Positions 1 through 64,000 of a DNA stretch of 64,000 nt are shown piece after piece; positions within the stretch are counted from its first letter, which is position 1; every line of letters begins with the position of its first letter. Below the pieces are notes generated by a model. The model ran no database searches. It worked only from the letters and a program-made list of their open reading frames with translations, and was not told where the DNA came from. Source of the stretch: Clostridia bacterium (GTDB taxonomy: Bacteria; Bacillota; Clostridia; Christensenellales; Aristaeellaceae); contig JAFRBK010000026.1 of the NCBI GenBank assembly GCA_017404985.1, forward strand, positions 1-64,000, given 5' to 3'. The translations under genes were made by a program, and so were the position numbers.

Positions 1-1
1 A

Positions 2-17
2 GTGAAAAGTTTAGAGT
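2..17 (+). repeat. Copy 1 of a short direct repeat
   Basis: The 16-mer GTGAAAAGTTTAGAGT recurs with one change at 1697-1712. The two copies bracket the first 1.7 kb. Similar GAGTGAAGAGT-like purine-rich repeats are dispersed in clostridial genomes; the function is unknown. Confidence 0.45.
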
Positions 18-69
18 TTGAAAGGAAGCGATCAGGATTTATTCGAATCGACCGGTGAGGATTCCGGAT

Positions 70-627
70 ATGAAAGGGAAGATTTCCTATAAGAAACAGA
101 AGGACAGCAGGTATGTGATGTACGAGACTGGGCGGCGATATGACAAATTTAAGAAATACAATGTCGTGAGCCGGATTTGCATCGGGATTCAGATTCCGGC
201 GAGGCCGGAATATATGCTGCCGAATGAAAACTACTTCAGAATGATTACGGAGGGGGATCGGGTTATGAATGAAAACGAACAGGAAGCTTTGGATGAATTT
301 GAATTTGAGCGGGCGCAGGCTTTTATGGTGCGGGACTTTTTTGAGCAGATTTACTATGAGTTTCAGTACCAGAGCAGGCGGCAGCCGAATACGGTGCTGA
401 ACGCTTATAAGGTTCGGAAACTGAACAAAATTCTGGAGCCGCTGAAGGAGATGATGAAGGAAGAGCCGGGGGCAGAGTGGCTGGAGGTGATTCCGGAGCC
501 GGTGGAGGAGGAAGTTGAAGGCGGAGGGACTGTGATTCGGGGGATGACTTACAGTGATGTGATGATGGTGCTGACGCAGTTCCGGTGTTTGGAGGGGGAA
601 TATTTTCAGAAGCTTTTGATTGGTTGA
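70..627 (+). CDS. Hypothetical protein, 185 aa
   Basis: I do not recognise a function. The protein is soluble, has no signal peptide or membrane segment, is rich in charged residues and begins with a basic stretch (MKGKISYKKQKDSRYVMYE). The middle (about residues 75-140) looks helical and the end is acidic. The ATG at 70 is preferred over the GTG at 55 because GGTGAGG at 54-60 then sits about 9 nt upstream as a ribosome binding site. Codon use (many GGG, GAT, TTT) differs from the CTG/GCG-rich genes downstream, so it may be acquired. A REP-like palindrome follows. It has no operon partner in view. Confidence 0.6.
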   Translation: MKGKISYKKQKDSRYVMYETGRRYDKFKKYNVVSRICIGIQIPARPEYMLPNENYFRMITEGDRVMNENEQEALDEFEFERAQAFMVRDFFEQIYYEFQYQSRRQPNTVLNAYKVRKLNKILEPLKEMMKEEPGAEWLEVIPEPVEEEVEGGGTVIRGMTYSDVMMVLTQFRCLEGEYFQKLLIG

Positions 628-706
628 GGGTGTTGATACGGGGAAAGGAATCGCACGCGAACCGCGGGCGGGATCCCGTTTCGATGAAAGTGCCACGACG
701 GAAAAA

Positions 707-756
707 GGGGACGGTTCTTTCGTATCACCTTCGTGAAACGAGAAGAACCGTTCCCC
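707..756. repeat. REP-like imperfect palindrome
   Basis: GGGGACGGTTCTTT at 707-720 faces AAGAACCGTTCCCC at 743-756, and an inner arm CGTATCAC (721-728) faces GTGAAACG (733-740), leaving a 4-nt loop. Dispersed palindromes with the core AAGAACCGTCCCC are common in clostridial and other genomes and are of the REP/MITE class mobilised by RAYT transposases; that assignment is from general knowledge. It lies just beyond the stop of the minus-strand small gene and could also act as a transcript-end hairpin. Confidence 0.6.
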
Positions 757-766
757 AGTTTCGCTG

Positions 767-1060
767 TCAACCCCTTGGATGATTAGCTATGTCAGGATTT
801 ATTTCCTCATCGAATTCTTTGCACACATTAATGACAGCAGAGGTATTCTTAGAGAATTCCTTCAGGAACATTATTACTCTGGACAGCTCACCTATAGAGC
901 GTTCATAGTAATCTTGATGAGGATGATGACCGGTGTAATATGGAAAAAATATCTGTTCATCTTCTCGCAACGAGCCAACGATTTTCTCCAGCTCATTAAC
1001 ATGATGCTCTACACGCTGAACAGCTCCAGAGAGAGCATCCACGTCTACGCGGGTACTCAT
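767..1060 (-). CDS. Small hypothetical protein, 97 aa
   Basis: The start codon overlaps the stop of the upstream rubrerythrin gene (ATGA), so translation is probably coupled. The protein is predicted to be almost entirely helical with two heptad-like stretches (about residues 8-32 and 52-90) around a His/Tyr-rich turn ([14 protein letters not shown]). Its length and two-helix look recall WXG100/ESX-type secreted proteins, but there is no clear WXG motif, so this is only a suggestion. The last residues (HPRG) run into the edge of the REP-like palindrome, so the original C-terminus may have been altered. Base composition is more AT-rich than that of neighbouring genes. Confidence 0.5.
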
Positions 1061-1599
1061 TTTCCGAAGTACCGGTCCAGCAGGCCCTTAAATGCCTTGC
1101 CGTGCCGCGCTTCGTCGCGGGCCATTTCGTGGACGGTGTCGTGGATGGCGTCGAGGCCGAGCTCTTTGGCTTTTTTGGCCAGGTCGGTTTTGCCCTGGGT
1201 GGCGCCGTTTTCGGCTTCCACGCGGACTTTCAGGTTTTCCTTCGTGCTGGGGGAGACGACTTCGCCCAGGAGCTCGGCGAACCTGGCGGCGTGATCCGCT
1301 TCTTCGAAGGCGGCAGTCTTCCAGTATTCGGCGATTTCCGGATAGCCTTCACGGGCGGCGGCGCGGCCCATGGCCAGGTACATGCCGACTTCGGTGCACT
1401 CACCGATAAAGTTGGAACGCAGGCCTTCCTTGATTTCTTCCGGAACGTCCTTCGCGACGCCGATCACATGCTCGGCGGCCCAGACCATTTCGCCTTCCTG
1501 CTTCACGAACTTGGAAGCGGGGGCCTTACAGATGGGGCACTTTTCCGGGGGTTCAGGTCCTTCATAAACGTAGCCACAGACAGAGCATACCCATTTCAT
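1057..1599 (-). CDS. Reverse rubrerythrin (N-terminal rubredoxin)
   Basis: A 180-aa cytoplasmic non-haem iron protein that reduces peroxide and/or oxygen in anaerobes. The rubredoxin domain is at the N-terminus with Cys5, Cys8, Cys21 and Cys24 (CSVC and CPIC). The four-helix di-iron domain follows, with EEADH and DEARH as ExxH-type ligand motifs and further ligand glutamates near residues 50-70. This domain order is the 'reverse' type known from clostridia, where it is strongly induced by oxygen. The ribosome binding site GGAGGT lies about 9 nt upstream of the ATG. A TATAAT-containing promoter precedes it. It is coupled by overlap to the 97-aa gene downstream. Confidence 0.95.
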
Positions 1600-1652
1600 T
1601 GTTGCTTACCTCCATTATTTATTTTCCGCTTAAGCGGGTTTTCTCTGATGGC

Positions 1653-1682
1653 ATTATACCATTAATAAAACGAAAAAGTAAA
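1653..1682 (-). promoter_or_regulatory. Predicted promoter of the rubrerythrin gene
   Basis: Reading the minus strand, TTTACT (1682-1677) is followed after 18 nt by a perfect TATAAT (1658-1653), about 55 nt before the start codon. Confidence 0.6.
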
Positions 1683-1696
1683 GTGGAGAGTTCAGA

Positions 1697-1712
1697 GTGA
1701 AGAGTTTAGAGT
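1697..1712 (+). repeat. Copy 2 of a short direct repeat
   Basis: GTGAAGAGTTTAGAGT differs by one base from the copy at 2-17. Just upstream is a further related stretch (AGTGGAGAGTTCAGAGT), so this is a small purine-rich repeat patch. It directly precedes the promoter of the next operon. Confidence 0.45.
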
Positions 1713-1723
1713 GGAACGGAGAA

Positions 1724-1752
1724 TTGACACCGTTGGGGAGAAACGATAAAAT
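1724..1752 (+). promoter_or_regulatory. Predicted promoter of the first glycosidase/Lgt-like operon
   Basis: Perfect TTGACA (1724-1729), 17-nt spacer, TAAAAT (1747-1752). It is well placed to drive the four overlapping genes from 1827 to 5879. Confidence 0.7.
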
Positions 1753-1826
1753 AAATTGTTCACTGTTTTTTTCCAGATTGTGCTTTTTTCTTATCGACCG
1801 ACGGAACAGGAGAGCAAGACAGACAT

Positions 1827-2783
1827 ATGAAGACCAGAAGAATCATTGCATTGGCGGCAGCTGTGCTGCTGATGGGCGGAATGGCGGCGGCGGACAGCTG
1901 GACGGATTGTTTCAGCTATGATTTCAGTGACCGGGCGTACCGGCTGCCGATCAATTCGGAGACCGGCGCGAAGCCGAAGGCGGAGGGATACACCTCCGAA
2001 ACCACCTATCAGGATCCCACGATCCAGGTGGAAATTACCTCCGGGCGGGAATACGACTGCGACTACTGGGTGGCGGACATCGTGATTCAGGATCCCTCCC
2101 AGCTGCGGACGATGGCCGCGGGGAAGGACCGGAACTTCGCCTTCAACAGCACCGAGGACGCGCTGGGCCTGGCGAAGAAATCCCGGGCAGTGGTGGCGAT
2201 CAACGGAGACTACTACACCGACGCGGCGCGGGGCGGGCGCGGCTTCGTGATCCGCCAGGGCACCCTGTATCTGAACAAGCTGGAGGCCGCCGGGAAGAAC
2301 AGCAAGCTGATGGACATCCTGCTGGTGGACGAGGACGGAGATTTCCACGGCCTGCACCGGCCGGTGGACGGCGAGATTCCGCAGAGAATCGACGGCAAAC
2401 GGATTCTGAATGCCTTTGCCTTCGGCCCGATCCTGGTCGAGGACGGGAAACGGGTGACGGACTACGGCGGCGCGGAGCGCTGGGTGGAGATGAAGCACAG
2501 CGAGACCATGCAGCGGATGTGCATCTGCCAGGTTGGGTCCCTGCACTACAAGGTGATCTGCTGCAGCGGCCGGTCCTACGGGCAGCCGGGGCTGACCCTG
2601 GACAACCTGGCACGGATCGCGGAAGCGGAAGGCGTACAGATTGCCTATAACCTGGACGGCGGCGACTCCACCCTGCTGTACTTCAACGGGGACCGGGTGA
2701 ACAACAGCAACAAGCGGTCCTCCCTGCGGGCGCTGCACGACATTATCTACTTTGCCTCGGCAGAAGGGGTCGGGGAGCCATGA
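1827..2783 (+). CDS. Secreted phosphodiester glycosidase-like protein (NAGPA domain), cassette A
   Basis: A 318-aa protein with a Sec signal (MKTRRIIALAAAVLLMGGMAAA, cut near residue 22) and one NAGPA/DUF2233-type domain. Family hallmarks are visible: an N-terminal QLRT segment, AINGDYY near residue 133, the acidic VDEDGDF, NAFAFGP, and the C-terminal NLDGGDST turn. The family is named after the uncovering enzyme that removes GlcNAc from a phosphodiester; bacterial members are secreted and mostly uncharacterised, so the substrate here is unknown. The stop overlaps the start of the next gene (ATGA). Paralogues lie at 27639-28562 and 28794-29699, each followed by the same kind of membrane protein. 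Confidence 0.85.
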   Translation: MKTRRIIALAAAVLLMGGMAAADSWTDCFSYDFSDRAYRLPINSETGAKPKAEGYTSETTYQDPTIQVEITSGREYDCDYWVADIVIQDPSQLRTMAAGKDRNFAFNSTEDALGLAKKSRAVVAINGDYYTDAARGGRGFVIRQGTLYLNKLEAAGKNSKLMDILLVDEDGDFHGLHRPVDGEIPQRIDGKRILNAFAFGPILVEDGKRVTDYGGAERWVEMKHSETMQRMCICQVGSLHYKVICCSGRSYGQPGLTLDNLARIAEAEGVQIAYNLDGGDSTLLYFNGDRVNNSNKRSSLRALHDIIYFASAEGVGEP

Positions 2784-3748
2784 GCAAGCAAAACGGGCGG
2801 GGATGGTTTATCCCCGCGGGGGCGGCGCTGGGGCTGATTCTGGCGTGGGCCCTGGCTAAAATGCTGTGGGTTATCGGCACCCTGGGCTATCCGCTTTCCA
2901 ACGGCGGGGCGGCGGTGCTTTTCCGCCTGGAGCCGGGGGAATACTCCTTTTTCGGCGGGGTGCTGGGATTTGTGCTGGGGTTCTGGCTGCTGGCGAAACC
3001 GGCGGGGCTGGACCGGCGGAAAACCCTGGACGCACTGGCTTTCCCCGTCTGCCTGGTGATCGCCGCGGCCCGGTTCGCGACGCTTTTCTGGGGCGAGGCG
3101 GGGCTGGGGGACTATTCCCGGCTGGGCATGGACCTGGTGGAGGACGGATCCATCCTTGCGTTCTTCCCCCTGAGCATCCGGGATTCCTGGGGCGACTGGT
3201 GGATGGGCGTGGGCACGCTCGAGGCGCTGGCGGCCCTGATTACCGGCATCTATGCCCTGCGGAAACGGGACAAATACGCCAACCGCCCGGGGCATTTGTT
3301 TGAACGGTGTGCGGTGATCCTTTGCTCCGTGCAGCTGGTGCTGGAACTGTTCCACAGCGTGAGCACCATCACCTACTTCGTGCATACGGAGCAGGTGTGG
3401 TGCGCGGTGTACATCCTGGTCCGGGTCATTTTTGCCTGCCGGGTGCTGGCACAGGAACAGGGGGGCGGAGCCTGGAAATGGACGGTGTTCACCGTGCTGT
3501 GGGTGGCGCTGAACGGCGTGACCCAATATATGATGGACAAACTCCAGTGGCTGGACCTGCTGCCGGAGGGTGTTTCCCGGTGGGTCGGGGAGCACCTGGT
3601 GGGCATCGGGTACGGGCTGATCATCCTGAGCGCTGTGGGCCTATGCTTTACCGGGCTGCGGGCCGGGAAACTGGCGGCGGACCAGACGCTGCGGAACGGA
3701 AAGGCGGCCGCAGCGGCATACGGAAAAGACGGAAAGGAAACGGAATGA
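2780..3748 (+). CDS. Lgt-like multi-pass membrane protein, cassette A
   Basis: A 322-aa integral membrane protein with about seven hydrophobic segments. It appears to share the fold of prolipoprotein diacylglyceryl transferase: YSFFGGVLGF occupies the place of the Lgt HGG loop, AARFATLFWGE the place of the GRIGNFxNxE signature, and FVHTEQVWCAVY the place of the conserved late MGQ segment. The signature Arg and Glu are kept, but the Asn is replaced by Thr and the essential loop His by Phe, so ordinary Lgt activity is unlikely. It overlaps the genes on both sides by 4 nt. The assignment is manual and needs structure prediction; paralogues are at 26627-27634 and 29702-30649. Confidence 0.65.
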   Translation: MSKQNGRGWFIPAGAALGLILAWALAKMLWVIGTLGYPLSNGGAAVLFRLEPGEYSFFGGVLGFVLGFWLLAKPAGLDRRKTLDALAFPVCLVIAAARFATLFWGEAGLGDYSRLGMDLVEDGSILAFFPLSIRDSWGDWWMGVGTLEALAALITGIYALRKRDKYANRPGHLFERCAVILCSVQLVLELFHSVSTITYFVHTEQVWCAVYILVRVIFACRVLAQEQGGGAWKWTVFTVLWVALNGVTQYMMDKLQWLDLLPEGVSRWVGEHLVGIGYGLIILSAVGLCFTGLRAGKLAADQTLRNGKAAAAAYGKDGKETE

Positions 3749-4887
3749 ACAAGAAAAGCCTGAGATTCCCGGCGGCACTGCTCGCCGCGATGCTGCTGGC
3801 GACAACGCTGGCGGCTCCGGCACAGGCGGCGGAGAAGGAAAAAACCATCCTGCTGACCTTCACCGGGGACTGCACCATCGGGAGCGACAGCACGACCTTC
3901 GGGCGGCCGCGGTCCTTCGTGGAAACCGCGTCGCTGAAGGGATACGACTGGTTCTTCGCCAATTTCAAGGAGATGTTTGCCGGGGACGACTGCACGGTGA
4001 TCAACCTGGAAAGCGTGCTGACCGACTACACCTCAAACGAGCAGAAGAACAAGGTATACCGCTTCCGGGGGCCCCGGGACTACGTCAACATCCTGAAGAC
4101 CGTGTCCATCGAGGCGTGCAACCTGGCCAACAACCACACCTACGACTTCGGGGCCCAGGGGCTGCAATGGACCCAGGCGACGCTGGACGAGAACGGGATC
4201 GCGTGGTTCATGCTCTACAACACCTGGGACTTTGTCAAGGACGGGATCCGGATCCGGTTCTTTTCCGTGGACTCGAGGAACCTGTCGGGGATGTTTGACT
4301 GGCTGAAGGCGGAGATTGCCCGGACCAAGCAGGAAAAGGAAGCCGACGCGGTGGTGGCCATTTTCCACGGCGGCATGGAATACAGCGGCTGGCGGGACGC
4401 CGCGCAGCAGCGCTTCGCCGAAGTGACGATCGGGAACGGCGCGGACCTGGTAATCATGCACCACCCCCACGTGGTGCAGGGCATCGACATCATCAACCAG
4501 CGGACGGTATGCTACTCTCTGGGAAACTTCGTTTTCGGCGGCAACAACGAAATCCGGACGGAGCCCTACCGGGAGGTGATGGTTACCTCCCTGTATTCCC
4601 TGGTGGTTCAGGCGGAACTGCACTTCGCGGAGGACGGGAAATACAAAGGACAACAGATTACCCTGTATCCGGCCTACATCAGCGGGGATCCGCCCCACAA
4701 CGACTACCAGCCCCGGCTGGTAAACGGCGCGGACGGGCAGCTGGTTTTCACCGCCGTGCAGTGGGACACGAAATTTGCCCTGCCGGACTACGACAACGAA
4801 GCCGGGCGGATCGTGATGCCCTACCTGCCGGCGCGGGCAGGGGTGACCACCGTGGACAGCGGAGCGGGAATGGAGGGAATTCAATGA
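3745..4887 (+). CDS. Secreted CapA-family protein
   Basis: A 380-aa protein with a signal peptide (cut after APAQA near residue 28) followed by a CapA / PGA_cap metallophosphatase-fold domain. Motifs seen: FTGDCTIG near residue 36, INLESVL, ANNHTYDFG, IFHGGMEYSG, MHHPHVVQG and YSLGNFVFG, which match the metal-binding loops of the family. CapA proteins take part in poly-gamma-glutamate capsule production and anchoring, but no capB or capC is in the window, so another envelope role is possible. The start at 3745 gives an ATGA overlap with the Lgt-like gene and the stop overlaps the LRR gene start. This gene is absent from the other two cassettes. Confidence 0.85.
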   Translation: MNKKSLRFPAALLAAMLLATTLAAPAQAAEKEKTILLTFTGDCTIGSDSTTFGRPRSFVETASLKGYDWFFANFKEMFAGDDCTVINLESVLTDYTSNEQKNKVYRFRGPRDYVNILKTVSIEACNLANNHTYDFGAQGLQWTQATLDENGIAWFMLYNTWDFVKDGIRIRFFSVDSRNLSGMFDWLKAEIARTKQEKEADAVVAIFHGGMEYSGWRDAAQQRFAEVTIGNGADLVIMHHPHVVQGIDIINQRTVCYSLGNFVFGGNNEIRTEPYREVMVTSLYSLVVQAELHFAEDGKYKGQQITLYPAYISGDPPHNDYQPRLVNGADGQLVFTAVQWDTKFALPDYDNEAGRIVMPYLPARAGVTTVDSGAGMEGIQ

Positions 4888-5879
4888 AACGGATGATTCG
4901 GACGGCGCTGGTTCTGCTGGCGGCTGTGCTGTGCCTGGCGGCGTGCCATGCCTGCGCGGAAACGGCGGAAAGCGTCCAGTGGGAGGGGCTGGTTTTTCCG
5001 GCGGACGCGGAAGCCATCGACCTGGGCGAGGCGCAGGTGCGGGATTTCAACGCCTTCGCGGACATGCTGGCAAAACTGCCGAAGCTGAAAAAGGTGGACA
5101 TGTTCGCCACGCAGGTGACGAAAAACGAGATTGAGCTGCTGGCGGCCCGTTTTCCGGAGATGGACTGGGGATGGACCATGGTGATCCGGTGCTCCGACGG
5201 GAACCACCAGATCCGCACGGACCAGACCTCTTTTTCCACCCTGCACAACAACAAGTCCCCCCACCACAAGAGCGAGGATTTCACCATTCTGAAATACTGC
5301 CGGCACCTGTTCGCGCTGGACGTGGGGCACAACTCCGTGACGAGCCTGGATTTCCTGGAAGATTTGCCGGAACTCCGGGTGCTGATTGTGGCGTGCAACG
5401 AGGTGACGGACATCACGCCGGTGGCGAAGCTGAAGAACCTGGAATACGCGGAACTGTTCAAGAACAAGATCACGGACATTACGCCCGTGGCCGGGCTTAC
5501 CAGCCTGCTGGACCTGAACATATGCTTCAACAAAATCCAGGACATTACGCCGGTCCTGTCCATGACCTGGCTGAAGCGGCTGTGGATGTTCGCCGCCCAG
5601 GTATACAACCAGGGATACTCCGCGGAAACGACCCGGGCCATCCGGCAGGCTCTGCCGGCAACCGAGGTGGACACGACCCACTATTCCACCACCGGGACCT
5701 GGCGCTACCTGGACAGCAAGGAAACCCGGAAGCATCCGCACTACGCCGCGATCGTGGCCTCCTTCGGGGACACCCACCTGCGGCCGAAGAAGGCCTACTA
5801 CCCCTTTGAGGACAGCCATCCCTTCACGGCGGAGGAGCTGGCGGCCATTACCGCCGCACAGGCGGCCTTCGGCGAATAA
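4884..5879 (+). CDS. Leucine-rich-repeat lipoprotein candidate, cassette A
   Basis: A 331-aa exported protein. The N-terminus has a hydrophobic signal ending in a lipobox-like LAAC with Cys21, so it may be lipid-anchored. Residues of about 55-250 hold leucine-rich repeats of the 22-residue bacterial type; [23 protein letters not shown] and KNLEYAEL show the spacing. A C-terminal segment ends in [10 protein letters not shown]. It overlaps the CapA gene by 4 nt. The paralogue at 25731-26630 shares whole phrases (FSTxHxx, HTNEDF or HKSEDF, LDIGHN or [22 protein letters not shown]) and sits in the equivalent position of cassette B. The role is unknown; protein binding at the cell surface is likely for LRRs. 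Confidence 0.8.
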
Positions 5880-5886
5880 AAAAAGC

Positions 5887-5915
5887 TTGATTTCCGGAAA
5901 ACCCTGTGGTAAAAT
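5887..5915 (+). promoter_or_regulatory. Predicted rpsB-tsf promoter
   Basis: TTGATT (5887-5892), 17-nt spacer, TAAAAT (5910-5915). About 100 nt of leader follows before rpsB, which could hold an S2 autoregulatory site; no clear structure was worked out. Confidence 0.6.
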
Positions 5916-6018
5916 CCATTCGATTACGCACCTTTTCCCTGTGGCTGCTTGTGCCGCGGACCCGCGGTGGCCGGCCGCAAAGGGGAAGAGGGTGGAAAAT
6001 AACAAGGAGGGAACCCCA

Positions 6019-6768
6019 ATGGCAGTCATTTCCATGAAACAGCTCCTGGAAGCCGGCGTGCATTTCGGTCACCAGACCCGCCGGTGGAACCCGAAGATGG
6101 CCCAGTACATCTTCACCGAACGGAACGGCATCTACATCATCGACCTGCAGAAGACCGTTCGCAAAGTGGATGAAGCGTATGCTTTCGTCCGCGACATCGC
6201 GATGGAAGGCAAGAGCATCCTGTTCGTCGGCACCAAGAAGCAGGCGCAGGAATCCATCGAGTCCGAAGCCAAGCGCTGCAATATGTTCTATGTGAACAAC
6301 CGGTGGCTGGGCGGCATGCTGACCAACTTCAAGACGATCCGGACCCGGATCGACCGGCTGAACCAGATCGACAAGATGGAGCAGAGCGGCCAGTTCGACG
6401 TGCTGCCCAAGAAGGAAGTCATCAAGCTGCAGCACGAGCGCGAAAAGCTGGAAACCAACCTGGGCGGCATCCGTGAGATGAAGAAGCTCCCCGGCGCCCT
6501 GTTCGTTGTGGACCCCCGCAAGGAACACATCGCCGTGACCGAAGCCCGCATTCTGGGCATCCCGATCGTGGGTATTGTTGACACCAACTGCGATCCCGAT
6601 GAGATCGATTATGTGATTCCGGGCAATGATGACGCGATCCGCGCCGTCAAGCTGATTGCCGGCAAGCTGGCGGATGCTGTGCTCGAAGGCAAGCAGGGCG
6701 AGCAGAGTGAGCCCGACGCCCCCGAGGCAACGGCAGAGACTCCGGCTGAAGAGAAGACCGAAGCTTAA
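6019..6768 (+). CDS. rpsB: Ribosomal protein S2
   Basis: A 249-aa component of the small ribosomal subunit. The start ([19 protein letters not shown]) is the classic S2 N-terminus, with AAGGAGG at 6004-6010. The signatures [19 protein letters not shown] and the late [27 protein letters not shown] are all present. The C-terminus carries an acidic Ala/Glu/Pro-rich extension of about 25 residues beyond the conserved core. It is followed after 22 nt by tsf, the usual bacterial pair, but pyrH, which normally comes next, is inverted here. Confidence 0.98.
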
Positions 6769-6790
6769 TGAAGAGAGAGGATTGATCAAT

Positions 6791-7717
6791 ATGGCAGCAA
6801 TTACTTCCGCTATGGTTAAAGAGCTGCGCGAGCGCACCAGCGCCGGCATGATGGACTGCAAAAAGGCCCTGGTCGAGAGCGACGGCGATATGGAAAAAGC
6901 CATTGAATGGCTGCGCGAAAAGGGACTGAGCCAGGCCGCCAAGAAGGCCAGCCGCATTGCCGCGGAAGGCGTGGTTTCCCAGTACACCAACGAAGACGGC
7001 ACCGTGGGCGCGATCGTGGAAGTCAACTGCGAGACCGACTTCGTGGCCAAGACCAACAACTTCATGAACTTTGCCAACAACGTGGCCAAGCATGTGGCCC
7101 TGGCGAACCCCGCGGACGTGGACGCCCTGATGGCGCAGCCCTTCGTTGACGACGCTTCCAAGACCATTTCTGACCTGGTCAGCGATGCCACCGTGGCGAT
7201 CGGCGAGAAGATCAGCGTACGCCGCTTCACCCGGTACGAGACTACCGGCGTGGTTTCCACCTACATCCACCTGGGCGGCAAAGTCGGCGTGATGGTCGAA
7301 GTTTCCGCCGACGCGGCCGGCCGCGCCAACGAACAGGTGAAGACCTTCGCCCATGACCTGGCGCTGCAGATCGCCGCGGCCAAGCCCGAAGCGGTCCGCC
7401 GCGAGGAAGTGGACACCGCGAAGCTCGAAAAGGAAAAGGAAATCCTGCGGGCCCAGGCGCTGAACGAAGGCAAGCCCGAGAAGATCGTCGACCGCATGGT
7501 CGAAGGCCGGATCGAGAAGTACTACAAGGAAGTGTGCCTGCTGGAGCAGCCCTTCGTCAAGGACGGGGACAAGAACATCAAGGCCCTGATGGCCGAGATC
7601 GCCAAGGAAACCGGCGCGACGCTGGACATCGTGCGGTTTGCACGCTACGAACGGGGCGAAGGCATCGAGAAACGGAAGGACGACCTGGCCGCTGAGATCG
7701 CCGCCATGCAGAAATAA
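6791..7717 (+). CDS. tsf: Translation elongation factor Ts
   Basis: A 308-aa guanine-nucleotide exchange factor for EF-Tu. The N-terminal UBA-like domain ([23 protein letters not shown]) and the NCETDFVAK motif of the EF-Tu-contacting core are clear, and the C-terminal module is complete. Its length is typical. The ATG at 6791 follows an AGAGAGG-type site about 11 nt upstream. It ends just before a strong terminator, so rpsB and tsf form a two-gene unit. Confidence 0.98.
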
Positions 7718-7740
7718 TCCCAAAAGAATCAGGAAAAACA

Positions 7741-7772
7741 AAACCGGAGGCTTCGGAAGCCCCCGGTTTTTT
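7741..7772. terminator. Bidirectional terminator between tsf and pyrH
   Basis: AACCGGAGGCTT pairs with AAGCCCCCGGTT (one mismatch) around a CGG loop, followed by TTTTTT on the plus strand. The A-rich run upstream (AAAAACAAAA) gives a T-run for minus-strand transcripts from pyrH. Confidence 0.85.
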
Positions 7773-7810
7773 GACGCCCGGAACGCGGAAACGAAAGGCA
7801 GGAACGGCGA

Positions 7811-8521
7811 TCAGGGATGAACAAAGGTGCCGATGTCGCTGCCTTCCAGCACGCGAATCAGGTTTTCCGGATCATCCAGGCCGAAAACCCGCACCATGGG
7901 CACCTTGTTCTCGGCGCAGAGGGCGAAGGCGGCGGCATCCATCACCTTGAGGCCGCGCTGCAGGGCTTCGGTATAGGAGATATCCTTGATCAGGGTGGCG
8001 GAGGGATCCTTCAGGGGGTCCGCCGTATAAACCCCATCGATATTCTTCGCCATCAGGACGGCATCCACTTCCATTTCCACCGCCCGGAGGGCGACGCCGG
8101 AATCCGTCGAGAAGAAGGGATTGCCCGTGCCGCAGGCGAAGAGGACCACCCGGCCCTCACCCAGATGGCGGCGGGCCGCCATGGCGTTGAAGGGCTCGGC
8201 GAAACGGTTCATATCCACGGCGCTCTGGACTACGGCGTCCAGCCCGGCCTTGCGCAGGGCATCCGCCACGCAGAGGCAGTTGATCATCGTGCCCAGCATG
8301 CCCATCTGGTCCGCCGTGACGGCGTCCATATGGGCGGAGGGGCCCTGACGGCCGCGCCAGATGTTTCCGGCGCCGATGACGATGCCGACTTCCACCCCCA
8401 TGTCATGCATGCGCCGGATAATCCCGGCGATCTGGTTCACCTTGCCAAAATCAAACAGGTCTGACTCCGCTTTGAGCGCTTCCCCGCTCAGCTTCAGAAG
8501 GATCCGCTTATAGACGGCCAT
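7811..8521 (-). CDS. pyrH: UMP kinase
   Basis: A 236-aa cytoplasmic enzyme that phosphorylates UMP to UDP in pyrimidine nucleotide synthesis. Family motifs: ILLKLSGEAL at the phosphate-binding start, GIVIGAGNIWRG, DQMGMLGTMINCL, FACGTGNPFFSTD and AKNIDGVYTADP. The ATG at 8521 (MAVYKRI) is chosen because GGGAGGGG lies 6-8 nt upstream; the longer frame adds ten unlikely residues. In most Bacillota the order is rpsB-tsf-pyrH-frr on one strand. Here pyrH is convergent with tsf and frr is not in the window, so a local inversion has occurred. Confidence 0.97.
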   Translation of the reverse strand: MAVYKRILLKLSGEALKAESDLFDFGKVNQIAGIIRRMHDMGVEVGIVIGAGNIWRGRQGPSAHMDAVTADQMGMLGTMINCLCVADALRKAGLDAVVQSAVDMNRFAEPFNAMAARRHLGEGRVVLFACGTGNPFFSTDSGVALRAVEMEVDAVLMAKNIDGVYTADPLKDPSATLIKDISYTEALQRGLKVMDAAAFALCAENKVPMVRVFGLDDPENLIRVLEGSDIGTFVHP

Positions 8522-8562
8522 ATGATTCCCCTCCCGGTTCAAATGATTCATTTTCTTCAGCT

Positions 8563-8590
8563 ATTATACCACGGCGGGAAGAAATGGAAA
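8563..8590 (-). promoter_or_regulatory. Predicted pyrH promoter
   Basis: On the minus strand TTTCCA (8590-8585), a 16-nt spacer and TATAAT (8568-8563), about 42 nt before the start codon. Its own promoter fits the inverted orientation. Confidence 0.5.
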
Positions 8591-8637
8591 AGGGCGGAAA
8601 AAAGGCGGGGAAACGCGCGGGGGAAATCGCCAAACCC

Positions 8638-8667
8638 TTGACAGCAAAAGGGCCGCAGGGATATAAT
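8638..8667 (+). promoter_or_regulatory. Predicted prfC promoter
   Basis: Perfect TTGACA (8638-8643), 18-nt spacer and perfect TATAAT (8662-8667). The leader to prfC is about 160 nt and purine-rich (GAACGAGAAAGAACGAGAAA repeats). Confidence 0.8.
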
Positions 8668-8834
8668 AGGCCGTTCTGTTTTCGGGGGAGGACCGTGAAA
8701 ACAGCGGTTTTCTGACCGGACCAGGAACGCGGAACCCGAAAGGGAACGAGCGCCCGGAAACAAAACGAGCGAGCGGAAAAGAACGAGAAAGAACGAGAAA
8801 CTACCAAACAAGACTACCATACGGGAGGAAACGC

Positions 8835-10451
8835 ATGTTACCCGCCAACGATACCCGGGAATTCCAGACGATGCTGCACGAACAGGTGGAGAAACGGCGC
8901 ACGTTCGCCATCATCTCCCACCCTGACGCCGGCAAGACCACCCTGACGGAAAAGCTGCTGCTGTACGGCGGGGCCATCCGCAGCGCCGGGAGCGTCAAGG
9001 CACGGAAGACGGACAAGCACGCCACCTCCGACTGGATGGAGATCGAGAAGCAGCGCGGCATCTCCGTGACGAGCTCCGCGATGCAGTTTGTATACGACGG
9101 ATACCGGATCAACATTCTGGACACGCCCGGCCACCAGGATTTCTCCGAGGACACCTACCGGGTGCTGGTGGCGGCGGACGCGGCCGTGATGCTGCTGGAC
9201 GCGGCCAAGGGCGTGGAGGCGCAGACCATCAAGCTGTTCAAGGTCTGCCGCATGCGCAACATCCCGATTTTCACCTTCGTGAACAAGATGGACCGGGCGG
9301 CGAAGGACCCCTTCGCCCTGATGGAGGAGCTGGAAACGGTGCTGGGCATCCGCAGCTGCCCCATCAACTGGCCCATCGGCGTGGACGGGGATTTCCAGGG
9401 CGTATACCACCGGGATACCAGGATGGTGGAGCTCTACACCGGCGGAGACCACGGAAAGAAAATGGTCGAGAAGACCGACCTGGCCATCGACGACCCGGCG
9501 CTGGAGAAGGTGCTGGAAAAGCACTACCGGGACCGGCTGAGCGAGGAAATCGAGCTGCTGGACGAGGCGGGGGACAGCTTTGACCTGGAGAAGGTCCGGG
9601 CCGGGGAGCTGACGCCCATGTTCTTCGGGTCCGCCGTGACCAACTTCGGCGTGGAACCCTTCCTGGACCGGTTCCTTTCCTTCACGCCGCCGCCCCTGCC
9701 CCGGGAGAGCGACGAGGGGATGATCGAGCCGGAGGCGCCTTTCTTCTCCGGATTCATCTTCAAGATTCAGGCCAACATGAACCCGGCGCACCGGGACCGG
9801 CTGGCCTTCATGCGGATCGTTTCCGGGGCCTTCGAAAAGGGCATGGAGGTATGGCATTCGGGCACGGGCAAGACCGTGGCGCTGAAGCAGCCCCAGCAGT
9901 TCATGGCGGACGAGCGGGAAGCGGTGGAGGAGGCCTGGGCCGGAGACATCATCGGCCTGTTCGACCCCGGAATATACCGGCTGGGCGACACGCTGAGCAC
10001 GGGGCCGAAGCTGCACTATGCCAACATTCCCGTGTTCGCGCCGGAATTCTTCAACCGGGTGCGGCCGCTGGACAGCATGAAACGCAAGCAGTTCCAGAAG
10101 GGCATCAGCCAGCTGGCGGAGGAAGGCGCGATCCAGACCTTCCTGCGGACCGAAACCGGACGGGAGGAATTCATGGTCGGCGTGGTCGGCGTGCTGCAGT
10201 TCGAAGTGCTGGAGCACCGGCTGCGAACGGAATACCAGACAGAGATCGTGATGGAAAGCATGCCTTTCCGCTTCGTACGATGGGTGGCGAAAACGCCCAA
10301 GCCCGTGGAGGACCTGAAGCTGACCTCCACCTCCGGGCGGGCGAAGGACAGCCACGGGCGGGACGTGCTCCTGTTCGAAAACGAATGGAGCATCCGCCTG
10401 GCCTGCGAAAACAATGAAGGCCTGGAACTGAAGGAGACGGCGGACCGGTGA
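8835..10451 (+). CDS. prfC: Peptide chain release factor 3
   Basis: A 538-aa translational GTPase that recycles class-1 release factors from the ribosome after termination. G1 SHPDAGKTTLTE, the switch region KQRGISVTSSAM, G3 DTPGHQDFSEDTYR and G4 NKMDR are complete. The HQDFSEDTYR wording and the length separate it from EF-G. The start follows GGGAGGAAACGC. typA begins 37 nt downstream on the same strand, so the two GTPases are probably co-transcribed. Confidence 0.96.
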   Translation: MLPANDTREFQTMLHEQVEKRRTFAIISHPDAGKTTLTEKLLLYGGAIRSAGSVKARKTDKHATSDWMEIEKQRGISVTSSAMQFVYDGYRINILDTPGHQDFSEDTYRVLVAADAAVMLLDAAKGVEAQTIKLFKVCRMRNIPIFTFVNKMDRAAKDPFALMEELETVLGIRSCPINWPIGVDGDFQGVYHRDTRMVELYTGGDHGKKMVEKTDLAIDDPALEKVLEKHYRDRLSEEIELLDEAGDSFDLEKVRAGELTPMFFGSAVTNFGVEPFLDRFLSFTPPPLPRESDEGMIEPEAPFFSGFIFKIQANMNPAHRDRLAFMRIVSGAFEKGMEVWHSGTGKTVALKQPQQFMADEREAVEEAWAGDIIGLFDPGIYRLGDTLSTGPKLHYANIPVFAPEFFNRVRPLDSMKRKQFQKGISQLAEEGAIQTFLRTETGREEFMVGVVGVLQFEVLEHRLRTEYQTEIVMESMPFRFVRWVAKTPKPVEDLKLTSTSGRAKDSHGRDVLLFENEWSIRLACENNEGLELKETADR

Positions 10452-10488
10452 TTCCGCCCGAGACGGGAAAAGAGGGAAAATTGATACT

Positions 10489-12315
10489 ATGATTCGTGAA
10501 GATATCCGGAATATTGCGATTATTGCCCACGTGGACCACGGCAAAACCACCCTGGTGGACCAGATGCTCAAGCAGGGCGGCGTATACCGGGAAAACCAGC
10601 AGACCGTGGACCGCGTGATGGACTCCAACGACCTGGAACGGGAGCGGGGCATTACCATCCTGAGCAAGAACACCGCCGTGCACTACTGCGGGCACAAGAT
10701 CAACATCGTCGACACGCCCGGGCACGCCGACTTCGGCGGCGAGGTGGAGCGGGTGCTGAAAATGGTGGACGGCGTGCTGCTGCTGGTGGACAGCTTTGAG
10801 GGACCGATGCCCCAGACCCGCTTCGTGCTCCGGAAAGCCCTGGAGCTGAAGCTGAAGGTGCTGATCGTGATCAACAAGGTGGACCGGCCGGACGCCCGGT
10901 GCGACGAGGTGGTCAACGAGATTCTGGACCTGCTGATCGACCTGGACGCGGATGAATCCACCATCGAAAACCCGATCCTGTACGTATCCGCCCGGAAGGG
11001 GACCGCGACGCTGGACCTGGAGACGCCCGGCACCGACCTGCGCCCCCTGTTCGACGCCATTCTGAAATACATTCCCGCGCCGGAAGGCGACGCAGAGGGC
11101 CCGGCACAGGTGCTGATTTCCACGATCGACTACAGCGAATACGTCGGCCGGATCGGCGTGGGCCGCGTGGTGCGGGGAACATTCACCGAGGGCATGAATG
11201 TGGTGCACACCAACCTGGAGACCGGCGCCACCAGCCCCGTATGGCGGCTGGGCGGGCTTTTCCAATACGACGGGCTGAAGCGGGTCAACGCCCAGGAAGT
11301 CAGCATGGGCGACATCGTGGCCCTGTACGGCGCGGAGGACATCTCCATCGGGGACACGGTATGCTCCCCGGAAAAGGTTGAAGGGCTGCCCTTCGTCAAA
11401 ATCAGCGAGCCCACCGTGACCATGACCTTCTCCGTCAACGACAGCCCCTTCGCCGGGCGGGAAGGCCAATACGTGACCAGCCGCCACCTGCGGGCCCGCC
11501 TGATGAAGGAACTGCAGACGGACGTGAGCCTGCGGGTCAACGACACCCAGACCACGGACTCCTTCGAGGTATGCGGCCGGGGCGAGCTGCACCTGTCCAT
11601 CCTGATCGAGAACATGCGGCGGCAGGGATACGAATTCGCCGTCAGCAAGCCCCAGGTCATCTACAAGACGATCGACGGGGTGAAATGCGAACCGATGGAG
11701 CGGCTGATCGTCGACACGCCCCAGGCCACCGCCGGCGCCGTGATTGAAAAAATCGGCCGCCGCCGGGGCACGCTGGAGCACATGAGCGGCAGCGACCGGG
11801 TGCGGCTGGAGTTCATCGTTCCCTCCCGCGGCCTGTTCGGATACCGGAGCGAGTTCATGACGGACACCCGGGGCGAGGGCATCATGTCCTCCGTGTTCGA
11901 ACGGTACGAGCCCGCAAAGGGCGACATCCCGCACCGGAACGCCGGCGCCCTGATCTGCTTCGAGACCGGGGTCAGCACCAGCTACGGCCTGTTCTATTCC
12001 CAGGAGCGGGGCACCCTATTCATCGGGCCCGGGGAAAACGTATACATGGGCCAGATCTGCGGACAGAACGCCCGGCCCGGCGACCTGGTGGTCAACGTAT
12101 GCAAGGCGAAACACGTGACCAACATGCGGAACGCCTCCGCATCCGAGGACGCGATGCGCCTGATTTCCGTGCACCCGCTGACGCTGGAGGAGTGCCTGGA
12201 GTTCATCGACGACGACGAGCTGCTGGAGATCACCCCGAAGAACCTGCGGATGCGCAAGCGCCAGCTGGACCATTCCCTGCGCGCCAAGGCCCGCAGCCGC
12301 GGCGAGGAAGCCTGA
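10489..12315 (+). CDS. typA: Ribosome-associated GTPase TypA/BipA
   Basis: A 608-aa translational GTPase involved in 50S assembly and stress or cold adaptation. G1 AHVDHGKTTLVD, GITILSKNTAV, G3 DTPGHADFGGEVER and G4 NKVDRPDAR are present. The C-terminal domain has the family-specific segments EPMERLIVDTP, SRGLFGYRSEF and NACKAKHVTNMR-like NVCKAKHVTNMR, and ends near TPKNLRMRKRQLD as in other TypA proteins. It lies between prfC and a secreted C11 peptidase gene that starts 33 nt downstream. Confidence 0.97.
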   Translation: MIREDIRNIAIIAHVDHGKTTLVDQMLKQGGVYRENQQTVDRVMDSNDLERERGITILSKNTAVHYCGHKINIVDTPGHADFGGEVERVLKMVDGVLLLVDSFEGPMPQTRFVLRKALELKLKVLIVINKVDRPDARCDEVVNEILDLLIDLDADESTIENPILYVSARKGTATLDLETPGTDLRPLFDAILKYIPAPEGDAEGPAQVLISTIDYSEYVGRIGVGRVVRGTFTEGMNVVHTNLETGATSPVWRLGGLFQYDGLKRVNAQEVSMGDIVALYGAEDISIGDTVCSPEKVEGLPFVKISEPTVTMTFSVNDSPFAGREGQYVTSRHLRARLMKELQTDVSLRVNDTQTTDSFEVCGRGELHLSILIENMRRQGYEFAVSKPQVIYKTIDGVKCEPMERLIVDTPQATAGAVIEKIGRRRGTLEHMSGSDRVRLEFIVPSRGLFGYRSEFMTDTRGEGIMSSVFERYEPAKGDIPHRNAGALICFETGVSTSYGLFYSQERGTLFIGPGENVYMGQICGQNARPGDLVVNVCKAKHVTNMRNASASEDAMRLISVHPLTLEECLEFIDDDELLEITPKNLRMRKRQLDHSLRAKARSRGEEA

Positions 12316-12348
12316 AAAACTGAAAAACAAAAGAACACGGAGGCTGCC

Positions 12349-15300
12349 ATGATGAAACGGACACATCTTGCAAAATGGTTTCTCCTGATTCTTCTGCCGG
12401 CCATGCTATGCCTGGCCGGCACTGCTGTATCTGAGGCGCCGCAGCGGAAGCTGACCGTGATGGTCTACATGTGCGGCAGCAACCTGGAGAGCGCCTACGG
12501 ATCCGCCAGCGCGGACATCCGCGAGATGAAGGAAGCGAACGTGAACCGCCAGCAGGTGGGGCTGCTGGTAATGACCGGCGGATCCAACACGGAGGGCGGA
12601 TACTTCAGCGCCCAGAGCAACCGGATCATCGAAATCGCGGGCGGAAGGGAACGGATCATCCTGGAAGAGGACGCGGCGAACATGGGCGAGCAGGAAACCC
12701 TGGCCCGGTTCATCCGATACGGCATTGAAAACCGGCCGGCGGAGCGGTACGCGCTGATCCTGTGGGACCACGGCGGCGGGCCGCTGGAGGGCGCCTGCTG
12801 GGACGAGACCCACGAGAACGACCACCTTTCCCTGGCGGAGATCACCGGCGCCCTGGCGGAGGCCGGGATGGAACAGAAGCTGAGCTGGATCGGCTTCGAC
12901 GCCTGCCTGATGAGCTCCCTGGAGGTGGCGGGGCAGCTGGCCCCCTACGCGGACTACATGATCGGCTCCCAGGAGACGGAGCCGGCCTTCGGATGGAACT
13001 ACTCCTTCCTGACCGGGATCGAGAACGACGCGGACGGGGCGGCCACCGGGCGGAGAATCGTGGACGCATACTTCGAAGGTCATGAAAGCAGCACGGAAAT
13101 TCTGACACTGGCCTGCACGGACCTGGCGGCGGTGGGGGAGGCCATCCAGGCCATGGACCCGGTTTTCGCACCGCTGAGCAAACGGCTGGACCAGGAGCAG
13201 TTTCTGTCGCTTTCCGGCCTGCGCATGAGCACGACCGGATTCGGCAAGGCGGCGCCGGAAGCCAGCACGACAGGATACGACCTGGTGGACGTTCGGGACC
13301 TGGTTTCCCGGCTGGGAAAGTCGGAGGAAGCGGAAGCTTTCCTGGCGCTGCTGGATAACGCCGTGGTATACAGCCGGTCCAACGAAGAGGGCGCCAACGG
13401 GCTGACCCTGTACCATCCCTACGCGAACAAGGACGGATACAGCGACAAATGGAAGGAAAGCTATGGGCAGATGGCCTTCAGCCCGGCATACCAGAGCTAT
13501 GTGAACGCCTTTGGCGGGATGCTGACCGGGGAGGTCCTTTTCCGGTGGCTGGACCTGATTCCCCGGACGCCGACGGCACAGGCGGACGGGAGCTGGGAAT
13601 TTGAGATGCCGATCACGGCAGAACAGGCGGAGAATATGGTATCCGCCCAGCTGCTGATTCTGCGCAATACGATCGGGAACCAGCTGGGCGGCGGATGCGT
13701 GCTGATCGCCTCCTGCCGGGCAGAACTGGGAGAAGACGGCGTGCTGCGGGCGATATGGGACGGGCGGGGGCTCTATGCCGAAACCGGCAGCGGAAAAACG
13801 GCCGGGCCCATCAGCTATCTGCAAACCGATGACGGGAAAACCAACACCATTATCGGACAATATTTCCCGGAGAACGACTACAAACTGAACGGCCAGACGG
13901 TGCTGTATGAGCTGGACGCGGAAGACGATTCGGAATACCCGGCATTCACCCGGATCCGTGTATGGGATGAAGCCACCCAGAGCTATTCGAGCCGCATGAC
14001 ATTCACGGAGGACGGTTTCGGGACCCTGGGATTCTGGAACTATCACCGGAGCCTGCCGGAAGCCGGGGAAGACCAGGTGCTGCCGGGATTCGAAAAATGG
14101 GAATACTACGACGACCAGATCGTGATGGATAGCTTTTCCCTGCCGGATACCTGGCGAATCCACCGGCGCCCGCTGGAAGACGGGCAGCAGGCATACGCAG
14201 TATTCCGGATTCTGGACAGCCAGCAGAACGCGGTGTGCAGCCTGCCGGTGGCGCTGCCCAACCGGTACCTGACCTCCCTGTATCCTGTCTCACGACGGAT
14301 TGAAACGGAGCGGCTGGAGGCGGACATGTACTGCACGGTGAACACCTCCTCTGGGGCGACCGGCCTGCAGCTGGAATGGACCTTGAAGAACCGGACGGCG
14401 GCGAAAATCCAGGTTCACATGGAGAACGCGATTCTGAATGGGACACGGGTGACGAACGGACTGCTTTACGAGATTCTGGATCCCGGCGCCACGAAACAGG
14501 TGACACTTTCACTGGGCCGGTATGATACCCTGCTGATGGATACGCTGGAAAGCATCGCCGGCACGATGGAGATCACGGAAGGAGAAGAAAAACAGGAGAT
14601 TCCTTTCCGCTTTGACTTTGATTCCGGCGACCTGTCCGCGCTGAACCGGGGACTGGAGGTTCTGGGAGAGGCGGAACAGGAAGGAATCAGCCTGAAGCTG
14701 GTGAGCGTCGAACCGGGTATGGATACCGGCTGGAAACTGTTTTTCCTGGCGGGAAACCGGACCGGGGAGGATTATTCCTTCGGGGATGTGCTCCTGAACG
14801 GTATTCGTATCGGGGCAACATTTGACGGCGCGCTGCCGGCCGGAACCGAAAAATTCTATACAGTGCGAGAAGATAACAACGTCTTTTCCAACACCATGGA
14901 CATGGCCGGAATCGACGCGGCGGGAACGCTGGTGTATCTGGAGCAGAATCTTCTGCAGGCGATGGGGGAACAGGAACTGACCGATGTGACGGTGTTTTCC
15001 AAGAACTCCGGGGAGAAGGAACACCGGACATTTAACCTGAAACTGAAGGCGCCCATCCCGCTCGGAAATGAACCGCGGAGTACGGAGGATACCATCCTCA
15101 TTGCTGTGGTCAATCCGCCGGACAGCCTGGAACCGCCGCGGGAGGACGCGCTGCCCGTGCTGGCGGAGAACAACCTGTTCCGCGTACGGCTCCGCAGACT
15201 GGTGGCTGGAAAGGAAAGCATCGCCCTGTCCCTGGAATGGGTGAACCTGTCCGACGAGTGGCTGAGCATCGAACTGTCCCTGTCCAGCGGAAAAAACGAT

Positions 15301-16272
15301 ACTGTAGAAGGACTTCCGCCGAACGCGACCATCATCACGCACTTTGATGCTTCCGCTGAAAACCTGGGCGGAGCCGATGCGGACATACGGGAGATCGGGA
15401 TGGTGTTCCGGGATACGGTCCGCGATGACTACAACAGCACTGCTTCGGCGACCCTGGTTTCACCTGAACCGATCCGCATGGGTCAGGAGGGCGGCCAATG
15501 GATCAACGGAGACCGCTTTGACACAACGCCGGCTCGCCTGCCGGACGCGGACCTGGAAGCGGAAAGAAACCCGAGAACCATCCTTGAAAACCTTCTGCTG
15601 CCGGAGGACCCGGAAGCGTGCCGGACCGTGATCGAGGTTCCGCTGGAACCGGGGATGGAGGAAAAGATCGATTTCTGCCGGGTAGCTGTGCTTCGGAAAA
15701 GCGACGATGATTTCTGGGAAATCCTGTCTCTGAACGACGCCAAGCATGACGGTTCCGACGTGCTGAAAATCCCGCATCCCGGGATGATTCAGACCGTAGC
15801 GGGATTCCCGGAGATCGGGCTGATAACCAGGTACAAAGGGGTGGATTCCGATACGCTGAAGGGCGACGTATCGACCGGCATCGCGTTTACAACCGATGGC
15901 GGATCGATCGTGATGTGCTATCCGATCCGGTGGGAACTGGACCGGGCTTCCCGGACCGCCGTGATCACCGAGATGGAACAGGACCAAACCCCCTATACCC
16001 GGCAATGGGAAATTCACAATGCACGGCTTGCCACCATGGAGATCAGGATTGCTCCGAAGGAGGACGGAACGCTTCCCTTCATCGGGGAATGTGAAGTCAG
16101 GAGTAACGAGTCCAGTCATAAGCGGTATCCGACCGTCTGGCTCCGGAACCGACCCCTGCAGCTGGAACTTCGCCCGATTACAAAAGCGGATGACCTGTAC
16201 GTGATGGTGAACCTGATCGGCAAGGACGGGACCGCCTGGTCCCTGCCGGTTTTCCCCTATCCGGCGCCCTGA
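12349..16272 (+). CDS. Large secreted C11 (clostripain-family) peptidase
   Basis: A 1307-aa exported protein. The signal peptide covers about residues 1-29. Residues 35-400 form a C11 cysteine peptidase domain: YMCGSNLES, LILWDHGGGP with catalytic His141, and IGFDACLMSS with catalytic Cys186. About 900 residues follow with beta-rich, repeated-looking modules (several 'LSLEWVNLSDE'-type strands), with no membrane anchor or sorting signal seen. Clostripain-type enzymes usually cleave after Arg/Lys. The tail is much longer than in typical family members and may bind substrate or cell wall. The start follows CGGAGG; a second ATG three nt later is equally possible. Two more C11 genes occur at 17200 and 44044. 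Confidence 0.85.
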   Translation: MMKRTHLAKWFLLILLPAMLCLAGTAVSEAPQRKLTVMVYMCGSNLESAYGSASADIREMKEANVNRQQVGLLVMTGGSNTEGGYFSAQSNRIIEIAGGRERIILEEDAANMGEQETLARFIRYGIENRPAERYALILWDHGGGPLEGACWDETHENDHLSLAEITGALAEAGMEQKLSWIGFDACLMSSLEVAGQLAPYADYMIGSQETEPAFGWNYSFLTGIENDADGAATGRRIVDAYFEGHESSTEILTLACTDLAAVGEAIQAMDPVFAPLSKRLDQEQFLSLSGLRMSTTGFGKAAPEASTTGYDLVDVRDLVSRLGKSEEAEAFLALLDNAVVYSRSNEEGANGLTLYHPYANKDGYSDKWKESYGQMAFSPAYQSYVNAFGGMLTGEVLFRWLDLIPRTPTAQADGSWEFEMPITAEQAENMVSAQLLILRNTIGNQLGGGCVLIASCRAELGEDGVLRAIWDGRGLYAETGSGKTAGPISYLQTDDGKTNTIIGQYFPENDYKLNGQTVLYELDAEDDSEYPAFTRIRVWDEATQSYSSRMTFTEDGFGTLGFWNYHRSLPEAGEDQVLPGFEKWEYYDDQIVMDSFSLPDTWRIHRRPLEDGQQAYAVFRILDSQQNAVCSLPVALPNRYLTSLYPVSRRIETERLEADMYCTVNTSSGATGLQLEWTLKNRTAAKIQVHMENAILNGTRVTNGLLYEILDPGATKQVTLSLGRYDTLLMDTLESIAGTMEITEGEEKQEIPFRFDFDSGDLSALNRGLEVLGEAEQEGISLKLVSVEPGMDTGWKLFFLAGNRTGEDYSFGDVLLNGIRIGATFDGALPAGTEKFYTVREDNNVFSNTMDMAGIDAAGTLVYLEQNLLQAMGEQELTDVTVFSKNSGEKEHRTFNLKLKAPIPLGNEPRSTEDTILIAVVNPPDSLEPPREDALPVLAENNLFRVRLRRLVAGKESIALSLEWVNLSDEWLSIELSLSSGKNDTVEGLPPNATIITHFDASAENLGGADADIREIGMVFRDTVRDDYNSTASATLVSPEPIRMGQEGGQWINGDRFDTTPARLPDADLEAERNPRTILENLLLPEDPEACRTVIEVPLEPGMEEKIDFCRVAVLRKSDDDFWEILSLNDAKHDGSDVLKIPHPGMIQTVAGFPEIGLITRYKGVDSDTLKGDVSTGIAFTTDGGSIVMCYPIRWELDRASRTAVITEMEQDQTPYTRQWEIHNARLATMEIRIAPKEDGTLPFIGECEVRSNESSHKRYPTVWLRNRPLQLELRPITKADDLYVMVNLIGKDGTAWSLPVFPYPAP

Positions 16273-16299
16273 GCCCATGCCGGAGAACAGAGAAAATGC

Positions 16300-16329
16300 T
16301 TTACAGGGAAAAACTCTATATGGTATAAT
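16300..16329 (+). promoter_or_regulatory. Predicted promoter of the 235-aa secreted protein
   Basis: TTTACA (16300-16305), 18-nt spacer and TATAAT (16324-16329), about 70 nt upstream of the start codon. Confidence 0.65.
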
Positions 16330-16398
16330 TTAAATCAGTTCCAACGGAACCAATTCCATAATGACGTGGAGCAGTAGCTCCGGAAAGGGGTTTTCCCA

Positions 16399-17106
16399 AT
16401 GAAACGTATTGTATGCCTGCTCTTATCCCTGGTGCTGTGCCTGACTGCTTTTTCCGCGCTGGCGGAACAGCCTGCTTCCGAATTCGCCAATGACGAAGTC
16501 GGCTTGAAGGTTCCCGAAGCCGGAATGCCCAAAGTGGAACTGAAGACGGAAGCCCAGGCGGCCTCGAAGAAGGGCGACGACGTCGTCAACCAGAACAACG
16601 TATACACCATCAAAACCGCCAACGGGCTGAACATCACCCTGAACGCCTCCAACCTGGGGTCTTTCCTGGTGCTGACCCAGAGCTATTACGGCTCCATCGA
16701 TATTTACAGCCGCTTCAAGGATGACGCCACTGCCTCCCAGTTCATCGACTCCATGATCGAGGGCGATGCCCACGTGGTGATCTGGGACGCCTACGACGCT
16801 TTCCAGTCCATCGTGCTCCGGGGCGCGGGCAGCAGCGCACTGACCGGCCACGTGAAGAACCTGGCCAGCCTGAGCGAATCTGACCTGAACGCGGTTGCGA
16901 ACCAGATCGCCGTCAGCAACGACGTGAGCAGCTACAACCTGTACAGCTTCAACGGCAATGTGTGGATCCAGCTGGGCGCCAACCTGCTGGTGACCATCGT
17001 GAACTCTGAATACCAGGTTGTGACCTACTATCCGAACGGCGACCAGATGACCGACGACGACTACACCGACCTGACCAAGTTCATGAGAGCGCTGACCCTG
17101 AGCTAA
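16399..17106 (+). CDS. Secreted protein of unknown function, 235 aa
   Basis: The signal peptide (MKRIVCLLLSLVLCLTAFSALA) is followed by a mature domain of about 210 residues with alternating strands and helices. The central VVNQNNVYTIKTANGLNITL and the repeated small-residue pattern suggest a compact alpha/beta fold resembling exported domains that monitor or bind small ligands; I do not recognise a family. AAAGGGG precedes the ATG. It has its own promoter and a hairpin downstream, and lies between two C11 peptidases. Confidence 0.75.
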   Translation: MKRIVCLLLSLVLCLTAFSALAEQPASEFANDEVGLKVPEAGMPKVELKTEAQAASKKGDDVVNQNNVYTIKTANGLNITLNASNLGSFLVLTQSYYGSIDIYSRFKDDATASQFIDSMIEGDAHVVIWDAYDAFQSIVLRGAGSSALTGHVKNLASLSESDLNAVANQIAVSNDVSSYNLYSFNGNVWIQLGANLLVTIVNSEYQVVTYYPNGDQMTDDDYTDLTKFMRALTLS

Positions 17107-17123
17107 TTGTTTGCTGAGCCAAT

Positions 17124-17151
17124 GGGAACCGTGCGAAACCGTACGGTTCCC
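17124..17151 (+). terminator. Hairpin downstream of the 235-aa gene
   Basis: GGGAACCGT pairs with ACGGTTCCC around a short purine loop. The tail (ATATCATTT) is only weakly T-rich, so this could be a leaky terminator that partly uncouples the next C11 gene. Confidence 0.5.
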
Positions 17152-17199
17152 ATATCATTTCAGCGGCGGCTGAACGATTCAAAGAAAAGGAGAATGACC

Positions 17200-19527
17200 A
17201 TGAACAGGTTACACAAAGTATGGAAACGGATCCTGAGCCTGAGCCTGGTGCTCATGCTGATTCTGACAACAGGATGCCTGTCCGCCGCGGCGGAGGCATC
17301 GAAAAAGAACCTGACCGTGATGTACTACATCTGCGGCGCGGACCTGGAGCGGGATAACGGACAGTTCAGCGCCCTCATGGGCGAAGTCATGGCGACCCGA
17401 TACAACCAGGACGCGGTGAACGCGGTCGGCCTGCTGGGCGGCACGCCGCGCTGGGCCGGCAGGGCGTTTGATCCCTCCGTGCTGAACATCGTTGAAATCG
17501 CCGGCCGCCGGCCGACGAAGGTGGACGAGATGCCGCTGGCTCCCATGAGCGACAGCGCGACACTGACCAAATTCATGGACTACTGCCAGGAACACTATCC
17601 GGCGGAACACTACATCCTGGTGATCTGTGACCACGGCGGCGGACCGCTGCTCGGCTGCTGCGTGGACCATCTGTTTGAAAAGAGCTCCCTGAGCCTGGCC
17701 GGCCTGAGCAAGGGCCTGGCGGACAGCGTATTCGCGAACCGGGGCCTGGACACGATCGCGTTCAACGCCTGCCTGATGGGTTCCGCGGAAATCGCGAACT
17801 GCCTGGCTCCCTTTGCCCAGTACATGGTGGCGACGGAAGACGCGATGTACGGCATCTCCAACGACTGGTTGAAGGACGTGGAAAAGGACGCAACCCCCCT
17901 GGAAACCGCGCGGCGGATTGCTGAAACCACCTATCAGAAAAACAAGACCATCATCGAACGGCAGAAGGCCAGCGAGCTGAACTCTGTTTCCGTGATCGAC
18001 CTGCAGACGATGGCGACAGTGGTTACCGCTCTGTCGGACTACTTCGCCGGCATGCCCGCGCTGGATGCCTCCACCTTTACCGCGGTGTCCAACCATCGCC
18101 GGGACGCGGTGGACTTCGGCGTGCTGGAAAGCGGCGGCAACTCCCAGTATGACCTGGTGGACATCGGCAGCCTGGTGACCAAGCTGGAAGCGGACAATCC
18201 GGACGCTGCCGCGCTGCTGGAAGCCATCCAGAAGGCCGTTGCATACAACTATTCCGACGTGGAAGGCTGCGCCGGCATGACCGTATACTATCCCTACCTG
18301 AACAAGGCCGCGGCTGAAAAATACCTGGAGGTCTATGCCTCGCTGGGATTCGCACCGGCCTATGTGAACTACATCATCCAGTATGTTGCCATCATGACCG
18401 GCACCCCGCTGGCCAAGTGGGAAAAGCTGATGGTGAATGTTCCCGGCGCCCAGAAGGACAACCGGGTGCTGTTCATCCTGGGACTGACCGATGAGCAGAT
18501 GACGCATCTGGGCAACTCCCGGATGGACGTGCTGCTGAAGGAAGAAGACGGCAGCTACCGCTTCAGCTATCTGACGCTGGACACTACCCTGAACGAAGAA
18601 GCCAAGACAATCACCGGCGAATACTCCGGCACGGCCTTGTATGCCGTGGACGCGGAAGGCAACGCGCTGACGAAGCCCCTGCCTTACCGGATGACGGACA
18701 ACGGCACCTATGTGATCCCCGCGGACATGACGCTGAAAGCCGAAGAGGACGCGGAACCGGTGACCCAGAAGGCGCTGCTCTACTGCGAGCTGGTCAAGGA
18801 CGGGGACAACAAGAACCTGGTTCCCACCAGCGTGGCCGTGTGGGAAGACGGAATGCAGACCTGGACCCGGAGCTTCGACGCGGACCTGAGCAAATACACG
18901 AACATCGCGGTTGCCATGCAGACCCGGAAGGAAACCCGGAAGGACGACATTCTGCTGCCCTTTGACCAGTGGGATCTGGGAACGGACGAAACCTGGAGCG
19001 CCGCGATGGACGGAAGCTGGTCCTTCCGCCTGCTGAACGACACGCTGGATCTGGAAAAGCTGTACGTATCCTTTGAAGTGCAGGACAGCCAGAGCAACCT
19101 GTATCTGAGCGAACTGTACCAGATTAAGAATCCCGGGCCGGAACCCGTGACCACCGTGGAATACGACGACGCGAACCTGGTGAAGATCGGCAGCCTGTCC
19201 GTATCCCCGCAGAAAGAACAGAACCAGCTGCTGCTTTCCGCCGAGGTGATCAACCTGACGGAAACCGAAGCCGTGATTACTCCGGTGAACATTGCCGCCA
19301 ACGGCGAAGCGATCGAAGCGGCCGTGGGGCCGGCCTACGGCAGCGGCGAGAACTGGGGACTGCTGAAGGACGAAAAGCAGATGGTGACGATCACGATCCC
19401 GCTGGACAAGCTGGCGGACCTGACGACGAAGAACATCATCACCTTTGACCTGGAGCTCAGCAACGCGGCCGATTCCACAGCGATCGGCACGGTGCCGGTG
19501 ACCGTTACCATGACGATGAAAGAGTAA
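17200..19527 (+). CDS. Secreted C11 (clostripain-family) peptidase
   Basis: A 775-aa protein with a basic N-terminus and a signal peptide; a TTGC lipobox-like segment (LTTGCLS, Cys near 27) may make it a lipoprotein. The C11 domain shows YYICGADLE, ILVICDHGGGP (His145) and IAFNACLMGS (Cys191), then NYSDVEGCAGMTVYYPYLN. The C-terminal 350 residues are beta-rich and acidic. The ATG at 17200 is chosen because AAAGGAG at 17186-17192 then has 7-nt spacing; the upstream frame crosses the hairpin. It is followed after 2 nt by another secreted protein gene, so an operon is likely. Confidence 0.88.
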   Translation: MNRLHKVWKRILSLSLVLMLILTTGCLSAAAEASKKNLTVMYYICGADLERDNGQFSALMGEVMATRYNQDAVNAVGLLGGTPRWAGRAFDPSVLNIVEIAGRRPTKVDEMPLAPMSDSATLTKFMDYCQEHYPAEHYILVICDHGGGPLLGCCVDHLFEKSSLSLAGLSKGLADSVFANRGLDTIAFNACLMGSAEIANCLAPFAQYMVATEDAMYGISNDWLKDVEKDATPLETARRIAETTYQKNKTIIERQKASELNSVSVIDLQTMATVVTALSDYFAGMPALDASTFTAVSNHRRDAVDFGVLESGGNSQYDLVDIGSLVTKLEADNPDAAALLEAIQKAVAYNYSDVEGCAGMTVYYPYLNKAAAEKYLEVYASLGFAPAYVNYIIQYVAIMTGTPLAKWEKLMVNVPGAQKDNRVLFILGLTDEQMTHLGNSRMDVLLKEEDGSYRFSYLTLDTTLNEEAKTITGEYSGTALYAVDAEGNALTKPLPYRMTDNGTYVIPADMTLKAEEDAEPVTQKALLYCELVKDGDNKNLVPTSVAVWEDGMQTWTRSFDADLSKYTNIAVAMQTRKETRKDDILLPFDQWDLGTDETWSAAMDGSWSFRLLNDTLDLEKLYVSFEVQDSQSNLYLSELYQIKNPGPEPVTTVEYDDANLVKIGSLSVSPQKEQNQLLLSAEVINLTETEAVITPVNIAANGEAIEAAVGPAYGSGENWGLLKDEKQMVTITIPLDKLADLTTKNIITFDLELSNAADSTAIGTVPVTVTMTMKE

Positions 19528-19529
19528 GC

Positions 19530-20630
19530 ATGAACCGAAACCTGAAAACAATTATTCTATTCAGCCTGGCTTTCCTCGGCGCGATGCTGGCTTCCCCGGC
19601 ATCCGCCGGGGAAGCCCCCCTGCTGCTGGAGGACGGGCGCCTGCGCGTTGCGCTGGAAAGCGCCGCTCAGCAGGAGGACCAGATTGCAATCGGACTGATT
19701 TGCACCAACCGATGCGAAACGGATGAAACCATCCATTTCCTGATTCCCCGGGTCGACGGGGAGGATACGGTCTTTGCCAGCCAATGGGCTGGCGAAGAAC
19801 TGCCTCTGCCTGCCGGCCAACAGACGGCAGTGACCCTGTCCATTCTGAAAAACACGCCGGGGGAAAAGGCGGGAACGGTATCCTTCCGGATCGGATTCCA
19901 GGGGAAGCTGTCCATCCCGATTGAAATCGACCCCGACCAACCGGGAAGCGTTCGAACGATCTCCCTGGCGGAAGCGGAAGACACCGTGTTCCGGAGCGAG
20001 ATCGAAAGCGAGTCCGGGACGGTTCCGGAACCGATCCGGATTTATGACAAGATTACGCCGGTGGAGGCCGGAAAGCTGGATTACGGCCGGGCATGGATCT
20101 GCCTGAAGACGGAAGAAGGGCTGTTTCCCTTCTGCCAGATTCCCCTGGAGGTGAACCAGCGGGGAGATGCTGAAGCTACCTACTCCGGCATGGCCTTTGT
20201 TCCGGAGGGGGATCCGGAATACCCGCTGGCCGGGAAGGAAGAAACGGCGGACGGCCGCCGAACCTTTACGACGGAGGAGATTTCCCTGACCAGCCCATCC
20301 GTGTTCTTCGCGGCGCTGAAACTGACGCTTCAGCAGGCAGACGACGGGAACTGGATCCTTCTGAAGCAGGAATACAAGTCCGACGAGCTGGGAGGAACGT
20401 ATGACTCGGCGCCCCTGGAACTGGCAGAGCAGGCGGAGGTTCTGGCCCACATTCTGGAAGACAGCCCGACGCCGCGGGAACGAGTGGACGTGCGGTCCAA
20501 GCTGCTGACATTGGACCATCCGCTGGCCCTGCAGGCCCGCCGGGCCCTGGACCTGGGCGAAATCCAGATTTACTGCGAATATTTCTTTCTTGACGATACT
20601 GACCTGGTCCATCCGCTGTATACCCCGTAA
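19530..20630 (+). CDS. Secreted protein of unknown function, 366 aa
   Basis: The signal peptide ends near ASPASAGEA (residue 27). The mature part looks like two beta-sandwich modules, similar in feel to the non-catalytic tail modules of the neighbouring C11 peptidases (TNRCETDETIHFLIPRVDGEDTVFASQWAGEE resembles a transglutaminase-like or Ig-like beta layer), but I could not establish a family. It starts 2 nt after the C11 stop and is probably an accessory to that peptidase. Confidence 0.7.
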   Translation: MNRNLKTIILFSLAFLGAMLASPASAGEAPLLLEDGRLRVALESAAQQEDQIAIGLICTNRCETDETIHFLIPRVDGEDTVFASQWAGEELPLPAGQQTAVTLSILKNTPGEKAGTVSFRIGFQGKLSIPIEIDPDQPGSVRTISLAEAEDTVFRSEIESESGTVPEPIRIYDKITPVEAGKLDYGRAWICLKTEEGLFPFCQIPLEVNQRGDAEATYSGMAFVPEGDPEYPLAGKEETADGRRTFTTEEISLTSPSVFFAALKLTLQQADDGNWILLKQEYKSDELGGTYDSAPLELAEQAEVLAHILEDSPTPRERVDVRSKLLTLDHPLALQARRALDLGEIQIYCEYFFLDDTDLVHPLYTP

Positions 20631-20756
20631 GCGGGGGAAAAGCGATGGACCTTTCTTTCCGTTTGGGGATCAGCATCCGGAAAACGGAAGGACAGCAGGG
20701 AACAGACAAACAGGAACGCCCGGCGGCGGAACCGGCGGGCTGGCGGGAGGATGGAC

Positions 20757-22631
20757 ATGCTTTCTACGGTCGCGATGATCCTGATACTGGCTGCCTTTTT
20801 TCTGGCGGCGATCATGAACCTGGCAGTGGACAGCCGATTCCGGAAAGGGCTGACCAGGTTCTCGCTTGTTTTTGCCGCCGTGGCGGGGATTTTCTTTTAC
20901 GGATACGGCTACGCATGGAAGCGGGGACTGAACCTGGTATCCCTGATCCAGGCTATGTTTGCGCTGTGCCGGGTGTTCGTCGGGGCGAACGACCTGGACA
21001 CCATTAAGGAGGCGCCGCTTTTTCAATACCCGGTTGTGCTGGCGGTGTTCTGGCTGACGCATTTTCTGGCCTACTATGTGATGGCCAGCGCGGCCATCTC
21101 CACCATCGGGCGGAAGGCGCTGTACAGGCTGCGGGCGACGCTGCTGCGGCGGGGGCCGCTGGCGCTGATCTACGGCATTCATGCCCAGTCCGTGAAATAC
21201 GGCCGCTACCTGGCCAGGGAATGGCAATGCAGTGTGGTGTTCGTGGACCAGGAATACAACGCCGTTTTCGACGAGGACATCAGCGCCTTCGGCGGCGTGG
21301 TGGAGAAGGGAGCCGACGCGCTGGCGGGAAACACGCGCTTTCTGAAACAGCTGAACATCAAGCCTGGCAAGCGGCGGATGGCACTGGTGGCGCTGAAAGC
21401 GGACGGAAGGGAAAACCTGCGATATGCCCGGGCCCTGCTGGAGGCGATGACGAAATCGGGGATCCGGCCGGACCAAACCATCCTGGTGGCCGCGGGGGCA
21501 GAAAAGGAAGCCGCCTCCATGCAGGCCATGGAAGGGGAGGGATACGGAAGCGTATACGCCTTTGACGAATACGATCTGACCGCACGATGCGCGGTTCAGG
21601 ACCATCCCCCCTGCAGCCTGATCACCTTCGACGAAAAGGGAAAGGCGACGGAGGACTTCCGGGTGGCGATCGTCGGATTCGGAATGACCGGAAGGGCGAT
21701 GCTGGCCCGGATGACGGTGAACGGGCAATTCACCGGGAGCCGGTTCCGGGCGGACGTTTTCGACCCGGCGGCGAAGAAAGGATACCTGTACCACAAGCCG
21801 ATGGCGGACCTGTACGACATCCGCTTTCACGACGCGGGCGGCGACTCGGAAGCATTCTATGCCTTCCTGGAGGAGAACCTGGCGGAAACCCGGCTGATCA
21901 TCCTCTGCACAGAATCCACGACAGAAAACCACCGGATCGCCGGAGACCTGGACGGGTGGTTCCCCGCAGGACAGAAACGGCCGCCGATCCTGCTGGCGAC
22001 GCGGGAGGATTACCAGTGGATTGACGAAAACGGGCACGAAACCAATGACCCGAAAGAGAAAGCCTATCCGGATTTCGTCGCCATGGACGCCATGGCGATG
22101 CAGGTTCACCAGATCTACTGCGAAGAGGCGGGAAGCAGGGATTCCGCGCGGGAAAACTGGCGGAAGTGCAGCTATGCCGGACGGCAGAGCAACCGGGCTT
22201 GCGCCGACTTTTTTCCCGCCGTGCTGAAGGCGGCGGGGAAGACGGAGGAACAGGTGCTGGCCGGAGAATGGCCCCCGGAGGGCGAAACGATGGAAAACCT
22301 GGCCCGGACAGAGCACCTGCGGTGGTGCGCATACGCGACGCTGGAGGGATATTCCCGCATGCCGGAGGAAACCTGGAACCGGCGGGCAGAACAATACCGG
22401 CAGGGAGCGGAGCCCGGCTTCCGGATCAGCGTGGACCGGGAGAAGCGCCAGCATGCCTGCCTGGTTTCCTGGGAGGAGCTGGAGGAACTGTCCCGGAAGG
22501 AAAACGAGGCGACGGGGGGACAGGCGGACTACCAGCAGCTGGACCGGAACAACATCCTGATTATGAGCCGCGCGATGCAGGCACGGAAACAGGCGGAAGA
22601 GGACCGAACGCATGGAAGAATATCTGTATGA
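20757..22631 (+). CDS. Channel-like membrane protein with Rossmann and RyR-like domains
   Basis: A 624-aa protein. Two N-terminal membrane helices (about 3-22 and 34-55) are followed by a pore-loop-like LVSLIQAMFALCRVFVGAND and an inner-helix-like segment (about 88-112), a layout like two-helix ion channels. Then come two RCK/TrkA-N-like Rossmann regions: LALIYGIHAQSVKYGRYLA, and VAIVGFGMTGRAML with a GxGxxG loop near residue 306. The tail (about 505-590) contains ENLARTEHLRWCAYA, resembling bacterial RyR-type domains that are thought to bind nucleotides. The ATG at 20757 has GGGAGG 6 nt upstream. It overlaps the TIR gene by 20 nt, which implies joint function. Domain calls are manual. Confidence 0.65.
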   Translation: MLSTVAMILILAAFFLAAIMNLAVDSRFRKGLTRFSLVFAAVAGIFFYGYGYAWKRGLNLVSLIQAMFALCRVFVGANDLDTIKEAPLFQYPVVLAVFWLTHFLAYYVMASAAISTIGRKALYRLRATLLRRGPLALIYGIHAQSVKYGRYLAREWQCSVVFVDQEYNAVFDEDISAFGGVVEKGADALAGNTRFLKQLNIKPGKRRMALVALKADGRENLRYARALLEAMTKSGIRPDQTILVAAGAEKEAASMQAMEGEGYGSVYAFDEYDLTARCAVQDHPPCSLITFDEKGKATEDFRVAIVGFGMTGRAMLARMTVNGQFTGSRFRADVFDPAAKKGYLYHKPMADLYDIRFHDAGGDSEAFYAFLEENLAETRLIILCTESTTENHRIAGDLDGWFPAGQKRPPILLATREDYQWIDENGHETNDPKEKAYPDFVAMDAMAMQVHQIYCEEAGSRDSARENWRKCSYAGRQSNRACADFFPAVLKAAGKTEEQVLAGEWPPEGETMENLARTEHLRWCAYATLEGYSRMPEETWNRRAEQYRQGAEPGFRISVDREKRQHACLVSWEELEELSRKENEATGGQADYQQLDRNNILIMSRAMQARKQAEEDRTHGRISV

Positions 22632-24096
22632 CGCCTTTATCAGCTACAGCCACCGGGACATGAAATGGGGCCTGTGGCTGCAGCGGAAGCTGGAGGGCTT
22701 TCACTGCCCGAAGGAAGCGGCCGGGGAAAAGGGCGGGGCCCGCAGACTGAAAATCTTCCGGGACCAGACCGACCTGACGGGCACGGAACTGACGGAATCC
22801 CTGAACAGGGAACTGGGGCACTCCCGATACCTGATTGTGATCTGCTCGCCGGCCAGCGCCGCTTCCCGATGGGTCAACGAGGAGATCCGGTCTTTCTGCG
22901 CCCTGGGGCGGAAGGACCGCATTATTCCCTTCATCGTAGCCGGGGAGCCCGCCAGCGACCGGGCGGAACTGGAATGCTTTCCGCCCATGCTGCGGGGGGA
23001 GGAACTCAGCGAGCTGCTGGGGGTCAACATCCAGGAGATTGGGAAGGACAAGGCTTTCCTGAAGACCGCGTCCGTGCTGCTGGACATCCGATTCAACCGC
23101 CTGGTGGACCGGGAAAAGCAGCGGCGGCGGAGAACGGTGCTGACCAGCACCGCCCTGACCGTGGTGATTGCGGGGGTGACAGGCTTCCTCATCTGGAGAA
23201 ACACACGGGTGACGGAAGAAAACAAGGCGCTGACTTTTGACATTTACGGGGCGGCCATGAAAACACTGCAGATGAACGAAAACCTGCAGCCGGAGGAACT
23301 GGCTTTCCTGGAGGCTTCCGCCAAGGCGGGAAACGACGAAGCCATGATTTACCTGGCGGACTGCTGCCTGCACGGGTGGGGCATGGAAGCGGACCCGGAA
23401 ACGGGTTTCCGCTGGTTCGGAAAAGCGGCAGAAAAGGGAAATACCCAGGGCATGATCGGGGTGGCCAACTGCTATCTGAACGGAACGGGAACAGAAAAAG
23501 ACTGGGGCAAAGCATTCAGCTGGTACCAGCAGGCGGCGGAGCAGGGGGATCCCGCCGCGATGTTTAACCTGGCAGGATGCTATCTGAGCGGCATCGGGAC
23601 AACGGCGGACGCGGCGAAGGCGATCGAATGGTACAAAAAGGCGGCACTGAAAGACTACGACCTGGCCATGTACAACCTGGGCGTGGGCTATCTGACAGGG
23701 ACCGGGACGGAGCCCAACGAGGAACAGGGCGTATACTGGATGCGCCGGTTTGCCGAAACCGGGAACCCGAACGGCATGTGCTACCTGGGGCTCATGTACC
23801 GGGAAGGCGCGGGCGTGGAGAAAGACCCGCAGGAAGCCTACAAATGGTTCCGGAAGGCAGCGGATGCCGGGAACCCGGACGGCATGTTCTGGGTCGGATG
23901 GTGCATCGAAAACCAGTTCGGAACAGAGAACCAGGCGCTGGAATGGTACGAGCGGGCAGCGGAAGCGGGCAACGAGGAGGCCCGGGAAGCCGCGGAAAGG
24001 ATCCGGACGAAGCGCGAGACAACAGAGGGAGACAGGATCCCGGAAGCGCCGGGATTCCTGGAAATCATGAACCGGACAAAAGAAAAACTGGAATGA
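22612..24096 (+). CDS. TIR-domain membrane protein with Sel1 repeats
   Basis: A 494-aa protein. Residues 1-150 are a TIR domain: YDAFISYSHRD, KIFRDQTDL, SRYLIVICSPAS and RWVNEEIRSF, where Glu90 or Glu91 would be the NADase glutamate. An RRRR cluster (171-174) precedes one transmembrane helix (about 175-195); by the positive-inside rule the TIR is cytoplasmic and the C-terminus outside. Residues 220-470 contain about six Sel1-like repeats (GWGMEADPETGFRWFGKAAE and similar). Bacterial TIR domains often hydrolyse or cyclise NAD+; activity here is untested. It overlaps the RyR-like channel gene, suggesting that the TIR product or state controls that partner. Confidence 0.85.
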   Translation: MEEYLYDAFISYSHRDMKWGLWLQRKLEGFHCPKEAAGEKGGARRLKIFRDQTDLTGTELTESLNRELGHSRYLIVICSPASAASRWVNEEIRSFCALGRKDRIIPFIVAGEPASDRAELECFPPMLRGEELSELLGVNIQEIGKDKAFLKTASVLLDIRFNRLVDREKQRRRRTVLTSTALTVVIAGVTGFLIWRNTRVTEENKALTFDIYGAAMKTLQMNENLQPEELAFLEASAKAGNDEAMIYLADCCLHGWGMEADPETGFRWFGKAAEKGNTQGMIGVANCYLNGTGTEKDWGKAFSWYQQAAEQGDPAAMFNLAGCYLSGIGTTADAAKAIEWYKKAALKDYDLAMYNLGVGYLTGTGTEPNEEQGVYWMRRFAETGNPNGMCYLGLMYREGAGVEKDPQEAYKWFRKAADAGNPDGMFWVGWCIENQFGTENQALEWYERAAEAGNEEAREAAERIRTKRETTEGDRIPEAPGFLEIMNRTKEKLE

Positions 24097-24124
24097 ATGT
24101 TTACAGCATGTTCACACAGGCGCG

Positions 24125-24153
24125 TTGAAGTTGCCGGTTTGAGCGTGTATAAT
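24125..24153 (+). promoter_or_regulatory. Predicted promoter of the foldase gene
   Basis: TTGAAG (24125-24130), 17-nt spacer and perfect TATAAT (24148-24153), 50 nt upstream of the start codon. Confidence 0.7.
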
Positions 24154-24202
24154 ACTTTCTGTCGGGAAAACTGACAATTGCTGATGAAACCGGAGGAAAA
24201 GA

Positions 24203-25660
24203 ATGATGATGAAACGTTTGCTCTCTCTGTTGATGGCCCTGGCGCTCGTGATGGGCTGCGCGACCGCCTTTGCCGAAGGGGATGCCGCCGCGGAAACTGC
24301 CGCTGAAGCGGCTGCGCCCGTTGTGCTCGCAACGGTGGACGGGAAAGAGATCACCGACCAGAATTCCTTTATGGTCAACCTGGTCAACTACTACCAGTCC
24401 ATGTACAGCATGTACGGGATTGACATGTCCGACCCGGAAATGATGAACTATCTGAAGGGAATCGGCCTGGACTACGCGATCGATATGGAGATCGTGTTCA
24501 ACAAGGCAGCGGAGAAAGGCTTTGACCAGTTTACGGACGAGGAGATCAAGGCTTTTGAAAAAGAAGCAACGGACTACATTGAGGAATACATTGCCAGCAT
24601 GATGTCCCAGAGCGGCCTGGCGGACGACGCTTCCGACGAGGACAAGGCTAACGCCCGCGCCGCGATTCTGGCGGACATGCAGGCCCAGGGATACAACGAG
24701 GAAGAATACATCAGTGAATCCGTGGAAGGCAGCAAAACGGAAACGATCTACAACCGGATCTATGACGATGTGACCAAGGAAATTACGGTTACCGAAGAAG
24801 ACATTACCGAATACTTCAATGACCTGGTGAAAGAGGACATGGAGCGGGCGGCCCAGGACCCGGCCGGATATCTGGCGGCTTACGAGGAATTCAAGCCCTA
24901 TCTGGAACAGCCGGAATACCTGCCCTATGCGCCTGAAACTGCCTACTATACCCCGGAAGGATACCGGGCTGTGACCCACATCCTGCTGAAGCCGGATGAC
25001 GAACTGCTGGAAACCTGGAAAGGCCTGGTCGCGAAGCTGGAGGAGCAGAACAACCCGGAAGAAGCGGCCGCTACCGACACGGAAGCGGAAACCACGCCCG
25101 AACCCACCGAAGAACCGGTGACGCAGGAAATGGTGGATGCCGCCGCCAAGGCGATCATGGACAGCCTGCAGCCCCAGATTGACGAAATCCAGAAGAAGAT
25201 TGCCGACGGCGCGAACTTCGCTGACCTGATTGCCGAATACGGCACGGATCCCGGCATGCAGACCGAAGAAAGACGGGCGAAGGGATACGAAATCCACGCG
25301 AACAGCAGCAGCTACGAAGCCAACTTCCACAAAGCCGCCATGGCCCTGGAAAAGGTCGGCGACATCAGCGAGCCCGTACTGGGACAGTCCGGCGTGCACA
25401 TTATTCAGTACCTGAAGGACGTTCCGGCCGGCGCCGTGGACCTTTCCGATGCGCTGAAGGCCATGCTGAAGGATACCCTGCTGGATGAAAAGCAGCGGGC
25501 CGCGTTCACTTCCGCCGAGCAGGAATGGAAGGCCGCCGCAACCATTGAATATACCGAAGCAGGCCTGGCCCTGAAGCAGGCGGTGGAAGCCGTTTCCGCC
25601 GCGGACGACACCACGGAGGCTCCCGCCGAAGAGACCGCTGAAGCGACGCCTGCTCCCTGA
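24203..25660 (+). CDS. Exported parvulin-type peptidyl-prolyl isomerase (PrsA/SurA-like)
   Basis: A 485-aa extracytoplasmic foldase. The signal has VMGC as a possible lipobox. A SurA-N-like helical domain (VLATVDGKEITDQNSF onward, residues 40-230) is followed by a parvulin domain: AVTHILLKPDD opens it, and ANFADLIAEYGTDPG with VLGQSGVHIIQYLKDV closes it. An acidic, low-complexity insert (EEAAATDTEAETTPEPTEEP) sits inside the parvulin domain between these halves, and an Ala/Glu/Thr tail ends the protein. It probably assists folding of the many secreted proteins encoded around it. CGGAGG precedes three in-frame ATGs; the first was kept. Confidence 0.9.
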   Translation: MMMKRLLSLLMALALVMGCATAFAEGDAAAETAAEAAAPVVLATVDGKEITDQNSFMVNLVNYYQSMYSMYGIDMSDPEMMNYLKGIGLDYAIDMEIVFNKAAEKGFDQFTDEEIKAFEKEATDYIEEYIASMMSQSGLADDASDEDKANARAAILADMQAQGYNEEEYISESVEGSKTETIYNRIYDDVTKEITVTEEDITEYFNDLVKEDMERAAQDPAGYLAAYEEFKPYLEQPEYLPYAPETAYYTPEGYRAVTHILLKPDDELLETWKGLVAKLEEQNNPEEAAATDTEAETTPEPTEEPVTQEMVDAAAKAIMDSLQPQIDEIQKKIADGANFADLIAEYGTDPGMQTEERRAKGYEIHANSSSYEANFHKAAMALEKVGDISEPVLGQSGVHIIQYLKDVPAGAVDLSDALKAMLKDTLLDEKQRAAFTSAEQEWKAAATIEYTEAGLALKQAVEAVSAADDTTEAPAEETAEATPAP

Positions 25661-25685
25661 TTTCCCCTTACGCCATGACCATTCG

Positions 25686-25718
25686 CACCTCGTTCCGGAA
25701 ACGGAGCGGGGTGTTTTT
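25686..25718 (+). terminator. Terminator of the foldase gene
   Basis: CACCTCGTTCCG pairs with CGGAGCGGGGTG (two G-U pairs) around a GAAA loop and is followed by TTTTT. Confidence 0.85.
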
Positions 25719-25730
25719 CATCCCCAAAAG

Positions 25731-26630
25731 TCAGGGGGAAACGGGGGAATCATCAAAGGGAAGATAGGACTGGGTTTTGAACATCTTTTTCAGGGTTTTA
25801 TAATGGGAATGATCCCGCCAGTGGTTGCCGATGGACGACTTGGCTGTGGAATCCACCTGCGTATCCGGCAGGGCGGCTACGAGGGCTTCCACCTCGGCGG
25901 GATCCGGTTTGATCGAGGGATTATGGCTGTTGTACTGGCTGACCCACAGCCGCTTGAGCCATGTCATCTGATGCAGGGGGCGGATATCGGTGATCCGGTT
26001 AAAGCAGATATTCAGGTCCATCAGCCGGGTGAGGGCGGGGAGGCAGGAAATATCCCGCACATCATTAAAAAAGATCTCCAGGTATTCCAGCTGCGACAGG
26101 GACGCGATCGGGGTGATATCCTGAAACTGGTTATCCACCACAATCAGCACTTTCAGGTTCGGAAGGTCCTGCAGGAAGGACAGGTCCGTGACGGCATTAT
26201 GGCCGATATCCAGGGCCTGAAGGTTCTTACAATACTTCAGGACGGAGAAATCCTCGTTGGTATGGCGGCGGGAGGCATCGGAATGGGCCGTTGAGAACGC
26301 CGTGACATCCGTGCGCACCTCATGGTCGCCCACCATCATGGTCCAGCCGAACTCAATATCCGGAAACAGTTCCGCCAGTTCCTCAATCCGGTTCCGGCGG
26401 ATCTTTGTTTTATACATATCCACCCGCTTCAGATTCGGCAGCCGGCGAAGAAAATCATAAAAGGCTTCGTATTCATCGGCGGCGACGCCGACCTTGCCCA
26501 GGTCGATTTCCTCCGCATCGACAGCGGTTTCAAAGCGCTTGAACCGGACCGTGGTTTCCGATTCGGCACGGGCGAAGGAAAAGGCGCAGCAGAGGGCCAG
26601 CAGGAGCAGAAACGACAGGGCTTTTTTCAT
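25731..26630 (-). CDS. Secreted leucine-rich-repeat protein, cassette B
   Basis: A 299-aa protein with a Sec signal (MKKALSFLLLLALCCAFSFARA). Leucine-rich repeats fill about residues 60-240 (KRVDMYKTKIRRNRIEEL, LQALDIGHNAVTDLSFLQDLPNL, LEYLEIFFNDVRDIS, LMDLNICFNRITDI). The paralogue in cassette A (4884-5879) has the same order of motifs but an apparent lipobox. The start at 26630 overlaps the Lgt-like stop by 4 nt; the longer frame upstream lies inside that gene. It is the third gene of a minus-strand operon. Confidence 0.85.
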   Translation of the reverse strand: MKKALSFLLLLALCCAFSFARAESETTVRFKRFETAVDAEEIDLGKVGVAADEYEAFYDFLRRLPNLKRVDMYKTKIRRNRIEELAELFPDIEFGWTMMVGDHEVRTDVTAFSTAHSDASRRHTNEDFSVLKYCKNLQALDIGHNAVTDLSFLQDLPNLKVLIVVDNQFQDITPIASLSQLEYLEIFFNDVRDISCLPALTRLMDLNICFNRITDIRPLHQMTWLKRLWVSQYNSHNPSIKPDPAEVEALVAALPDTQVDSTAKSSIGNHWRDHSHYKTLKKMFKTQSYLPFDDSPVSP

Positions 26631-27634
26631 ACCGGGTTTCCTCCTACGGCATCGGATTTGCGGATCAGTCGGACAGCGCAGAGGATCATCCCGACAGCGG
26701 CCAGCGCCATGACCAGATAGCACAGATCCATCCGCATCCAGGAGAGGAAGCCAATTTTCTGCTCCAGGGCGAATTCCATCGCCATGATGACACCACAGCC
26801 GAGGAGCGTTCCGCCATAGCCAAGCACAAAATCCGCGGCGGTGCGGCTTTCCCGGGGGATGCGGCGGAGGGCAACGGTGACCGCCAGAAGGAAGACCGGC
26901 AGGGCCAGCAGCTGATTGACTTTCACAAAGCCCCAGCGGAGCACCGCATCATAGCGCATAGATTCCAGGACCGCCTGGGTTCCGGCATAAAGCACCAGGA
27001 AGAACAGGGCTTTCGTGCCCGGACGGCGGGTTTTGCGGGTGGCGAGGATGACAAAAATGGCAAGGGCGGCCAGCGCTTCCAGAAAGAAGACGCCGAAACA
27101 CCAGACCTGATAATAGTTTTGAAGCCCGAAGGGGAAACGATACAGCGGGGAGGGATCCTCCCAGGTGAGAAAGGCTTTCTCCATCCAGGGATCAAACCAT
27201 TCCTCGATATCGTGGCCGTAACCGAGGCCGACCAGGGGCTCGGCCATGCGCCCGGCAAAAACCAGCAGGCCAGCGGGAACCGCGGCCGCATCCAGCACGG
27301 CACCGGCAGGGCAGCCGGAACGCTTCGCCGCGATCCATCCGGCCAGCGCAACGCCGGCCATGGCCCCGTACAGCATATAGCCGCCGGCGGTGAAATCCAG
27401 AACCGCGGCGGGGCCTTTGGCCAGATACCAGTTCAGGCAGACCAAAAAATGGCCCAGGCGGGCGAAAAGCACCGCCAGGGGAATGGACCACACGGCAAAA
27501 CGGCTCACCGTGCCGAAAGGCAGGAGGCCTTTTTTCTCCCTTGCATGCATCCACAGGAGGCAGACCGCCGCGCCGGCAGCGAGGCAAAGCCCATAAGGAT
27601 ACAGGACAACAGGTCCCAGACGGATGGCATTCAT
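26627..27634 (-). CDS. Lgt-like multi-pass membrane protein, cassette B
   Basis: A 335-aa membrane protein and the clearest Lgt relative of the three. It opens with MNAIRLGPVVLYPYGLCLA, the typical Lgt start, then has ARLGHFLVC, GGYMLYGAMAG in place of the HGG loop, FAGRMAEPLVG in place of GRIGNFxNG, ESMR, and FVKVNQLLALPVFLL matching the late MGQILSLP helix. The loop His is Tyr, the signature Asn is Glu and the signature Glu is lost, so a changed or regulatory role is likely. GGAGGAG lies 8 nt before the ATG at 27634, 4 nt past the preceding stop. Confidence 0.7.
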   Translation of the reverse strand: MNAIRLGPVVLYPYGLCLAAGAAVCLLWMHAREKKGLLPFGTVSRFAVWSIPLAVLFARLGHFLVCLNWYLAKGPAAVLDFTAGGYMLYGAMAGVALAGWIAAKRSGCPAGAVLDAAAVPAGLLVFAGRMAEPLVGLGYGHDIEEWFDPWMEKAFLTWEDPSPLYRFPFGLQNYYQVWCFGVFFLEALAALAIFVILATRKTRRPGTKALFFLVLYAGTQAVLESMRYDAVLRWGFVKVNQLLALPVFLLAVTVALRRIPRESRTAADFVLGYGGTLLGCGVIMAMEFALEQKIGFLSWMRMDLCYLVMALAAVGMILCAVRLIRKSDAVGGNPV

Positions 27635-27638
27635 CGGA

Positions 27639-28562
27639 TTACTCCTCCGCCGCGGAGGCAAAATAAATCAGGTCGGAGATCGGACGGCTGTTCGACGTTT
27701 TATGAATCAGCTTTCCGTTCACCAGCACATGGGAGGAACCGCCGCCGTCCAGATTATAAGCATATTTGCATTCCGGGAAGAGCTCCATGACATAGCGGGC
27801 CAGCTCCTGCAGGTTCATGCCGAGGCCGTTGCCGCCGTCAATTTCCACAATGGCGTATTTCAGATGGTCCAACTGGCAGATGCAGACCCGCTGGGTTGCC
27901 AGGATGGCTTCATGCTCCGGGCACTTGCTGACCTCCTGCATTTCCCCGTCGACAACCAGCGCGGGGCCGAAGGTGAAGGTGTTCACAGCGGTGAGGCCCT
28001 CGCTTTCCATCTGCGCGAGATGGGCCGCCATATCCGCACTGGAGGCCTGGGGAACGATAGAGAAATCTCCCGCGTCGTCGATGACCAGCACATCCCGGGG
28101 ATGCTTCTGGCTGTCCAGCATATCGCGATAAAACACGCCCTGGCGGATGACATAGCCGAAGTCATAGGTATATTTAATGAAATCCGCGTTCATCGCCACG
28201 ACGGCATTGACGCTGACTGCCATATCCTTGGAACGGGCCAGGGACGGATCCTCATAGGATTCCTTGCTCATGGTGGTCCGCAGCTGGGAGGGATCCGCGA
28301 TCTCGATCACGATCCAGCGGCAGGTGGTTTTATCAGCGCTGGATTTCGGCTTCCTGGCTTTGGAATGCACCGTGACATGGATCGACTCATCCTGGTACTC
28401 ATTCTTCGAGAGCCATCCATCCGGGTTGATTTCCCTCCCGTGAACGGACATATCCAGGCCCAGCGGTTTGACTTCCGCCACGGCGGGGGAGGAAATCAGC
28501 AGGGGCAGGGCCAGCAGCATCAGGACAGCGATGATCCAGCGGATCCGGTTTGCATTCTTCAT
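27639..28562 (-). CDS. Secreted phosphodiester glycosidase-like protein (NAGPA domain), cassette B
   Basis: A 307-aa exported protein. The signal is MKNANRIRWIIAVLMLLALPLL up to about residue 28 (SSPAVA). The NAGPA-type domain shows DPSQLRT, VVAMNADFI, GYVIRQGVFYRD, DDAGDFSI, NTFTFGPALVVDGE, QRVCICQLD and NLDGGGSSHV. AMNADF replaces the AINGD of its paralogues. The ATG at 28562 is chosen as the natural signal-peptide start; the frame extends upstream past the promoter. It is the first gene of the minus-strand cassette and is divergent from cassette C. Confidence 0.85.
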   Translation of the reverse strand: MKNANRIRWIIAVLMLLALPLLISSPAVAEVKPLGLDMSVHGREINPDGWLSKNEYQDESIHVTVHSKARKPKSSADKTTCRWIVIEIADPSQLRTTMSKESYEDPSLARSKDMAVSVNAVVAMNADFIKYTYDFGYVIRQGVFYRDMLDSQKHPRDVLVIDDAGDFSIVPQASSADMAAHLAQMESEGLTAVNTFTFGPALVVDGEMQEVSKCPEHEAILATQRVCICQLDHLKYAIVEIDGGNGLGMNLQELARYVMELFPECKYAYNLDGGGSSHVLVNGKLIHKTSNSRPISDLIYFASAAEE

Positions 28563-28626
28563 GGCTTCAATCGGGTTCCTTTCCGGGAAATTCAGGCCTG
28601 CCGGACTGCAGGCCACATTGCTCTTT

Positions 28627-28656
28627 ACTATACCATATTCGGGCGGATCCTCACAA
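28627..28656 (-). promoter_or_regulatory. Predicted promoter of cassette B
   Basis: On the minus strand TTGTGA (28656-28651), an 18-nt spacer and TATAGT (28632-28627), about 65 nt upstream of the start. It lies in the 231-nt divergent region shared with cassette C, where a plus-strand promoter was not clear. Confidence 0.5.
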
Positions 28657-28793
28657 GCACCGGAAAAAGAAACGCGAAAAAAACCGGAAAAGGAAAACAA
28701 GGGGAAAATGTCGAATAAGAATTATTTGGGTTGGTATTGCCCGGGAAACCGGGAAACAGACCAAAACCGGCCCACAGGGAGAGAACGGAGACC

Positions 28794-29699
28794 ATGAAAA
28801 GAATTGCTGCTTGCCTGTTTATCCTACTGCTGCTTGTATCCTCCGCGGATGCGGAAGGCGCCCGGAAACTGCCGATGGACCTGACCGGCGGCGCCCCGTA
28901 CAAGGTGAAATACAAATCCGACCTGGAAGTATACGAAGACCCCACCATCCGGGTGGAGCGCCATCGCGTGCCCAGCAAGGAATTCGGCTGCACCTACTAT
29001 TATGCGCTGATCACCGTTGCGGACGCTTCCCAGCTGCGGACGCTGCCGGCGGACAACAAGAATTTCCTGTCCAACACCCGGGTGCCCGTGATCAAGATGG
29101 CGAAGCGGGTCAACGCGGTGCTGGCCATCAACGGGGACTTTACCGCGGCTTTTTCCGGCAACAAGTCCAACACCTTTGTGCTGCGGCAGGGGGAACTGTA
29201 CCGCGACACGGTGGAGCCGGGGCTGGACCTGCTGCTGATCGACGAGGACGGCGACTTCCACATCATCCCGCGGGAAGAGGACCTGGAAGCCCTCGACAAG
29301 ACGACGGTGGACGGGAAGCGGGTGGTGAACGCATTCCAGTTCGGGCCCGCACTGATCAAGGACGGCGTACCGGCGGACGACGAGAGCCTGCTGGACCAGA
29401 CCCATTCCCCGACTTACGCGGGGCCCCACCAGCTGAACCAGCGAATGATCATCGCGCAGGTCGGCCCGCTGCAGTACCTGACGGTTTGCTGCGCCCACTA
29501 CGGGGCTACCCTGCCCACGATGCGGGATATCGTGCTGGAGATCGCTCCGGACTGCCGGAATGCCTACACGCTGGACGGCGGCGATTCGACCCAGATGGTT
29601 TTCCTGGGAACGAAGATCAACAACGTGAACGAGGACGGCGGGGCGGACCGGAAGGTGACGGATATCATCTATTTCGCCAGCGCGAACTTTGAGGAATAA
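28794..29699 (+). CDS. Secreted phosphodiester glycosidase-like protein (NAGPA domain), cassette C
   Basis: A 301-aa exported protein with the signal MKRIAACLFILLLLVSSADA. The domain shows EDPTIRVERH, DASQLRTLPA, VLAINGDFTAAF, VLRQGELYRD, LLIDEDGDFHI, NAFQFGPALIKDG and TLDGGDSTQMV. It is nearer in wording to cassette A (YxDPTIxVE, AINGD, DEDGDFH, LDGGDST) than to its neighbour cassette B. The ATG at 28794 has CGGAG 4-8 nt upstream; the longer frame lacks a site. The membrane partner begins 2 nt after the stop. Confidence 0.87.
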   Translation: MKRIAACLFILLLLVSSADAEGARKLPMDLTGGAPYKVKYKSDLEVYEDPTIRVERHRVPSKEFGCTYYYALITVADASQLRTLPADNKNFLSNTRVPVIKMAKRVNAVLAINGDFTAAFSGNKSNTFVLRQGELYRDTVEPGLDLLLIDEDGDFHIIPREEDLEALDKTTVDGKRVVNAFQFGPALIKDGVPADDESLLDQTHSPTYAGPHQLNQRMIIAQVGPLQYLTVCCAHYGATLPTMRDIVLEIAPDCRNAYTLDGGDSTQMVFLGTKINNVNEDGGADRKVTDIIYFASANFEE

Positions 29700-29701
29700 C
29701 C

Positions 29702-30649
29702 ATGGAAAACAATATGACGGCATATTCCTGGATGATGGCCGGCGGGGTGGCCGGCTGCGCCGCGCTGGCCTATGCCGGCGCCCGGAAACGGCCGGGGGCT
29801 TCCGCGGGGAAGGCGGCAGCGCTGACGGCGCTTGAAATCCTGCTGGGCTTTGTGTTTGCGGCGCTCTGCGCGGCGGCGGCGCTCCTGCTGATCCGGTTTC
29901 GGAACGTGGAGGCGGTCGGTTTCGAAAAATTCTTCTCCGGGCTGACGCTGGAGGATGTGCCTTTTTTCGGCGCGGTGGCGGGGTTTACCCTGGGGGTGTA
30001 CCTGGCGGGAAAATGCATGAAGCTGCCGGGGACGGACACGCTGAACCGCTTCGCGGCGGCCGGCGCCTTTCTGATCGCCGCCGCCCGGTTCGCGGAGGGC
30101 TTTCTGGGGCTTTTCGGCACCGGCGAGCTGCCGGAGGACACGGTGCTGCCCTTTCCGCTGGCGGTGGCGATTGATTTTTCCGGAGACGGGTCCTATGTGG
30201 AATACTATCTGGCGGTATTCATGTTTGAGGGAATCGCGGCGCTGGCGGCCATGGTTTTCGCCCTGCGGAAAAACGCGGAGCCGGATACCTTCCTGCGGAC
30301 GCTGTTCATCATCTGCCTGACGCAGGTGTTCTTCGAGAGCCTGCGGACCACCAGCATTGCCTGGCTGTTTGTGAAGGTGGAACAGCTGGCCTGCTTCCTG
30401 TATGTGGAGGCGGTGCTGCTGCGGTACGGCCTGAAGGGAAAGGGACAGAAAAACCGCTTTCTGCCGGCGATCGCCGGGCTTGTGGTTTGCGGCCTGATCG
30501 TGGCGGAGGAGTTTGCCCTGGACAAAACGAACCTGCCGCACTGGCTGATTTATACCTGCATGGCGGCAGAACTGGCGCTGCTGGGATATCTGGAGCACAA
30601 GGCCCACCTGAGAATGGTTGCCGCGGCCGGAGAAAAAAGCGGCGCCTGA
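29702..30649 (+). CDS. Lgt-like multi-pass membrane protein, cassette C
   Basis: A 315-aa protein with about seven hydrophobic segments. Landmarks parallel the other two: VPFFGAVAGFTLGVYLAGK at the loop where Lgt has HGG, AARFAEGFLGLFG at the GRIGNFxNG site (Arg kept, Asn to Glu, last Glu lost), FFESLR, and FVKVEQLACFLYVEA near the end. It is closest to the cassette A protein in the shared AARFA and FFG wording. GAGGAA near the end of the upstream gene serves as the ribosome binding site. No LRR or CapA gene follows; a terminator and two minus-strand tRNAs come next. Confidence 0.65.
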   Translation: MENNMTAYSWMMAGGVAGCAALAYAGARKRPGASAGKAAALTALEILLGFVFAALCAAAALLLIRFRNVEAVGFEKFFSGLTLEDVPFFGAVAGFTLGVYLAGKCMKLPGTDTLNRFAAAGAFLIAAARFAEGFLGLFGTGELPEDTVLPFPLAVAIDFSGDGSYVEYYLAVFMFEGIAALAAMVFALRKNAEPDTFLRTLFIICLTQVFFESLRTTSIAWLFVKVEQLACFLYVEAVLLRYGLKGKGQKNRFLPAIAGLVVCGLIVAEEFALDKTNLPHWLIYTCMAAELALLGYLEHKAHLRMVAAAGEKSGA

Positions 30650-30684
30650 GAAAAATACCCGGAAAACGCAACAAAAAACGCAAC

Positions 30685-30713
30685 GAAAAATCCCCTGCCA
30701 GCGCAGGGGATTT
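30685..30713. terminator. Terminator between cassette C and the tRNAs
   Basis: ATCCCCTGC pairs with GCAGGGGAT around a short loop. The A-run at 30685-30690 gives TTTTT for minus-strand tRNA transcripts; plus-strand transcripts see TTTCTT. Confidence 0.8.
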
Positions 30714-30719
30714 CTTCAG

Positions 30720-30792
30720 CAGCTCCGACGGGATTCGAACCCGTGTTTCAGCCTTGAGAGGGCCGCGTCCTAGGCCTCTAGACAACGGAGCC
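30720..30792 (-). tRNA. tRNA-Glu (CTC anticodon)
   Basis: The minus strand folds as a cloverleaf: acceptor GGCTCCG with CGGAGCT, anticodon loop CTCTCAA, T-arm ACGGGTTCGAATCCCGT. The anticodon reads CTC, so glutamate. CCA is not encoded. It lies downstream of tRNA-Gln in one transcript. Confidence 0.92.
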
Positions 30793-30807
30793 AGGAAAAC
30801 AAAAAAG

Positions 30808-30878
30808 CTGGGGAACTAGGATTCGAACCTAGACAATACGAGTCAGAGTCGTAGGTGCTGCCGTTACACCATTCCCCA
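30808..30878 (-). tRNA. tRNA-Gln (CTG anticodon)
   Basis: Acceptor TGGGGAA with TTCCCCA (the U1-A72 pair typical of bacterial tRNA-Gln), anticodon loop CTCTGAC giving CTG, and T-arm CTAGGTTCGAATCCTAG. It is the first gene of a two-tRNA transcript. Confidence 0.93.
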
Positions 30879-30900
30879 ACAGCGGCGAACCGCAAGGCGT

Positions 30901-30929
30901 ATTATAACAGAGTCTTCAGCGCATGTCAA
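30901..30929 (-). promoter_or_regulatory. Consensus promoter of the tRNA pair
   Basis: The minus strand shows perfect TTGACA (30929-30924), a 17-nt spacer and perfect TATAAT (30906-30901), 22 nt before tRNA-Gln. Confidence 0.85.
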
Positions 30930-30992
30930 GCGAAAAAACCGGGAAAGTTGACGAAAGTCCCAAATTTGTTTTTGGGCCGGGCATTTTCGCCA

Positions 30993-31787
30993 TCACCGCG
31001 CATCCTCCCCGTGATACCGGGCCAGGAACTGGCGGGTGCGCTCCTGCTTCGGATTGTCGAAGACTTCCCGGGGGTCGCCCTGCTCACAGATGCGGCCGTT
31101 ATCCATGAAAATCACGGTGTTGGAAACATCCCGGGCGAAATCCATTTCGTGGGTGACGATGATCATGGTGGTATTCCGCTCCGCCAGTTTGCGAATGCTT
31201 CGGAGCACTTCGCCGGTGAGCTCAGGGTCGAGGGCGGAGGTGGGTTCATCAAAACAAAGGATATCCGGCCGAAGCGCCAGCGCCCGCGCGATTGCCACCC
31301 GCTGGCACTGGCCGCCGGAGAGCTGGTGAGGGTAGTTGTCCATGCGGTTGGCGAGGCCGACCTCGGCCAGAAGCTCCACCCCATGATCCCGGATGCGTTT
31401 CAGCGTTTGGCTTTTGTCCGCCTTCCACTCGGGCGTATCATGCGCCAGCAGCTCCTCGGCCAGGGTGACGTTCTGAAGCGCCGTATACTGGGGAAAGAGA
31501 TTGAAGGACTGGAAGACAAGCCCGAAATGGAGGCGCTTCCGCCGGGTTTCCCGGTCGGTGACCTTTTTCGGCTCGCCGGCGTCCAGGAGCACCTCATCCC
31601 GGACCCGGATGACGCCGGCATCGGGCCGCTCCAGGAAGTTGAGGCAGCGCAGCAGGGTGGTTTTTCCGCTGCCGGAGGAGCCGATGATGGACAGCGTGTT
31701 CCCGGGCTCCATCGAGAAGGAAATGTCATCCAGGACCTTCGTCTGGCCGAAGGATTTCCGGATGTGTTCGACTTGCAGGATCGGCAT
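30993..31787 (-). CDS. Polar amino-acid ABC transporter ATP-binding protein
   Basis: A 264-aa ATPase of the GlnQ/HisP type that powers uptake of a polar amino acid. Walker A GSSGSGKTT, Q-loop FQSFNLFPQYTALQNVTLA, signature LSGGQCQRVAIARALA (Cys where Gln is usual), Walker B ILCFDEPTSALDPE and the switch His in VTHEMDFARD are all present. It is the last gene of a three-gene minus-strand operon (binding protein, permease, ATPase), 18 nt after the permease. The tail is family-typical. The substrate cannot be decided from sequence alone. Confidence 0.94.
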   Translation of the reverse strand: MPILQVEHIRKSFGQTKVLDDISFSMEPGNTLSIIGSSGSGKTTLLRCLNFLERPDAGVIRVRDEVLLDAGEPKKVTDRETRRKRLHFGLVFQSFNLFPQYTALQNVTLAEELLAHDTPEWKADKSQTLKRIRDHGVELLAEVGLANRMDNYPHQLSGGQCQRVAIARALALRPDILCFDEPTSALDPELTGEVLRSIRKLAERNTTMIIVTHEMDFARDVSNTVIFMDNGRICEQGDPREVFDNPKQERTRQFLARYHGEDAR

Positions 31788-31805
31788 GGCTTCCTCCTCC
31801 TTTTC

Positions 31806-32543
31806 TCAGCGGAAATATCCGAGTTTTTTCTCAAGCTTCGCAAAGCCCACGGTGAGCAGGCCGTTGGCCGCCAGGTAATAAACTCCGGTGAAGAAAAGAG
31901 GCCAGATGACGCCGGATATACCCTGGCTGCCCTTCAGGAAGGCCTGCCCGGCCCAGATAACCTCCTGCAGGGAGATGATCCGCGCCAGGGAGGTGTCCTT
32001 CACCAGGGTAATGATTTCGTTGGAGATCGGCGGCAGAATGGCTTTCACCATCTGGAGAAGCTTCACTTTGAAAAAAATCTGCCTGCCGGTCATGCCCAGC
32101 ACCAGGCCGGCTTCCTCCTGGCCCACGGGGATGCCCTGGATGCCGCCGCGGAAGATTTCACAGAAGTAGCAGGCATAGTTGATGATGAAGGCTACCGAAG
32201 CAGCGGCAAAACGCCCATCTTCACCGCCGCTCCACCTGAAATTCCGCAGCATATTCAAAAACGGGCTGGAGGCAGCCGCCTCAGCGGAGATGCTGCTGGC
32301 CAACAGACCGGGGCCATAATAGATGATCAGCAGCTGGATCATCAGGGGGGATCCACGGATGATCCAGACCAGCACCTTGATGACAGTCCGCAACACCCGG
32401 CTCCGGGAGATCTCCCCGCACGCCAGCAACAGCCCCAGCGGAAGGGCGCCCAACAGGGTGACACAGAAGAGCTTCAGCGTTTGCAAAAACCCGACATTCA
32501 GGGTTTTGAAGACCACCGGAAATTGTTGTGCAAATTGATCCAT
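31806..32543 (-). CDS. Polar amino-acid ABC transporter permease
   Basis: A 245-aa membrane protein of the HisM/GlnP family with about five helices. The N-terminal FLQTLKLFCVTLLGALPLGLLLA and IRGSPLMIQLLIIYYG, and the EAA-type loop QEEAGLVLGMTGRQIFFKVKLLQ contacting the ATPase, are characteristic. SNEIITLVKDTSLARIISLQEV is the conserved late helix. It lies between the binding-protein and ATPase genes. Confidence 0.94.
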   Translation of the reverse strand: MDQFAQQFPVVFKTLNVGFLQTLKLFCVTLLGALPLGLLLACGEISRSRVLRTVIKVLVWIIRGSPLMIQLLIIYYGPGLLASSISAEAAASSPFLNMLRNFRWSGGEDGRFAAASVAFIINYACYFCEIFRGGIQGIPVGQEEAGLVLGMTGRQIFFKVKLLQMVKAILPPISNEIITLVKDTSLARIISLQEVIWAGQAFLKGSQGISGVIWPLFFTGVYYLAANGLLTVGFAKLEKKLGYFR

Positions 32544-32617
32544 CAGCTTTTCTCCTCAAAGAGAAAGGCAAGGGCATCTGCAAGACGCCCCTGCCGCATT
32601 CATCATCGTTCAAGTCC

Positions 32618-33394
32618 TTATTCCTGCGGAACCATGGCGGCCTGCACTCCGTAAAGCTCCGCGATGGTCTGCATGCTTCCATCGGCCCAGGCGGCGGCAA
32701 AGAACGTGTTCAGCGCATCCACCAGATCGGAATCCTTCCGGAAGCCCACGCCATACTTCTCCTCCGTCAGCGGCACCGTGTAGGTCAGGGTGGCATAGTC
32801 CGTGCCCTGGCCCACCATGGCGGCGGCCATCAGGGAGTCGATAATCGCCGCATCAGAGGTCATGGCGACCACTTCCAGCAGCGCAGCAGCCTGGTTCTGA
32901 ACCGGATTGAACGCATTGCCCAGCGCCTGCGCTGCGGCTTCGCCCGCGCTGCCGGCTTCCACGGCAAAGGTCAGGCCCTTCAGGCTCTCCACCGTCTGAT
33001 AATCATCGGCTTTCTCCGCCGGGACGATAACGATCTGCGCATTGTTGGCATAAGGATTGGAGCAGCTCATGGCGGACAGAACCTCATCGGTGAGCGTCAT
33101 GCCGTTCCAGACGCAGTCGATGTTGCCACTGTTGAGCTCCAGGACCTTATTGTCCCAGTCAATCTCAATGAACTCCACTTCAACGCCCAGAAACTTGCCG
33201 AACGCCCGCGCCATATCGGCGTCAAAGCCGATCCAGCTGCCATCCGTGCCACGATAATCCATGGGGGCGAAATCAGTGATTCCTACCACAAGCTTTCCCT
33301 TAGCCAGCACGGCTTCCTTATCGCTCTCGGCCAGACCGGCGCAGCAGCTCAGCAGCAGCATCAGGCACAGCATCAGGGCTAACAGTTTTTTCAT
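32618..33394 (-). CDS. Polar amino-acid ABC transporter substrate-binding protein
   Basis: A 258-aa exported SBP_bac_3 protein. The signal is MKKLLALMLCLMLLLSCCAGLA; LLSC could be a lipobox. Family features: KLVVGITDFAPMDYRG, GFDADMARAFGKFLGVEVEFIEIDWD, IDCVWNGMTLTDE, YANNAQIVIV and YGVGFRKDSDLVDALN. It captures the substrate for the permease and ATPase encoded just downstream. The start follows GGAGGT (minus strand). Confidence 0.93.
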   Translation of the reverse strand: MKKLLALMLCLMLLLSCCAGLAESDKEAVLAKGKLVVGITDFAPMDYRGTDGSWIGFDADMARAFGKFLGVEVEFIEIDWDNKVLELNSGNIDCVWNGMTLTDEVLSAMSCSNPYANNAQIVIVPAEKADDYQTVESLKGLTFAVEAGSAGEAAAQALGNAFNPVQNQAAALLEVVAMTSDAAIIDSLMAAAMVGQGTDYATLTYTVPLTEEKYGVGFRKDSDLVDALNTFFAAAWADGSMQTIAELYGVQAAMVPQE

Positions 33395-33438
33395 GAAGAT
33401 ACCTCCTGTTATTACATAAAATTCTTGAGTCCTTTATC

Positions 33439-33467
33439 ACCATAGCACTTTATTACGGTGAAGTCAA
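33439..33467 (-). promoter_or_regulatory. Predicted promoter of the amino-acid ABC operon
   Basis: On the minus strand TTGACT (33467-33462), a 17-nt spacer and TATGGT (33444-33439). Confidence 0.5.
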
Positions 33468-33593
33468 GAACGAATATCCCGGGTTCAGGCCCGGGCATGG
33501 AGGGAATTCTGCCCTGCACGGCGAAAAATATGGAAGAAGCTGGGAAGGGGATGGCCCCGGCAACCAGCGGAAACAAGCGCCGGAGGAAAAACA

Positions 33594-35312
33594 ATGGCCG
33601 GAGAGAACTGGTTCCAGTGGTTTTATCTGATTGTTTTTTTATTGTCCATTCTGATGACCCTGCTTTATATGTACAAATGGCACAAGCATTTTGACGTGCA
33701 TATCGCGATGGTTTTTGTGCTGGTGCCGGTGGTGAACCTGGGCTATGTGCTGTTTTCCAGGGCGCAAAGCCTGGACGAAGCGCTGTCCGTCAATATGCTG
33801 TCCTTTATCGGGGGATGCTTTCTGGAGCTGCTGATTATGCTGGCGGTGTTCAGCCTGTGCAATGTGAAAATGCATCGGCTGCTGCGATGCCTGTTATTCC
33901 TGATCAGCACCGGGGTGTTTTTATCCGCCCTGACGATCGGCAGGTCCAAAATCTTCTATACCGATGTGCGTTTTATCAACCAGAACGGCATTGTGGCCCT
34001 GTCGAAGGACTACGGATGGATGCATACCGTGTTCCGCGCCATGGTTTTCGTTTATTTCCTGATCAGCCTGGGTGTGATTATTTACACCTGGTTCAGGAAA
34101 AACCAGGTATCCCGGAAGGTGCTCGCGCTGCTGTTTCTGCCGGAAGTGGTCGCCATGATTGCTTTCTTCGGCGGGCGGCAGATTCTGCCAAACGTGGAAC
34201 TGCTGCCGCTGGCTTATCTATTTGCCCAGGTGATGTACCTGATTATCGCATCGCGGATGGCCCTATACGATGTTGCGGAAACCGCTGTCGATTCCCTGGT
34301 GGAGAACGGGGCCGTCGGCCTGCTTTCCATCGACTTCAAATACCACTACCTGGGGAGCAACGAAACGGCGAAAGAGATTTTTCCGGCACTGCATGACCTG
34401 ACCGTGGACCTTTCCGTCAAGCGGATCAAAAGCTTCCAGGACCTGGTGACGCCCTGGCTGGATACCTTTCAGGAAAACGATACCCGCTGCACCCAGCACT
34501 ACGAGAAGGACAGCCGGATTTACCTGGTCAAACTGTCCTGGCTGTATAACGACCAAAAAAGAAGGGGATACCAGCTGACAATCACCGACGATACCGAAGA
34601 CCAGCGGTTTATCCGCCTGATCGGGCGGTACAACGATGACCTTCAGCGCCAGGTGGCGGAGAAAACGGCCCATATCGAGGAAATGCATGACCAGCTGATC
34701 CTGTCCATGGCGACCATGGTTGAAAGCCGGGACAATTCCACGGGCGGGCATATCCGGCGGACCAGCGAGGGCGTGCGGATGCTGCTGGACGCGATGGAGG
34801 GGGAGGAAACGGCGGAGCTGCCGGAAGACTTCCGGAAAAACCTGATCAAGGCGGCCCCGATGCATGATCTGGGAAAGATTGCCGTAGACGACATGATCCT
34901 GCGGAAGCCGGGCCGGTTTACACCGGAAGAATTTGAAAAAATGAAAGCCCATGCGGCCGAGGGGTACCGGATCGTTCACGAAATCCTGGCAGGGACCGAC
35001 GACGCGGAATTCCGCAGGATCGCGGAAAACGTGGCTCATTATCACCACGAACGGTGGGACGGTTCCGGCTATCCCGATGGGCTGGCCGGGGAGGCGATTC
35101 CCCGGGAGGCCCGGATCATGGCGGTCGCGGATGTATACGACGCGCTGGTGTCCAAACGGGTCTACAAAGAAAAAATGTCATTCGAAAAGGCGAATGGCAT
35201 CATTATGGACGGCATGGGAAGCCAGTTTGCCCCGGAGATGGAAGCGGTTTACCTGCGGGCCCGCCCGAAGCTGGAAGCCTATTACAGCGCGATGGAGACG
35301 GAAACAGCGTGA
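33594..35312 (+). CDS. Membrane HD-GYP phosphodiesterase with PAS-like domain
   Basis: A 572-aa protein. About seven N-terminal membrane helices (residues 5-225) form a 7TM-type sensor, then a PAS-like region (about 230-330), a short coiled coil (RQVAEKTAHIEEMHDQ) and an HD-GYP domain. The HD pair is in MHDLGKIAVDD and the GYP loop in HHERWDGSGYPDGL; GGHIRRT carries an upstream metal-ligand His. HD-GYP domains hydrolyse cyclic di-GMP to pGpG or GMP. The ribosome binding site GGAGGAAAAACA is 6-10 nt upstream. It is apparently monocistronic and one of four c-di-GMP-type proteins here. Confidence 0.9.
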   Translation: MAGENWFQWFYLIVFLLSILMTLLYMYKWHKHFDVHIAMVFVLVPVVNLGYVLFSRAQSLDEALSVNMLSFIGGCFLELLIMLAVFSLCNVKMHRLLRCLLFLISTGVFLSALTIGRSKIFYTDVRFINQNGIVALSKDYGWMHTVFRAMVFVYFLISLGVIIYTWFRKNQVSRKVLALLFLPEVVAMIAFFGGRQILPNVELLPLAYLFAQVMYLIIASRMALYDVAETAVDSLVENGAVGLLSIDFKYHYLGSNETAKEIFPALHDLTVDLSVKRIKSFQDLVTPWLDTFQENDTRCTQHYEKDSRIYLVKLSWLYNDQKRRGYQLTITDDTEDQRFIRLIGRYNDDLQRQVAEKTAHIEEMHDQLILSMATMVESRDNSTGGHIRRTSEGVRMLLDAMEGEETAELPEDFRKNLIKAAPMHDLGKIAVDDMILRKPGRFTPEEFEKMKAHAAEGYRIVHEILAGTDDAEFRRIAENVAHYHHERWDGSGYPDGLAGEAIPREARIMAVADVYDALVSKRVYKEKMSFEKANGIIMDGMGSQFAPEMEAVYLRARPKLEAYYSAMETETA

Positions 35313-35381
35313 GGCAGCGCACCGGGACTCCGGGAAGAGGCAAGGCATTGCACTGGCACGGTTTTTTCGTATGAGCGCTGC

Positions 35382-35409
35382 TTGACAAAGCTGAAGGGCG
35401 GGGTATAAT
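35382..35409 (+). promoter_or_regulatory. Predicted purC promoter
   Basis: Perfect TTGACA (35382-35387), 16-nt spacer and perfect TATAAT (35404-35409), closely upstream of purC. Confidence 0.8.
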
Positions 35410-35433
35410 GGCACCCGGAAAGGGGAGATGGGT

Positions 35434-36147
35434 ATGATGATGGGTAAACAGTTGTACGAGGGAAAAGCGAAAAAGGTATTCGCAACGGACGATCCGGAAC
35501 TGCTGATTGTATCCTATAAGGACGATGCGACAGCGTTCAACGGGCTGAAAAGGGGAACCATCCGGGGCAAGGGAGTCATCAACAACCAGATGAGCAACCT
35601 GCTGATGCAGTATCTGGAAAAAGGCGGGGTACCCACGCATTTTGTGAAGGAACTGAACGAGCGGGAAACGCTGGTGAAGAAAGTATCCATCGTACCGCTG
35701 GAAGTCATTATCCGGAACATCTCAGCCGGATCCTTCGCCAAGCATTACGGCGTGGAGGAGGGCATCGTGTTCGATGCGCCGACGATCGAGTTTTCTTACA
35801 AGAATGACGCGCTGGGCGATCCGCTGCTGAATGCATACCATGCGCTGGCCCTGAAGCTGGCAACCAAAGAAGAGATTGAAACCATCAAGCAATACGCATT
35901 CCGGACCAATGAGCTGCTGAAGGCTTTCTGGGCTGAATGCGGCGTGACCCTGGTGGACTTCAAGCTGGAGTTCGGCCGGCTTTCAGACGGGACGATTGTG
36001 CTGGCGGACGAGATCAGCCCGGATACCTGCCGGCTGTGGGACAGCAAGACGGGAGAAAAGCTGGACAAGGACCGTTTCCGCAGGGACCTGGGCGGCGTGG
36101 AAGACGCGTACCAGGAGATCATGAGGCGCCTGCGGGAGCATCTGTGA
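35434..36147 (+). CDS. purC: SAICAR synthetase
   Basis: An enzyme of about 237 aa that joins aspartate to CAIR in purine biosynthesis. Motifs: [52 protein letters not shown] and [13 protein letters not shown]. Several ATGs cluster at 35428, 35434, 35437 and 35440; AGGGGAG at 35421-35427 touches the first, so 35434 or 35437 is more likely. It stands alone with its own promoter; no other pur gene is in the window. Confidence 0.97.
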
Positions 36148-36153
36148 CGCGAT

Positions 36154-37038
36154 TTACTTTTCCAATTTTCCAATGGCCTCTATAACGCCGGAGGACCACT
36201 GGGCGCCCTCCGCGGCCAGCGGGATTTCCTCAAAGCCGTTGTTCTCAAAACGAATAACGGCTTTTTCGTCGATATGGAGCGTGACGGGATATTTCTCTGC
36301 AATCAGCCTGTCCATTTCTTTGGATTCCATACGCCGATGGCCTTTCCGCCCGGTACCGGTGACAATCCCGGTGACGTTGACATGATACACCAGGAAGAGG
36401 TGGCGGATATGGTCCAGCGAGTGGTATTCCGATGAATAGACCCAGACATCGTAACCGTGGGTGTTCAGATAGCGGAACAGGGCAGGGATTCCGAGCCGCA
36501 GGTTCTCCCGATACAGGTGCCTCAAGAAAATGACCGGAGATTTTTCGGTCAGCTCGTCCCGCTCCGGACGGAATACCACTTCGTCCAGGTCCAGCGTGGC
36601 CCTCTTCGTGTTCTGCGATTTTCCGAGCATCTCCCTGATATCCGACAGCTGGGTCAGGTTGACAATTTCTACAGGCACTTTTTTCAGGTTCATCCGGATC
36701 GCGGCGGCCCAGCGATGATGCCCGTTCAGCAGCATATAGCCATCCGGACGGATCCTTTCAATTGTCAGCGGCTCATCAAAAATCCTTATACCGTACTGCT
36801 GGGCCTTTTGAATTATCGATATTTACTGGCCGATAATCTGGTCATTCGGGCCGATGTCCGGGAAGGTAAACTCGTCATCCGGGTTCGGATGGAGCTTCCG
36901 GCAGGGCAGATTCTTGACCAGCGCGCGCCGGAGAAACCCGGATCGGACCGGGACATAAATCCCCTTATACTTTTTGACTTCTGAAGCGATAAACGATTTA
37001 AAATCCTGTATTGTTTCTTCCGCTTTTGCCTTTTCCAT
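36154..37038 (-). pseudogene. Interrupted ParB/Srx-like plus HAD-like gene
   Basis: Two open segments lie in one frame: 37038-36826 and 36735-36154, separated by a TAA stop at 36825-36823 after IIGQ. Translating through the stop gives a continuous domain: SIIQKAQQYGIRIFDEPLTIERI, then DGYMLLNGHHRWAAAI, the ParB/sulfiredoxin-type nucleotide-binding motif. The C-terminal half (TLDLDEVVF, LNTHGYDVWVYSSEY, RMESKEMDRLIAEK) looks like a HAD-like hydrolase. A ribosome binding site (GGAGGAGGG) precedes the 37038 start. One nonsense change, or a sequencing error, explains the break. A shorter protein from 36735 would lack the start of the fold. Confidence 0.7.
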
Positions 37039-37126
37039 TTGCCGAGCCCTCCTCCCTGCGCATTATGCTAACACATGTGCCCGGCCCGGTCAATCAGGAT
37101 TTACGGTTTCCGCTTTTCGGCTTTTC

Positions 37127-37155
37127 TTGCTATCCGGGGAGAAAAATGATATGAT
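37127..37155 (+). promoter_or_regulatory. Predicted promoter of the SH3-domain protein
   Basis: TTGCTA (37127-37132), 17-nt spacer and TATGAT (37150-37155). Confidence 0.6.
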
Positions 37156-37202
37156 GAATATATACAAAACTGCGAATAACCAATGAATGCGAGGTGGATG
37201 AC

Positions 37203-37676
37203 ATGAAGACCTTGAAACGAATCGCTGCCATTCTTCTGGTTGCGGCCCTGATGATGCCGGTGGCTTCGGCGCTGGCTGCAACCTATTACCGGGTGAATAC
37301 CAGCTGGCTGAAGGCCCACAGTGAGCCTAAATACTCCGCCAAGGTGCTGGACAGCTATCGGCGGGATTTTGCTGTGACCGTGATCAAGAACCTGTCAGGC
37401 GGCTGGGCCAAGGTGCGTTTCCGTCCCGGCGGGCAGACGGCTTATGTCCAGAAAAAATACCTGACGGCCTGCAAGCGCTACACCGCTTATGTCAGCGAGG
37501 ACAAGACCAATCTTCGCCTCGGCCCGGCGACCAGCTTCAATTCCAAGGGCCAGCTGAAGAAGGGAACGAAGGTGACTGTGCTGACGCACGGCGCCGCCTT
37601 CGATTATGTGTCTACGCCGAAGGGGAAAGGATATATCCGGAATTCCTGCCTGTCCACCAAGAAGCCGAAAAAATAA
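37203..37676 (+). CDS. Secreted protein with two SH3-like domains
   Basis: A 157-aa exported protein. The signal (MKTLKRIAAILLVAALMMPVASALA) is followed by two bacterial SH3-type modules: YYRVNTSWLKAHSEPKYSAKVL to about residue 90, and YTAYVSEDKTNLRLGPATSFNSKG to the end. Such modules usually bind peptidoglycan. The tail is very basic (STKKPKK). The ATG at 37203 has GAGGTGG 5 nt upstream; the GTG at 37194 lies inside that site. Confidence 0.85.
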   Translation: MKTLKRIAAILLVAALMMPVASALAATYYRVNTSWLKAHSEPKYSAKVLDSYRRDFAVTVIKNLSGGWAKVRFRPGGQTAYVQKKYLTACKRYTAYVSEDKTNLRLGPATSFNSKGQLKKGTKVTVLTHGAAFDYVSTPKGKGYIRNSCLSTKKPKK

Positions 37677-37685
37677 GCCAGGATG

Positions 37686-37715
37686 AAAAAACGGGGAGGC
37701 GCGATGCCTCCCCGT
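37686..37715. terminator. Terminator between convergent secreted-protein genes
   Basis: ACGGGGAGGC pairs perfectly with GCCTCCCCGT around GCGAT. The A-run at 37686-37691 provides TTTTTT for the minus strand, so it mainly serves the gene at 37732-38346. Confidence 0.8.
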
Positions 37716-37731
37716 TCATGATTGGGCCGGT

Positions 37732-38346
37732 TTACTGAGTGACGCTGTAGTAACGGACGATCATGTGGATATAGTTCGAAGCGCCGAACAGCAGATACGT
37801 ATTGTCCCGATCAAAGCCGATCGGATCGGAATCCAGATTATCGATAAAATCCTTTCCGCTGGCGACGGTGGGCAGTTCCCGCATTTCGCCGGTCGCAGGA
37901 TCCACATTATCCAGGAAGGGAATATATTCATTGACTTCCTGGGTGAAAGTACCCAGATTAATCAGGGGGTGGAAGTCGTCGTCCAGGCTGATCAGGTATT
38001 CGCCGAACTCATTGGCCTGAAGCAGCACTTCATCCTCCAGGCCCGCATTGACCGTGCAGGTTTCGTTCACCAGGGAAACCGTTTGCACCGTGACTTCCTG
38101 GCCGTCGGAGACCAGAATATCGCCCTTCTTCAGCTTTTCCAGGTCCGCTTTGGCGTAGCGCTCAGCTTCATACAGGGTGAATTCAATCCTGCCGTTGCCG
38201 GCAGACCGGACGCTGGCCAGGACAAAGCGCCCTTCCAGACGGTTCACGTCGATCAGGGGAGAAAGGGGATTAACAATTTCCGCCAGGGAGGCGGCCACAG
38301 ACAGAGAAAGAATCAGAGCCATCAGGATGGCAACCAGTTTTTTCAT
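37732..38346 (-). CDS. Secreted protein of unknown function, 204 aa
   Basis: The signal is MKKLVAILMALILSLSVAASLA. The mature part begins with a beta-rich segment RFVLASVRSAGNGRIEFTLYEAERYAKADLEKLKKGD. That segment resembles GWFRLSVYSEDRYDGAQIENLKPWD in the protein at 57076-57825, including the following 'VNGxxYTV' or 'GQEVTV' strand, so the two form a small paralogous family of exported proteins. No known domain was recognised. A TATAAT lies at 38384-38379 on the minus strand without an obvious -35. Confidence 0.75.
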   Translation of the reverse strand: MKKLVAILMALILSLSVAASLAEIVNPLSPLIDVNRLEGRFVLASVRSAGNGRIEFTLYEAERYAKADLEKLKKGDILVSDGQEVTVQTVSLVNETCTVNAGLEDEVLLQANEFGEYLISLDDDFHPLINLGTFTQEVNEYIPFLDNVDPATGEMRELPTVASGKDFIDNLDSDPIGFDRDNTYLLFGASNYIHMIVRYYSVTQ

Positions 38347-38438
38347 GATGCAAACCTCCTTTGAAACAAATTCGTAATATTATAATAACACTTACTTTTT
38401 ATTTTGTCACCATTTTTGTAAAAATATTTCCAACAAAA

Positions 38439-38485
38439 ACAGCCGGTTCCTGATGCCCTGAGGGGGCGAATCAGGGACCGGCTGT
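38439..38485 (-). terminator. Terminator of the first double-glycine peptide gene
   Basis: ACAGCCGGTTCCTGAT pairs with ATCAGGGACCGGCTGT (one G-U) and on the minus strand is followed by TTTTTGTT. Confidence 0.85.
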
Positions 38486-38510
38486 TCATGACCGGGAGTA
38501 TTCGCGCTGC

Positions 38511-38771
38511 TTACAGCTTGATCCACAGCCATTCGCCGGTGCGGATCAGGTTGGTCTTATGGTCAATATGGGGATTCCAGGTGCGGATCTTCCGCCAGTC
38601 GGCAATGCCGTACTGCTTGGCGATCCTGATCAGGGTATCGGTCGCGGTGACCTTATGCTGGGTCCAGCCGGCCTTGTCGCGGCGCTTCTTGAAGGAAATT
38701 TTTCCGCCGGAAACCTCTTCCAGTTCTTCTTCGTTCAGTTCAGTAGCGTTGTTCATGATTTCGTCCGTCAT
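38511..38771 (-). CDS. Double-glycine leader peptide with LysM cargo (A)
   Basis: An 86-aa protein. The N-terminus (ELNEEELEEVSGG, ending at Gly23) is a classical double-glycine leader of the kind cleaved and exported by C39-peptidase ABC transporters. The predicted mature part is 63 residues and holds a LysM-like fold (HKVTATDTLIRIAKQYGIADW, then WNPHIDHKTNLIRTGEWLWI). Such leaders normally carry bacteriocins, so a wall-binding cargo is unusual. The start at 38771 has GAGGAGG 7-9 nt upstream. No C39 transporter is in the window. Its promoter region shares an element with two other such genes. Confidence 0.82.
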   Translation of the reverse strand: MTDEIMNNATELNEEELEEVSGGKISFKKRRDKAGWTQHKVTATDTLIRIAKQYGIADWRKIRTWNPHIDHKTNLIRTGEWLWIKL

Positions 38772-38841
38772 GGTTTTATCCTCCTCTAATCTTCCCCAAT
38801 TTTTTTGTATTTCTGCATCCGGTGATTCCCGGTTGCACTTA

Positions 38842-38869
38842 TTGATACGCTGCAAAAAGCGGGATGGCA
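38842..38869 (-). promoter_or_regulatory. Shared 28-nt element, copy A
   Basis: On the minus strand TGCCA (38869-38865), 14 nt, then GCGTATCAA (38850-38842). It lies 70 nt upstream of the peptide A start. Identical in layout to copies B and C with no gaps. It resembles a two-block promoter for an alternative sigma factor, or an operator. Confidence 0.7.
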
Positions 38870-38900
38870 GTAAAATGGAAAAAAACGTCAAAAATTTTTT

Positions 38901-41156
38901 TCAGGCGGTTTCACCGGCGGGGTCTGCCATGGACCAGGTGGGCGTGAACTCACTGCCGCCGTTCATTTTATAATACCCCTTGATGATTCTGTCTACGGCA
39001 ATCCGCGCTCCCTCTGAATCCGTTCCCAGAAGGATGACCAGGAACTGCTGCCGGCTGTAACGGGTCAGGACGTCCACATTCCGGATGGCCTGCCGGATGG
39101 ACTGCTCCATACAGAACATGGACTTTTCCAGGGCTTCCAGCTGCGGCCCGTCCCCGGTGGCGCTTTCCAGCGTGACCATCAACAGCAGGAACGGCTGCCC
39201 GAAACGCTTTTCCAGATTGGTAAAGAATTCATACATCTTCGCAAACTGCCTGTATTCCACATCCATAGCACCCTGGTAGTTTCCGCTGTCCCGGATGCCC
39301 TGGACGAGCCTGTTTACATCCACCAGCTCGTTTCCGAAGTCGTCGCTTTCCTCCTGGAAGAAACAGCAATCGCTTTTCCCGTTCTGCTTCACATGGTACA
39401 GGGCTTTGTCCGCCTTATTATACACGGCGGTGTAGGAATCGGCGGGCGTGCACATGACCATGCCGGCCGAGAGGGAAGAGACGGAGATTTCCGGATCCTC
39501 GTTTTTCTTCTCGCTGAACCGGTTCAGGATGGCCCGGACGCGGGTCTCCGCATCTTCCCGGGAGACGTTTTTCAAATACAGAAGGAACTCATCCCCGCCG
39601 AGCCGGCAGCTGAGGCTGTCCTTACCGCAGGACAGGATCGTTTCGCCCATCAGGCGGAGCGCACGGTCCCCGGCTTCATGGCCGCAGGTATCGTTGATCC
39701 GCTTCAGGTTATCCATATCGAAGAATACAAAGCAGCCCGGGTTTTCCTTCATGCAACCGGCGATTGCAGACTCTCCGGCGGTCCGGCTCATCAGGCCCGT
39801 GACAACATCCACCTGGCCCGCTGAAGTCTGGGAGGCAAAGGCTTCCATCACCTCCTGCAGCAGCACGGAGGGGATCTCCTTTTCCTGCTCTTCATTTTCG
39901 GAACCGTCATTGCTGACAATGGCATCCAGGGCGCCTTTCTGCCATAACGCCAGGAAGACATCGGTAAAGCGCGGATCAAACTGTTTTCCCCGCCCGGTCT
40001 GCAGCTCGCCCAGAATATGCTCCCTGGAGCAGGCTTTCCGGTATACGCGGTTGGAGCTCATCGCATCGAAGGCATCCGCAATCGCGACGATCCGGGCTTC
40101 CTCCGAAATTTCCTCCCCTTTCAGGCCCCGCGGATATCCTTTGCCGTCATACCGTTCATGGTGGCTGCGGGCAACGGTTTCCGCCTTTTCGATGATGATT
40201 TTGTCCCTCAGGATATCCCCGCCCATGCTGGTATGGGATTTGATAATTTCAAATTCGACGTCGGTCAGGCGGCGGGGTTTATTGAGAATGGAATCCGGGA
40301 CGCCGATTTTTCCGATATCGTGCAGCAGGGCGGCGTAGCGGAGATCATTCACCCGCTCCCGGCTCCAGCCCAGGGCTTCCGCAACGGCGACGGAATACTG
40401 GCTGACGCGGGTGGAATGGCCTTTGGTGTACGGATCCTTCGCGTCGATGGCGTTGGCCAGGGTCTGGATGGTCTGGAGGGACATCTGTTCGATCTTCCGG
40501 CTTCTTTCCTCCGCTACGGCGGTTTGCCGGGTTACTTCCTCATTCAGCCGGTTGGTATGGTCGATTTCGAAAAGCGCTGTCCTGTGGTACTGTACCATGG
40601 CCAGGATCGTAAAGGCGGAAAGGGAAGCGTACATCATCGGGAAACGCATGGAGAAAGAATCCATATAGTACTGCCGGATATTGCTGCCAAGGGGGGAATA
40701 AAACACCACAAAATAAAGAACGGAATAATATACGGAAAGCACAATCCCATAACGGATTCCGACAAAATAACACATGCCGATGGGGAGCAGAATGGACCAG
40801 AGAATGCCGGTTCCTTCCGCATAGCCGGTCAGGGCATAATACGTAAAAACGATGCAGCAGAACAGCGTAGGAATCATGACCGCCGCATTCCTGTTTTTCC
40901 TGAAATGGCTCAGATACGCGCAGCCGGCTCCGGCCAGGACGGTTACGCAGGACATGACGATTTTCGCCGTATTGACCGGCGGATTCACCAGGTTCATGAC
41001 GACGAGGGCGATTCCCAGGAACGCGGTGAAAACGCTGACCGACGTCAGCGCGGTCAGGTTGGCTTTCAGGCGGTCGCCCGTATAAATCGACCGGCCCAGG
41101 GTTTTCCACAAAGCCCCGAAGGAGCGCTGCCCTTCCTGCTTCCTTTCCTGTTTCAT
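38901..41156 (-). CDS. Membrane HD-GYP protein with GGDEF domains
   Basis: A 751-aa protein with about six N-terminal membrane helices (residues 30-195). An HD-GYP domain follows (about 225-400: KGHSTRVSQYS, LLHDIGKIGVPD, HHERYDGKGYPRGL). A GGDEF domain (about 450-600) has an intact RLGGDEFLLYL, and DMDNLKRINDTCGHEAGD matches the nucleotide-binding loop. The last 130 residues look like a second, degenerate GGDEF-like domain with RYSRQQFLVIL at the signature site. It may therefore both make and break cyclic di-GMP. The start has GAGGA 6 nt upstream. Confidence 0.9.
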   Translation of the reverse strand: MKQERKQEGQRSFGALWKTLGRSIYTGDRLKANLTALTSVSVFTAFLGIALVVMNLVNPPVNTAKIVMSCVTVLAGAGCAYLSHFRKNRNAAVMIPTLFCCIVFTYYALTGYAEGTGILWSILLPIGMCYFVGIRYGIVLSVYYSVLYFVVFYSPLGSNIRQYYMDSFSMRFPMMYASLSAFTILAMVQYHRTALFEIDHTNRLNEEVTRQTAVAEERSRKIEQMSLQTIQTLANAIDAKDPYTKGHSTRVSQYSVAVAEALGWSRERVNDLRYAALLHDIGKIGVPDSILNKPRRLTDVEFEIIKSHTSMGGDILRDKIIIEKAETVARSHHERYDGKGYPRGLKGEEISEEARIVAIADAFDAMSSNRVYRKACSREHILGELQTGRGKQFDPRFTDVFLALWQKGALDAIVSNDGSENEEQEKEIPSVLLQEVMEAFASQTSAGQVDVVTGLMSRTAGESAIAGCMKENPGCFVFFDMDNLKRINDTCGHEAGDRALRLMGETILSCGKDSLSCRLGGDEFLLYLKNVSREDAETRVRAILNRFSEKKNEDPEISVSSLSAGMVMCTPADSYTAVYNKADKALYHVKQNGKSDCCFFQEESDDFGNELVDVNRLVQGIRDSGNYQGAMDVEYRQFAKMYEFFTNLEKRFGQPFLLLMVTLESATGDGPQLEALEKSMFCMEQSIRQAIRNVDVLTRYSRQQFLVILLGTDSEGARIAVDRIIKGYYKMNGGSEFTPTWSMADPAGETA

Positions 41157-41207
41157 GCTGCTGTTCCTCAGTTGATTATTGATCTCACGTGTTTATTGAT
41201 TAAATTT

Positions 41208-41236
41208 ATTTTATCAGTACCCGGGAGCAAATGCAA
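41208..41236 (-). promoter_or_regulatory. Predicted promoter of the HD-GYP/GGDEF gene
   Basis: On the minus strand TTGCAT (41236-41231), 17-nt spacer and TAAAAT (41213-41208). Confidence 0.6.
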
Positions 41237-41312
41237 GATGGTTTTCCAATCACAGGAAGGGCAGAAAGGGGGCGGGCAACGAACCTGAACGCCGCCGGAG
41301 CGGAGACGGACG

Positions 41313-41351
41313 AAAAAAAACGGTCCGGAGCCCAGCCAGGGGCTCCGGACC
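41313..41351 (-). terminator. Terminator of the second double-glycine peptide gene
   Basis: GGTCCGGAGCCC pairs with GGGCTCCGGACC and on the minus strand is followed by TTTTTTTT. Confidence 0.9.
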
Positions 41352-41367
41352 TATCCATGAGGGAGGA

Positions 41368-41619
41368 TTATACCGGGATGTAGATATAATATCCGGCGCG
41401 AATGAAGTTCCGGTTGGAGATAATTCCAATGTTCACATTCATAATCGCCTGCACGGTGGTACGATAGGTGCCGGCAATCCCGCTCAGGCATTCACCGGAT
41501 TTGACTTTGTAGACGATGCATCCGGCCTTGTCGGGCAGGCGGGTCGGGGAACCGGCAGCGCCGCCGGAGACATTTTCCAGTTCTTCCTCATGCAGTTCGT
41601 TCAGTTTCATTTCATCCAT
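41368..41619 (-). CDS. Double-glycine leader peptide with LysM cargo (B)
   Basis: An 83-aa protein. The leader (ELHEEELENVSGG, ending at Gly20) is followed by a predicted mature part of 63 residues, the same length as peptide A. Both mature parts have DKAG at positions 9/10-12/13, followed by a LysM-like domain: here YKVKSGECLSGIAGTYRTT, then NVNIGIISNRNFIRAGYYIYIP. LysM domains bind GlcNAc-containing glycans such as peptidoglycan. AAGGAGG lies about 7 nt upstream of the ATG at 41619. It has its own terminator and the shared upstream element. Confidence 0.85.
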   Translation of the reverse strand: MDEMKLNELHEEELENVSGGAAGSPTRLPDKAGCIVYKVKSGECLSGIAGTYRTTVQAIMNVNIGIISNRNFIRAGYYIYIPV

Positions 41620-41686
41620 TATTGTTTCCTCCTTCCGCAGAGCGGTTTTTTTATCTTCAGGCACCGTTTTCGCTCGGTGTCATTTA

Positions 41687-41714
41687 TTGATACGCAGCGC
41701 CGGGCAGGATGGCA
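41687..41714 (-). promoter_or_regulatory. Shared 28-nt element, copy B
   Basis: On the minus strand TGCCA (41714-41710), 14 nt, GCGTATCAA (41695-41687), 67 nt upstream of the peptide B start. Flanks are also similar to copy A (TCC after TGCCA, TAAaTG after the second block). Confidence 0.7.
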
Positions 41715-41764
41715 GCAGTGATCGAAAACATTTTTTGAAATTAACGTCTCCGGATCATGCCGGA

Positions 41765-44044
41765 TCAGAAGGCCAGGGGGACGGAATCGGTATAATGGAT
41801 CCGGCCGGAGAGATCCGTCAGGCCGAAACAATACTGATAATTCCCGGCCGGGATGGTTTCCCAGCGGAGGGAAAGGCCTTCCGCCGGGACGGTGATGGCT
41901 TTTCCTTCATACTCCCGCTCGGTACCGTCGGAAGAAACCGCGGTGAAGAGCGGAGCGATTGACATCCCTGCCTCCAGCGGGATGAAACCGCGGATCGCGA
42001 AACCGGCTTCGTCATAGCCCTGGGTGGCGCCGAGGATGGCCGTGGTACCATCGGAAGACAGGCTGCCCAGCAGATACATCTTCAGGCCTCCGATGCGGGC
42101 AGGAATCACGAAGCGAACATTCCCGTTATCATCTCCGTAGAGGATTTCAGCCCGAACCATCTGGCCGTCCAGCACCGGCCAGGAACCGTCGAACATTGAG
42201 AAAATAAGCCCTGTGGACCAGTCGATGGTGGTTTCGCCCAGGTTGCCGAGGCGGACGGTCTCCTCACCGTTCCGGATGGACAGGATGCCGCTCGCGGAAG
42301 AAAGATGGTCCAGGTCGTTTTTATTCAACTGAATGGAATAGACCATCTGGGAGGTCAGTGTGGCAGAGGAGAAGTAATCGGAAGCGGTTTCCAGCACGCT
42401 TTCCGCGGGAACGGCTTCACTGACCCCGGCCTGGACATTCTGGTTTGGCTCGCCGGGCTGATAGTATTCGGCGCCGGGATTCAACAACCCGGCCCAGATG
42501 TTGTTCAGTGCAGCGGAGGCGGAAACCGGCGCAGGGGTGGCGGCAGCCGGCGGAGTGGATTCAGAGCCCAGCCCGGCCCAGATTCCGGAGACGGACGGCG
42601 TTGCAGAGGGACCGTTATTATATCCGGCCCAGATTCCGGAGGAGGTGGAGAGACCTTCCCAGATCGATCCGGAGGAGGTGTTCAGCCCGGCCCAAATATT
42701 GCCGCCGCAGGAATTATACGCGTCCTGAAAGGAACAGGTATCGCCATAGTATCCGTTCCAGATATCGCAGAAAGCGCCTGAACAGGAGCCGCCGTAGCCG
42801 CTTGTGCTGTAAAAATCAAAGGGGGTGTAGGAAGAAGCTGTCATAGCATAGCCCGATGCGGCCGTCTGGTTGGCCATGGATACTGCCAGGGCGGCATAGG
42901 AACCGAGTTCGGCACTGTAATGGGACAGAATCTCGCTTTTATCACTGGCAACCGTCGCGAAGGGCAGGAAGAAGGAAAGCCCGTGGGCGTGGGAAGCAAT
43001 ATCACCGGTTGTGCAGTTGTAGCATACCGCCTGCTGCGCCGCGTCCTTCAGGGCGGCGCATTCATTTGGAAGCAGGGCAGAGAACACCGTGCACATATCC
43101 TCCACATCCACCAGGTCAGAGGCATCGTAATCAGCGAATTCGCCGAAGGAAACCAGCTGCTGCCGGAGGCGGACTACGCCGGAAAAGTTACTGCTCAGTT
43201 CTGCGGACAGCGCTGCGCTGAAAGCGTTCGCAGCATCCATGACCGCGGGCATTTTGCCTGTGTCGACGACGGTCATGGTGGAGGTGGCGGAAAAGTGCCC
43301 CCTGGAGTTTTCCTCCACATAGGTATCAGCGATGGATTTGGCGATGGTTTCAGAGGAAAGGGCCGGGTTATCCACGATGGGCTTCATCCAGGCGTCATAA
43401 TTGAGGCCGGTACCGTTCACCAGCTCCTGGCTTACCACAGCGTAATTCGCAATGCCGGCCAGGTCGGCGCACAGGTCCACGCAGTTCATCAGGCAGCAGT
43501 CAAACCCGATGAGATCAAACCGGGTGCCGTTCAGCCCGGACTGCAGGCCGGTTTTCAGCTCGGAGAGCGAGAGGCTGTCATCCTGAAAATTCTGATCGTT
43601 GCACAGGCCGAGCACCGGGCCGCCGCCGTGATCCCAGAAAACCATCATATATCGTTTTGCGGGAGCGGCGGAGAGAGCAAAACGCAGGAAGTCAGCCAAC
43701 GTGGACGCGTCACCCATATTGCGGCGGCCGACATCTTTCAGCAACTCAGGGGCGTTAGCACCGAGACGGTAATACTGAACGCTGCGGGAAGAAATCCCGT
43801 ACCGCTTCCATTCCGTGCAGCCGCCGGTCGCAATCAGCACCTTCACTGTGCCGGAAGCACCGATCCCGGAGGAAATCATCTCCGCAATATCTTCGGTGGC
43901 CTGACCGTCATCGCTTTCCAGGTCTGACCCGCAGATATAGGCCAGGATAGTCAGCTCATTTTCCGCGGCTTCGGCGGGAACCGGGGCTGCCGAAACGGAA
44001 AAAAACAGCACGGCGGCCAGAACAAGGCAAAGGGCTTTTTTCAC
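41765..44044 (-). CDS. Secreted C11 (clostripain-family) peptidase with IWxG repeats
   Basis: A 759-aa exported protein. The GTG at 44044 is chosen because AAGGAGG sits 8 nt upstream and a good signal peptide follows (VKKALCLVLAAVLFFSVSAAPVPAEA). The C11 domain has YICGSDLES, MMVFWDHGGGP (His139) and IGFDCCLMNC (catalytic Cys184, with an extra Cys before it). A linker near residues 430-570 contains six short repeats with Ile-Trp-x-Gly (DIWNGYY, NIWAGLN, SIWEGLS, GIWAGYN, GIWAGLG, NIWAGLL) among Ser/Thr/Pro-rich stretches. The C-terminal part is beta-rich. Its only visible upstream signal is a terminator hairpin, implying control by readthrough. Confidence 0.87.
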   Translation of the reverse strand: MKKALCLVLAAVLFFSVSAAPVPAEAAENELTILAYICGSDLESDDGQATEDIAEMISSGIGASGTVKVLIATGGCTEWKRYGISSRSVQYYRLGANAPELLKDVGRRNMGDASTLADFLRFALSAAPAKRYMMVFWDHGGGPVLGLCNDQNFQDDSLSLSELKTGLQSGLNGTRFDLIGFDCCLMNCVDLCADLAGIANYAVVSQELVNGTGLNYDAWMKPIVDNPALSSETIAKSIADTYVEENSRGHFSATSTMTVVDTGKMPAVMDAANAFSAALSAELSSNFSGVVRLRQQLVSFGEFADYDASDLVDVEDMCTVFSALLPNECAALKDAAQQAVCYNCTTGDIASHAHGLSFFLPFATVASDKSEILSHYSAELGSYAALAVSMANQTAASGYAMTASSYTPFDFYSTSGYGGSCSGAFCDIWNGYYGDTCSFQDAYNSCGGNIWAGLNTSSGSIWEGLSTSSGIWAGYNNGPSATPSVSGIWAGLGSESTPPAAATPAPVSASAALNNIWAGLLNPGAEYYQPGEPNQNVQAGVSEAVPAESVLETASDYFSSATLTSQMVYSIQLNKNDLDHLSSASGILSIRNGEETVRLGNLGETTIDWSTGLIFSMFDGSWPVLDGQMVRAEILYGDDNGNVRFVIPARIGGLKMYLLGSLSSDGTTAILGATQGYDEAGFAIRGFIPLEAGMSIAPLFTAVSSDGTEREYEGKAITVPAEGLSLRWETIPAGNYQYCFGLTDLSGRIHYTDSVPLAF

Positions 44045-44063
44045 GGGCAGGACCTCCTTAACG

Positions 44064-44087
44064 AAAAAAACCGCCGTTTCCGGCGGG
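44064..44087 (-). terminator. Hairpin just upstream of the GTG-start C11 gene
   Basis: On the minus strand CCGCCG-GAAA-CGGCGG is followed by TTTTTTT, then within 4 nt by the AAGGAGG ribosome binding site. It ends the 180-aa gene and could attenuate the peptidase gene. Confidence 0.85.
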
Positions 44088-44099
44088 AAAATGCATGGT

Positions 44100-44642
44100 T
44101 CAGGTGACCGGGACAAAGGTGGCAAGAATGCTCTTGAACTGTTCGACCTGGTCCGCTGTCAGGGGATGGAACTTGTTGGCGTCCGCGGAATAGGCCATAA
44201 ACATGATGTAGTATCCGTTGGTGAGAGTATCGGCATAGATATACTCGGATTCACTGTCATCGCAGCGGATCAGCACGAAAGGAATGTTGCCGGCTTTAAT
44301 TGTGCCGATATATTCCGGCTTGTCATCCGCATAGGTCTCCATGACCTCCTGGGCATAGGCTTTCAGCTCTTCCTCGCTGGCGTTCCAGAGAGATTTATCC
44401 TTGGCATCTTCATCGTACAGGAGAAAGGATTCAATGACCAGGCCGGGCTCTTCCGGGGAAGCGACACAGCCGAGGTCTTCCATTCCGTCCTCCGTTTCCA
44501 TAACCTCCGTTTCAATCTCCCAGCCCTGCGGCAGGGTCAGGGTAAAGTACTTGGTCGAAAAGGTGACGCCGTCTGCCAGGGCGCCGACAGCCATAGCCAG
44601 AACCAGCGCCAGGGCAAGCAGCAAACCGGTGATTCGTTTCAT
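44100..44642 (-). CDS. Secreted protein of unknown function, 180 aa
   Basis: The signal (MKRITGLLLALALVLAMAVGALA) is followed by FSTKYFTLTLPQGWEIE, a start seen in exported PsbP- or DUF-type alpha/beta proteins. The rest has a strand-rich core and a C-terminal helix ending in FKSILATFVPVT. No catalytic motif was recognised. It is 55 nt upstream of a C11 peptidase gene on the same strand, separated by a terminator. A TATAAT is at 44693-44688 on the minus strand. Confidence 0.78.
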   Translation of the reverse strand: MKRITGLLLALALVLAMAVGALADGVTFSTKYFTLTLPQGWEIETEVMETEDGMEDLGCVASPEEPGLVIESFLLYDEDAKDKSLWNASEEELKAYAQEVMETYADDKPEYIGTIKAGNIPFVLIRCDDSESEYIYADTLTNGYYIMFMAYSADANKFHPLTADQVEQFKSILATFVPVT

Positions 44643-44740
44643 CTGAAAATCCTCCCTGTTTCATAGAATCAAGTTGCCACAACGAGCATTATATCACCGG
44701 ATGGGAAAAAAAACGAGAGGTTTTTTTGGTGCGTTTTCGG

Positions 44741-44769
44741 TTGTCCGGAAGGGGAAAAGCGGATATAAT
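44741..44769 (+). promoter_or_regulatory. Predicted promoter of the 231-aa gene and ybaK
   Basis: TTGTCC (44741-44746), 17-nt spacer and perfect TATAAT (44764-44769). Confidence 0.6.
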
Positions 44770-44845
44770 ACTAATACTCAAAGAAACCTGAGGTGAACGG
44801 AATAAAAACGCTCTGTGCAGCGGAAAACACCGGAGGATGATTGAT

Positions 44846-45541
44846 ATGAAACGCTGGATGGCCCTGTTCACTGTCCTGATGCTGCTGGCGGCCTGCATTC
44901 CCGGCCTGGCGGAAGCACCGGAGGAGACGGTTCCGGAGGGAAAACAGCTGATGACGCTGACGTTGCCGGATACGGAGACGATGCGGGATCCCGGATGGCA
45001 GCTGCTGGCCCATCAGCTGAACGGGAATTCCATCAGTTACCTGTCCCTGATTTCTGAAACGCTGGTTCGCTTCGCGGTATTCGGCGGAACCGATGAAGCA
45101 ATCGCCCATGCCCGGGAAGACATTCTGGAGTTTCTGCAGCTGGCCGGCATGGAGAAGGCGGCAGAAGAAATTCAAAAAACGGATTCTGACAGGGAAGACC
45201 GGATTATCCTCTTTTCATCCGTGCTGCAGGCGCTGACATCAGACCAGGCAACCTTATCTGTTTCTCCGGACCGGTCTTTTTCAGCGATTCAGGACCAGCG
45301 GCCGACGATTTTCCTGCTGATGAACCACGATCCGGAAACGGGGCTTTTACGGGGGTTGGCCCTGCTGGCGGACGGTGAGTGGGTGGATATTCTGCCTCTG
45401 TCCCAGACGGATGAAATCTGGCGTTATCCGGACCAGATTCTGAAGATTCTTTCCGGCCTTTCGCCGCTGGTCAATCCGGCGAATTACCGCACAGAGCGGC
45501 TGGAGCTTCCGCAGGCCGGGCTGGAGGCCATTACTTTTTGA
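44846..45541 (+). CDS. Secreted protein of unknown function, 231 aa
   Basis: The signal MKRWMALFTVLMLLAACIPGLA may include a lipobox-like LAAC. The mature region has a helical middle (EAIAHAREDILEFLQLAGMEKAAEEIQ) and a beta-rich C-terminal half (TIFLLMNHDPETGLLRGLALLADGEW). No family was recognised. The ATG at 44846 has GGAGG 9 nt upstream; the ATG at 44837 directly abuts that site. ybaK follows after 18 nt. Confidence 0.72.
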   Translation: MKRWMALFTVLMLLAACIPGLAEAPEETVPEGKQLMTLTLPDTETMRDPGWQLLAHQLNGNSISYLSLISETLVRFAVFGGTDEAIAHAREDILEFLQLAGMEKAAEEIQKTDSDREDRIILFSSVLQALTSDQATLSVSPDRSFSAIQDQRPTIFLLMNHDPETGLLRGLALLADGEWVDILPLSQTDEIWRYPDQILKILSGLSPLVNPANYRTERLELPQAGLEAITF

Positions 45542-45559
45542 GAAACGGGTGAAAAACGG

Positions 45560-46033
45560 ATGAAAGCGGCGGAGAAAACCAACGTGATGCGGGTGCTGGA
45601 CAGCAAAAAGATCCCATACACCGCCCATTTCTACGAAGCAGATCCAACCCTGACGGGCGCACAGATTGCAGCGCTGCTGGGGGAACCGGCGGAGCATGTT
45701 TTCAAGACGCTGGTAACCCAGGGCAAGAGCAACCAGTATTATGTTTTTGTGATTCCGGTGGAGGCGGAGCTGGACCTGAAAAAAGCAGCGAAAGCCGCAG
45801 GGGAGAAGGCGGTAGCCATGATTAAACAGAAGGAACTGCTGCCGCTGACGGGATATGTGCACGGCGGGTGCTCACCCATCGGGATGAAGAAAGCTTTTCC
45901 GACCTGGATTCATGAGAGCGCGGCGGAGGCCGACATCATCTGTGTCAGTGCCGGCAGGGTCGGCGCACAGATTGAACTGAAAACAGACGATCTGTGCAGG
46001 GCGGCTGCCTGCAGGCTGGCGGATCTGGTCTGA
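45560..46033 (+). CDS. ybaK: Cys-tRNA(Pro)/Cys-tRNA(Cys) deacylase, YbaK/EbsC family
   Basis: A 157-aa cytoplasmic editing enzyme that hydrolyses mischarged Cys-tRNA(Pro). Family features: FKTLVTQG with the conserved Lys of the active site, YYVFVIPVEAELDLKKAAKAAGEKAVAM, and GYVHGGCSPIGMKKAFPTW, the glycine loop and following strand. Its length is typical. It lies 18 nt after a secreted-protein gene. Confidence 0.95.
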   Translation: MKAAEKTNVMRVLDSKKIPYTAHFYEADPTLTGAQIAALLGEPAEHVFKTLVTQGKSNQYYVFVIPVEAELDLKKAAKAAGEKAVAMIKQKELLPLTGYVHGGCSPIGMKKAFPTWIHESAAEADIICVSAGRVGAQIELKTDDLCRAAACRLADLV

Positions 46034-46049
46034 AACGAAAAAAACGCGT

Positions 46050-46082
46050 AAAAAAACAGCTGCTGCGGAAAAGCGCAGCAGC
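46050..46082 (-). terminator. Terminator of the surface protein gene
   Basis: GCTGCTGCG pairs with CGCAGCAGC; the A-run at 46050-46056 gives a T-run on the minus strand. It also lies just downstream of ybaK. Confidence 0.75.
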
Positions 46083-46115
46083 ACAGGAAACACGGCGACG
46101 CATTCACAGCGCCTG

Positions 46116-47075
46116 TCAGCGGCGTTTACGCCGAAGCAGGAGCAGGCCGGCGGAGCCGCCTGCCAGGCAGCAGAGCCACAGCAGGAGGCTGGCATTATCG
46201 CCGGTGGTGGGAACAATGCCGCTCTTATAGGAGTATTTTGCATTTGCAGGAGTCAGGGTGGCGCCGTTTTCATTGATGGCGGCAAGCTGTTCCGCGGTCA
46301 GGGTTCCAAGATAGAGATTCGTACCGTCGGTGAAGGTTTTGCCGGCGGCAGTTTTGATTCTGCCGGTGCCGAAACTGTTCATCCTTTTAATGGAGATTTT
46401 ATCCTCAATATACCGCCATCCCAAGGTGATGCCTTTGTCGCTGAAAAGGCCGACGGGGGAGGAATCCTCCAGAATGCCGCCCGTGATTTTCAGTTCCCCG
46501 TTCGTGTTGATGGAATTATCCGGGCTGGAGATGGCCAGCGTTCCGCCATTCAGCCAGAAGCCGCCCCCGGCGAAGATGCCTTCTCCGGAGGGATCGGTTA
46601 CGGCAATATCCACGTTGCCGCCGTTCTGCAGATAGGTTCCCTCCGTAAGCCGGATGCCGACGCCGGTGGCCCGGATGGAGAGCGTGCCCGCCTCAGCGGG
46701 ATCCAGGCTTTGGCCGGTGACGGTAAAAGTCGTTTTCATCGTATGGTTTACGCCGACCGGAACATCATGAACGGACATTTTGCAGCTATCGGCAAGGATC
46801 AGGACGGTTTCCCCCGTCGGGTCAATGGCCAGGGTTTCATAGTCCACTTCTCCCCGTACAACATACCAGCCGGAAAGATAAACCACCTTGTTATCCTTAT
46901 CAATCACGGTCACTTCCGTGCCGGCAGGCGTGGTTCTGAGGACTCCGGAGGCATCCCGGTAAGGGACGCCGGTTTCCGCGGAGGCCGCCAGGGAAACCCC
47001 AAGGGCCAGCAGAAACAACGCGATAGCCAGCAGCGCACGCGGAAGGCCGGATTTTGTTACAAATAATTTCTTCAT
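46116..47075 (-). CDS. Surface protein with beta-helix-like domain and sortase-like tail
   Basis: A 319-aa exported protein. The signal runs to about residue 32 (LGVSLAASA). The middle (TGVGIRLTEGTYLQNGGNVDIAVTDPSGEGIFAGGGFWLNGGTLAISSPDNSINTNGELKITGG) has the short repeated strands of carbohydrate-binding or right-handed beta-helix domains. The C-terminus is VPTTGDN, a hydrophobic stretch, and RRKRR, the layout of an LPxTG-type cell-wall sorting signal with Val in first position. A sortase would be needed; none is in the window. The ATG at 47075 is preferred for the signal peptide; 47093 is an alternative. Confidence 0.78.
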   Translation of the reverse strand: MKKLFVTKSGLPRALLAIALFLLALGVSLAASAETGVPYRDASGVLRTTPAGTEVTVIDKDNKVVYLSGWYVVRGEVDYETLAIDPTGETVLILADSCKMSVHDVPVGVNHTMKTTFTVTGQSLDPAEAGTLSIRATGVGIRLTEGTYLQNGGNVDIAVTDPSGEGIFAGGGFWLNGGTLAISSPDNSINTNGELKITGGILEDSSPVGLFSDKGITLGWRYIEDKISIKRMNSFGTGRIKTAAGKTFTDGTNLYLGTLTAEQLAAINENGATLTPANAKYSYKSGIVPTTGDNASLLLWLCCLAGGSAGLLLLRRKRR

Positions 47076-47178
47076 GGCATAATGCCCTTTCATCTTCAGT
47101 CGGTTTCGTGGGCCGGAACAGGGTTCTGCCCCACAGTTTGAAACAGTTCCAATGCGAAATCGTTAACAAACCATTACA

Positions 47179-47207
47179 ATTATATCAAAATACAGTGGGA
47201 ATTTCAA
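47179..47207 (-). promoter_or_regulatory. Predicted promoter of the surface protein gene
   Basis: On the minus strand TTGAAA (47207-47202), 17-nt spacer and perfect TATAAT (47184-47179). Confidence 0.7.
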
Positions 47208-47420
47208 GGGAAAACCACAAGATCATGGGAATTCCGCTGCACAATGTCGGCCAAAACCCGACGCACCATCTTTTCCGGAAGCCTCCTGAAACTCCCGGCT
47301 AATGATATATACGAATGAGATTACCCAAAAGCATGCACTTTTTATTTTTTTTTGACACTTTTTTGCTGCCACACCGGGGAGGCCGGCTGCGGATGCGTCT
47401 TTCCGGCTGCCGCCGGAATG

Positions 47421-47452
47421 AAAAAAGCCGGGGCGGCAGAAGCCGCTCCGGC
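47421..47452 (-). terminator. Terminator of the GH51 gene
   Basis: GCCGGAGCGGC pairs with GCCGCCCCGGC on the minus strand and is followed by TTTTTT. Confidence 0.88.
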
Positions 47453-47466
47453 CCATTGGGAAGGCA

Positions 47467-49071
47467 TTATCCTTTACGGAATCTCAGCACATTCCACGAT
47501 TCCTTCTTCAGGACCGCGGTGACAATGCCGTGATCCATGGTGGTGTCGGCGTTTTTTCGGGGCATGATCCGGTCCGGATGGCTGAAGGTATTCTGCGCCT
47601 CAGGATCATCAGAAAATAATTCAGTGTGTTCCTTCAGCTGCCAGTTTTCGAAGGCGCGAAGATCCATCGTCAGTTCCTGGTCCTCCTCCGGATCCGCGTT
47701 GATGACGAAAACGGAGAGCTCTTCCTCCGGTTCGTTCAGGGCCGCGGCGGCCTGGATTGTCTCCACACCGGTGAAGCCGCCGTACTGGTTCATGTCGTCG
47801 ATGGCATAGCCGGGCACGTCGTAGGTTTCGCAGGTGACTTCGCATTGCAGGGAATCGCCCTTGGCCAGGCGAATCAGCTGGGTGAAGGGCCAGTAGGATG
47901 CCCCCTTCCAGACATGCTCCCGGTCTGTGCGGCACAGGGCAGCCAGGCCGCCGGTGGCACAGCCGATCCGGATTCGATCCGCGTGGCGCAGCATCACCAG
48001 CATCGTGCCGGCAAGGCCGAGCGCCTGCAGCATTTCGTGATCCGATGGCGGGTTCCGGCGGGTGGACCAATCGTCCGGATCATGGCGGACATAGGTTCTT
48101 TCCGGATTGAAGAGGCCGAACATTTCCGGGTTCTGGCGGCCGCCAAGGCCGAGGTGCGCCTCGCTCCGCGGGCGGAACATGGAAGCATATTCATCCAGCG
48201 CCAGCATCATGGTCTTTTTTGAGCGGAGCTTGGTTCGGATATAATCGCACAGGGCGATTTCCGTGCGGATATAATCCTCATAAGCCAGGTAACCGGCCAT
48301 CAGGGCCCGGGGCAGATCCGGCGGCGCGGAATGATAGTGATGCAGAGAAATGTAATCCACGGTGCTGTAGCATTCTTCCAGCACTTCCCGATCCCAGTCC
48401 GGATAATGGTTCAGGAAAGGGGAGGAGGAGACACATGCCATGGTTTCGATTGTGGGGTCTATCCATTTCATGGCTTTGGAGGTTTCGTGCGCCAGAATGC
48501 CGTAACCCCGGGGATTTTTCTCCATGGAACCGACCTGCCAGGGGCCGTCCATTTCATTGCCGAGGCACCAGATTTTAACGCCGTAGGGCGCTTCACGGCC
48601 GTTCTGCTTCCGCAGGTCAGACCAGTAAGTGCCGCCTGTGAAATTGGTATATTCGACGCAGTCCATCGCGTCCTGCATGGTGCCGGTGGCCAGATTAACG
48701 GTGTAGATGGCTTCTGCGCCGGCTTTTTCCGCCCACTGCAGATATTCATCATGGCCGACATCGTTGGGGATGAACTGGAACCAGGCCGGATCCAGGTGTG
48801 CTTTACGCTTCTCCTTCGGGCCGATGGAGTCCTTCCACTGCCAGCCGGAAACAAAGTTGCCGCCGGGGAGGCGCACCGCCGGCAGGCGGGTTTCCCGCAG
48901 GGCTTCATAGAAATCCCGGCGAAGCCCCTGCTCATCCGCAAAAGGATGCTTCGGATTGTACATGCTGCCGTTGACCATGGAACCGATCGGCTCCAGGAAT
49001 GCCCCGAAAAGCCGGGGTGAAATGCTTCCGACCCGGTAGGAAGGGTGCAGCGCCAGGCTCGATTTTTTCAT
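47467..49071 (-). CDS. Alpha-L-arabinofuranosidase, GH51
   Basis: A 534-aa enzyme without a signal peptide, so it probably acts in the cytoplasm on imported arabino-oligosaccharides. GH51 landmarks: the N-terminal GSISPRLFGAFLEPIG, PAVRLPGGNFVSGWQW, the acid/base Glu in WCLGNEMDGPWQ, SLHHYH, and the nucleophile Glu in ALDEYASMF. The GNE pattern and overall length match the family. The ATG at 49071 follows GAGGAGG; the longer upstream frame crosses the promoter. It may cooperate with the GH127 enzyme 12 kb away. Confidence 0.95.
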   Translation of the reverse strand: MKKSSLALHPSYRVGSISPRLFGAFLEPIGSMVNGSMYNPKHPFADEQGLRRDFYEALRETRLPAVRLPGGNFVSGWQWKDSIGPKEKRKAHLDPAWFQFIPNDVGHDEYLQWAEKAGAEAIYTVNLATGTMQDAMDCVEYTNFTGGTYWSDLRKQNGREAPYGVKIWCLGNEMDGPWQVGSMEKNPRGYGILAHETSKAMKWIDPTIETMACVSSSPFLNHYPDWDREVLEECYSTVDYISLHHYHSAPPDLPRALMAGYLAYEDYIRTEIALCDYIRTKLRSKKTMMLALDEYASMFRPRSEAHLGLGGRQNPEMFGLFNPERTYVRHDPDDWSTRRNPPSDHEMLQALGLAGTMLVMLRHADRIRIGCATGGLAALCRTDREHVWKGASYWPFTQLIRLAKGDSLQCEVTCETYDVPGYAIDDMNQYGGFTGVETIQAAAALNEPEEELSVFVINADPEEDQELTMDLRAFENWQLKEHTELFSDDPEAQNTFSHPDRIMPRKNADTTMDHGIVTAVLKKESWNVLRFRKG

Positions 49072-49126
49072 TGGCAAGGTTCCTCCTCTGTAATCAACAG
49101 GATGGTCTCTGCGCGCGATATAAAAT

Positions 49127-49155
49127 ATTGTAATCCGGAAGAAAAGCCGGAGCAA
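49127..49155 (-). promoter_or_regulatory. Predicted promoter of the GH51 gene
   Basis: On the minus strand TTGCTC (49155-49150), 17-nt spacer and TACAAT (49132-49127). Confidence 0.5.
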
Positions 49156-49236
49156 CACTTTTATCTGTCTTTTTTCTGAGAAGAATGATATAATTCGGTA
49201 ATTCCCGGTAAAGCCGCTGTTGATGGAGTGAATGGA

Positions 49237-49998
49237 ATGCAGGTTACGCCCGTAATGTTTCTGATTGTCTGCCCGATGCTGTTTCTGGCGGGGCTGGTGG
49301 ATTCCATCGGCGGGGGAGGAGGGCTGATCTCCCTGCCGGCTTATCTTTTTGCGGGATTGCCGGCGCATATGGCGGTGGCAACGAACAAGCTTTCTTCCAC
49401 ATGCGGCACATCCCTGGCCACAGCCCGTTTTTTTCGCAGGGGGCTGGTGAACCTTCGCCTGGCGGCCCCGTCCGTGGTGACAGGGGTTGCCGGATCCGCC
49501 CTGGGGGCGAGGCTGTCCTTGGCTGTCAGCGAGGATGTAATGAAATACGTCCTGTTCGCGGTTCTTCCGCTGGCGGCGTTTGTTGTCCTGAACCGGCATT
49601 TGTTCCGGGACGAGGGAAAGCACGCGGCTGTGGCGGACCGGAAAACCGTGGCGATCTGCGTTGCCTCCGCTTTTGTGATTGGGGTGTATGACGGGTTTTA
49701 CGGCCCCGGTACGGGGACTTTTCTGATTATTGCATTTACGGCTTTTGCCGGGATGACGGTCGGTTCCGCCAATGCGCAGGCCAAGGTGATTAACCTGACG
49801 ACGAACATTACCTCCCTGGCTGTCTTTTTGCTGAACGGGCAGGTGCTGGTTCCGCTGGGGCTGGCTGCTGCGGCGTGCAACATGGCGGGAAACTGGATCG
49901 GCTCAGGGCTGGCGGTATCCAAAGGTGCGAAGATTGTCCGCCCGGTCATTCTGCTGGTCCTGATCCTTCTGCTGCTTAAAATTCTGATTGGCTTCTGA
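49237..49998 (+). CDS. TSUP-family membrane transporter (TauE/SafE-like)
   Basis: A 253-aa protein with about eight hydrophobic helices. The first half has DSIGGGGGLISLPAYL and ATNKLSST, and the second half repeats this as YDGFYGPGTGTFLII and NAQAKVINLTTNI, the two-fold motif of the family. Members export sulphonates, sulphite or other organosulphur or organic anions; the substrate is unknown. The ATG at 49237 has GGAG 8 nt upstream. A TATAAT at 49189-49194 probably marks its promoter. Confidence 0.93.
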   Translation: MQVTPVMFLIVCPMLFLAGLVDSIGGGGGLISLPAYLFAGLPAHMAVATNKLSSTCGTSLATARFFRRGLVNLRLAAPSVVTGVAGSALGARLSLAVSEDVMKYVLFAVLPLAAFVVLNRHLFRDEGKHAAVADRKTVAICVASAFVIGVYDGFYGPGTGTFLIIAFTAFAGMTVGSANAQAKVINLTTNITSLAVFLLNGQVLVPLGLAAAACNMAGNWIGSGLAVSKGAKIVRPVILLVLILLLLKILIGF

Positions 49999-50026
49999 AG
50001 GGAAACAGGGCAGTTCCTCCGGCACC

Positions 50027-50575
50027 CTATTCACGGACCAGTTCCAGCTTCGGAACGCCCTTTTCCCCCTCCATATCGCGGAAGAGCTTATCATAGGAAG
50101 CACGGTCAAAATCCCTGCCCCGGGTGCTCATCACCCAGTACTTCACGCCTTCGTCCATGGTCTTGTATCCTGTGAAGGCATAACCGTTCCGCTCGTAAAA
50201 GCGAAGCCGCCGAATGGTCTGGTCGCCGGCGGTATCCGAGGGCTTGGGCATTTCAATATGGCAGACAATCTCCTGATCCGGATACTTTTCCCGGATCGCT
50301 TTCTGGATGGCCCCGCCGTATCCCTTTGACTGCCGGTCCGCTGCTACAGCCGTATAGAGAAGAAAATGCAGTTTTTCAGAAAGAAGCAGATAGTAGAATC
50401 CGACAAACTGGCCTTCGTCCAGAAACGCAGTGCAGTCAAAATTCCTTTTCAGCGTCATCAATCGAAGCGGGAGAATAGGATACAGTTCATCCTTTGGAAA
50501 TTGGGACAGAAGAAGCTGCCGGATCTTTCCGAAAACCCTGCTCCACGGTTTCACCCTGACTGATTGAAGTGCCAT
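50027..50575 (-). CDS. GNAT-family N-acetyltransferase
   Basis: A 182-aa protein with a GNAT fold. FVGFYYLLLSEKLHFLLYTAVAADRQSKGYGGAIQKAI contains the strand-loop-helix with the acetyl-CoA pyrophosphate loop (RQSKGYGG), and RRLRFYERNGYAFTGYK is the late family motif. The substrate is unknown. The ATG at 50575 has AGGAGG 7 nt upstream. A small zinc-ribbon gene lies upstream on the same strand, with a GC-rich hairpin (50610-50643) between them. Confidence 0.88.
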   Translation of the reverse strand: MALQSVRVKPWSRVFGKIRQLLLSQFPKDELYPILPLRLMTLKRNFDCTAFLDEGQFVGFYYLLLSEKLHFLLYTAVAADRQSKGYGGAIQKAIREKYPDQEIVCHIEMPKPSDTAGDQTIRRLRFYERNGYAFTGYKTMDEGVKYWVMSTRGRDFDRASYDKLFRDMEGEKGVPKLELVRE

Positions 50576-50609
50576 CTTGCGTCCTCCTGTGCGGTTCATT
50601 CATTGGATG

Positions 50610-50643
50610 GCCCGGGCTTTGCATATGAAAACAGAGCCCGGGC
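50610..50643 (-). promoter_or_regulatory. GC-rich hairpin between zinc-ribbon and GNAT genes
   Basis: GCCCGGGCT pairs perfectly with AGCCCGGGC around a 16-nt loop. No T-run follows on the minus strand, so an attenuator or RNA-processing hairpin is likelier than a terminator. Confidence 0.5.
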
Positions 50644-50671
50644 GATTCTTCGACCGTTATCCTGGCTGCTG

Positions 50672-50893
50672 TCAGCTGTTGATCGTCCAGTGAGAATTGC
50701 CGTTGCAGTCCACGGTAACAAGCGTCTTTCTTCCGCACTCAGGACAGGTGAATGCATAAGCGTCCGAAGCGATCTTTTCAAACAGGGAATCAGCAATATA
50801 AGCACCGCAAACCGGACAGAGGTTTTTCCTGAAATCCGGTTTTGAGCTTCCGGGCTGGACAATGTCCGGATAATCTTTTTCGTTGTCAGCCAT
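50672..50893 (-). CDS. Small zinc-ribbon protein, 73 aa
   Basis: A 73-aa soluble protein with two CxxC knuckles (CPVC and CPEC, 22 residues apart), enough to bind one zinc ion. The last part (VTVDCNGNSHWTINS) is strand-like. No defined function was recognised; such ribbons often bind nucleic acid or protein. AAGGAAG precedes the ATG by 6-7 nt. It is probably transcribed with the acetyltransferase gene downstream. Confidence 0.75.
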   Translation of the reverse strand: MADNEKDYPDIVQPGSSKPDFRKNLCPVCGAYIADSLFEKIASDAYAFTCPECGRKTLVTVDCNGNSHWTINS

Positions 50894-51044
50894 GTTTGCT
50901 TCCTTTCTGCCGCTGTGCGGCCTGTGTTGTATCTTTTGATGTATTGTATCATAGGGAATCGAAAAAGTACACCATGCTCACCCGGCGCTGTCCGGCACAG
51001 TAAATTCCGGCTTTTTTCTGCTTTTGGAAATGAAAAGAGTATGC

Positions 51045-51050
51045 TATAAT
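51045..51050 (+). promoter_or_regulatory. Predicted -10 element of the receptor/EAL gene
   Basis: A perfect TATAAT at 51045-51050; the -35 region (TTTTGG at 51022-51027, 17-nt spacer) is weak. Because it lies inside the longest open frame, translation must start downstream. Confidence 0.55.
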
Positions 51051-51125
51051 ACAAAAAAATTGATCACTTGCATGAAATACGATACAGCTGATTCCGAAAA
51101 AGCCGATGTTCCGGAGGCGAATAAA

Positions 51126-54080
51126 GTGCAGAATCCAGAAAGAAAAGTCAACAGGGAGGGCGCCCAGAGGCCGGTATTCATCCGGGCAGGGGCTGCCGCG
51201 GCAGCCCTTTGCCTGCTGCTGGTGCTGGTTTCGGGAATTGCTGCTCCGCGGGCGGCTGCCGCCCAGGAAAAAGAACAGAAAAAAGTCCGCGTTGGCTGGT
51301 ATGAATCTGCGTTTCACCGGACGGATCCGTTCGGACGGCGTTCCGGATACGGGTATGAATACCAGCAGCGGATCTCGATCTATACCGGCTGGGAATATGA
51401 ATATGTGGAAGGCAGCTGGTCGGAACTGCTGGAGAAACTGATCGCCGGCGAGCTGGATCTGCTCAGCGATGTGTCCTATACCCCCGAGCGGGCGGAAAAG
51501 ATTCTGTATTCCGCTGAAGCGATGGGATCAGAAGGCTATCATGTTTTCATAGCACCGGATAATAACGAGATTCGGCCGGACGATTTTTCCACCCTGAACG
51601 GAAAACGGGTCGGCGTCAACAAGAACAGCATTCAGGAACGGCTGTTCATCAGCTGGGCGGAGAGCCACGGCGTGACGCCGGAAATCATTGAATCGACCGA
51701 GAAAACGCCGGTGTTGCTGGAAATGCTGGCGAAGGGCGATTTCGACGCGCTGGTAACGCTGGATACCTACGGAAACTCCGCTGATGTGATTCCGGTGTGC
51801 AAGGTTGGTTATGCTGAATCTTTTTTTGGAATCAACAGGAACCGCCCAGACCTGAAGCAGGATCTGGATGTGGCCATGAACCGCCTCTTTGAGGACAATC
51901 GGGATTACAACCAGCAGTTGACGGAGAAATTCAATCGTTCCAGCTCGGTCAACAGTTTTCTGACGCCGGAAGAAAAAAATTGGCTTGCAGGCAGGGAAAC
52001 GATTCGGGTAGGCTACCGGAACAACTTCCTCCCGTTCTGCTCGCAGGATAAAGAAACAAAGCAGGTTTCCGGCGCGCTGGCAGACTACCTCTACTTCGCG
52101 GAAACATGCCAGAAGAATGCCCGCCTGAGCTTTGAGACACGGGCTTTCAGCTCAACAGAGGAGGCGCTGAAAGCCCTGGCAGACGGCGAGATCGACTGTG
52201 TATTTCCCCTGAGCCTCAGCGCTTATGATGGGGAACAGCGGGGCGTGATCAGCACGGATCCGCTGGTTCGTTCGGAGATGTATGCCATCGTCCGGACTGC
52301 GGACCACCAGGGACTGGAGCGGGAACGGGAGACGACCGTTGCCATCGTCAGGGGAAACCCGAATTACGAAGCGTTCGTGAAAGACTATTTTCCCAACTGG
52401 AAGGTAGTTGAATATGACAGCGGCGAAGCGGCCTATGCAGCGGTGTCTTCCGGGGATGTGGACTGCGGGCTGGTAAGCAATTACCGGATCAGCCGTGTGA
52501 GTGACCAGCTCAGGGAATACAAGCTTTCCGCCCTCGCGACCGATGAAGTGATGGATGCTGCTTTTACCGTGAGGCGGAAGGATGACTGCCTCTATTCCAT
52601 TCTCAACAAGATAACCCGCCTTTATCCGGAGAGCATGGTCAATTCCTCCCTGACGAATTACGGCTTCCGGGAGGAAGAAGTTTCCTTCATTGATTTTATC
52701 CGGAAGAATCTGCTTTATATTGTTGCGGCAGCAGCGCTGATTATTATCACAATTCTGCTCCTGGCGCTGCGGAACGCGAAGACCAGCGCAAGGGAAAAGG
52801 AGGGCCGCCGGATTATTTCCGAGGCGGAGAAGGATTCCCTGACGCAGCTGTACAACTGGAACTTTTTCCTTGTTTATGCCAACAATATCTGCCGGGACAA
52901 CCCGGACCGCCCAATGGACGCGGTGGCGCTGAATATTGACCGGTTTCATTCCGTGAATGCCCTGCACGGGCGGGAGTATGGGAACCGGATGCTGAAGGCT
53001 TTGGGCGATGAGATTCACAGTTTCCTTGAAAAAGCGGACGGAATAGCCTGCCGTTCCGTTGCGGACCGCTTCAATATATATTGCCTTCACCGGGAGGACT
53101 GGCAGGCTGTGCTGGAACGCTTTCAGGGGCGCCTGGACCGTGAGTTCCGGGAAGCCAACGCCCATCTGCGCATGGGCGTCAAGCCCTGGCAGAAGGTCCT
53201 GGAGCCTGAAACACAGCTGGACAAGGCCCGCACTGCTTGCAACAAGGTGCGCGGCGGAATCAAATCCCAGGCGGTAATCTATGATGCAGAGATGGAACAG
53301 CGGGAGGAACGTGACCAGCGCCTGCTGAACGATCTTCCCCGGGCGCTGGAAAACCATGAGCTGGAAGTGTATTATCAGCCGAAGTATAACATCACAGGGG
53401 AGAAGCCGAAGCTGGCGAGCGCTGAGGCACTGGTTCGCTGGAAACACCCGGAACTGGGAATGATTTCCCCGGAGGACTTTATCAATCTGTTTGAGAGAAG
53501 CGGCCAGATCAGTCTGCTGGACAACTATGTGTGGTCGGAGGCGGCCCGGCAGATTGCCGCCTGGCGGGACCAGTACGGCAGAACCCTGCCGGTATCCGTT
53601 AACCTTTCCCGTGTGGACGTGTTTGATCCGGAACTGATTTCCATCCTGGACCGCATTGTGGCAGAAAACAGGCTGAAGCACTGCGACCTGAAGCTGGAGA
53701 TGACTGAATCCGCCTACACTGAAAACGCAGACCAGCTGATTCGGGTCATCAACCAGCTCCGGAGCAGGGGATATGAGATCGAAATGGATGACTTTGGTTC
53801 CGGCTATTCCTCGCTGAATATGCTGTCCTCCCTGCCCGTGGATGTGCTGAAGATGGATATCGACTTTATCCGGAATATTGAAAGAAATGAGAAGGATTTC
53901 CGCCTTGTGGAGCTGATCATCGATATTGCCCGGTATCTGCATGTGCCTGTCGTGGCGGAGGGCGTGGAGACGGAAACCCAGCTAAAACTGCTCAAAAATG
54001 CGGGCTGCGACCTGGTGCAGGGATACTATTTCTCGCGTCCGCTGCCCGCGAAGGAGTTTGCCCGGACACTCCTTGGCTGA
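51126..54080 (+). CDS. Membrane receptor with two SBP-like domains, degenerate GGDEF and EAL
   Basis: A protein of about 984 aa. The GTG at 51126 is chosen for GGAGG 8 nt upstream and a good signal anchor; the -10 box excludes the longest frame, and the ATG at 51072 lacks a site. Two extracytoplasmic SBP_bac_3-like domains follow (KVRVGWYESAFHRTDPFGRRSGYGYEY; then TIRVGYRNNFLPFCSQDKET), as in BvgS-type sensors, then one transmembrane helix (about residues 560-580). The GGDEF-like domain has CRSVADRF at the signature site, so it is catalytically dead. The EAL domain keeps SAEALVRWKHPELG, LEMTES and MDDFGSGYSS, so cyclic di-GMP hydrolysis in response to a ligand is likely. Confidence 0.9.
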   Translation: MQNPERKVNREGAQRPVFIRAGAAAAALCLLLVLVSGIAAPRAAAAQEKEQKKVRVGWYESAFHRTDPFGRRSGYGYEYQQRISIYTGWEYEYVEGSWSELLEKLIAGELDLLSDVSYTPERAEKILYSAEAMGSEGYHVFIAPDNNEIRPDDFSTLNGKRVGVNKNSIQERLFISWAESHGVTPEIIESTEKTPVLLEMLAKGDFDALVTLDTYGNSADVIPVCKVGYAESFFGINRNRPDLKQDLDVAMNRLFEDNRDYNQQLTEKFNRSSSVNSFLTPEEKNWLAGRETIRVGYRNNFLPFCSQDKETKQVSGALADYLYFAETCQKNARLSFETRAFSSTEEALKALADGEIDCVFPLSLSAYDGEQRGVISTDPLVRSEMYAIVRTADHQGLERERETTVAIVRGNPNYEAFVKDYFPNWKVVEYDSGEAAYAAVSSGDVDCGLVSNYRISRVSDQLREYKLSALATDEVMDAAFTVRRKDDCLYSILNKITRLYPESMVNSSLTNYGFREEEVSFIDFIRKNLLYIVAAAALIIITILLLALRNAKTSAREKEGRRIISEAEKDSLTQLYNWNFFLVYANNICRDNPDRPMDAVALNIDRFHSVNALHGREYGNRMLKALGDEIHSFLEKADGIACRSVADRFNIYCLHREDWQAVLERFQGRLDREFREANAHLRMGVKPWQKVLEPETQLDKARTACNKVRGGIKSQAVIYDAEMEQREERDQRLLNDLPRALENHELEVYYQPKYNITGEKPKLASAEALVRWKHPELGMISPEDFINLFERSGQISLLDNYVWSEAARQIAAWRDQYGRTLPVSVNLSRVDVFDPELISILDRIVAENRLKHCDLKLEMTESAYTENADQLIRVINQLRSRGYEIEMDDFGSGYSSLNMLSSLPVDVLKMDIDFIRNIERNEKDFRLVELIIDIARYLHVPVVAEGVETETQLKLLKNAGCDLVQGYYFSRPLPAKEFARTLLG

Positions 54081-54094
54081 AAGGATGGTTGGGG

Positions 54095-54781
54095 ATGAAA
54101 ACGCGATGCCTGCTGCTGCTCCTGTGCCTGATAGCGGCTGTTGTTCCTGCGCTGGCTGAACAGCCGGGGATTGCCGCCGCACCGGGACAGACGGTGATAG
54201 CCTTTCAGGAATATACCGGAATGGAATATGCAACATGGTTCCTGACCGGAAAGAAGGAGTATACGGTCCACGCGATGATGGTATCGAAAGACACCTCGTT
54301 TCATAACGAACTGGAAGTCACGGATTATACGGTGAAAAATGACGGGGAAACAGTCATTCTGAAAGGCTGCCTGGGCGAAATGTGGGCTTCCAAATTGTCG
54401 AAGGTGGCTGATACTTATACAAAAGCAGACGGTACCGCGGTCAGCAGAGAGGATTTTGTAATAAAGGATCGGTTTATTGACCTCAAAACGAAGGCGGAAC
54501 CGGAAGAGTATTATGCAATGCATGTTCCGCTGACGTTTTCCGTGACGGTGGAAACCGCATGGGGTGACGTCCTGCATACCAATCTGCCGAACGCGCCGCA
54601 CGGCAGGGGAGACTATCTGGTATGCCGCAGGGGCGGAGACGGGGAGCCGGATCTTTCCGACGTTTGGATTCTCAACGGCGTTTTGTTTCCCGAATATTAT
54701 GATATGGAAGACACTGATGGCCTGCCGGCAGAAAGCGCGGCAGGCCATCAGTATGCAATGGTTTTATTTCTGTGTTTGTGA
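54095..54781 (+). CDS. Secreted protein of unknown function, 228 aa
   Basis: The signal (MKTRCLLLLLCLIAAVVPALA) is followed by a mature part of mixed strands (TVHAMMVSKDTSFHNELEVTDYTVKNDGETVILKGCLGEMW). No family was recognised. It begins 14 nt after the EAL receptor gene and may be an accessory to it. The last 20 or so codons are encoded by a strong 13-bp hairpin (54714-54751), and the stop lies inside the 3' end of the convergent gene, so the C-terminus is unusual and may be an extension created by loss of an earlier stop. Confidence 0.7.
   Translation: MKTRCLLLLLCLIAAVVPALAEQPGIAAAPGQTVIAFQEYTGMEYATWFLTGKKEYTVHAMMVSKDTSFHNELEVTDYTVKNDGETVILKGCLGEMWASKLSKVADTYTKADGTAVSREDFVIKDRFIDLKTKAEPEEYYAMHVPLTFSVTVETAWGDVLHTNLPNAPHGRGDYLVCRRGGDGEPDLSDVWILNGVLFPEYYDMEDTDGLPAESAAGHQYAMVLFLCL
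54714..54751. terminator. Strong hairpin between convergent genes
   Basis: CTGATGGCCTGCC pairs perfectly with GGCAGGCCATCAG around a 12-nt loop. Neither side has a clean T-run; TTTTATTT appears about 12 nt downstream on the plus strand. It overlaps the coding end of the 228-aa gene. Confidence 0.55.
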
Positions 54782-56518
54782 ATGCTTCCATTCCGCTTCC
54801 ATCAGTTTCTCTGCTTCCTCAGGAGACATGGGCTTTCCCCACAGGAAGCCCTGAATATAATCGCAGCCAATCTCCCGCAGGTCTTCCAGCTGGTCTGTTT
54901 CCTCGACGCCCTCAGCCACCACGCGGAAGTTCATCACATGGCCGATGGCGATAATGGCGGCGACATACTGCTTTGAGGCTTCGCCGGAGTGCATCTTGAT
55001 GATAAAGGACTGATCCACCTTCAGCACATCCACCGGGAAGGAATTCAGATAGCTCAGGGAGGAATAACCGGTGCCGAAATCATCAATCGCGATATGCACG
55101 CCAAGGGCTGTAATCTGGTGAATGCAGTCAATCGCCTTCTCCACGGAATCAATCATGATGGATTCGGTGATCTCAATTTCCAGCTGTTCCGGCGGGAGCC
55201 CGCTCCGCTCCAGCGCGGTTTTGACCTCCTCCACGAAACCGTTCCGCAAAAGATGCCGTACGGAAGCGTTCACGCTGAGGACGACGCCGGAGTGGTATTT
55301 TTTCACCATTCTGCCGATGAATTCGGTGGCGCCGAAGAGTACTTCATGGTCAATCCGCTCCACCAGGCCGCTTTTCTCTGCCACGGGAATGAAATCCCCC
55401 GGAGGAATAAGGTTGCCGTTTTCATCCGTCATTCGGGCCAGCGCCTCAAATCCGCGAAGCCTGTGGTCCATGTCGAACTGGGGCTGCAGCTTGAAGAACA
55501 GGCGGCCTTTGTCCAGCGCTTCCCGGATCCTGCGGGCGGTTTCGATGGCCTGGCCGCTGTCGATCATGTCCTCCGTGAAGCGGCAGATATAACCGGTATG
55601 GTCCGTGGTTTTTGCCCGGATCATGGCGGCATAGGCATTGTCAAAAAGGGTTTCGCTGTCTTTGGCATCCGCCGGGAAGGATGCGTAACCGAAACTGGCG
55701 GAGAGGACGAAATCGCTGTCATCGATGACGATCTTTTCCTTCAGGGCTTCGGCATAGCATTCCACGCTCCGGTGAAGCATCTCCTCGGAATGATAATCCC
55801 GGATAATCACGGCGAACTCGTTTCCGTTCTGGCAGGCCACAATATCCCGGGTGCCTGTTTTGCCGCTTTCGGCAAGCTTCTGCCAGCGGTCGGCAAGCTG
55901 GACAAGCGCTTTGTCCCCTGCCTGCTGCCCCATGGCATTGTTGATATTCTTGAAATAATTAAGGTTGATGAGGGCGATGGCAAAAGGCTCGTTTTTCCGG
56001 ATCATGCCGTCCATGAGCTCCGTGACGGCGAAGCGGTTCGGCAGGCCGGTCAGCCGGTCCGTGAGGGCCTGATCCCGCATTTTGGCCTGAAAACTGGCGG
56101 AACGTTCGATGAAGGCCCGGAGAATGCTGACCGTGACGATCATCAGAATATTGGTGAAGAAACCGGGAATGACCGAGTAGTTGCCCTGGATCATCCTAAT
56201 CAGCAGCGACGGGAACTGAACCAGAAGCGCAACGATGGCTGCGATGAAACCCGGCTTTTTATACAGAACCACCAGCATGACAATACAGAGATTATCGATT
56301 GAGGAAAATGCTCCGGTAAGCGTCCTGTGCATTACGCGCTGGTTGTTGATGATAATAAAGCCTTCCGACGCGGAAGTGAGATTCACAAAAACATTTGCGG
56401 CAATGTACACTGCGACAAGCGCAAAGAAACCCCATGCAGGAGCGGATTTGACAGTGAATTCATCCAGCATCTTTTCAACTCTGGTACGCCGGCTGAAGCG
56501 CTTTTTCCATTTTTCCAC
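54764..56518 (-). CDS. Membrane GGDEF-EAL protein, probable c-di-GMP phosphodiesterase
   Basis: A 584-aa protein with about four to five N-terminal membrane helices (residues 25-145), then a GGDEF-type domain (about 155-310) that keeps LTGLPNRFA but has QNGNEFAVII in place of GGDEF, so it is unlikely to synthesise c-di-GMP. The EAL domain (about 325-575) keeps GFEALARM, EIEITESI, IDDFGTGYSSL and VVAEGVEE. It probably degrades cyclic di-GMP. The start is a GTG; GGAG lies 11 nt upstream, a long spacing. It is convergent with the 228-aa secreted gene and overlaps it by 18 nt. Confidence 0.9.
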   Translation of the reverse strand: MEKWKKRFSRRTRVEKMLDEFTVKSAPAWGFFALVAVYIAANVFVNLTSASEGFIIINNQRVMHRTLTGAFSSIDNLCIVMLVVLYKKPGFIAAIVALLVQFPSLLIRMIQGNYSVIPGFFTNILMIVTVSILRAFIERSASFQAKMRDQALTDRLTGLPNRFAVTELMDGMIRKNEPFAIALINLNYFKNINNAMGQQAGDKALVQLADRWQKLAESGKTGTRDIVACQNGNEFAVIIRDYHSEEMLHRSVECYAEALKEKIVIDDSDFVLSASFGYASFPADAKDSETLFDNAYAAMIRAKTTDHTGYICRFTEDMIDSGQAIETARRIREALDKGRLFFKLQPQFDMDHRLRGFEALARMTDENGNLIPPGDFIPVAEKSGLVERIDHEVLFGATEFIGRMVKKYHSGVVLSVNASVRHLLRNGFVEEVKTALERSGLPPEQLEIEITESIMIDSVEKAIDCIHQITALGVHIAIDDFGTGYSSLSYLNSFPVDVLKVDQSFIIKMHSGEASKQYVAAIIAIGHVMNFRVVAEGVEETDQLEDLREIGCDYIQGFLWGKPMSPEEAEKLMEAEWKHSQTQK

Positions 56519-56569
56519 AGTGAAATAGTCTCCTTCTCCAAAGCCTGTGGCTACGAAAGACCCTGTTTC

Positions 56570-56598
56570 AGTATATCATGCGGCGGAACAAGTGTAAA
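56570..56598 (-). promoter_or_regulatory. Predicted promoter of the GGDEF-EAL gene
   Basis: On the minus strand TTTACA (56598-56593), 17-nt spacer and TATACT (56575-56570). Confidence 0.65.
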
Positions 56599-56627
56599 CC
56601 GCCAAAAAGAAAAGCACCGGAAAGAAA

Positions 56628-57059
56628 TCAGCGAAAGACGAATATTTGCGCCAGGAGGCTCAGCACAGCCGAAGCGGCGATCCAGATCCATCCGACGCGG
56701 ACCATCCAGGAGCCAGACTCATGATTTTCCTCCTCCAGATGAAAGCGGGAAGGATTGTTTCTGTCATAGAACAGCGGAACGATGTCGCCCGGGCGCAGCT
56801 TCTGCTCCCAGTGGTACACGCGGGACTGAACCCGGTATTGCTTGCCTTCTGCGGAAAAGTCCAGCACCGGGTGATACCCGTATTTCCAGGAATACCGGCC
56901 GGTCGAATGGGCTTTTTTGACGTAATGCACAAACACGGCGTCGGCCTGCTCCAGTTCTGTTCTCTGGCGGCGGTTGTATCGCAGCATGGATATCAGGCCA
57001 TAGGCTAGAAAAGCCCAGCCTGCCAGGGAAAAGGCGAGAAAACACCACAGCATTTTCAT
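56628..57059 (-). CDS. DUF3592-like membrane protein, 143 aa
   Basis: A small protein with two membrane helices, one at each end (about residues 3-25 and 120-140), and a soluble middle (HPVLDFSAEGKQYRVQSRVYHWEQKLRPGDIVPLFYDRNNPSRFHL). The 'Y.P.F.f...G........G..v.v.Ydp.nP' pattern is that of DUF3592, a domain of unknown function. It starts 16 nt after a secreted-protein gene on the same strand and is probably in that operon. Confidence 0.82.
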   Translation of the reverse strand: MKMLWCFLAFSLAGWAFLAYGLISMLRYNRRQRTELEQADAVFVHYVKKAHSTGRYSWKYGYHPVLDFSAEGKQYRVQSRVYHWEQKLRPGDIVPLFYDRNNPSRFHLEEENHESGSWMVRVGWIWIAASAVLSLLAQIFVFR

Positions 57060-57075
57060 CTTCAGGCACCGTCCG

Positions 57076-57825
57076 TCAATCCATCGGGCCGGCCGGATAA
57101 TCCGAGTGGCTCACTTTGACCAGCAGCCCGGCCTCAAACCATGCGTCCGTATTCCAGGGGGTATACCATGCTTCCGAGATATCCGCCAGGAAGGCTTCCG
57201 GCCCGCCTTCATTGCCGGCAGCATAATCCTCGAAGATGAATTTTTCGGGCAGCGGCAGCCGGATCGCGATCTCCTCCAGATACGTGCAGGGCGACCAGTC
57301 ATTCTGCACAGCTCTGTACTCATTTTCCGAAACCGGCGCGAAGCCGATGTAGCCGTCAACAGTTTCCGATGGAATCAGCTCATAGTGCGAGAATTCAAAG
57401 CTCCCCGGCGCATCTTTCAGGTCGCCGTCCACCACGCGCTCACAGGCATCCAGCAGTTCCCGGTTCTTTTCCAGGTCCTGAACCAGCGTGCAGGAGAGGT
57501 CGGCTTCCCCGTCTCCGTCTGAATCAAAATAACCGCAGGTCAGCATTACGGCGACAGTGTACGCTGTCCCGTTCACAGCCACGGTATCCCAGGGCTTCAG
57601 GTTCTCAATCTGCGCCCCGTCATACCGGTCTTCCGAATAAACAGAAAGCCTGAACCAGCCCTCCTCCAGATGCCCGGCGTCCTCAACGCCGATGCAGTAT
57701 TTCCCTTCCAGGGGCCCGGAACTGTCCCGGGCCGCCGGCTTTGGCAGCACGGATACCGGTCCGTCCGCGCAGGCGGCGCCGGCCAGCAGCAACACTGAGA
57801 GAAGCAAAACAACGATTTTTTTCAT
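57076..57825 (-). CDS. Secreted protein of unknown function, 249 aa
   Basis: The signal (MKKIVVLLLSVLLLAGAACA) is followed by a domain that opens with LEGKYCIGVEDAGHLEEGWFRLSVYSEDRYDGAQIENLKPWDTVAVNG, resembling the 204-aa protein at 37732-38346. Aspartate-rich DSDGDGEAD near residue 110 looks like a calcium-binding (dockerin- or EF-hand-like) loop. No further domain was recognised. The ATG at 57825 has GGAGG 8 nt upstream. It precedes the DUF3592-like gene. Confidence 0.75.
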   Translation of the reverse strand: MKKIVVLLLSVLLLAGAACADGPVSVLPKPAARDSSGPLEGKYCIGVEDAGHLEEGWFRLSVYSEDRYDGAQIENLKPWDTVAVNGTAYTVAVMLTCGYFDSDGDGEADLSCTLVQDLEKNRELLDACERVVDGDLKDAPGSFEFSHYELIPSETVDGYIGFAPVSENEYRAVQNDWSPCTYLEEIAIRLPLPEKFIFEDYAAGNEGGPEAFLADISEAWYTPWNTDAWFEAGLLVKVSHSDYPAGPMD

Positions 57826-57896
57826 GCCCATGTCCTCCGTTTATGCGCTATTATACCACAAAGAATCCATGGCTGAAAAGGAACGTTCAGGATGAA

Positions 57897-57925
57897 ATGA
57901 CAAGACGAATCAATGATGGTATAAT
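57897..57925 (+). promoter_or_regulatory. Predicted promoter of the MATE gene
   Basis: ATGACA (57897-57902), 17-nt spacer and perfect TATAAT (57920-57925). The divergent 57825 gene has its own TATAAT at 57855-57850 on the minus strand. Confidence 0.7.
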
Positions 57926-57979
57926 CCCTCATGGCTTCCGGGAGGAAAAAAGGCGGGAAACGCGGAAGGGGGAAACACG

Positions 57980-59371
57980 GTGAGAGCCAAAGGCAGGTTT
58001 GACTGGGCGATGCTGGGCACTGTGTTTGCCCTGGCCTGGCCCACCATGCTCGAGCAGCTGACCCAGACCGCCGTGCAGTATATCGACACGGCCATGGTGG
58101 GGTCCCTGGGCACTGAAGCCACCGCTGCCGTCGGCGCAACCGGCACCGTGAACTGGATGATTGGCAGCATCGTTTCCGCGGCCGGCGTCGGTTTCCTGGC
58201 CTATATTGCCCGGAATATCGGGGCGGGGGAACCGGAGGCGGCGAAAAAAGCCAGCGCCCAGGCCTGTATGATTACCCTGGTGCTTGGTACTGTGCTGACG
58301 GCGGTCACCGTGTCGCTTTCCGGCCGGATTCCGGCCTGGATGCAGGCGGATCCTGCCATCCGGGATCTGGCATCCCGGTATTTCCGGATTTTGTATTGGC
58401 CGATGCTGTTCCGCACCGCCTCCATTCTGCTGGCCACTGTGCTCCGTGCCGCCGGGGATACACGCACGCCCATGCGCGTAGGCCTGGTGGTAAATGGGCT
58501 GAACATTCTGCTGAACTTTTTCCTGATCTATCCGGCCCGACAGGTGAACCTGTTTGGACTGGCCGTATCCCTGCCCGGCGCAGGCCTCGGAGTGGAGGGG
58601 GCAGCCCTGGCCAGTGCGCTCTGCTTTGTTTATGGCGGTGCTGCCATGTTCCGGGCGGTATGGAAGCATCCGGCGGTTTCCCCAAAGGGGTATTCGCTCC
58701 GGCCGAACCCGGTTATTCTGCGGCCCTGTTTCCGGGTGGCGCTGCCCAACCTGGCGCAGCGCTTTGGGACCTGTTTCGGATATGTGGTGTTCGCTTCAAT
58801 GATCAACGGCCTGGGCGGGACTTCCACCGCCGCCCATACCATTGCGAATACGGTGGAAAGCCTCTTTTATATTCCCGGCTACGGCATGCAGACGGCCGCG
58901 GCCACTCTGAGCGGAAACGCCTGGGGAGCGAAGGACCACGATCGGCTGAAGCGCCTGGGCAGCACGGTGCTTCCTCTGGAAGTCTGCCTGATGGTTTTCT
59001 CCGGCGCCGCGCTTTTCCTGACCGCGGAACCGCTGGTTCGCCTGTTTACCCGGGATGAGAACGTAGTTCGCCTGGGGACGACGGTGCTTCGTATGGTGGC
59101 GGTTTCCGAGCCTTTCTACGGTGTACCCATCGTTGTGGAAGGGCTTATGCAGGGCGTCGGAAAAACGACGGCTCCCTTTGTTTATAACATTATCGGCATG
59201 TGGGCCGTGCGGATTGCCGGCACCTTTATCTGTATCCGTGTGCTGCATCTGGGGCTCGAGGCGGCCTGGGGCTGCATGATCGGCCATAACCTGCTGCTCT
59301 TTTTCCTGTTTACCTGTCACTACCTGACCGGGCGGTGGGACCCGTTTCAGAAAAAAAGCAGGGCGGCGTGA
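57980..59371 (+). CDS. MATE-family multidrug/metabolite exporter
   Basis: A 463-aa membrane protein with twelve predicted helices in two similar halves. Landmarks: WPTMLEQLTQTAVQYIDTAMVGSLGTEATAAVG in the first half, and GYVVFASMINGLGGTSTAAHTIANTVESLFYIPGYGMQTAAATLSGNAWGA in the second. MATE exporters use Na+ or H+ gradients to expel cations or metabolites; the substrate is unknown. It starts with GTG at 57980 and has AAGGGGG 7 nt upstream. It lies upstream of the GH127 gene, which has its own promoter. Confidence 0.94.
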   Translation: MRAKGRFDWAMLGTVFALAWPTMLEQLTQTAVQYIDTAMVGSLGTEATAAVGATGTVNWMIGSIVSAAGVGFLAYIARNIGAGEPEAAKKASAQACMITLVLGTVLTAVTVSLSGRIPAWMQADPAIRDLASRYFRILYWPMLFRTASILLATVLRAAGDTRTPMRVGLVVNGLNILLNFFLIYPARQVNLFGLAVSLPGAGLGVEGAALASALCFVYGGAAMFRAVWKHPAVSPKGYSLRPNPVILRPCFRVALPNLAQRFGTCFGYVVFASMINGLGGTSTAAHTIANTVESLFYIPGYGMQTAAATLSGNAWGAKDHDRLKRLGSTVLPLEVCLMVFSGAALFLTAEPLVRLFTRDENVVRLGTTVLRMVAVSEPFYGVPIVVEGLMQGVGKTTAPFVYNIIGMWAVRIAGTFICIRVLHLGLEAAWGCMIGHNLLLFFLFTCHYLTGRWDPFQKKSRAA

Positions 59372-59377
59372 TTCCGC

Positions 59378-59406
59378 TTGTGCCATGCCGGCGGTTCTGA
59401 TACAAT
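59378..59406 (+). promoter_or_regulatory. Predicted promoter of the GH127 gene
   Basis: TTGTGC (59378-59383), 17-nt spacer and TACAAT (59401-59406). Confidence 0.5.
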
Positions 59407-59442
59407 GGAAAAAAGAAAAAATCGACAGGGGAGGCGGAGCGG

Positions 59443-61455
59443 ATGATCAGCCCGAAGGATGTCCGTATCACCGACGAATTCTGGCAGACGGAGCAGGAGC
59501 TTGTGCGCACGGAAGTGATTCCGTATCAGTGGGAGGCGTTGAACGACCGCGTTCCGGGGGCAGCTCCCAGCTTTGCGATCCATAATTTCCGGGCGGCGCG
59601 GTCGCTGCGGGAGCGGTCCCATGCGCCTGGTTTCCGGGCGCCGGTATTCGGAAATGTACCCTTTGAGGTGCTGCCGGAGGACCCTGAACATCCGGATCCG
59701 GAGCGGTTTTACGGCTTCGTGTTCCAGGATACGGATCTGTATAAATGGATCGAGGCGGTGGCCTATTCCCTGATGCGCCACCCGGACGCCGAACTGCAGG
59801 CGACGGCGGACGGGGCGATCCGCCTGATTGCGGAAGCCCAGGCGGAGGATGGGTATCTGGATACCTATTATATTCTGAACGGGCGGGACAGAACCTTTAC
59901 CAACCTGCGGGACCATCACGAGCTGTACTGCTTCGGCCATCTGACGGAAGCCGCCGTGGCATATCACCAGGCGACGGGAAACGGGATGCTGCTGGAGGTG
60001 GCGGAACGGTTCGCGGGGTATATTGCGGAGAAAATCGGCCCGGAAGAGGGAAAGAAGCACGGCTACCCCGGCCACGAAATCGCGGAAATGGCGCTGGTCC
60101 GCCTGTATGAGGAAACCGGGAAGGATGAATACCTGCGGCTGAGCCGGTATTTTATTGACGAGCGCGGGAAGGAGCCGAACTGGTTCGCGCTGGAGGGAAA
60201 CCCGCCGCCGGAGTATGAAAAGCCGGAAATCCCTTATTCCTACTATCAGGCACACCGCCCCGTGCGGGAACAGGATGAGGCGAAAGGCCACGCGGTGCGG
60301 GCCATGTATCTGTACAGCGGAATGGCGGATATCGCCCGGCTGACGGGGGATGAGTCGCTGAAGGAAGCCTGCCGCGCCCTGTTCCGGAGCACGACCCGCG
60401 AAAAGATGTATATTACCGGCGGCGTGGGCTCCACCCATATCGGTGAAGCATTTACCTTTCCCTTTGACCTGCCGAACGACCTTGCATATACGGAATCCTG
60501 CGCTGCCATCGGGCTTTGCTTCTTCGCACGCAGAATGCTGGAGCTGGAGGCAAGGGCGGAATACGCCGACGTGATGGAGCGGGCTCTGTATAACAATGTG
60601 CTGAGCGGGATTGCCCTGGACGGAAAGAGCTTTTTCTATGTCAATCCGCTGGAGGTCTGGCCGGAGGCGACTCACCGGGATGCCCGCAAGCTTCATGTCA
60701 AGCCGGTGCGCCAGAAATGGTTCGGCTGCGCCTGCTGCCCGCCGAATATCGCGAGGCTGCTGGGCTCGCTCGGCTCCTATGCCTATACGGAGCGGGACAA
60801 CACGCTGTATGTCCACCTGTATATGGGATCGGAAGTCACCCTGCACAGGGAGAGCGGAGAGGTTCGCGTGCGGGTTGCGGTGGACCGGGAGGATCCGGAA
60901 CGGTGGACGGTTCGGATCCGGATATACGCGGCGGCAAAGGATTTCACCCTGGCGCTGCGGATTCCCGGGTGGAGCCGGGAGTGTGTTCTCCGCGGCGCGG
61001 AAGGCGCCGAAAACAGGGAGGAAAACGGATACATTTACCTGCGGAAAGATTGGAAAGACGGGGAGGAAATCACGCTGGAACTGCCCTGCCCGGTGCGCTT
61101 CCTTCGCGCGGACAGCCGCGTCAGGGAAGACAGCGGGAAGATTGCTGTGATGCACGGGCCCTTCGTTTACTGCCTGGAGGAGTGGGATAACGGGAAAAAC
61201 CTGAACCTTGTCTCCATCCGGCGCGGGACCAGGCCGGAGGAGGTTGCTTTTGAAAAAGCGGAGGTTGCCGGGCGGCCGGTAACCGTGCTGCGGGTGCCTG
61301 GGCAGCGGGAGGAGGAAGTGACGGACCGGGGCCTGTATTACGAGGCGGAATGCGCCGGAACGGAGGCAGGGCCGGTGACCCTGGCCATGATTCCGTATTA
61401 CGCCTGGGCGAACCGGGGGGAGAATGAAATGCAGGTATGGACCAGAATTTTTTAA
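59443..61455 (+). CDS. Beta-L-arabinofuranosidase, GH127
   Basis: A 670-aa enzyme without a signal peptide, so probably cytoplasmic. It matches the HypBA1-type family that removes beta-L-arabinofuranose from hydroxyproline-linked arabinans of plant glycoproteins. Key features: the zinc and nucleophile Cys motif FGCACCPPN near residue 430, the upstream YTESCAAIG with the Glu and Cys ligands, and the (alpha/alpha)6-barrel segments EAQAEDGYLDTYY and HELYCFGHLTEAAVAYHQATG. AGGGGAGG lies about 8 nt upstream. With the GH51 enzyme it points to use of plant arabinosyl material. Confidence 0.95.
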   Translation: MISPKDVRITDEFWQTEQELVRTEVIPYQWEALNDRVPGAAPSFAIHNFRAARSLRERSHAPGFRAPVFGNVPFEVLPEDPEHPDPERFYGFVFQDTDLYKWIEAVAYSLMRHPDAELQATADGAIRLIAEAQAEDGYLDTYYILNGRDRTFTNLRDHHELYCFGHLTEAAVAYHQATGNGMLLEVAERFAGYIAEKIGPEEGKKHGYPGHEIAEMALVRLYEETGKDEYLRLSRYFIDERGKEPNWFALEGNPPPEYEKPEIPYSYYQAHRPVREQDEAKGHAVRAMYLYSGMADIARLTGDESLKEACRALFRSTTREKMYITGGVGSTHIGEAFTFPFDLPNDLAYTESCAAIGLCFFARRMLELEARAEYADVMERALYNNVLSGIALDGKSFFYVNPLEVWPEATHRDARKLHVKPVRQKWFGCACCPPNIARLLGSLGSYAYTERDNTLYVHLYMGSEVTLHRESGEVRVRVAVDREDPERWTVRIRIYAAAKDFTLALRIPGWSRECVLRGAEGAENREENGYIYLRKDWKDGEEITLELPCPVRFLRADSRVREDSGKIAVMHGPFVYCLEEWDNGKNLNLVSIRRGTRPEEVAFEKAEVAGRPVTVLRVPGQREEEVTDRGLYYEAECAGTEAGPVTLAMIPYYAWANRGENEMQVWTRIF

Positions 61456-61463
61456 ATTTCTGC

Positions 61464-61491
61464 TGCCACATTTCCAAACCATGCGTATCAA
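61464..61491 (+). promoter_or_regulatory. Shared 28-nt element, copy C
   Basis: TGCCA (61464-61468), 14 nt, GCGTATCAA (61483-61491), 74 nt upstream of the peptide C start. Both conserved blocks and their spacing equal those of copies A and B. The intervening sequence differs, which argues against simple duplication. Confidence 0.7.
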
Positions 61492-61565
61492 CATATGACA
61501 GCCCTGAGGGAGGATGAAGAAAAGAAATGAACAATCAACGAAATGATTTAAAGGAGGACGAACCC

Positions 61566-61862
61566 ATGAGCGAAAAGAACGAAATGTTTGAACTGAATGC
61601 TGACCAGCTGGAGCAGGTCATCGGCGGTGTGAACAAGACCGTGAATACCGGCACAAACGACAAGGCCGCGATCCGCAAGGGCCCCGGCAAGGGCTACGGC
61701 CAGATCACTTCCATCGTGAACGGCACTCCCGTAAACACGATCAGCGACCCGGTGTGGGATGATGTGTCCGGCAGGCATTTTATTGAGATCGAGTTCTACG
61801 ACAGGAACGGCATTTTCCGGACCGGCTGGATCGCGACGTCTCTGATCGGCATGAAGCGGTAA
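61566..61862 (+). CDS. Double-glycine leader peptide with SH3-like cargo (C)
   Basis: A 98-aa protein. The leader FELNADQLEQVIGG ends at Gly21; the predicted mature part is 77 residues. The cargo reads AAIRKGPGKGYGQITSIVNGTPV, then FRTGWIATSLIG, the pattern of a bacterial SH3 domain that usually binds peptidoglycan. So leader and upstream element match peptides A and B while the cargo fold differs. AAAGGAGG lies 9 nt upstream of the ATG at 61566; an in-frame ATG at 61527 lacks such a site. Confidence 0.82.
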   Translation: MSEKNEMFELNADQLEQVIGGVNKTVNTGTNDKAAIRKGPGKGYGQITSIVNGTPVNTISDPVWDDVSGRHFIEIEFYDRNGIFRTGWIATSLIGMKR

Positions 61863-61879
61863 ACACGGCATACAGCCCG

Positions 61880-61903
61880 GGGAGACAGATGATTCTGTCT
61901 CCC
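61880..61903 (+). terminator. Hairpin after the third double-glycine peptide gene
   Basis: GGGAGACAG pairs with CTGTCTCCC around ATGATT, followed by TGTTTGCTGT. A moderate terminator. Confidence 0.7.
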
Positions 61904-61995
61904 TGTTTGCTGTCCCGCGGGGGAACTTTTTCTGTTTCTCCGCGTCTGACAGTGTGCGGGCGGAAAAACGCCCTGAAGAAAGGATGAAGCTGAAT

Positions 61996-62682
61996 ATGAG
62001 AAAACTGATGATCCTGGTGCTGGCCCTGATGATGCTGGCCGGTGCGGCGGCAGCGGAAACGAAAATCACTGTCAGCGGAACCGGGGAAACGCGAATCAGC
62101 GCGGATACTGCGGTGATCTCCCTGGGCGTCAACGCCCGGGACAGGGATGTGCTGGCAGCGCAGAAAAAGGTGAACGAAGCCATCGCGGCCATCCGGAAAG
62201 CCCTGGCGGAAAAGGGCGTGAAAGAGGAAGACACCAGCACGGAATATATCAATATCTACGCGATCTATGATTACAAGGGCGACCAGGAACAGCTGGCTGC
62301 CTATAACGCTTCTTCCACGCTTGCCATTCGGGTCACGGATCCGGATGACGTCGGCGCCCTGATTGACGCTGCTTTTGCAGCCGGGGCCAACACGCTGAAC
62401 GGTATTTCCTTCTCCGCCTCGGAAACCGAAGAGGCGAAGGCCGAAGCCATGAAAAAGGCGATGGAGGATGCACGGGCAAAGGCGGAAATTCTGGCAGGAG
62501 CCGCCGGGCTGAAGGTTTCAGGAATCGAAACCATTTCCGAAGGCGGCGTGGCCAGCTATGAAAACACGGTCGGCAATTTTTACGCCAAAGGCCGGGAGGA
62601 AAGCATGGATGCCGGAACCGTGGTGCAGGCGGCCAAGCTGGTGATTACTGCGACCGTCAGCGTCACTTTCACCGCGGAATAA
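61996..62682 (+). CDS. Secreted SIMPL-domain protein
   Basis: A 228-aa exported protein. The signal (MRKLMILVLALMMLAGAAAA) is followed by a SIMPL/DUF541 domain that begins ITVSGTGETRISADTAVISLGV and continues with KGVKEEDTSTEYINIYAIYDY and LNGISFSASETEEAKAEAMKKAMEDARAKAEILA. Such proteins form oligomeric rings in the envelope and protect against oxidative or other stress; the exact role is unknown. AAAGGA upstream gives an 11-nt spacing to this ATG; the ATG at 61984 overlaps that site. Confidence 0.9.
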   Translation: MRKLMILVLALMMLAGAAAAETKITVSGTGETRISADTAVISLGVNARDRDVLAAQKKVNEAIAAIRKALAEKGVKEEDTSTEYINIYAIYDYKGDQEQLAAYNASSTLAIRVTDPDDVGALIDAAFAAGANTLNGISFSASETEEAKAEAMKKAMEDARAKAEILAGAAGLKVSGIETISEGGVASYENTVGNFYAKGREESMDAGTVVQAAKLVITATVSVTFTAE

Positions 62683-62685
62683 AAA

Positions 62686-62721
62686 AACCGGAGGCGGGGA
62701 TTTCCCTCTGCCTCCTTTATG
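62686..62721. terminator. Terminator between the SIMPL and DUF218 genes
   Basis: GGAGGC and the following GGGGA pair with TCCCTCTGCCTCC, then TTTAT; upstream AAAAAAA gives a T-run for the minus strand. Confidence 0.65.
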
Positions 62722-62733
62722 AAGGAGTCCCGT

Positions 62734-63993
62734 TTACCACAGAATCATCGACAGAAAACCGAAAAAGACGACCAGGAGCAGGAGAAACAGAATCTCCTGC
62801 TTCCATCTTTTCTGGAAAAGGCCGGCGGTTTCCCGCATGAAGGCGTTGGGCCAGAACCACCACTTGGTTTTGCTGCCGATTCCTTCGGCGGCGAGGCCCG
62901 TCTGGCGGGCCCAGAGGCCGCTGCGGAAGACGTGGTAATTGCTGGTGGCGAAGACGGCTTTTCCTTCCGGAATGGTATCCCGGATAATCCTGCCGGAGAA
63001 GGACATATTCTGGAAGGTGTTCAGGGATTGGTCCTCCGGCAGGATGGCCCGGTCCTCGATGCCCTTTGAGACCAGGTAACGGCGCATGGCTTCCGCCTCC
63101 GGCATGGACTCATTCTTTCCCTGTCCGCCGGAGGGGATAAAGAACGCTTCCTTGCCGGCGGTTTCCTTTTGCATTGTCCAGAAGGAGAGGGCCCGATCCA
63201 CCCGGCTGCGGATCAGCGGCGGCAGGGATCCGTCCTTTCGGAACCAGCAGCCGAGGATGATGATAAAATCCTTGTCCGGGTCGGGGTTGTGCCTGGCGGC
63301 GGTGATGCCGCAGATGACGGAGCCCGTCAGCATGCACTGAAAATAGACGAAGATCGTGGCGTAGGTGTTCAGGATCGTGTTCTGGATCTGGCCATCAAGC
63401 TCCGAGCCGGAAAAATCGCGGGTGAACATGTAGGCGCCAACGCCTTCCCCGATCACAAGGCGGGCGCTGACCAGCAGGCCGAGCCCGTTCTGGAGGCGGG
63501 GCCGCTCGTGACGCAGCAGGACGATGTTGCTGACGGCCATCGCTCCGGCGAAAAGGAGCATCAGCGGGGCGGTCAGCTGCATATACCGGATGCTGGCGCT
63601 GTTGATGGCGGAATACGCTGCCATCATGGTGAAACTCTCCGGATGAATCAGGCGGGAGAGCGTCACGTTCAGCATGGCCAGGCCGGTAGCCAGGGCAAAC
63701 AGGGAGAACCCGGCATAATAAATCGTTCCATAGTCATAGAAGAGGACGCCTTTGGCCTGAAAAAAATGCCAGACCATAATTGCGCTGACCAGCAGCCAGA
63801 ACAGTGTGAAACCAATCAGGACTGCGGCGTCTCCGGTGAAGTTCCCGGTGCTCAGATCATAGACGGTATTGAACCGCCCCACCCGTACGGGGTGCAGGGA
63901 GGAGGGATTGTCCGTGTCCGGATTGATCTGGATATCGGTTTCGCCCTTTTCCTGGGGCATGAGGGAGAGCTGGGCATAGCCGCCCTCCCTCAT
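62734..63993 (-). CDS. Membrane protein with DUF218 (YdcF/SanA-like) domain
   Basis: A 419-aa protein with about six to seven membrane helices before residue 235 and a DUF218 domain after it: DFIIILGCWFRKDGSLPPLIRSRVDRAL, SGGQGKNESMPEAEAMRRYL, SLNTFQNMSFS and ATSNYHVFRSG. One more helix ends the protein. The family is linked to envelope barrier function and possibly polysaccharide metabolism. The first ATG is 7 bases from the window edge, so no ribosome binding site can be seen and the true start may lie outside or at the Met12 codon. Confidence 0.85.
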   Translation of the reverse strand: MREGGYAQLSLMPQEKGETDIQINPDTDNPSSLHPVRVGRFNTVYDLSTGNFTGDAAVLIGFTLFWLLVSAIMVWHFFQAKGVLFYDYGTIYYAGFSLFALATGLAMLNVTLSRLIHPESFTMMAAYSAINSASIRYMQLTAPLMLLFAGAMAVSNIVLLRHERPRLQNGLGLLVSARLVIGEGVGAYMFTRDFSGSELDGQIQNTILNTYATIFVYFQCMLTGSVICGITAARHNPDPDKDFIIILGCWFRKDGSLPPLIRSRVDRALSFWTMQKETAGKEAFFIPSGGQGKNESMPEAEAMRRYLVSKGIEDRAILPEDQSLNTFQNMSFSGRIIRDTIPEGKAVFATSNYHVFRSGLWARQTGLAAEGIGSKTKWWFWPNAFMRETAGLFQKRWKQEILFLLLLVVFFGFLSMILW

Positions 63994-64000
63994 GCTGATG

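Follow-up and report, generated by a model that had tools for sequence, protein, structure and literature searches.

A probable ECF sigma factor promoter upstream of double-glycine-leader proteins in uncultured Clostridia

A bipartite DNA element found upstream of small exported proteins in uncultured, largely ruminant-gut Clostridia is very probably (at roughly 0.8, in our estimate from sequence comparison) a promoter read by a single ECF sigma factor, which would control many such proteins and often its own operon. The consensus, CTGCCR-N15/16-CGTATMAA-N3-RTG, often with a 5' stem-loop after it, is well supported and best read as an ECF-type promoter. RNA polymerase carrying a 158-amino-acid ECF sigma factor would read CTGCCR as the -35 and CGTATMAA as the -10 element, transcription would probably begin at the R of the conserved RTG, and many transcripts would open with a stem-loop. 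The predicted targets are double-glycine-leader proteins, several with LysM, and proteins with Sec or lipoprotein signals; the sigma operon itself would be a target in many species, as would stand-alone copies of its partner reading frame in two genomes. No description of this regulon was found in the open literature searched.

The window (the whole 64,000-nucleotide stretch of DNA that was analyzed) contains three exact copies of TGCCA-N14-GCGTATCAA, at 38842-38869 and 41687-41714 on the minus strand and at 61464-61491 on the plus strand, and no fourth, just as the first-pass annotation had it. The two other matches listed for the window have three mismatches each, which is chance level (5 found in all versus 5.24 expected). 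In extended form, predicted promoter 1 occupies 38842..38870 (minus strand; -35 CTGCCA at 38865-38870, -10 CGTATCAA at 38842-38849), with 15 nt separating TGCCA from CGTAT; promoter 2 occupies 41687..41715 (minus strand; CTGCCA at 41710-41715, CGTATCAA at 41687-41694) and promoter 3 occupies 61463..61491 (plus strand; CTGCCA at 61463-61468, CGTATCAA at 61484-61491). Transcription would be expected to start at 38838, 41683 and 61495, respectively. The elements lie 70, 67 and 74 nt from the start codons, within the 67-74 nt originally described, and each precedes a gene whose product carries a double-glycine leader; GG marks the cleavage site in 3 of 3.

Promoter 1 is followed by an 86-residue LysM protein (38511..38771, minus strand; leader end ELNEEELEEVSGG), which matches PF01476 at E 8.9e-5 and 22.8 bits against a cut-off of 20.9, and promoter 2 by an 83-residue LysM protein (41368..41619, minus strand; leader end ELHEEELENVSGG; PF01476 E 2e-9). 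The protein downstream of promoter 3 has 98 residues (61566..61862, plus strand; leader end ELNADQLEQVIGG), and its C-terminal part is SH3-like, with an SH3_3 match (E 1.2e-4, 22.7 bits) that falls below the 27-bit cut-off. Two of the window peptides score 15.8 and 15.7 bits with the TIGR01847 model (cut-off 15.7), and the third is not among the matches listed. A stem-loop at 38814..38837 (minus strand; -12.8 kcal/mol, z -5.3) comes directly after the GTG of promoter 1, and another, at 41662..41679 (minus strand; -6.7 kcal/mol, z -3.6), after the ATG of promoter 2; the plus-strand complement of the latter scored as terminator-like. The hairpin downstream of promoter 3 is weak (z -0.3).

Elsewhere in the window, 33594-35312, 38901-41156 and 51024-54080 encode HD-domain, HD plus GGDEF, and GGDEF plus EAL proteins, respectively, with the HD plus GGDEF gene lying between two of those for the peptides. 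Two genes of arabinofuranosidase type (Alpha-L-AF_C/ASD1 and GH127) are present at 47467-49623 and 59443-61455, and the GH127 reading frame ends 8 nt before promoter 3 begins.

The source genome (G000) is a 2.98-Mb draft of 52 contigs. A genome-wide scan with up to one mismatch, the check suggested when the element was first noted, returned four exact copies and one with a single mismatch, and none for the reversed-pattern control. All four exact copies precede leader peptides, the fourth (C47:77243-77270) lying upstream of another double-glycine LysM protein, and the many random matches that would have counted against a regulon did not appear. A 29-base pattern searched at up to three mismatches was too noisy to use (60 matches versus 41 in the control), and from it only the single one-mismatch and the single two-mismatch match were retained. 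With the spacing set at 15 or 16 nt, the source genome has 9 sites (control 1). Among 150 genomes of the family there are 74 exact copies, in 20 genomes, with none in the reversed control, and a relaxed extended pattern gives 242 matches against 10 in the control. Two of the exact sites (L010 and L011) lie within other genes and appear to be chance occurrences. At the level of the order, 5 of 297 genomes match with up to one mismatch, four of the same genus and one of another family, while the control columns gave 2 matches.

Conservation extends beyond the bases used for searching. In an alignment of 68 exact sites (the 74 minus two intragenic sites, two truncated at contig ends and two masked), the unselected position before TGCCA is C in 59, the T and G of NNNRTG occur in 56 and 63, respectively, and the upstream stretch is A/T-rich; between the blocks conservation is weak, the strongest position being a T before GCGTAT (42 of 68). 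A second set comprises 68 inexact sites from ECF-positive genomes, among the matches listed; it leaves out three G079 sites and an identical duplicate from G099, includes G100 in part, and has none from G054, G076, G081 or G103. Mismatches in these sites number 3 in CGTAT, 7 in TGCC and 17 at the A of TGCCA (mostly to G), and fall most often on the first G (29) and the C (28, mostly to A) of GCGTATCAA. The original description of a gap-free element with identical blocks and fixed spacing thus holds for the three window sites; in the wider set, TGCC[AG] and CGTAT are separated by 15 or 16 nt, and the same G and C of GCGTATCAA vary.

The -35/-10 geometry, the A/T-rich upstream DNA and the RTG near the expected transcription start together support an alternative sigma factor promoter. 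One of the two options originally offered, an ECF-like promoter, is supported; in addition, one ECF gene co-occurs with the motif and carries the same promoter in 28 of 47 named loci (see below). The other, a site for a dimeric regulator, appears less likely. Variation of 1 nt in spacing is rarely compatible with a rigid dimer site. At another ECF gene of the source genome (L103; C5, minus strand), TGTCA-N16-CGTCTATTCAAGTG is found just upstream with RTG in the equivalent position, which may mean that ECF promoters of this lineage generally use RTG as an initiator.

The same bases might also be read as a sigma-A promoter (CTGCCA, 17 nt, TATCAA) aided by an activator that touches the additional conserved positions, with the ECF gene merely one target. 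By eye, CTGCCA-N17-TATCAA does fit a weak housekeeping geometry, and the ECF operon of G100 has a sigma-A-looking TTGATT/TACAAT stretch in place of the motif. Against this stand the CG just before the TATCAA hexamer, which is near-invariant (1 mismatch in the 68 inexact sites) while the C inside the hexamer is replaced in 28 of 68, the spacing of either 15 or 16 nt, and the tendency of the motif to follow the ECF gene from genome to genome. The initial annotation had seen no housekeeping promoter near the three window genes, and a sigma-70-type scan of their upstream regions agreed, remaining below threshold throughout. A sigma-A promoter with an activator is regarded as improbable.

Folding of the 40 nt from RTG onward, compared with shuffled sequences, gave a mean z of -2.30 over 66 sites, with 35 below -2, and controls were weaker (-0.09 for the next window along, -0.51 and -0.30 for upstream windows). 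A stem-loop at so many sites would be expected if the conserved blocks acted in the transcript as a cis-acting RNA element rather than as a promoter. That reading is nonetheless very hard to sustain: the stretch between the blocks is weakly conserved, the stem-loop begins after RTG, as expected of a 5' end, and an Rfam scan of 10 loci returned no match at the gathering threshold. With the element taken as a promoter, the stem-loop might still have a role of its own.

ECF sigma factors consist of regions 2 and 4 only and are about 160-200 amino acids in length. The source genome has 18 Sigma70_r2 matches, and a position matrix of the motif found no copy within 300 nt upstream of these 18 sigma genes; a candidate sigma was therefore sought by comparing genomes. 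(Large sigma complements occur in this group: G132 (3.5 Mb) and G066 (3.3 Mb), of the same genus, have 39 and 30 Sigma70_r2 matches, respectively.) In two genomes of the same genus as the source, the relaxed motif lies directly before a sigma gene whose orthologue is present in the source genome (C48:37578-38054, equivalent to L107:1246-1722). The encoded protein has 158 residues and, by its profile matches, is an ECF factor with regions 2 and 4 only: Sigma70_r2 scores 58.8 bits (cut-off 24), Sigma70_r4 54.4 bits (cut-off 24.1) and TIGR02937 106.9 bits (cut-off 42.9). After the ECF superfamily, its nearest NCBIfam models are the BldN family (TIGR02952) and SigZ (NF007215), and it falls outside both equivalogs (104.8 versus 206.45 bits; 99.7 versus 212 bits).

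A profile built from an alignment of six copies, applied at a threshold of 240 bits, found the orthologue in 27 of the 150 family genomes; 14 others match only more weakly, reaching at most 151 bits. At least three relaxed motifs are present in 18 of the 27 orthologue-positive and 6 of the 123 orthologue-negative genomes (Fisher 5.3e-12), and the association persists within genera (permutation p 5e-5; 47 genomes, in 9 genera with both kinds, with motif counts limited to 10 per genome). Both association tables were transcribed by hand. Two genomes of the same genus, G091 and G149, are 97% and 95% complete and have 25 and 15 Sigma70_r2 matches, yet carry neither the ECF orthologue nor the motif. 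Exact copies are absent from thirteen of the 27 ECF-positive genomes. Three of the 27 also lack any relaxed match, although two of those three have the motif before the ECF gene. The 158-residue ECF protein is strongly indicated as the cognate sigma factor of the motif, and we infer that it would recognize the promoter directly.

The six orthologue-negative genomes with at least three relaxed motifs (G006 has eleven) are what would be expected if the motif were the binding site of a regulator that is not a sigma factor, its distribution matching that of the ECF gene by coincidence. Four of the six belong to genera that also contain ECF-positive genomes, and missing contigs may account for such cases. 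Given the promoter-like context, in which a start-like RTG and A/T-rich upstream DNA flank the motif, and spacing that shifts by 1 nt, a coincidence of this kind is judged highly improbable.

A promoter on the ECF operon itself is common. The orthologue occurs, at 54-80% identity, in 47 named loci. Apart from one Christensenella sp. and one Oscillospiraceae, these come from uncultured Clostridia or Clostridiales, and ruminant gut is the site given for many. TGCC[AG]-N15/16-CGTAT precedes the ECF operon in 28 of the 47, with 14 at each spacing, and on the opposite strand in none (0.14 expected). Of the 27 family ECF genes, 24 were located, and 15 of these loci have the promoter; the 47-locus and 24-locus sets likely overlap in genomes, and their counts should not be treated as independent. 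In the 28 promoters, collected with this looser pattern, the base ahead of TGCC is C in 27 and the one after CGTATnA is A in all 28, and the R, T and G of RTG are present in 24, 21 and 26. These unselected positions agree with those of the target promoters, and in many species the bipartite promoter is shared by the ECF operon and the target genes. It is missing from 19 of the 47 named operons, and in the source genome, where the ECF operon lies behind another gene, it is absent within 600 nt and further up the stretch read. The system resembles other ECF sigma factors with autoregulated operons, with which it shares a two-domain sigma (Sigma70_r2 and Sigma70_r4), a bipartite promoter and, in many species, a promoter of its own.

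Just before the ECF gene, 46 of the 47 named loci have a reading frame of about 65 codons. Among the members of this partner family that were scanned, no Pfam or NCBIfam family scored above its curated cut-off, and the structure model is poor (pLDDT 62.1, pTM 0.29). A leader matrix made from 24 target leaders with GG omitted was run on 27 partners (both sets being a selection), and the best match ended exactly at the would-be GG position in 27 of 27. Scores of 26 of the 27 exceeded the 99th percentile of 268 background windows, and the partner median was 17.3, against a 99th percentile of 9.7 and a maximum of 15.6 for shuffled partners. A profile-profile comparison of partners and leaders aligned the expected 15 columns (probability 11.6, E 0.0026). 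At the GG positions themselves, all 27 partners examined have AA, in place of the GG, GA or GS of a double-glycine leader.

An anti-sigma gene beside an ECF gene is common, though not universal, and the partner may be a feedback or anti-sigma regulator. In Pseudomonas aeruginosa, the small soluble protein CfrX is proposed, in the available part of one account, to be the anti-sigma of SigX (ECF102), acting together with a porin and an ion channel (PMC8999054). A small, soluble candidate anti-sigma would be common to the two systems as far as that account describes them, and the partner here differs in resembling a double-glycine leader. A more specific and rather doubtful proposal gives the partner the role of a soluble anti-sigma derived from a double-glycine leader that cannot be cleaved: the tail of the partner would copy the cargo leader with Ala-Ala for Gly-Gly and so could report occupancy of the C39 exporter or back-up of cargo. 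Transcription of the peptides would then be linked to export flux, and stand-alone partner copies would set the gain of the feedback; if this holds, cells would possess a novel means of gauging their own peptide export. Stand-alone copies with the promoter occur in two genomes, one of them the source genome (C48:30923). Locus L188 (G100:C65) has two partner-like reading frames, one with the promoter, and no ECF match nearby.

Under a rule-based classification, the genes downstream of the 74 exact sites comprise 25 double-glycine leaders, 17 proteins with Sec or lipoprotein signals, 11 membrane proteins and 1 ECF-partner copy; a further 10 fit no class, 6 are masked or unreadable, and 2 are truncated at contig ends. 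The same rule assigned 4 double-glycine leaders, 23 Sec or lipoprotein-signal proteins and 57 membrane proteins among 226 background frames, so enrichment is strong for leaders, moderate for signal proteins and absent for membrane proteins. The classes are rough; by eye, three more double-glycine cases that were masked or classed as other bring the leaders to 28 of 74. In the source genome, the 9 sites with spacing 15 or 16 and the one- and two-mismatch sites make 11, and all 11 precede fitting genes: 6 double-glycine peptides, 4 Sec or lipoprotein-signal proteins and 1 partner copy, with signal calls made by eye. A regulon, as first suggested, is well supported by sequence, but one not confined to double-glycine peptides, as Sec-signal proteins are among the targets.

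Three of the four peptides at the exact sites of the source genome (all but 61566-61862) have LysM PF01476 above the gathering cut-off, and all four score below the cut-off with the class II bacteriocin model PF10439 (13.1-19.2 versus 27.1 bits). They share GG leaders with the double-glycine peptides (TIGR01847, PF10439) exported by C39-peptidase ABC transporters, and the source genome has three Peptidase_C39 matches; the cargo differs, being a LysM or SH3-like domain and not a known bacteriocin. The TcdR/BotR/UviA-type sigmas of Clostridium are likewise dedicated to secreted products, namely toxins or bacteriocins, and the part of the literature source available describes a marked sequence divergence of that group (PMC8103513). 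As far as that source goes, the present system differs in having a recognizable ECF sigma and in targeting LysM/SH3-like and signal-peptide proteins. For an uncultured lineage this defines a regulon that consists of one probable sigma factor, a single promoter code and a set of exported leader proteins of the LysM/SH3-like kind. The promoter locates non-bacteriocin double-glycine proteins by sequence alone, and the purpose of these proteins thereby becomes testable.

One further double-glycine-like peptide of the source genome (L006:11110-11343, minus strand, on C47; leader end ELNPEELEKVSGG) lies 3.5 kb from a regulon gene and has no match to the exact or spacing-15/16 motif patterns. A small membrane protein with GHPV or GHPA near its N-terminus recurs after the promoter in several genera (L014, L030, L070, L072, L082 and L090).
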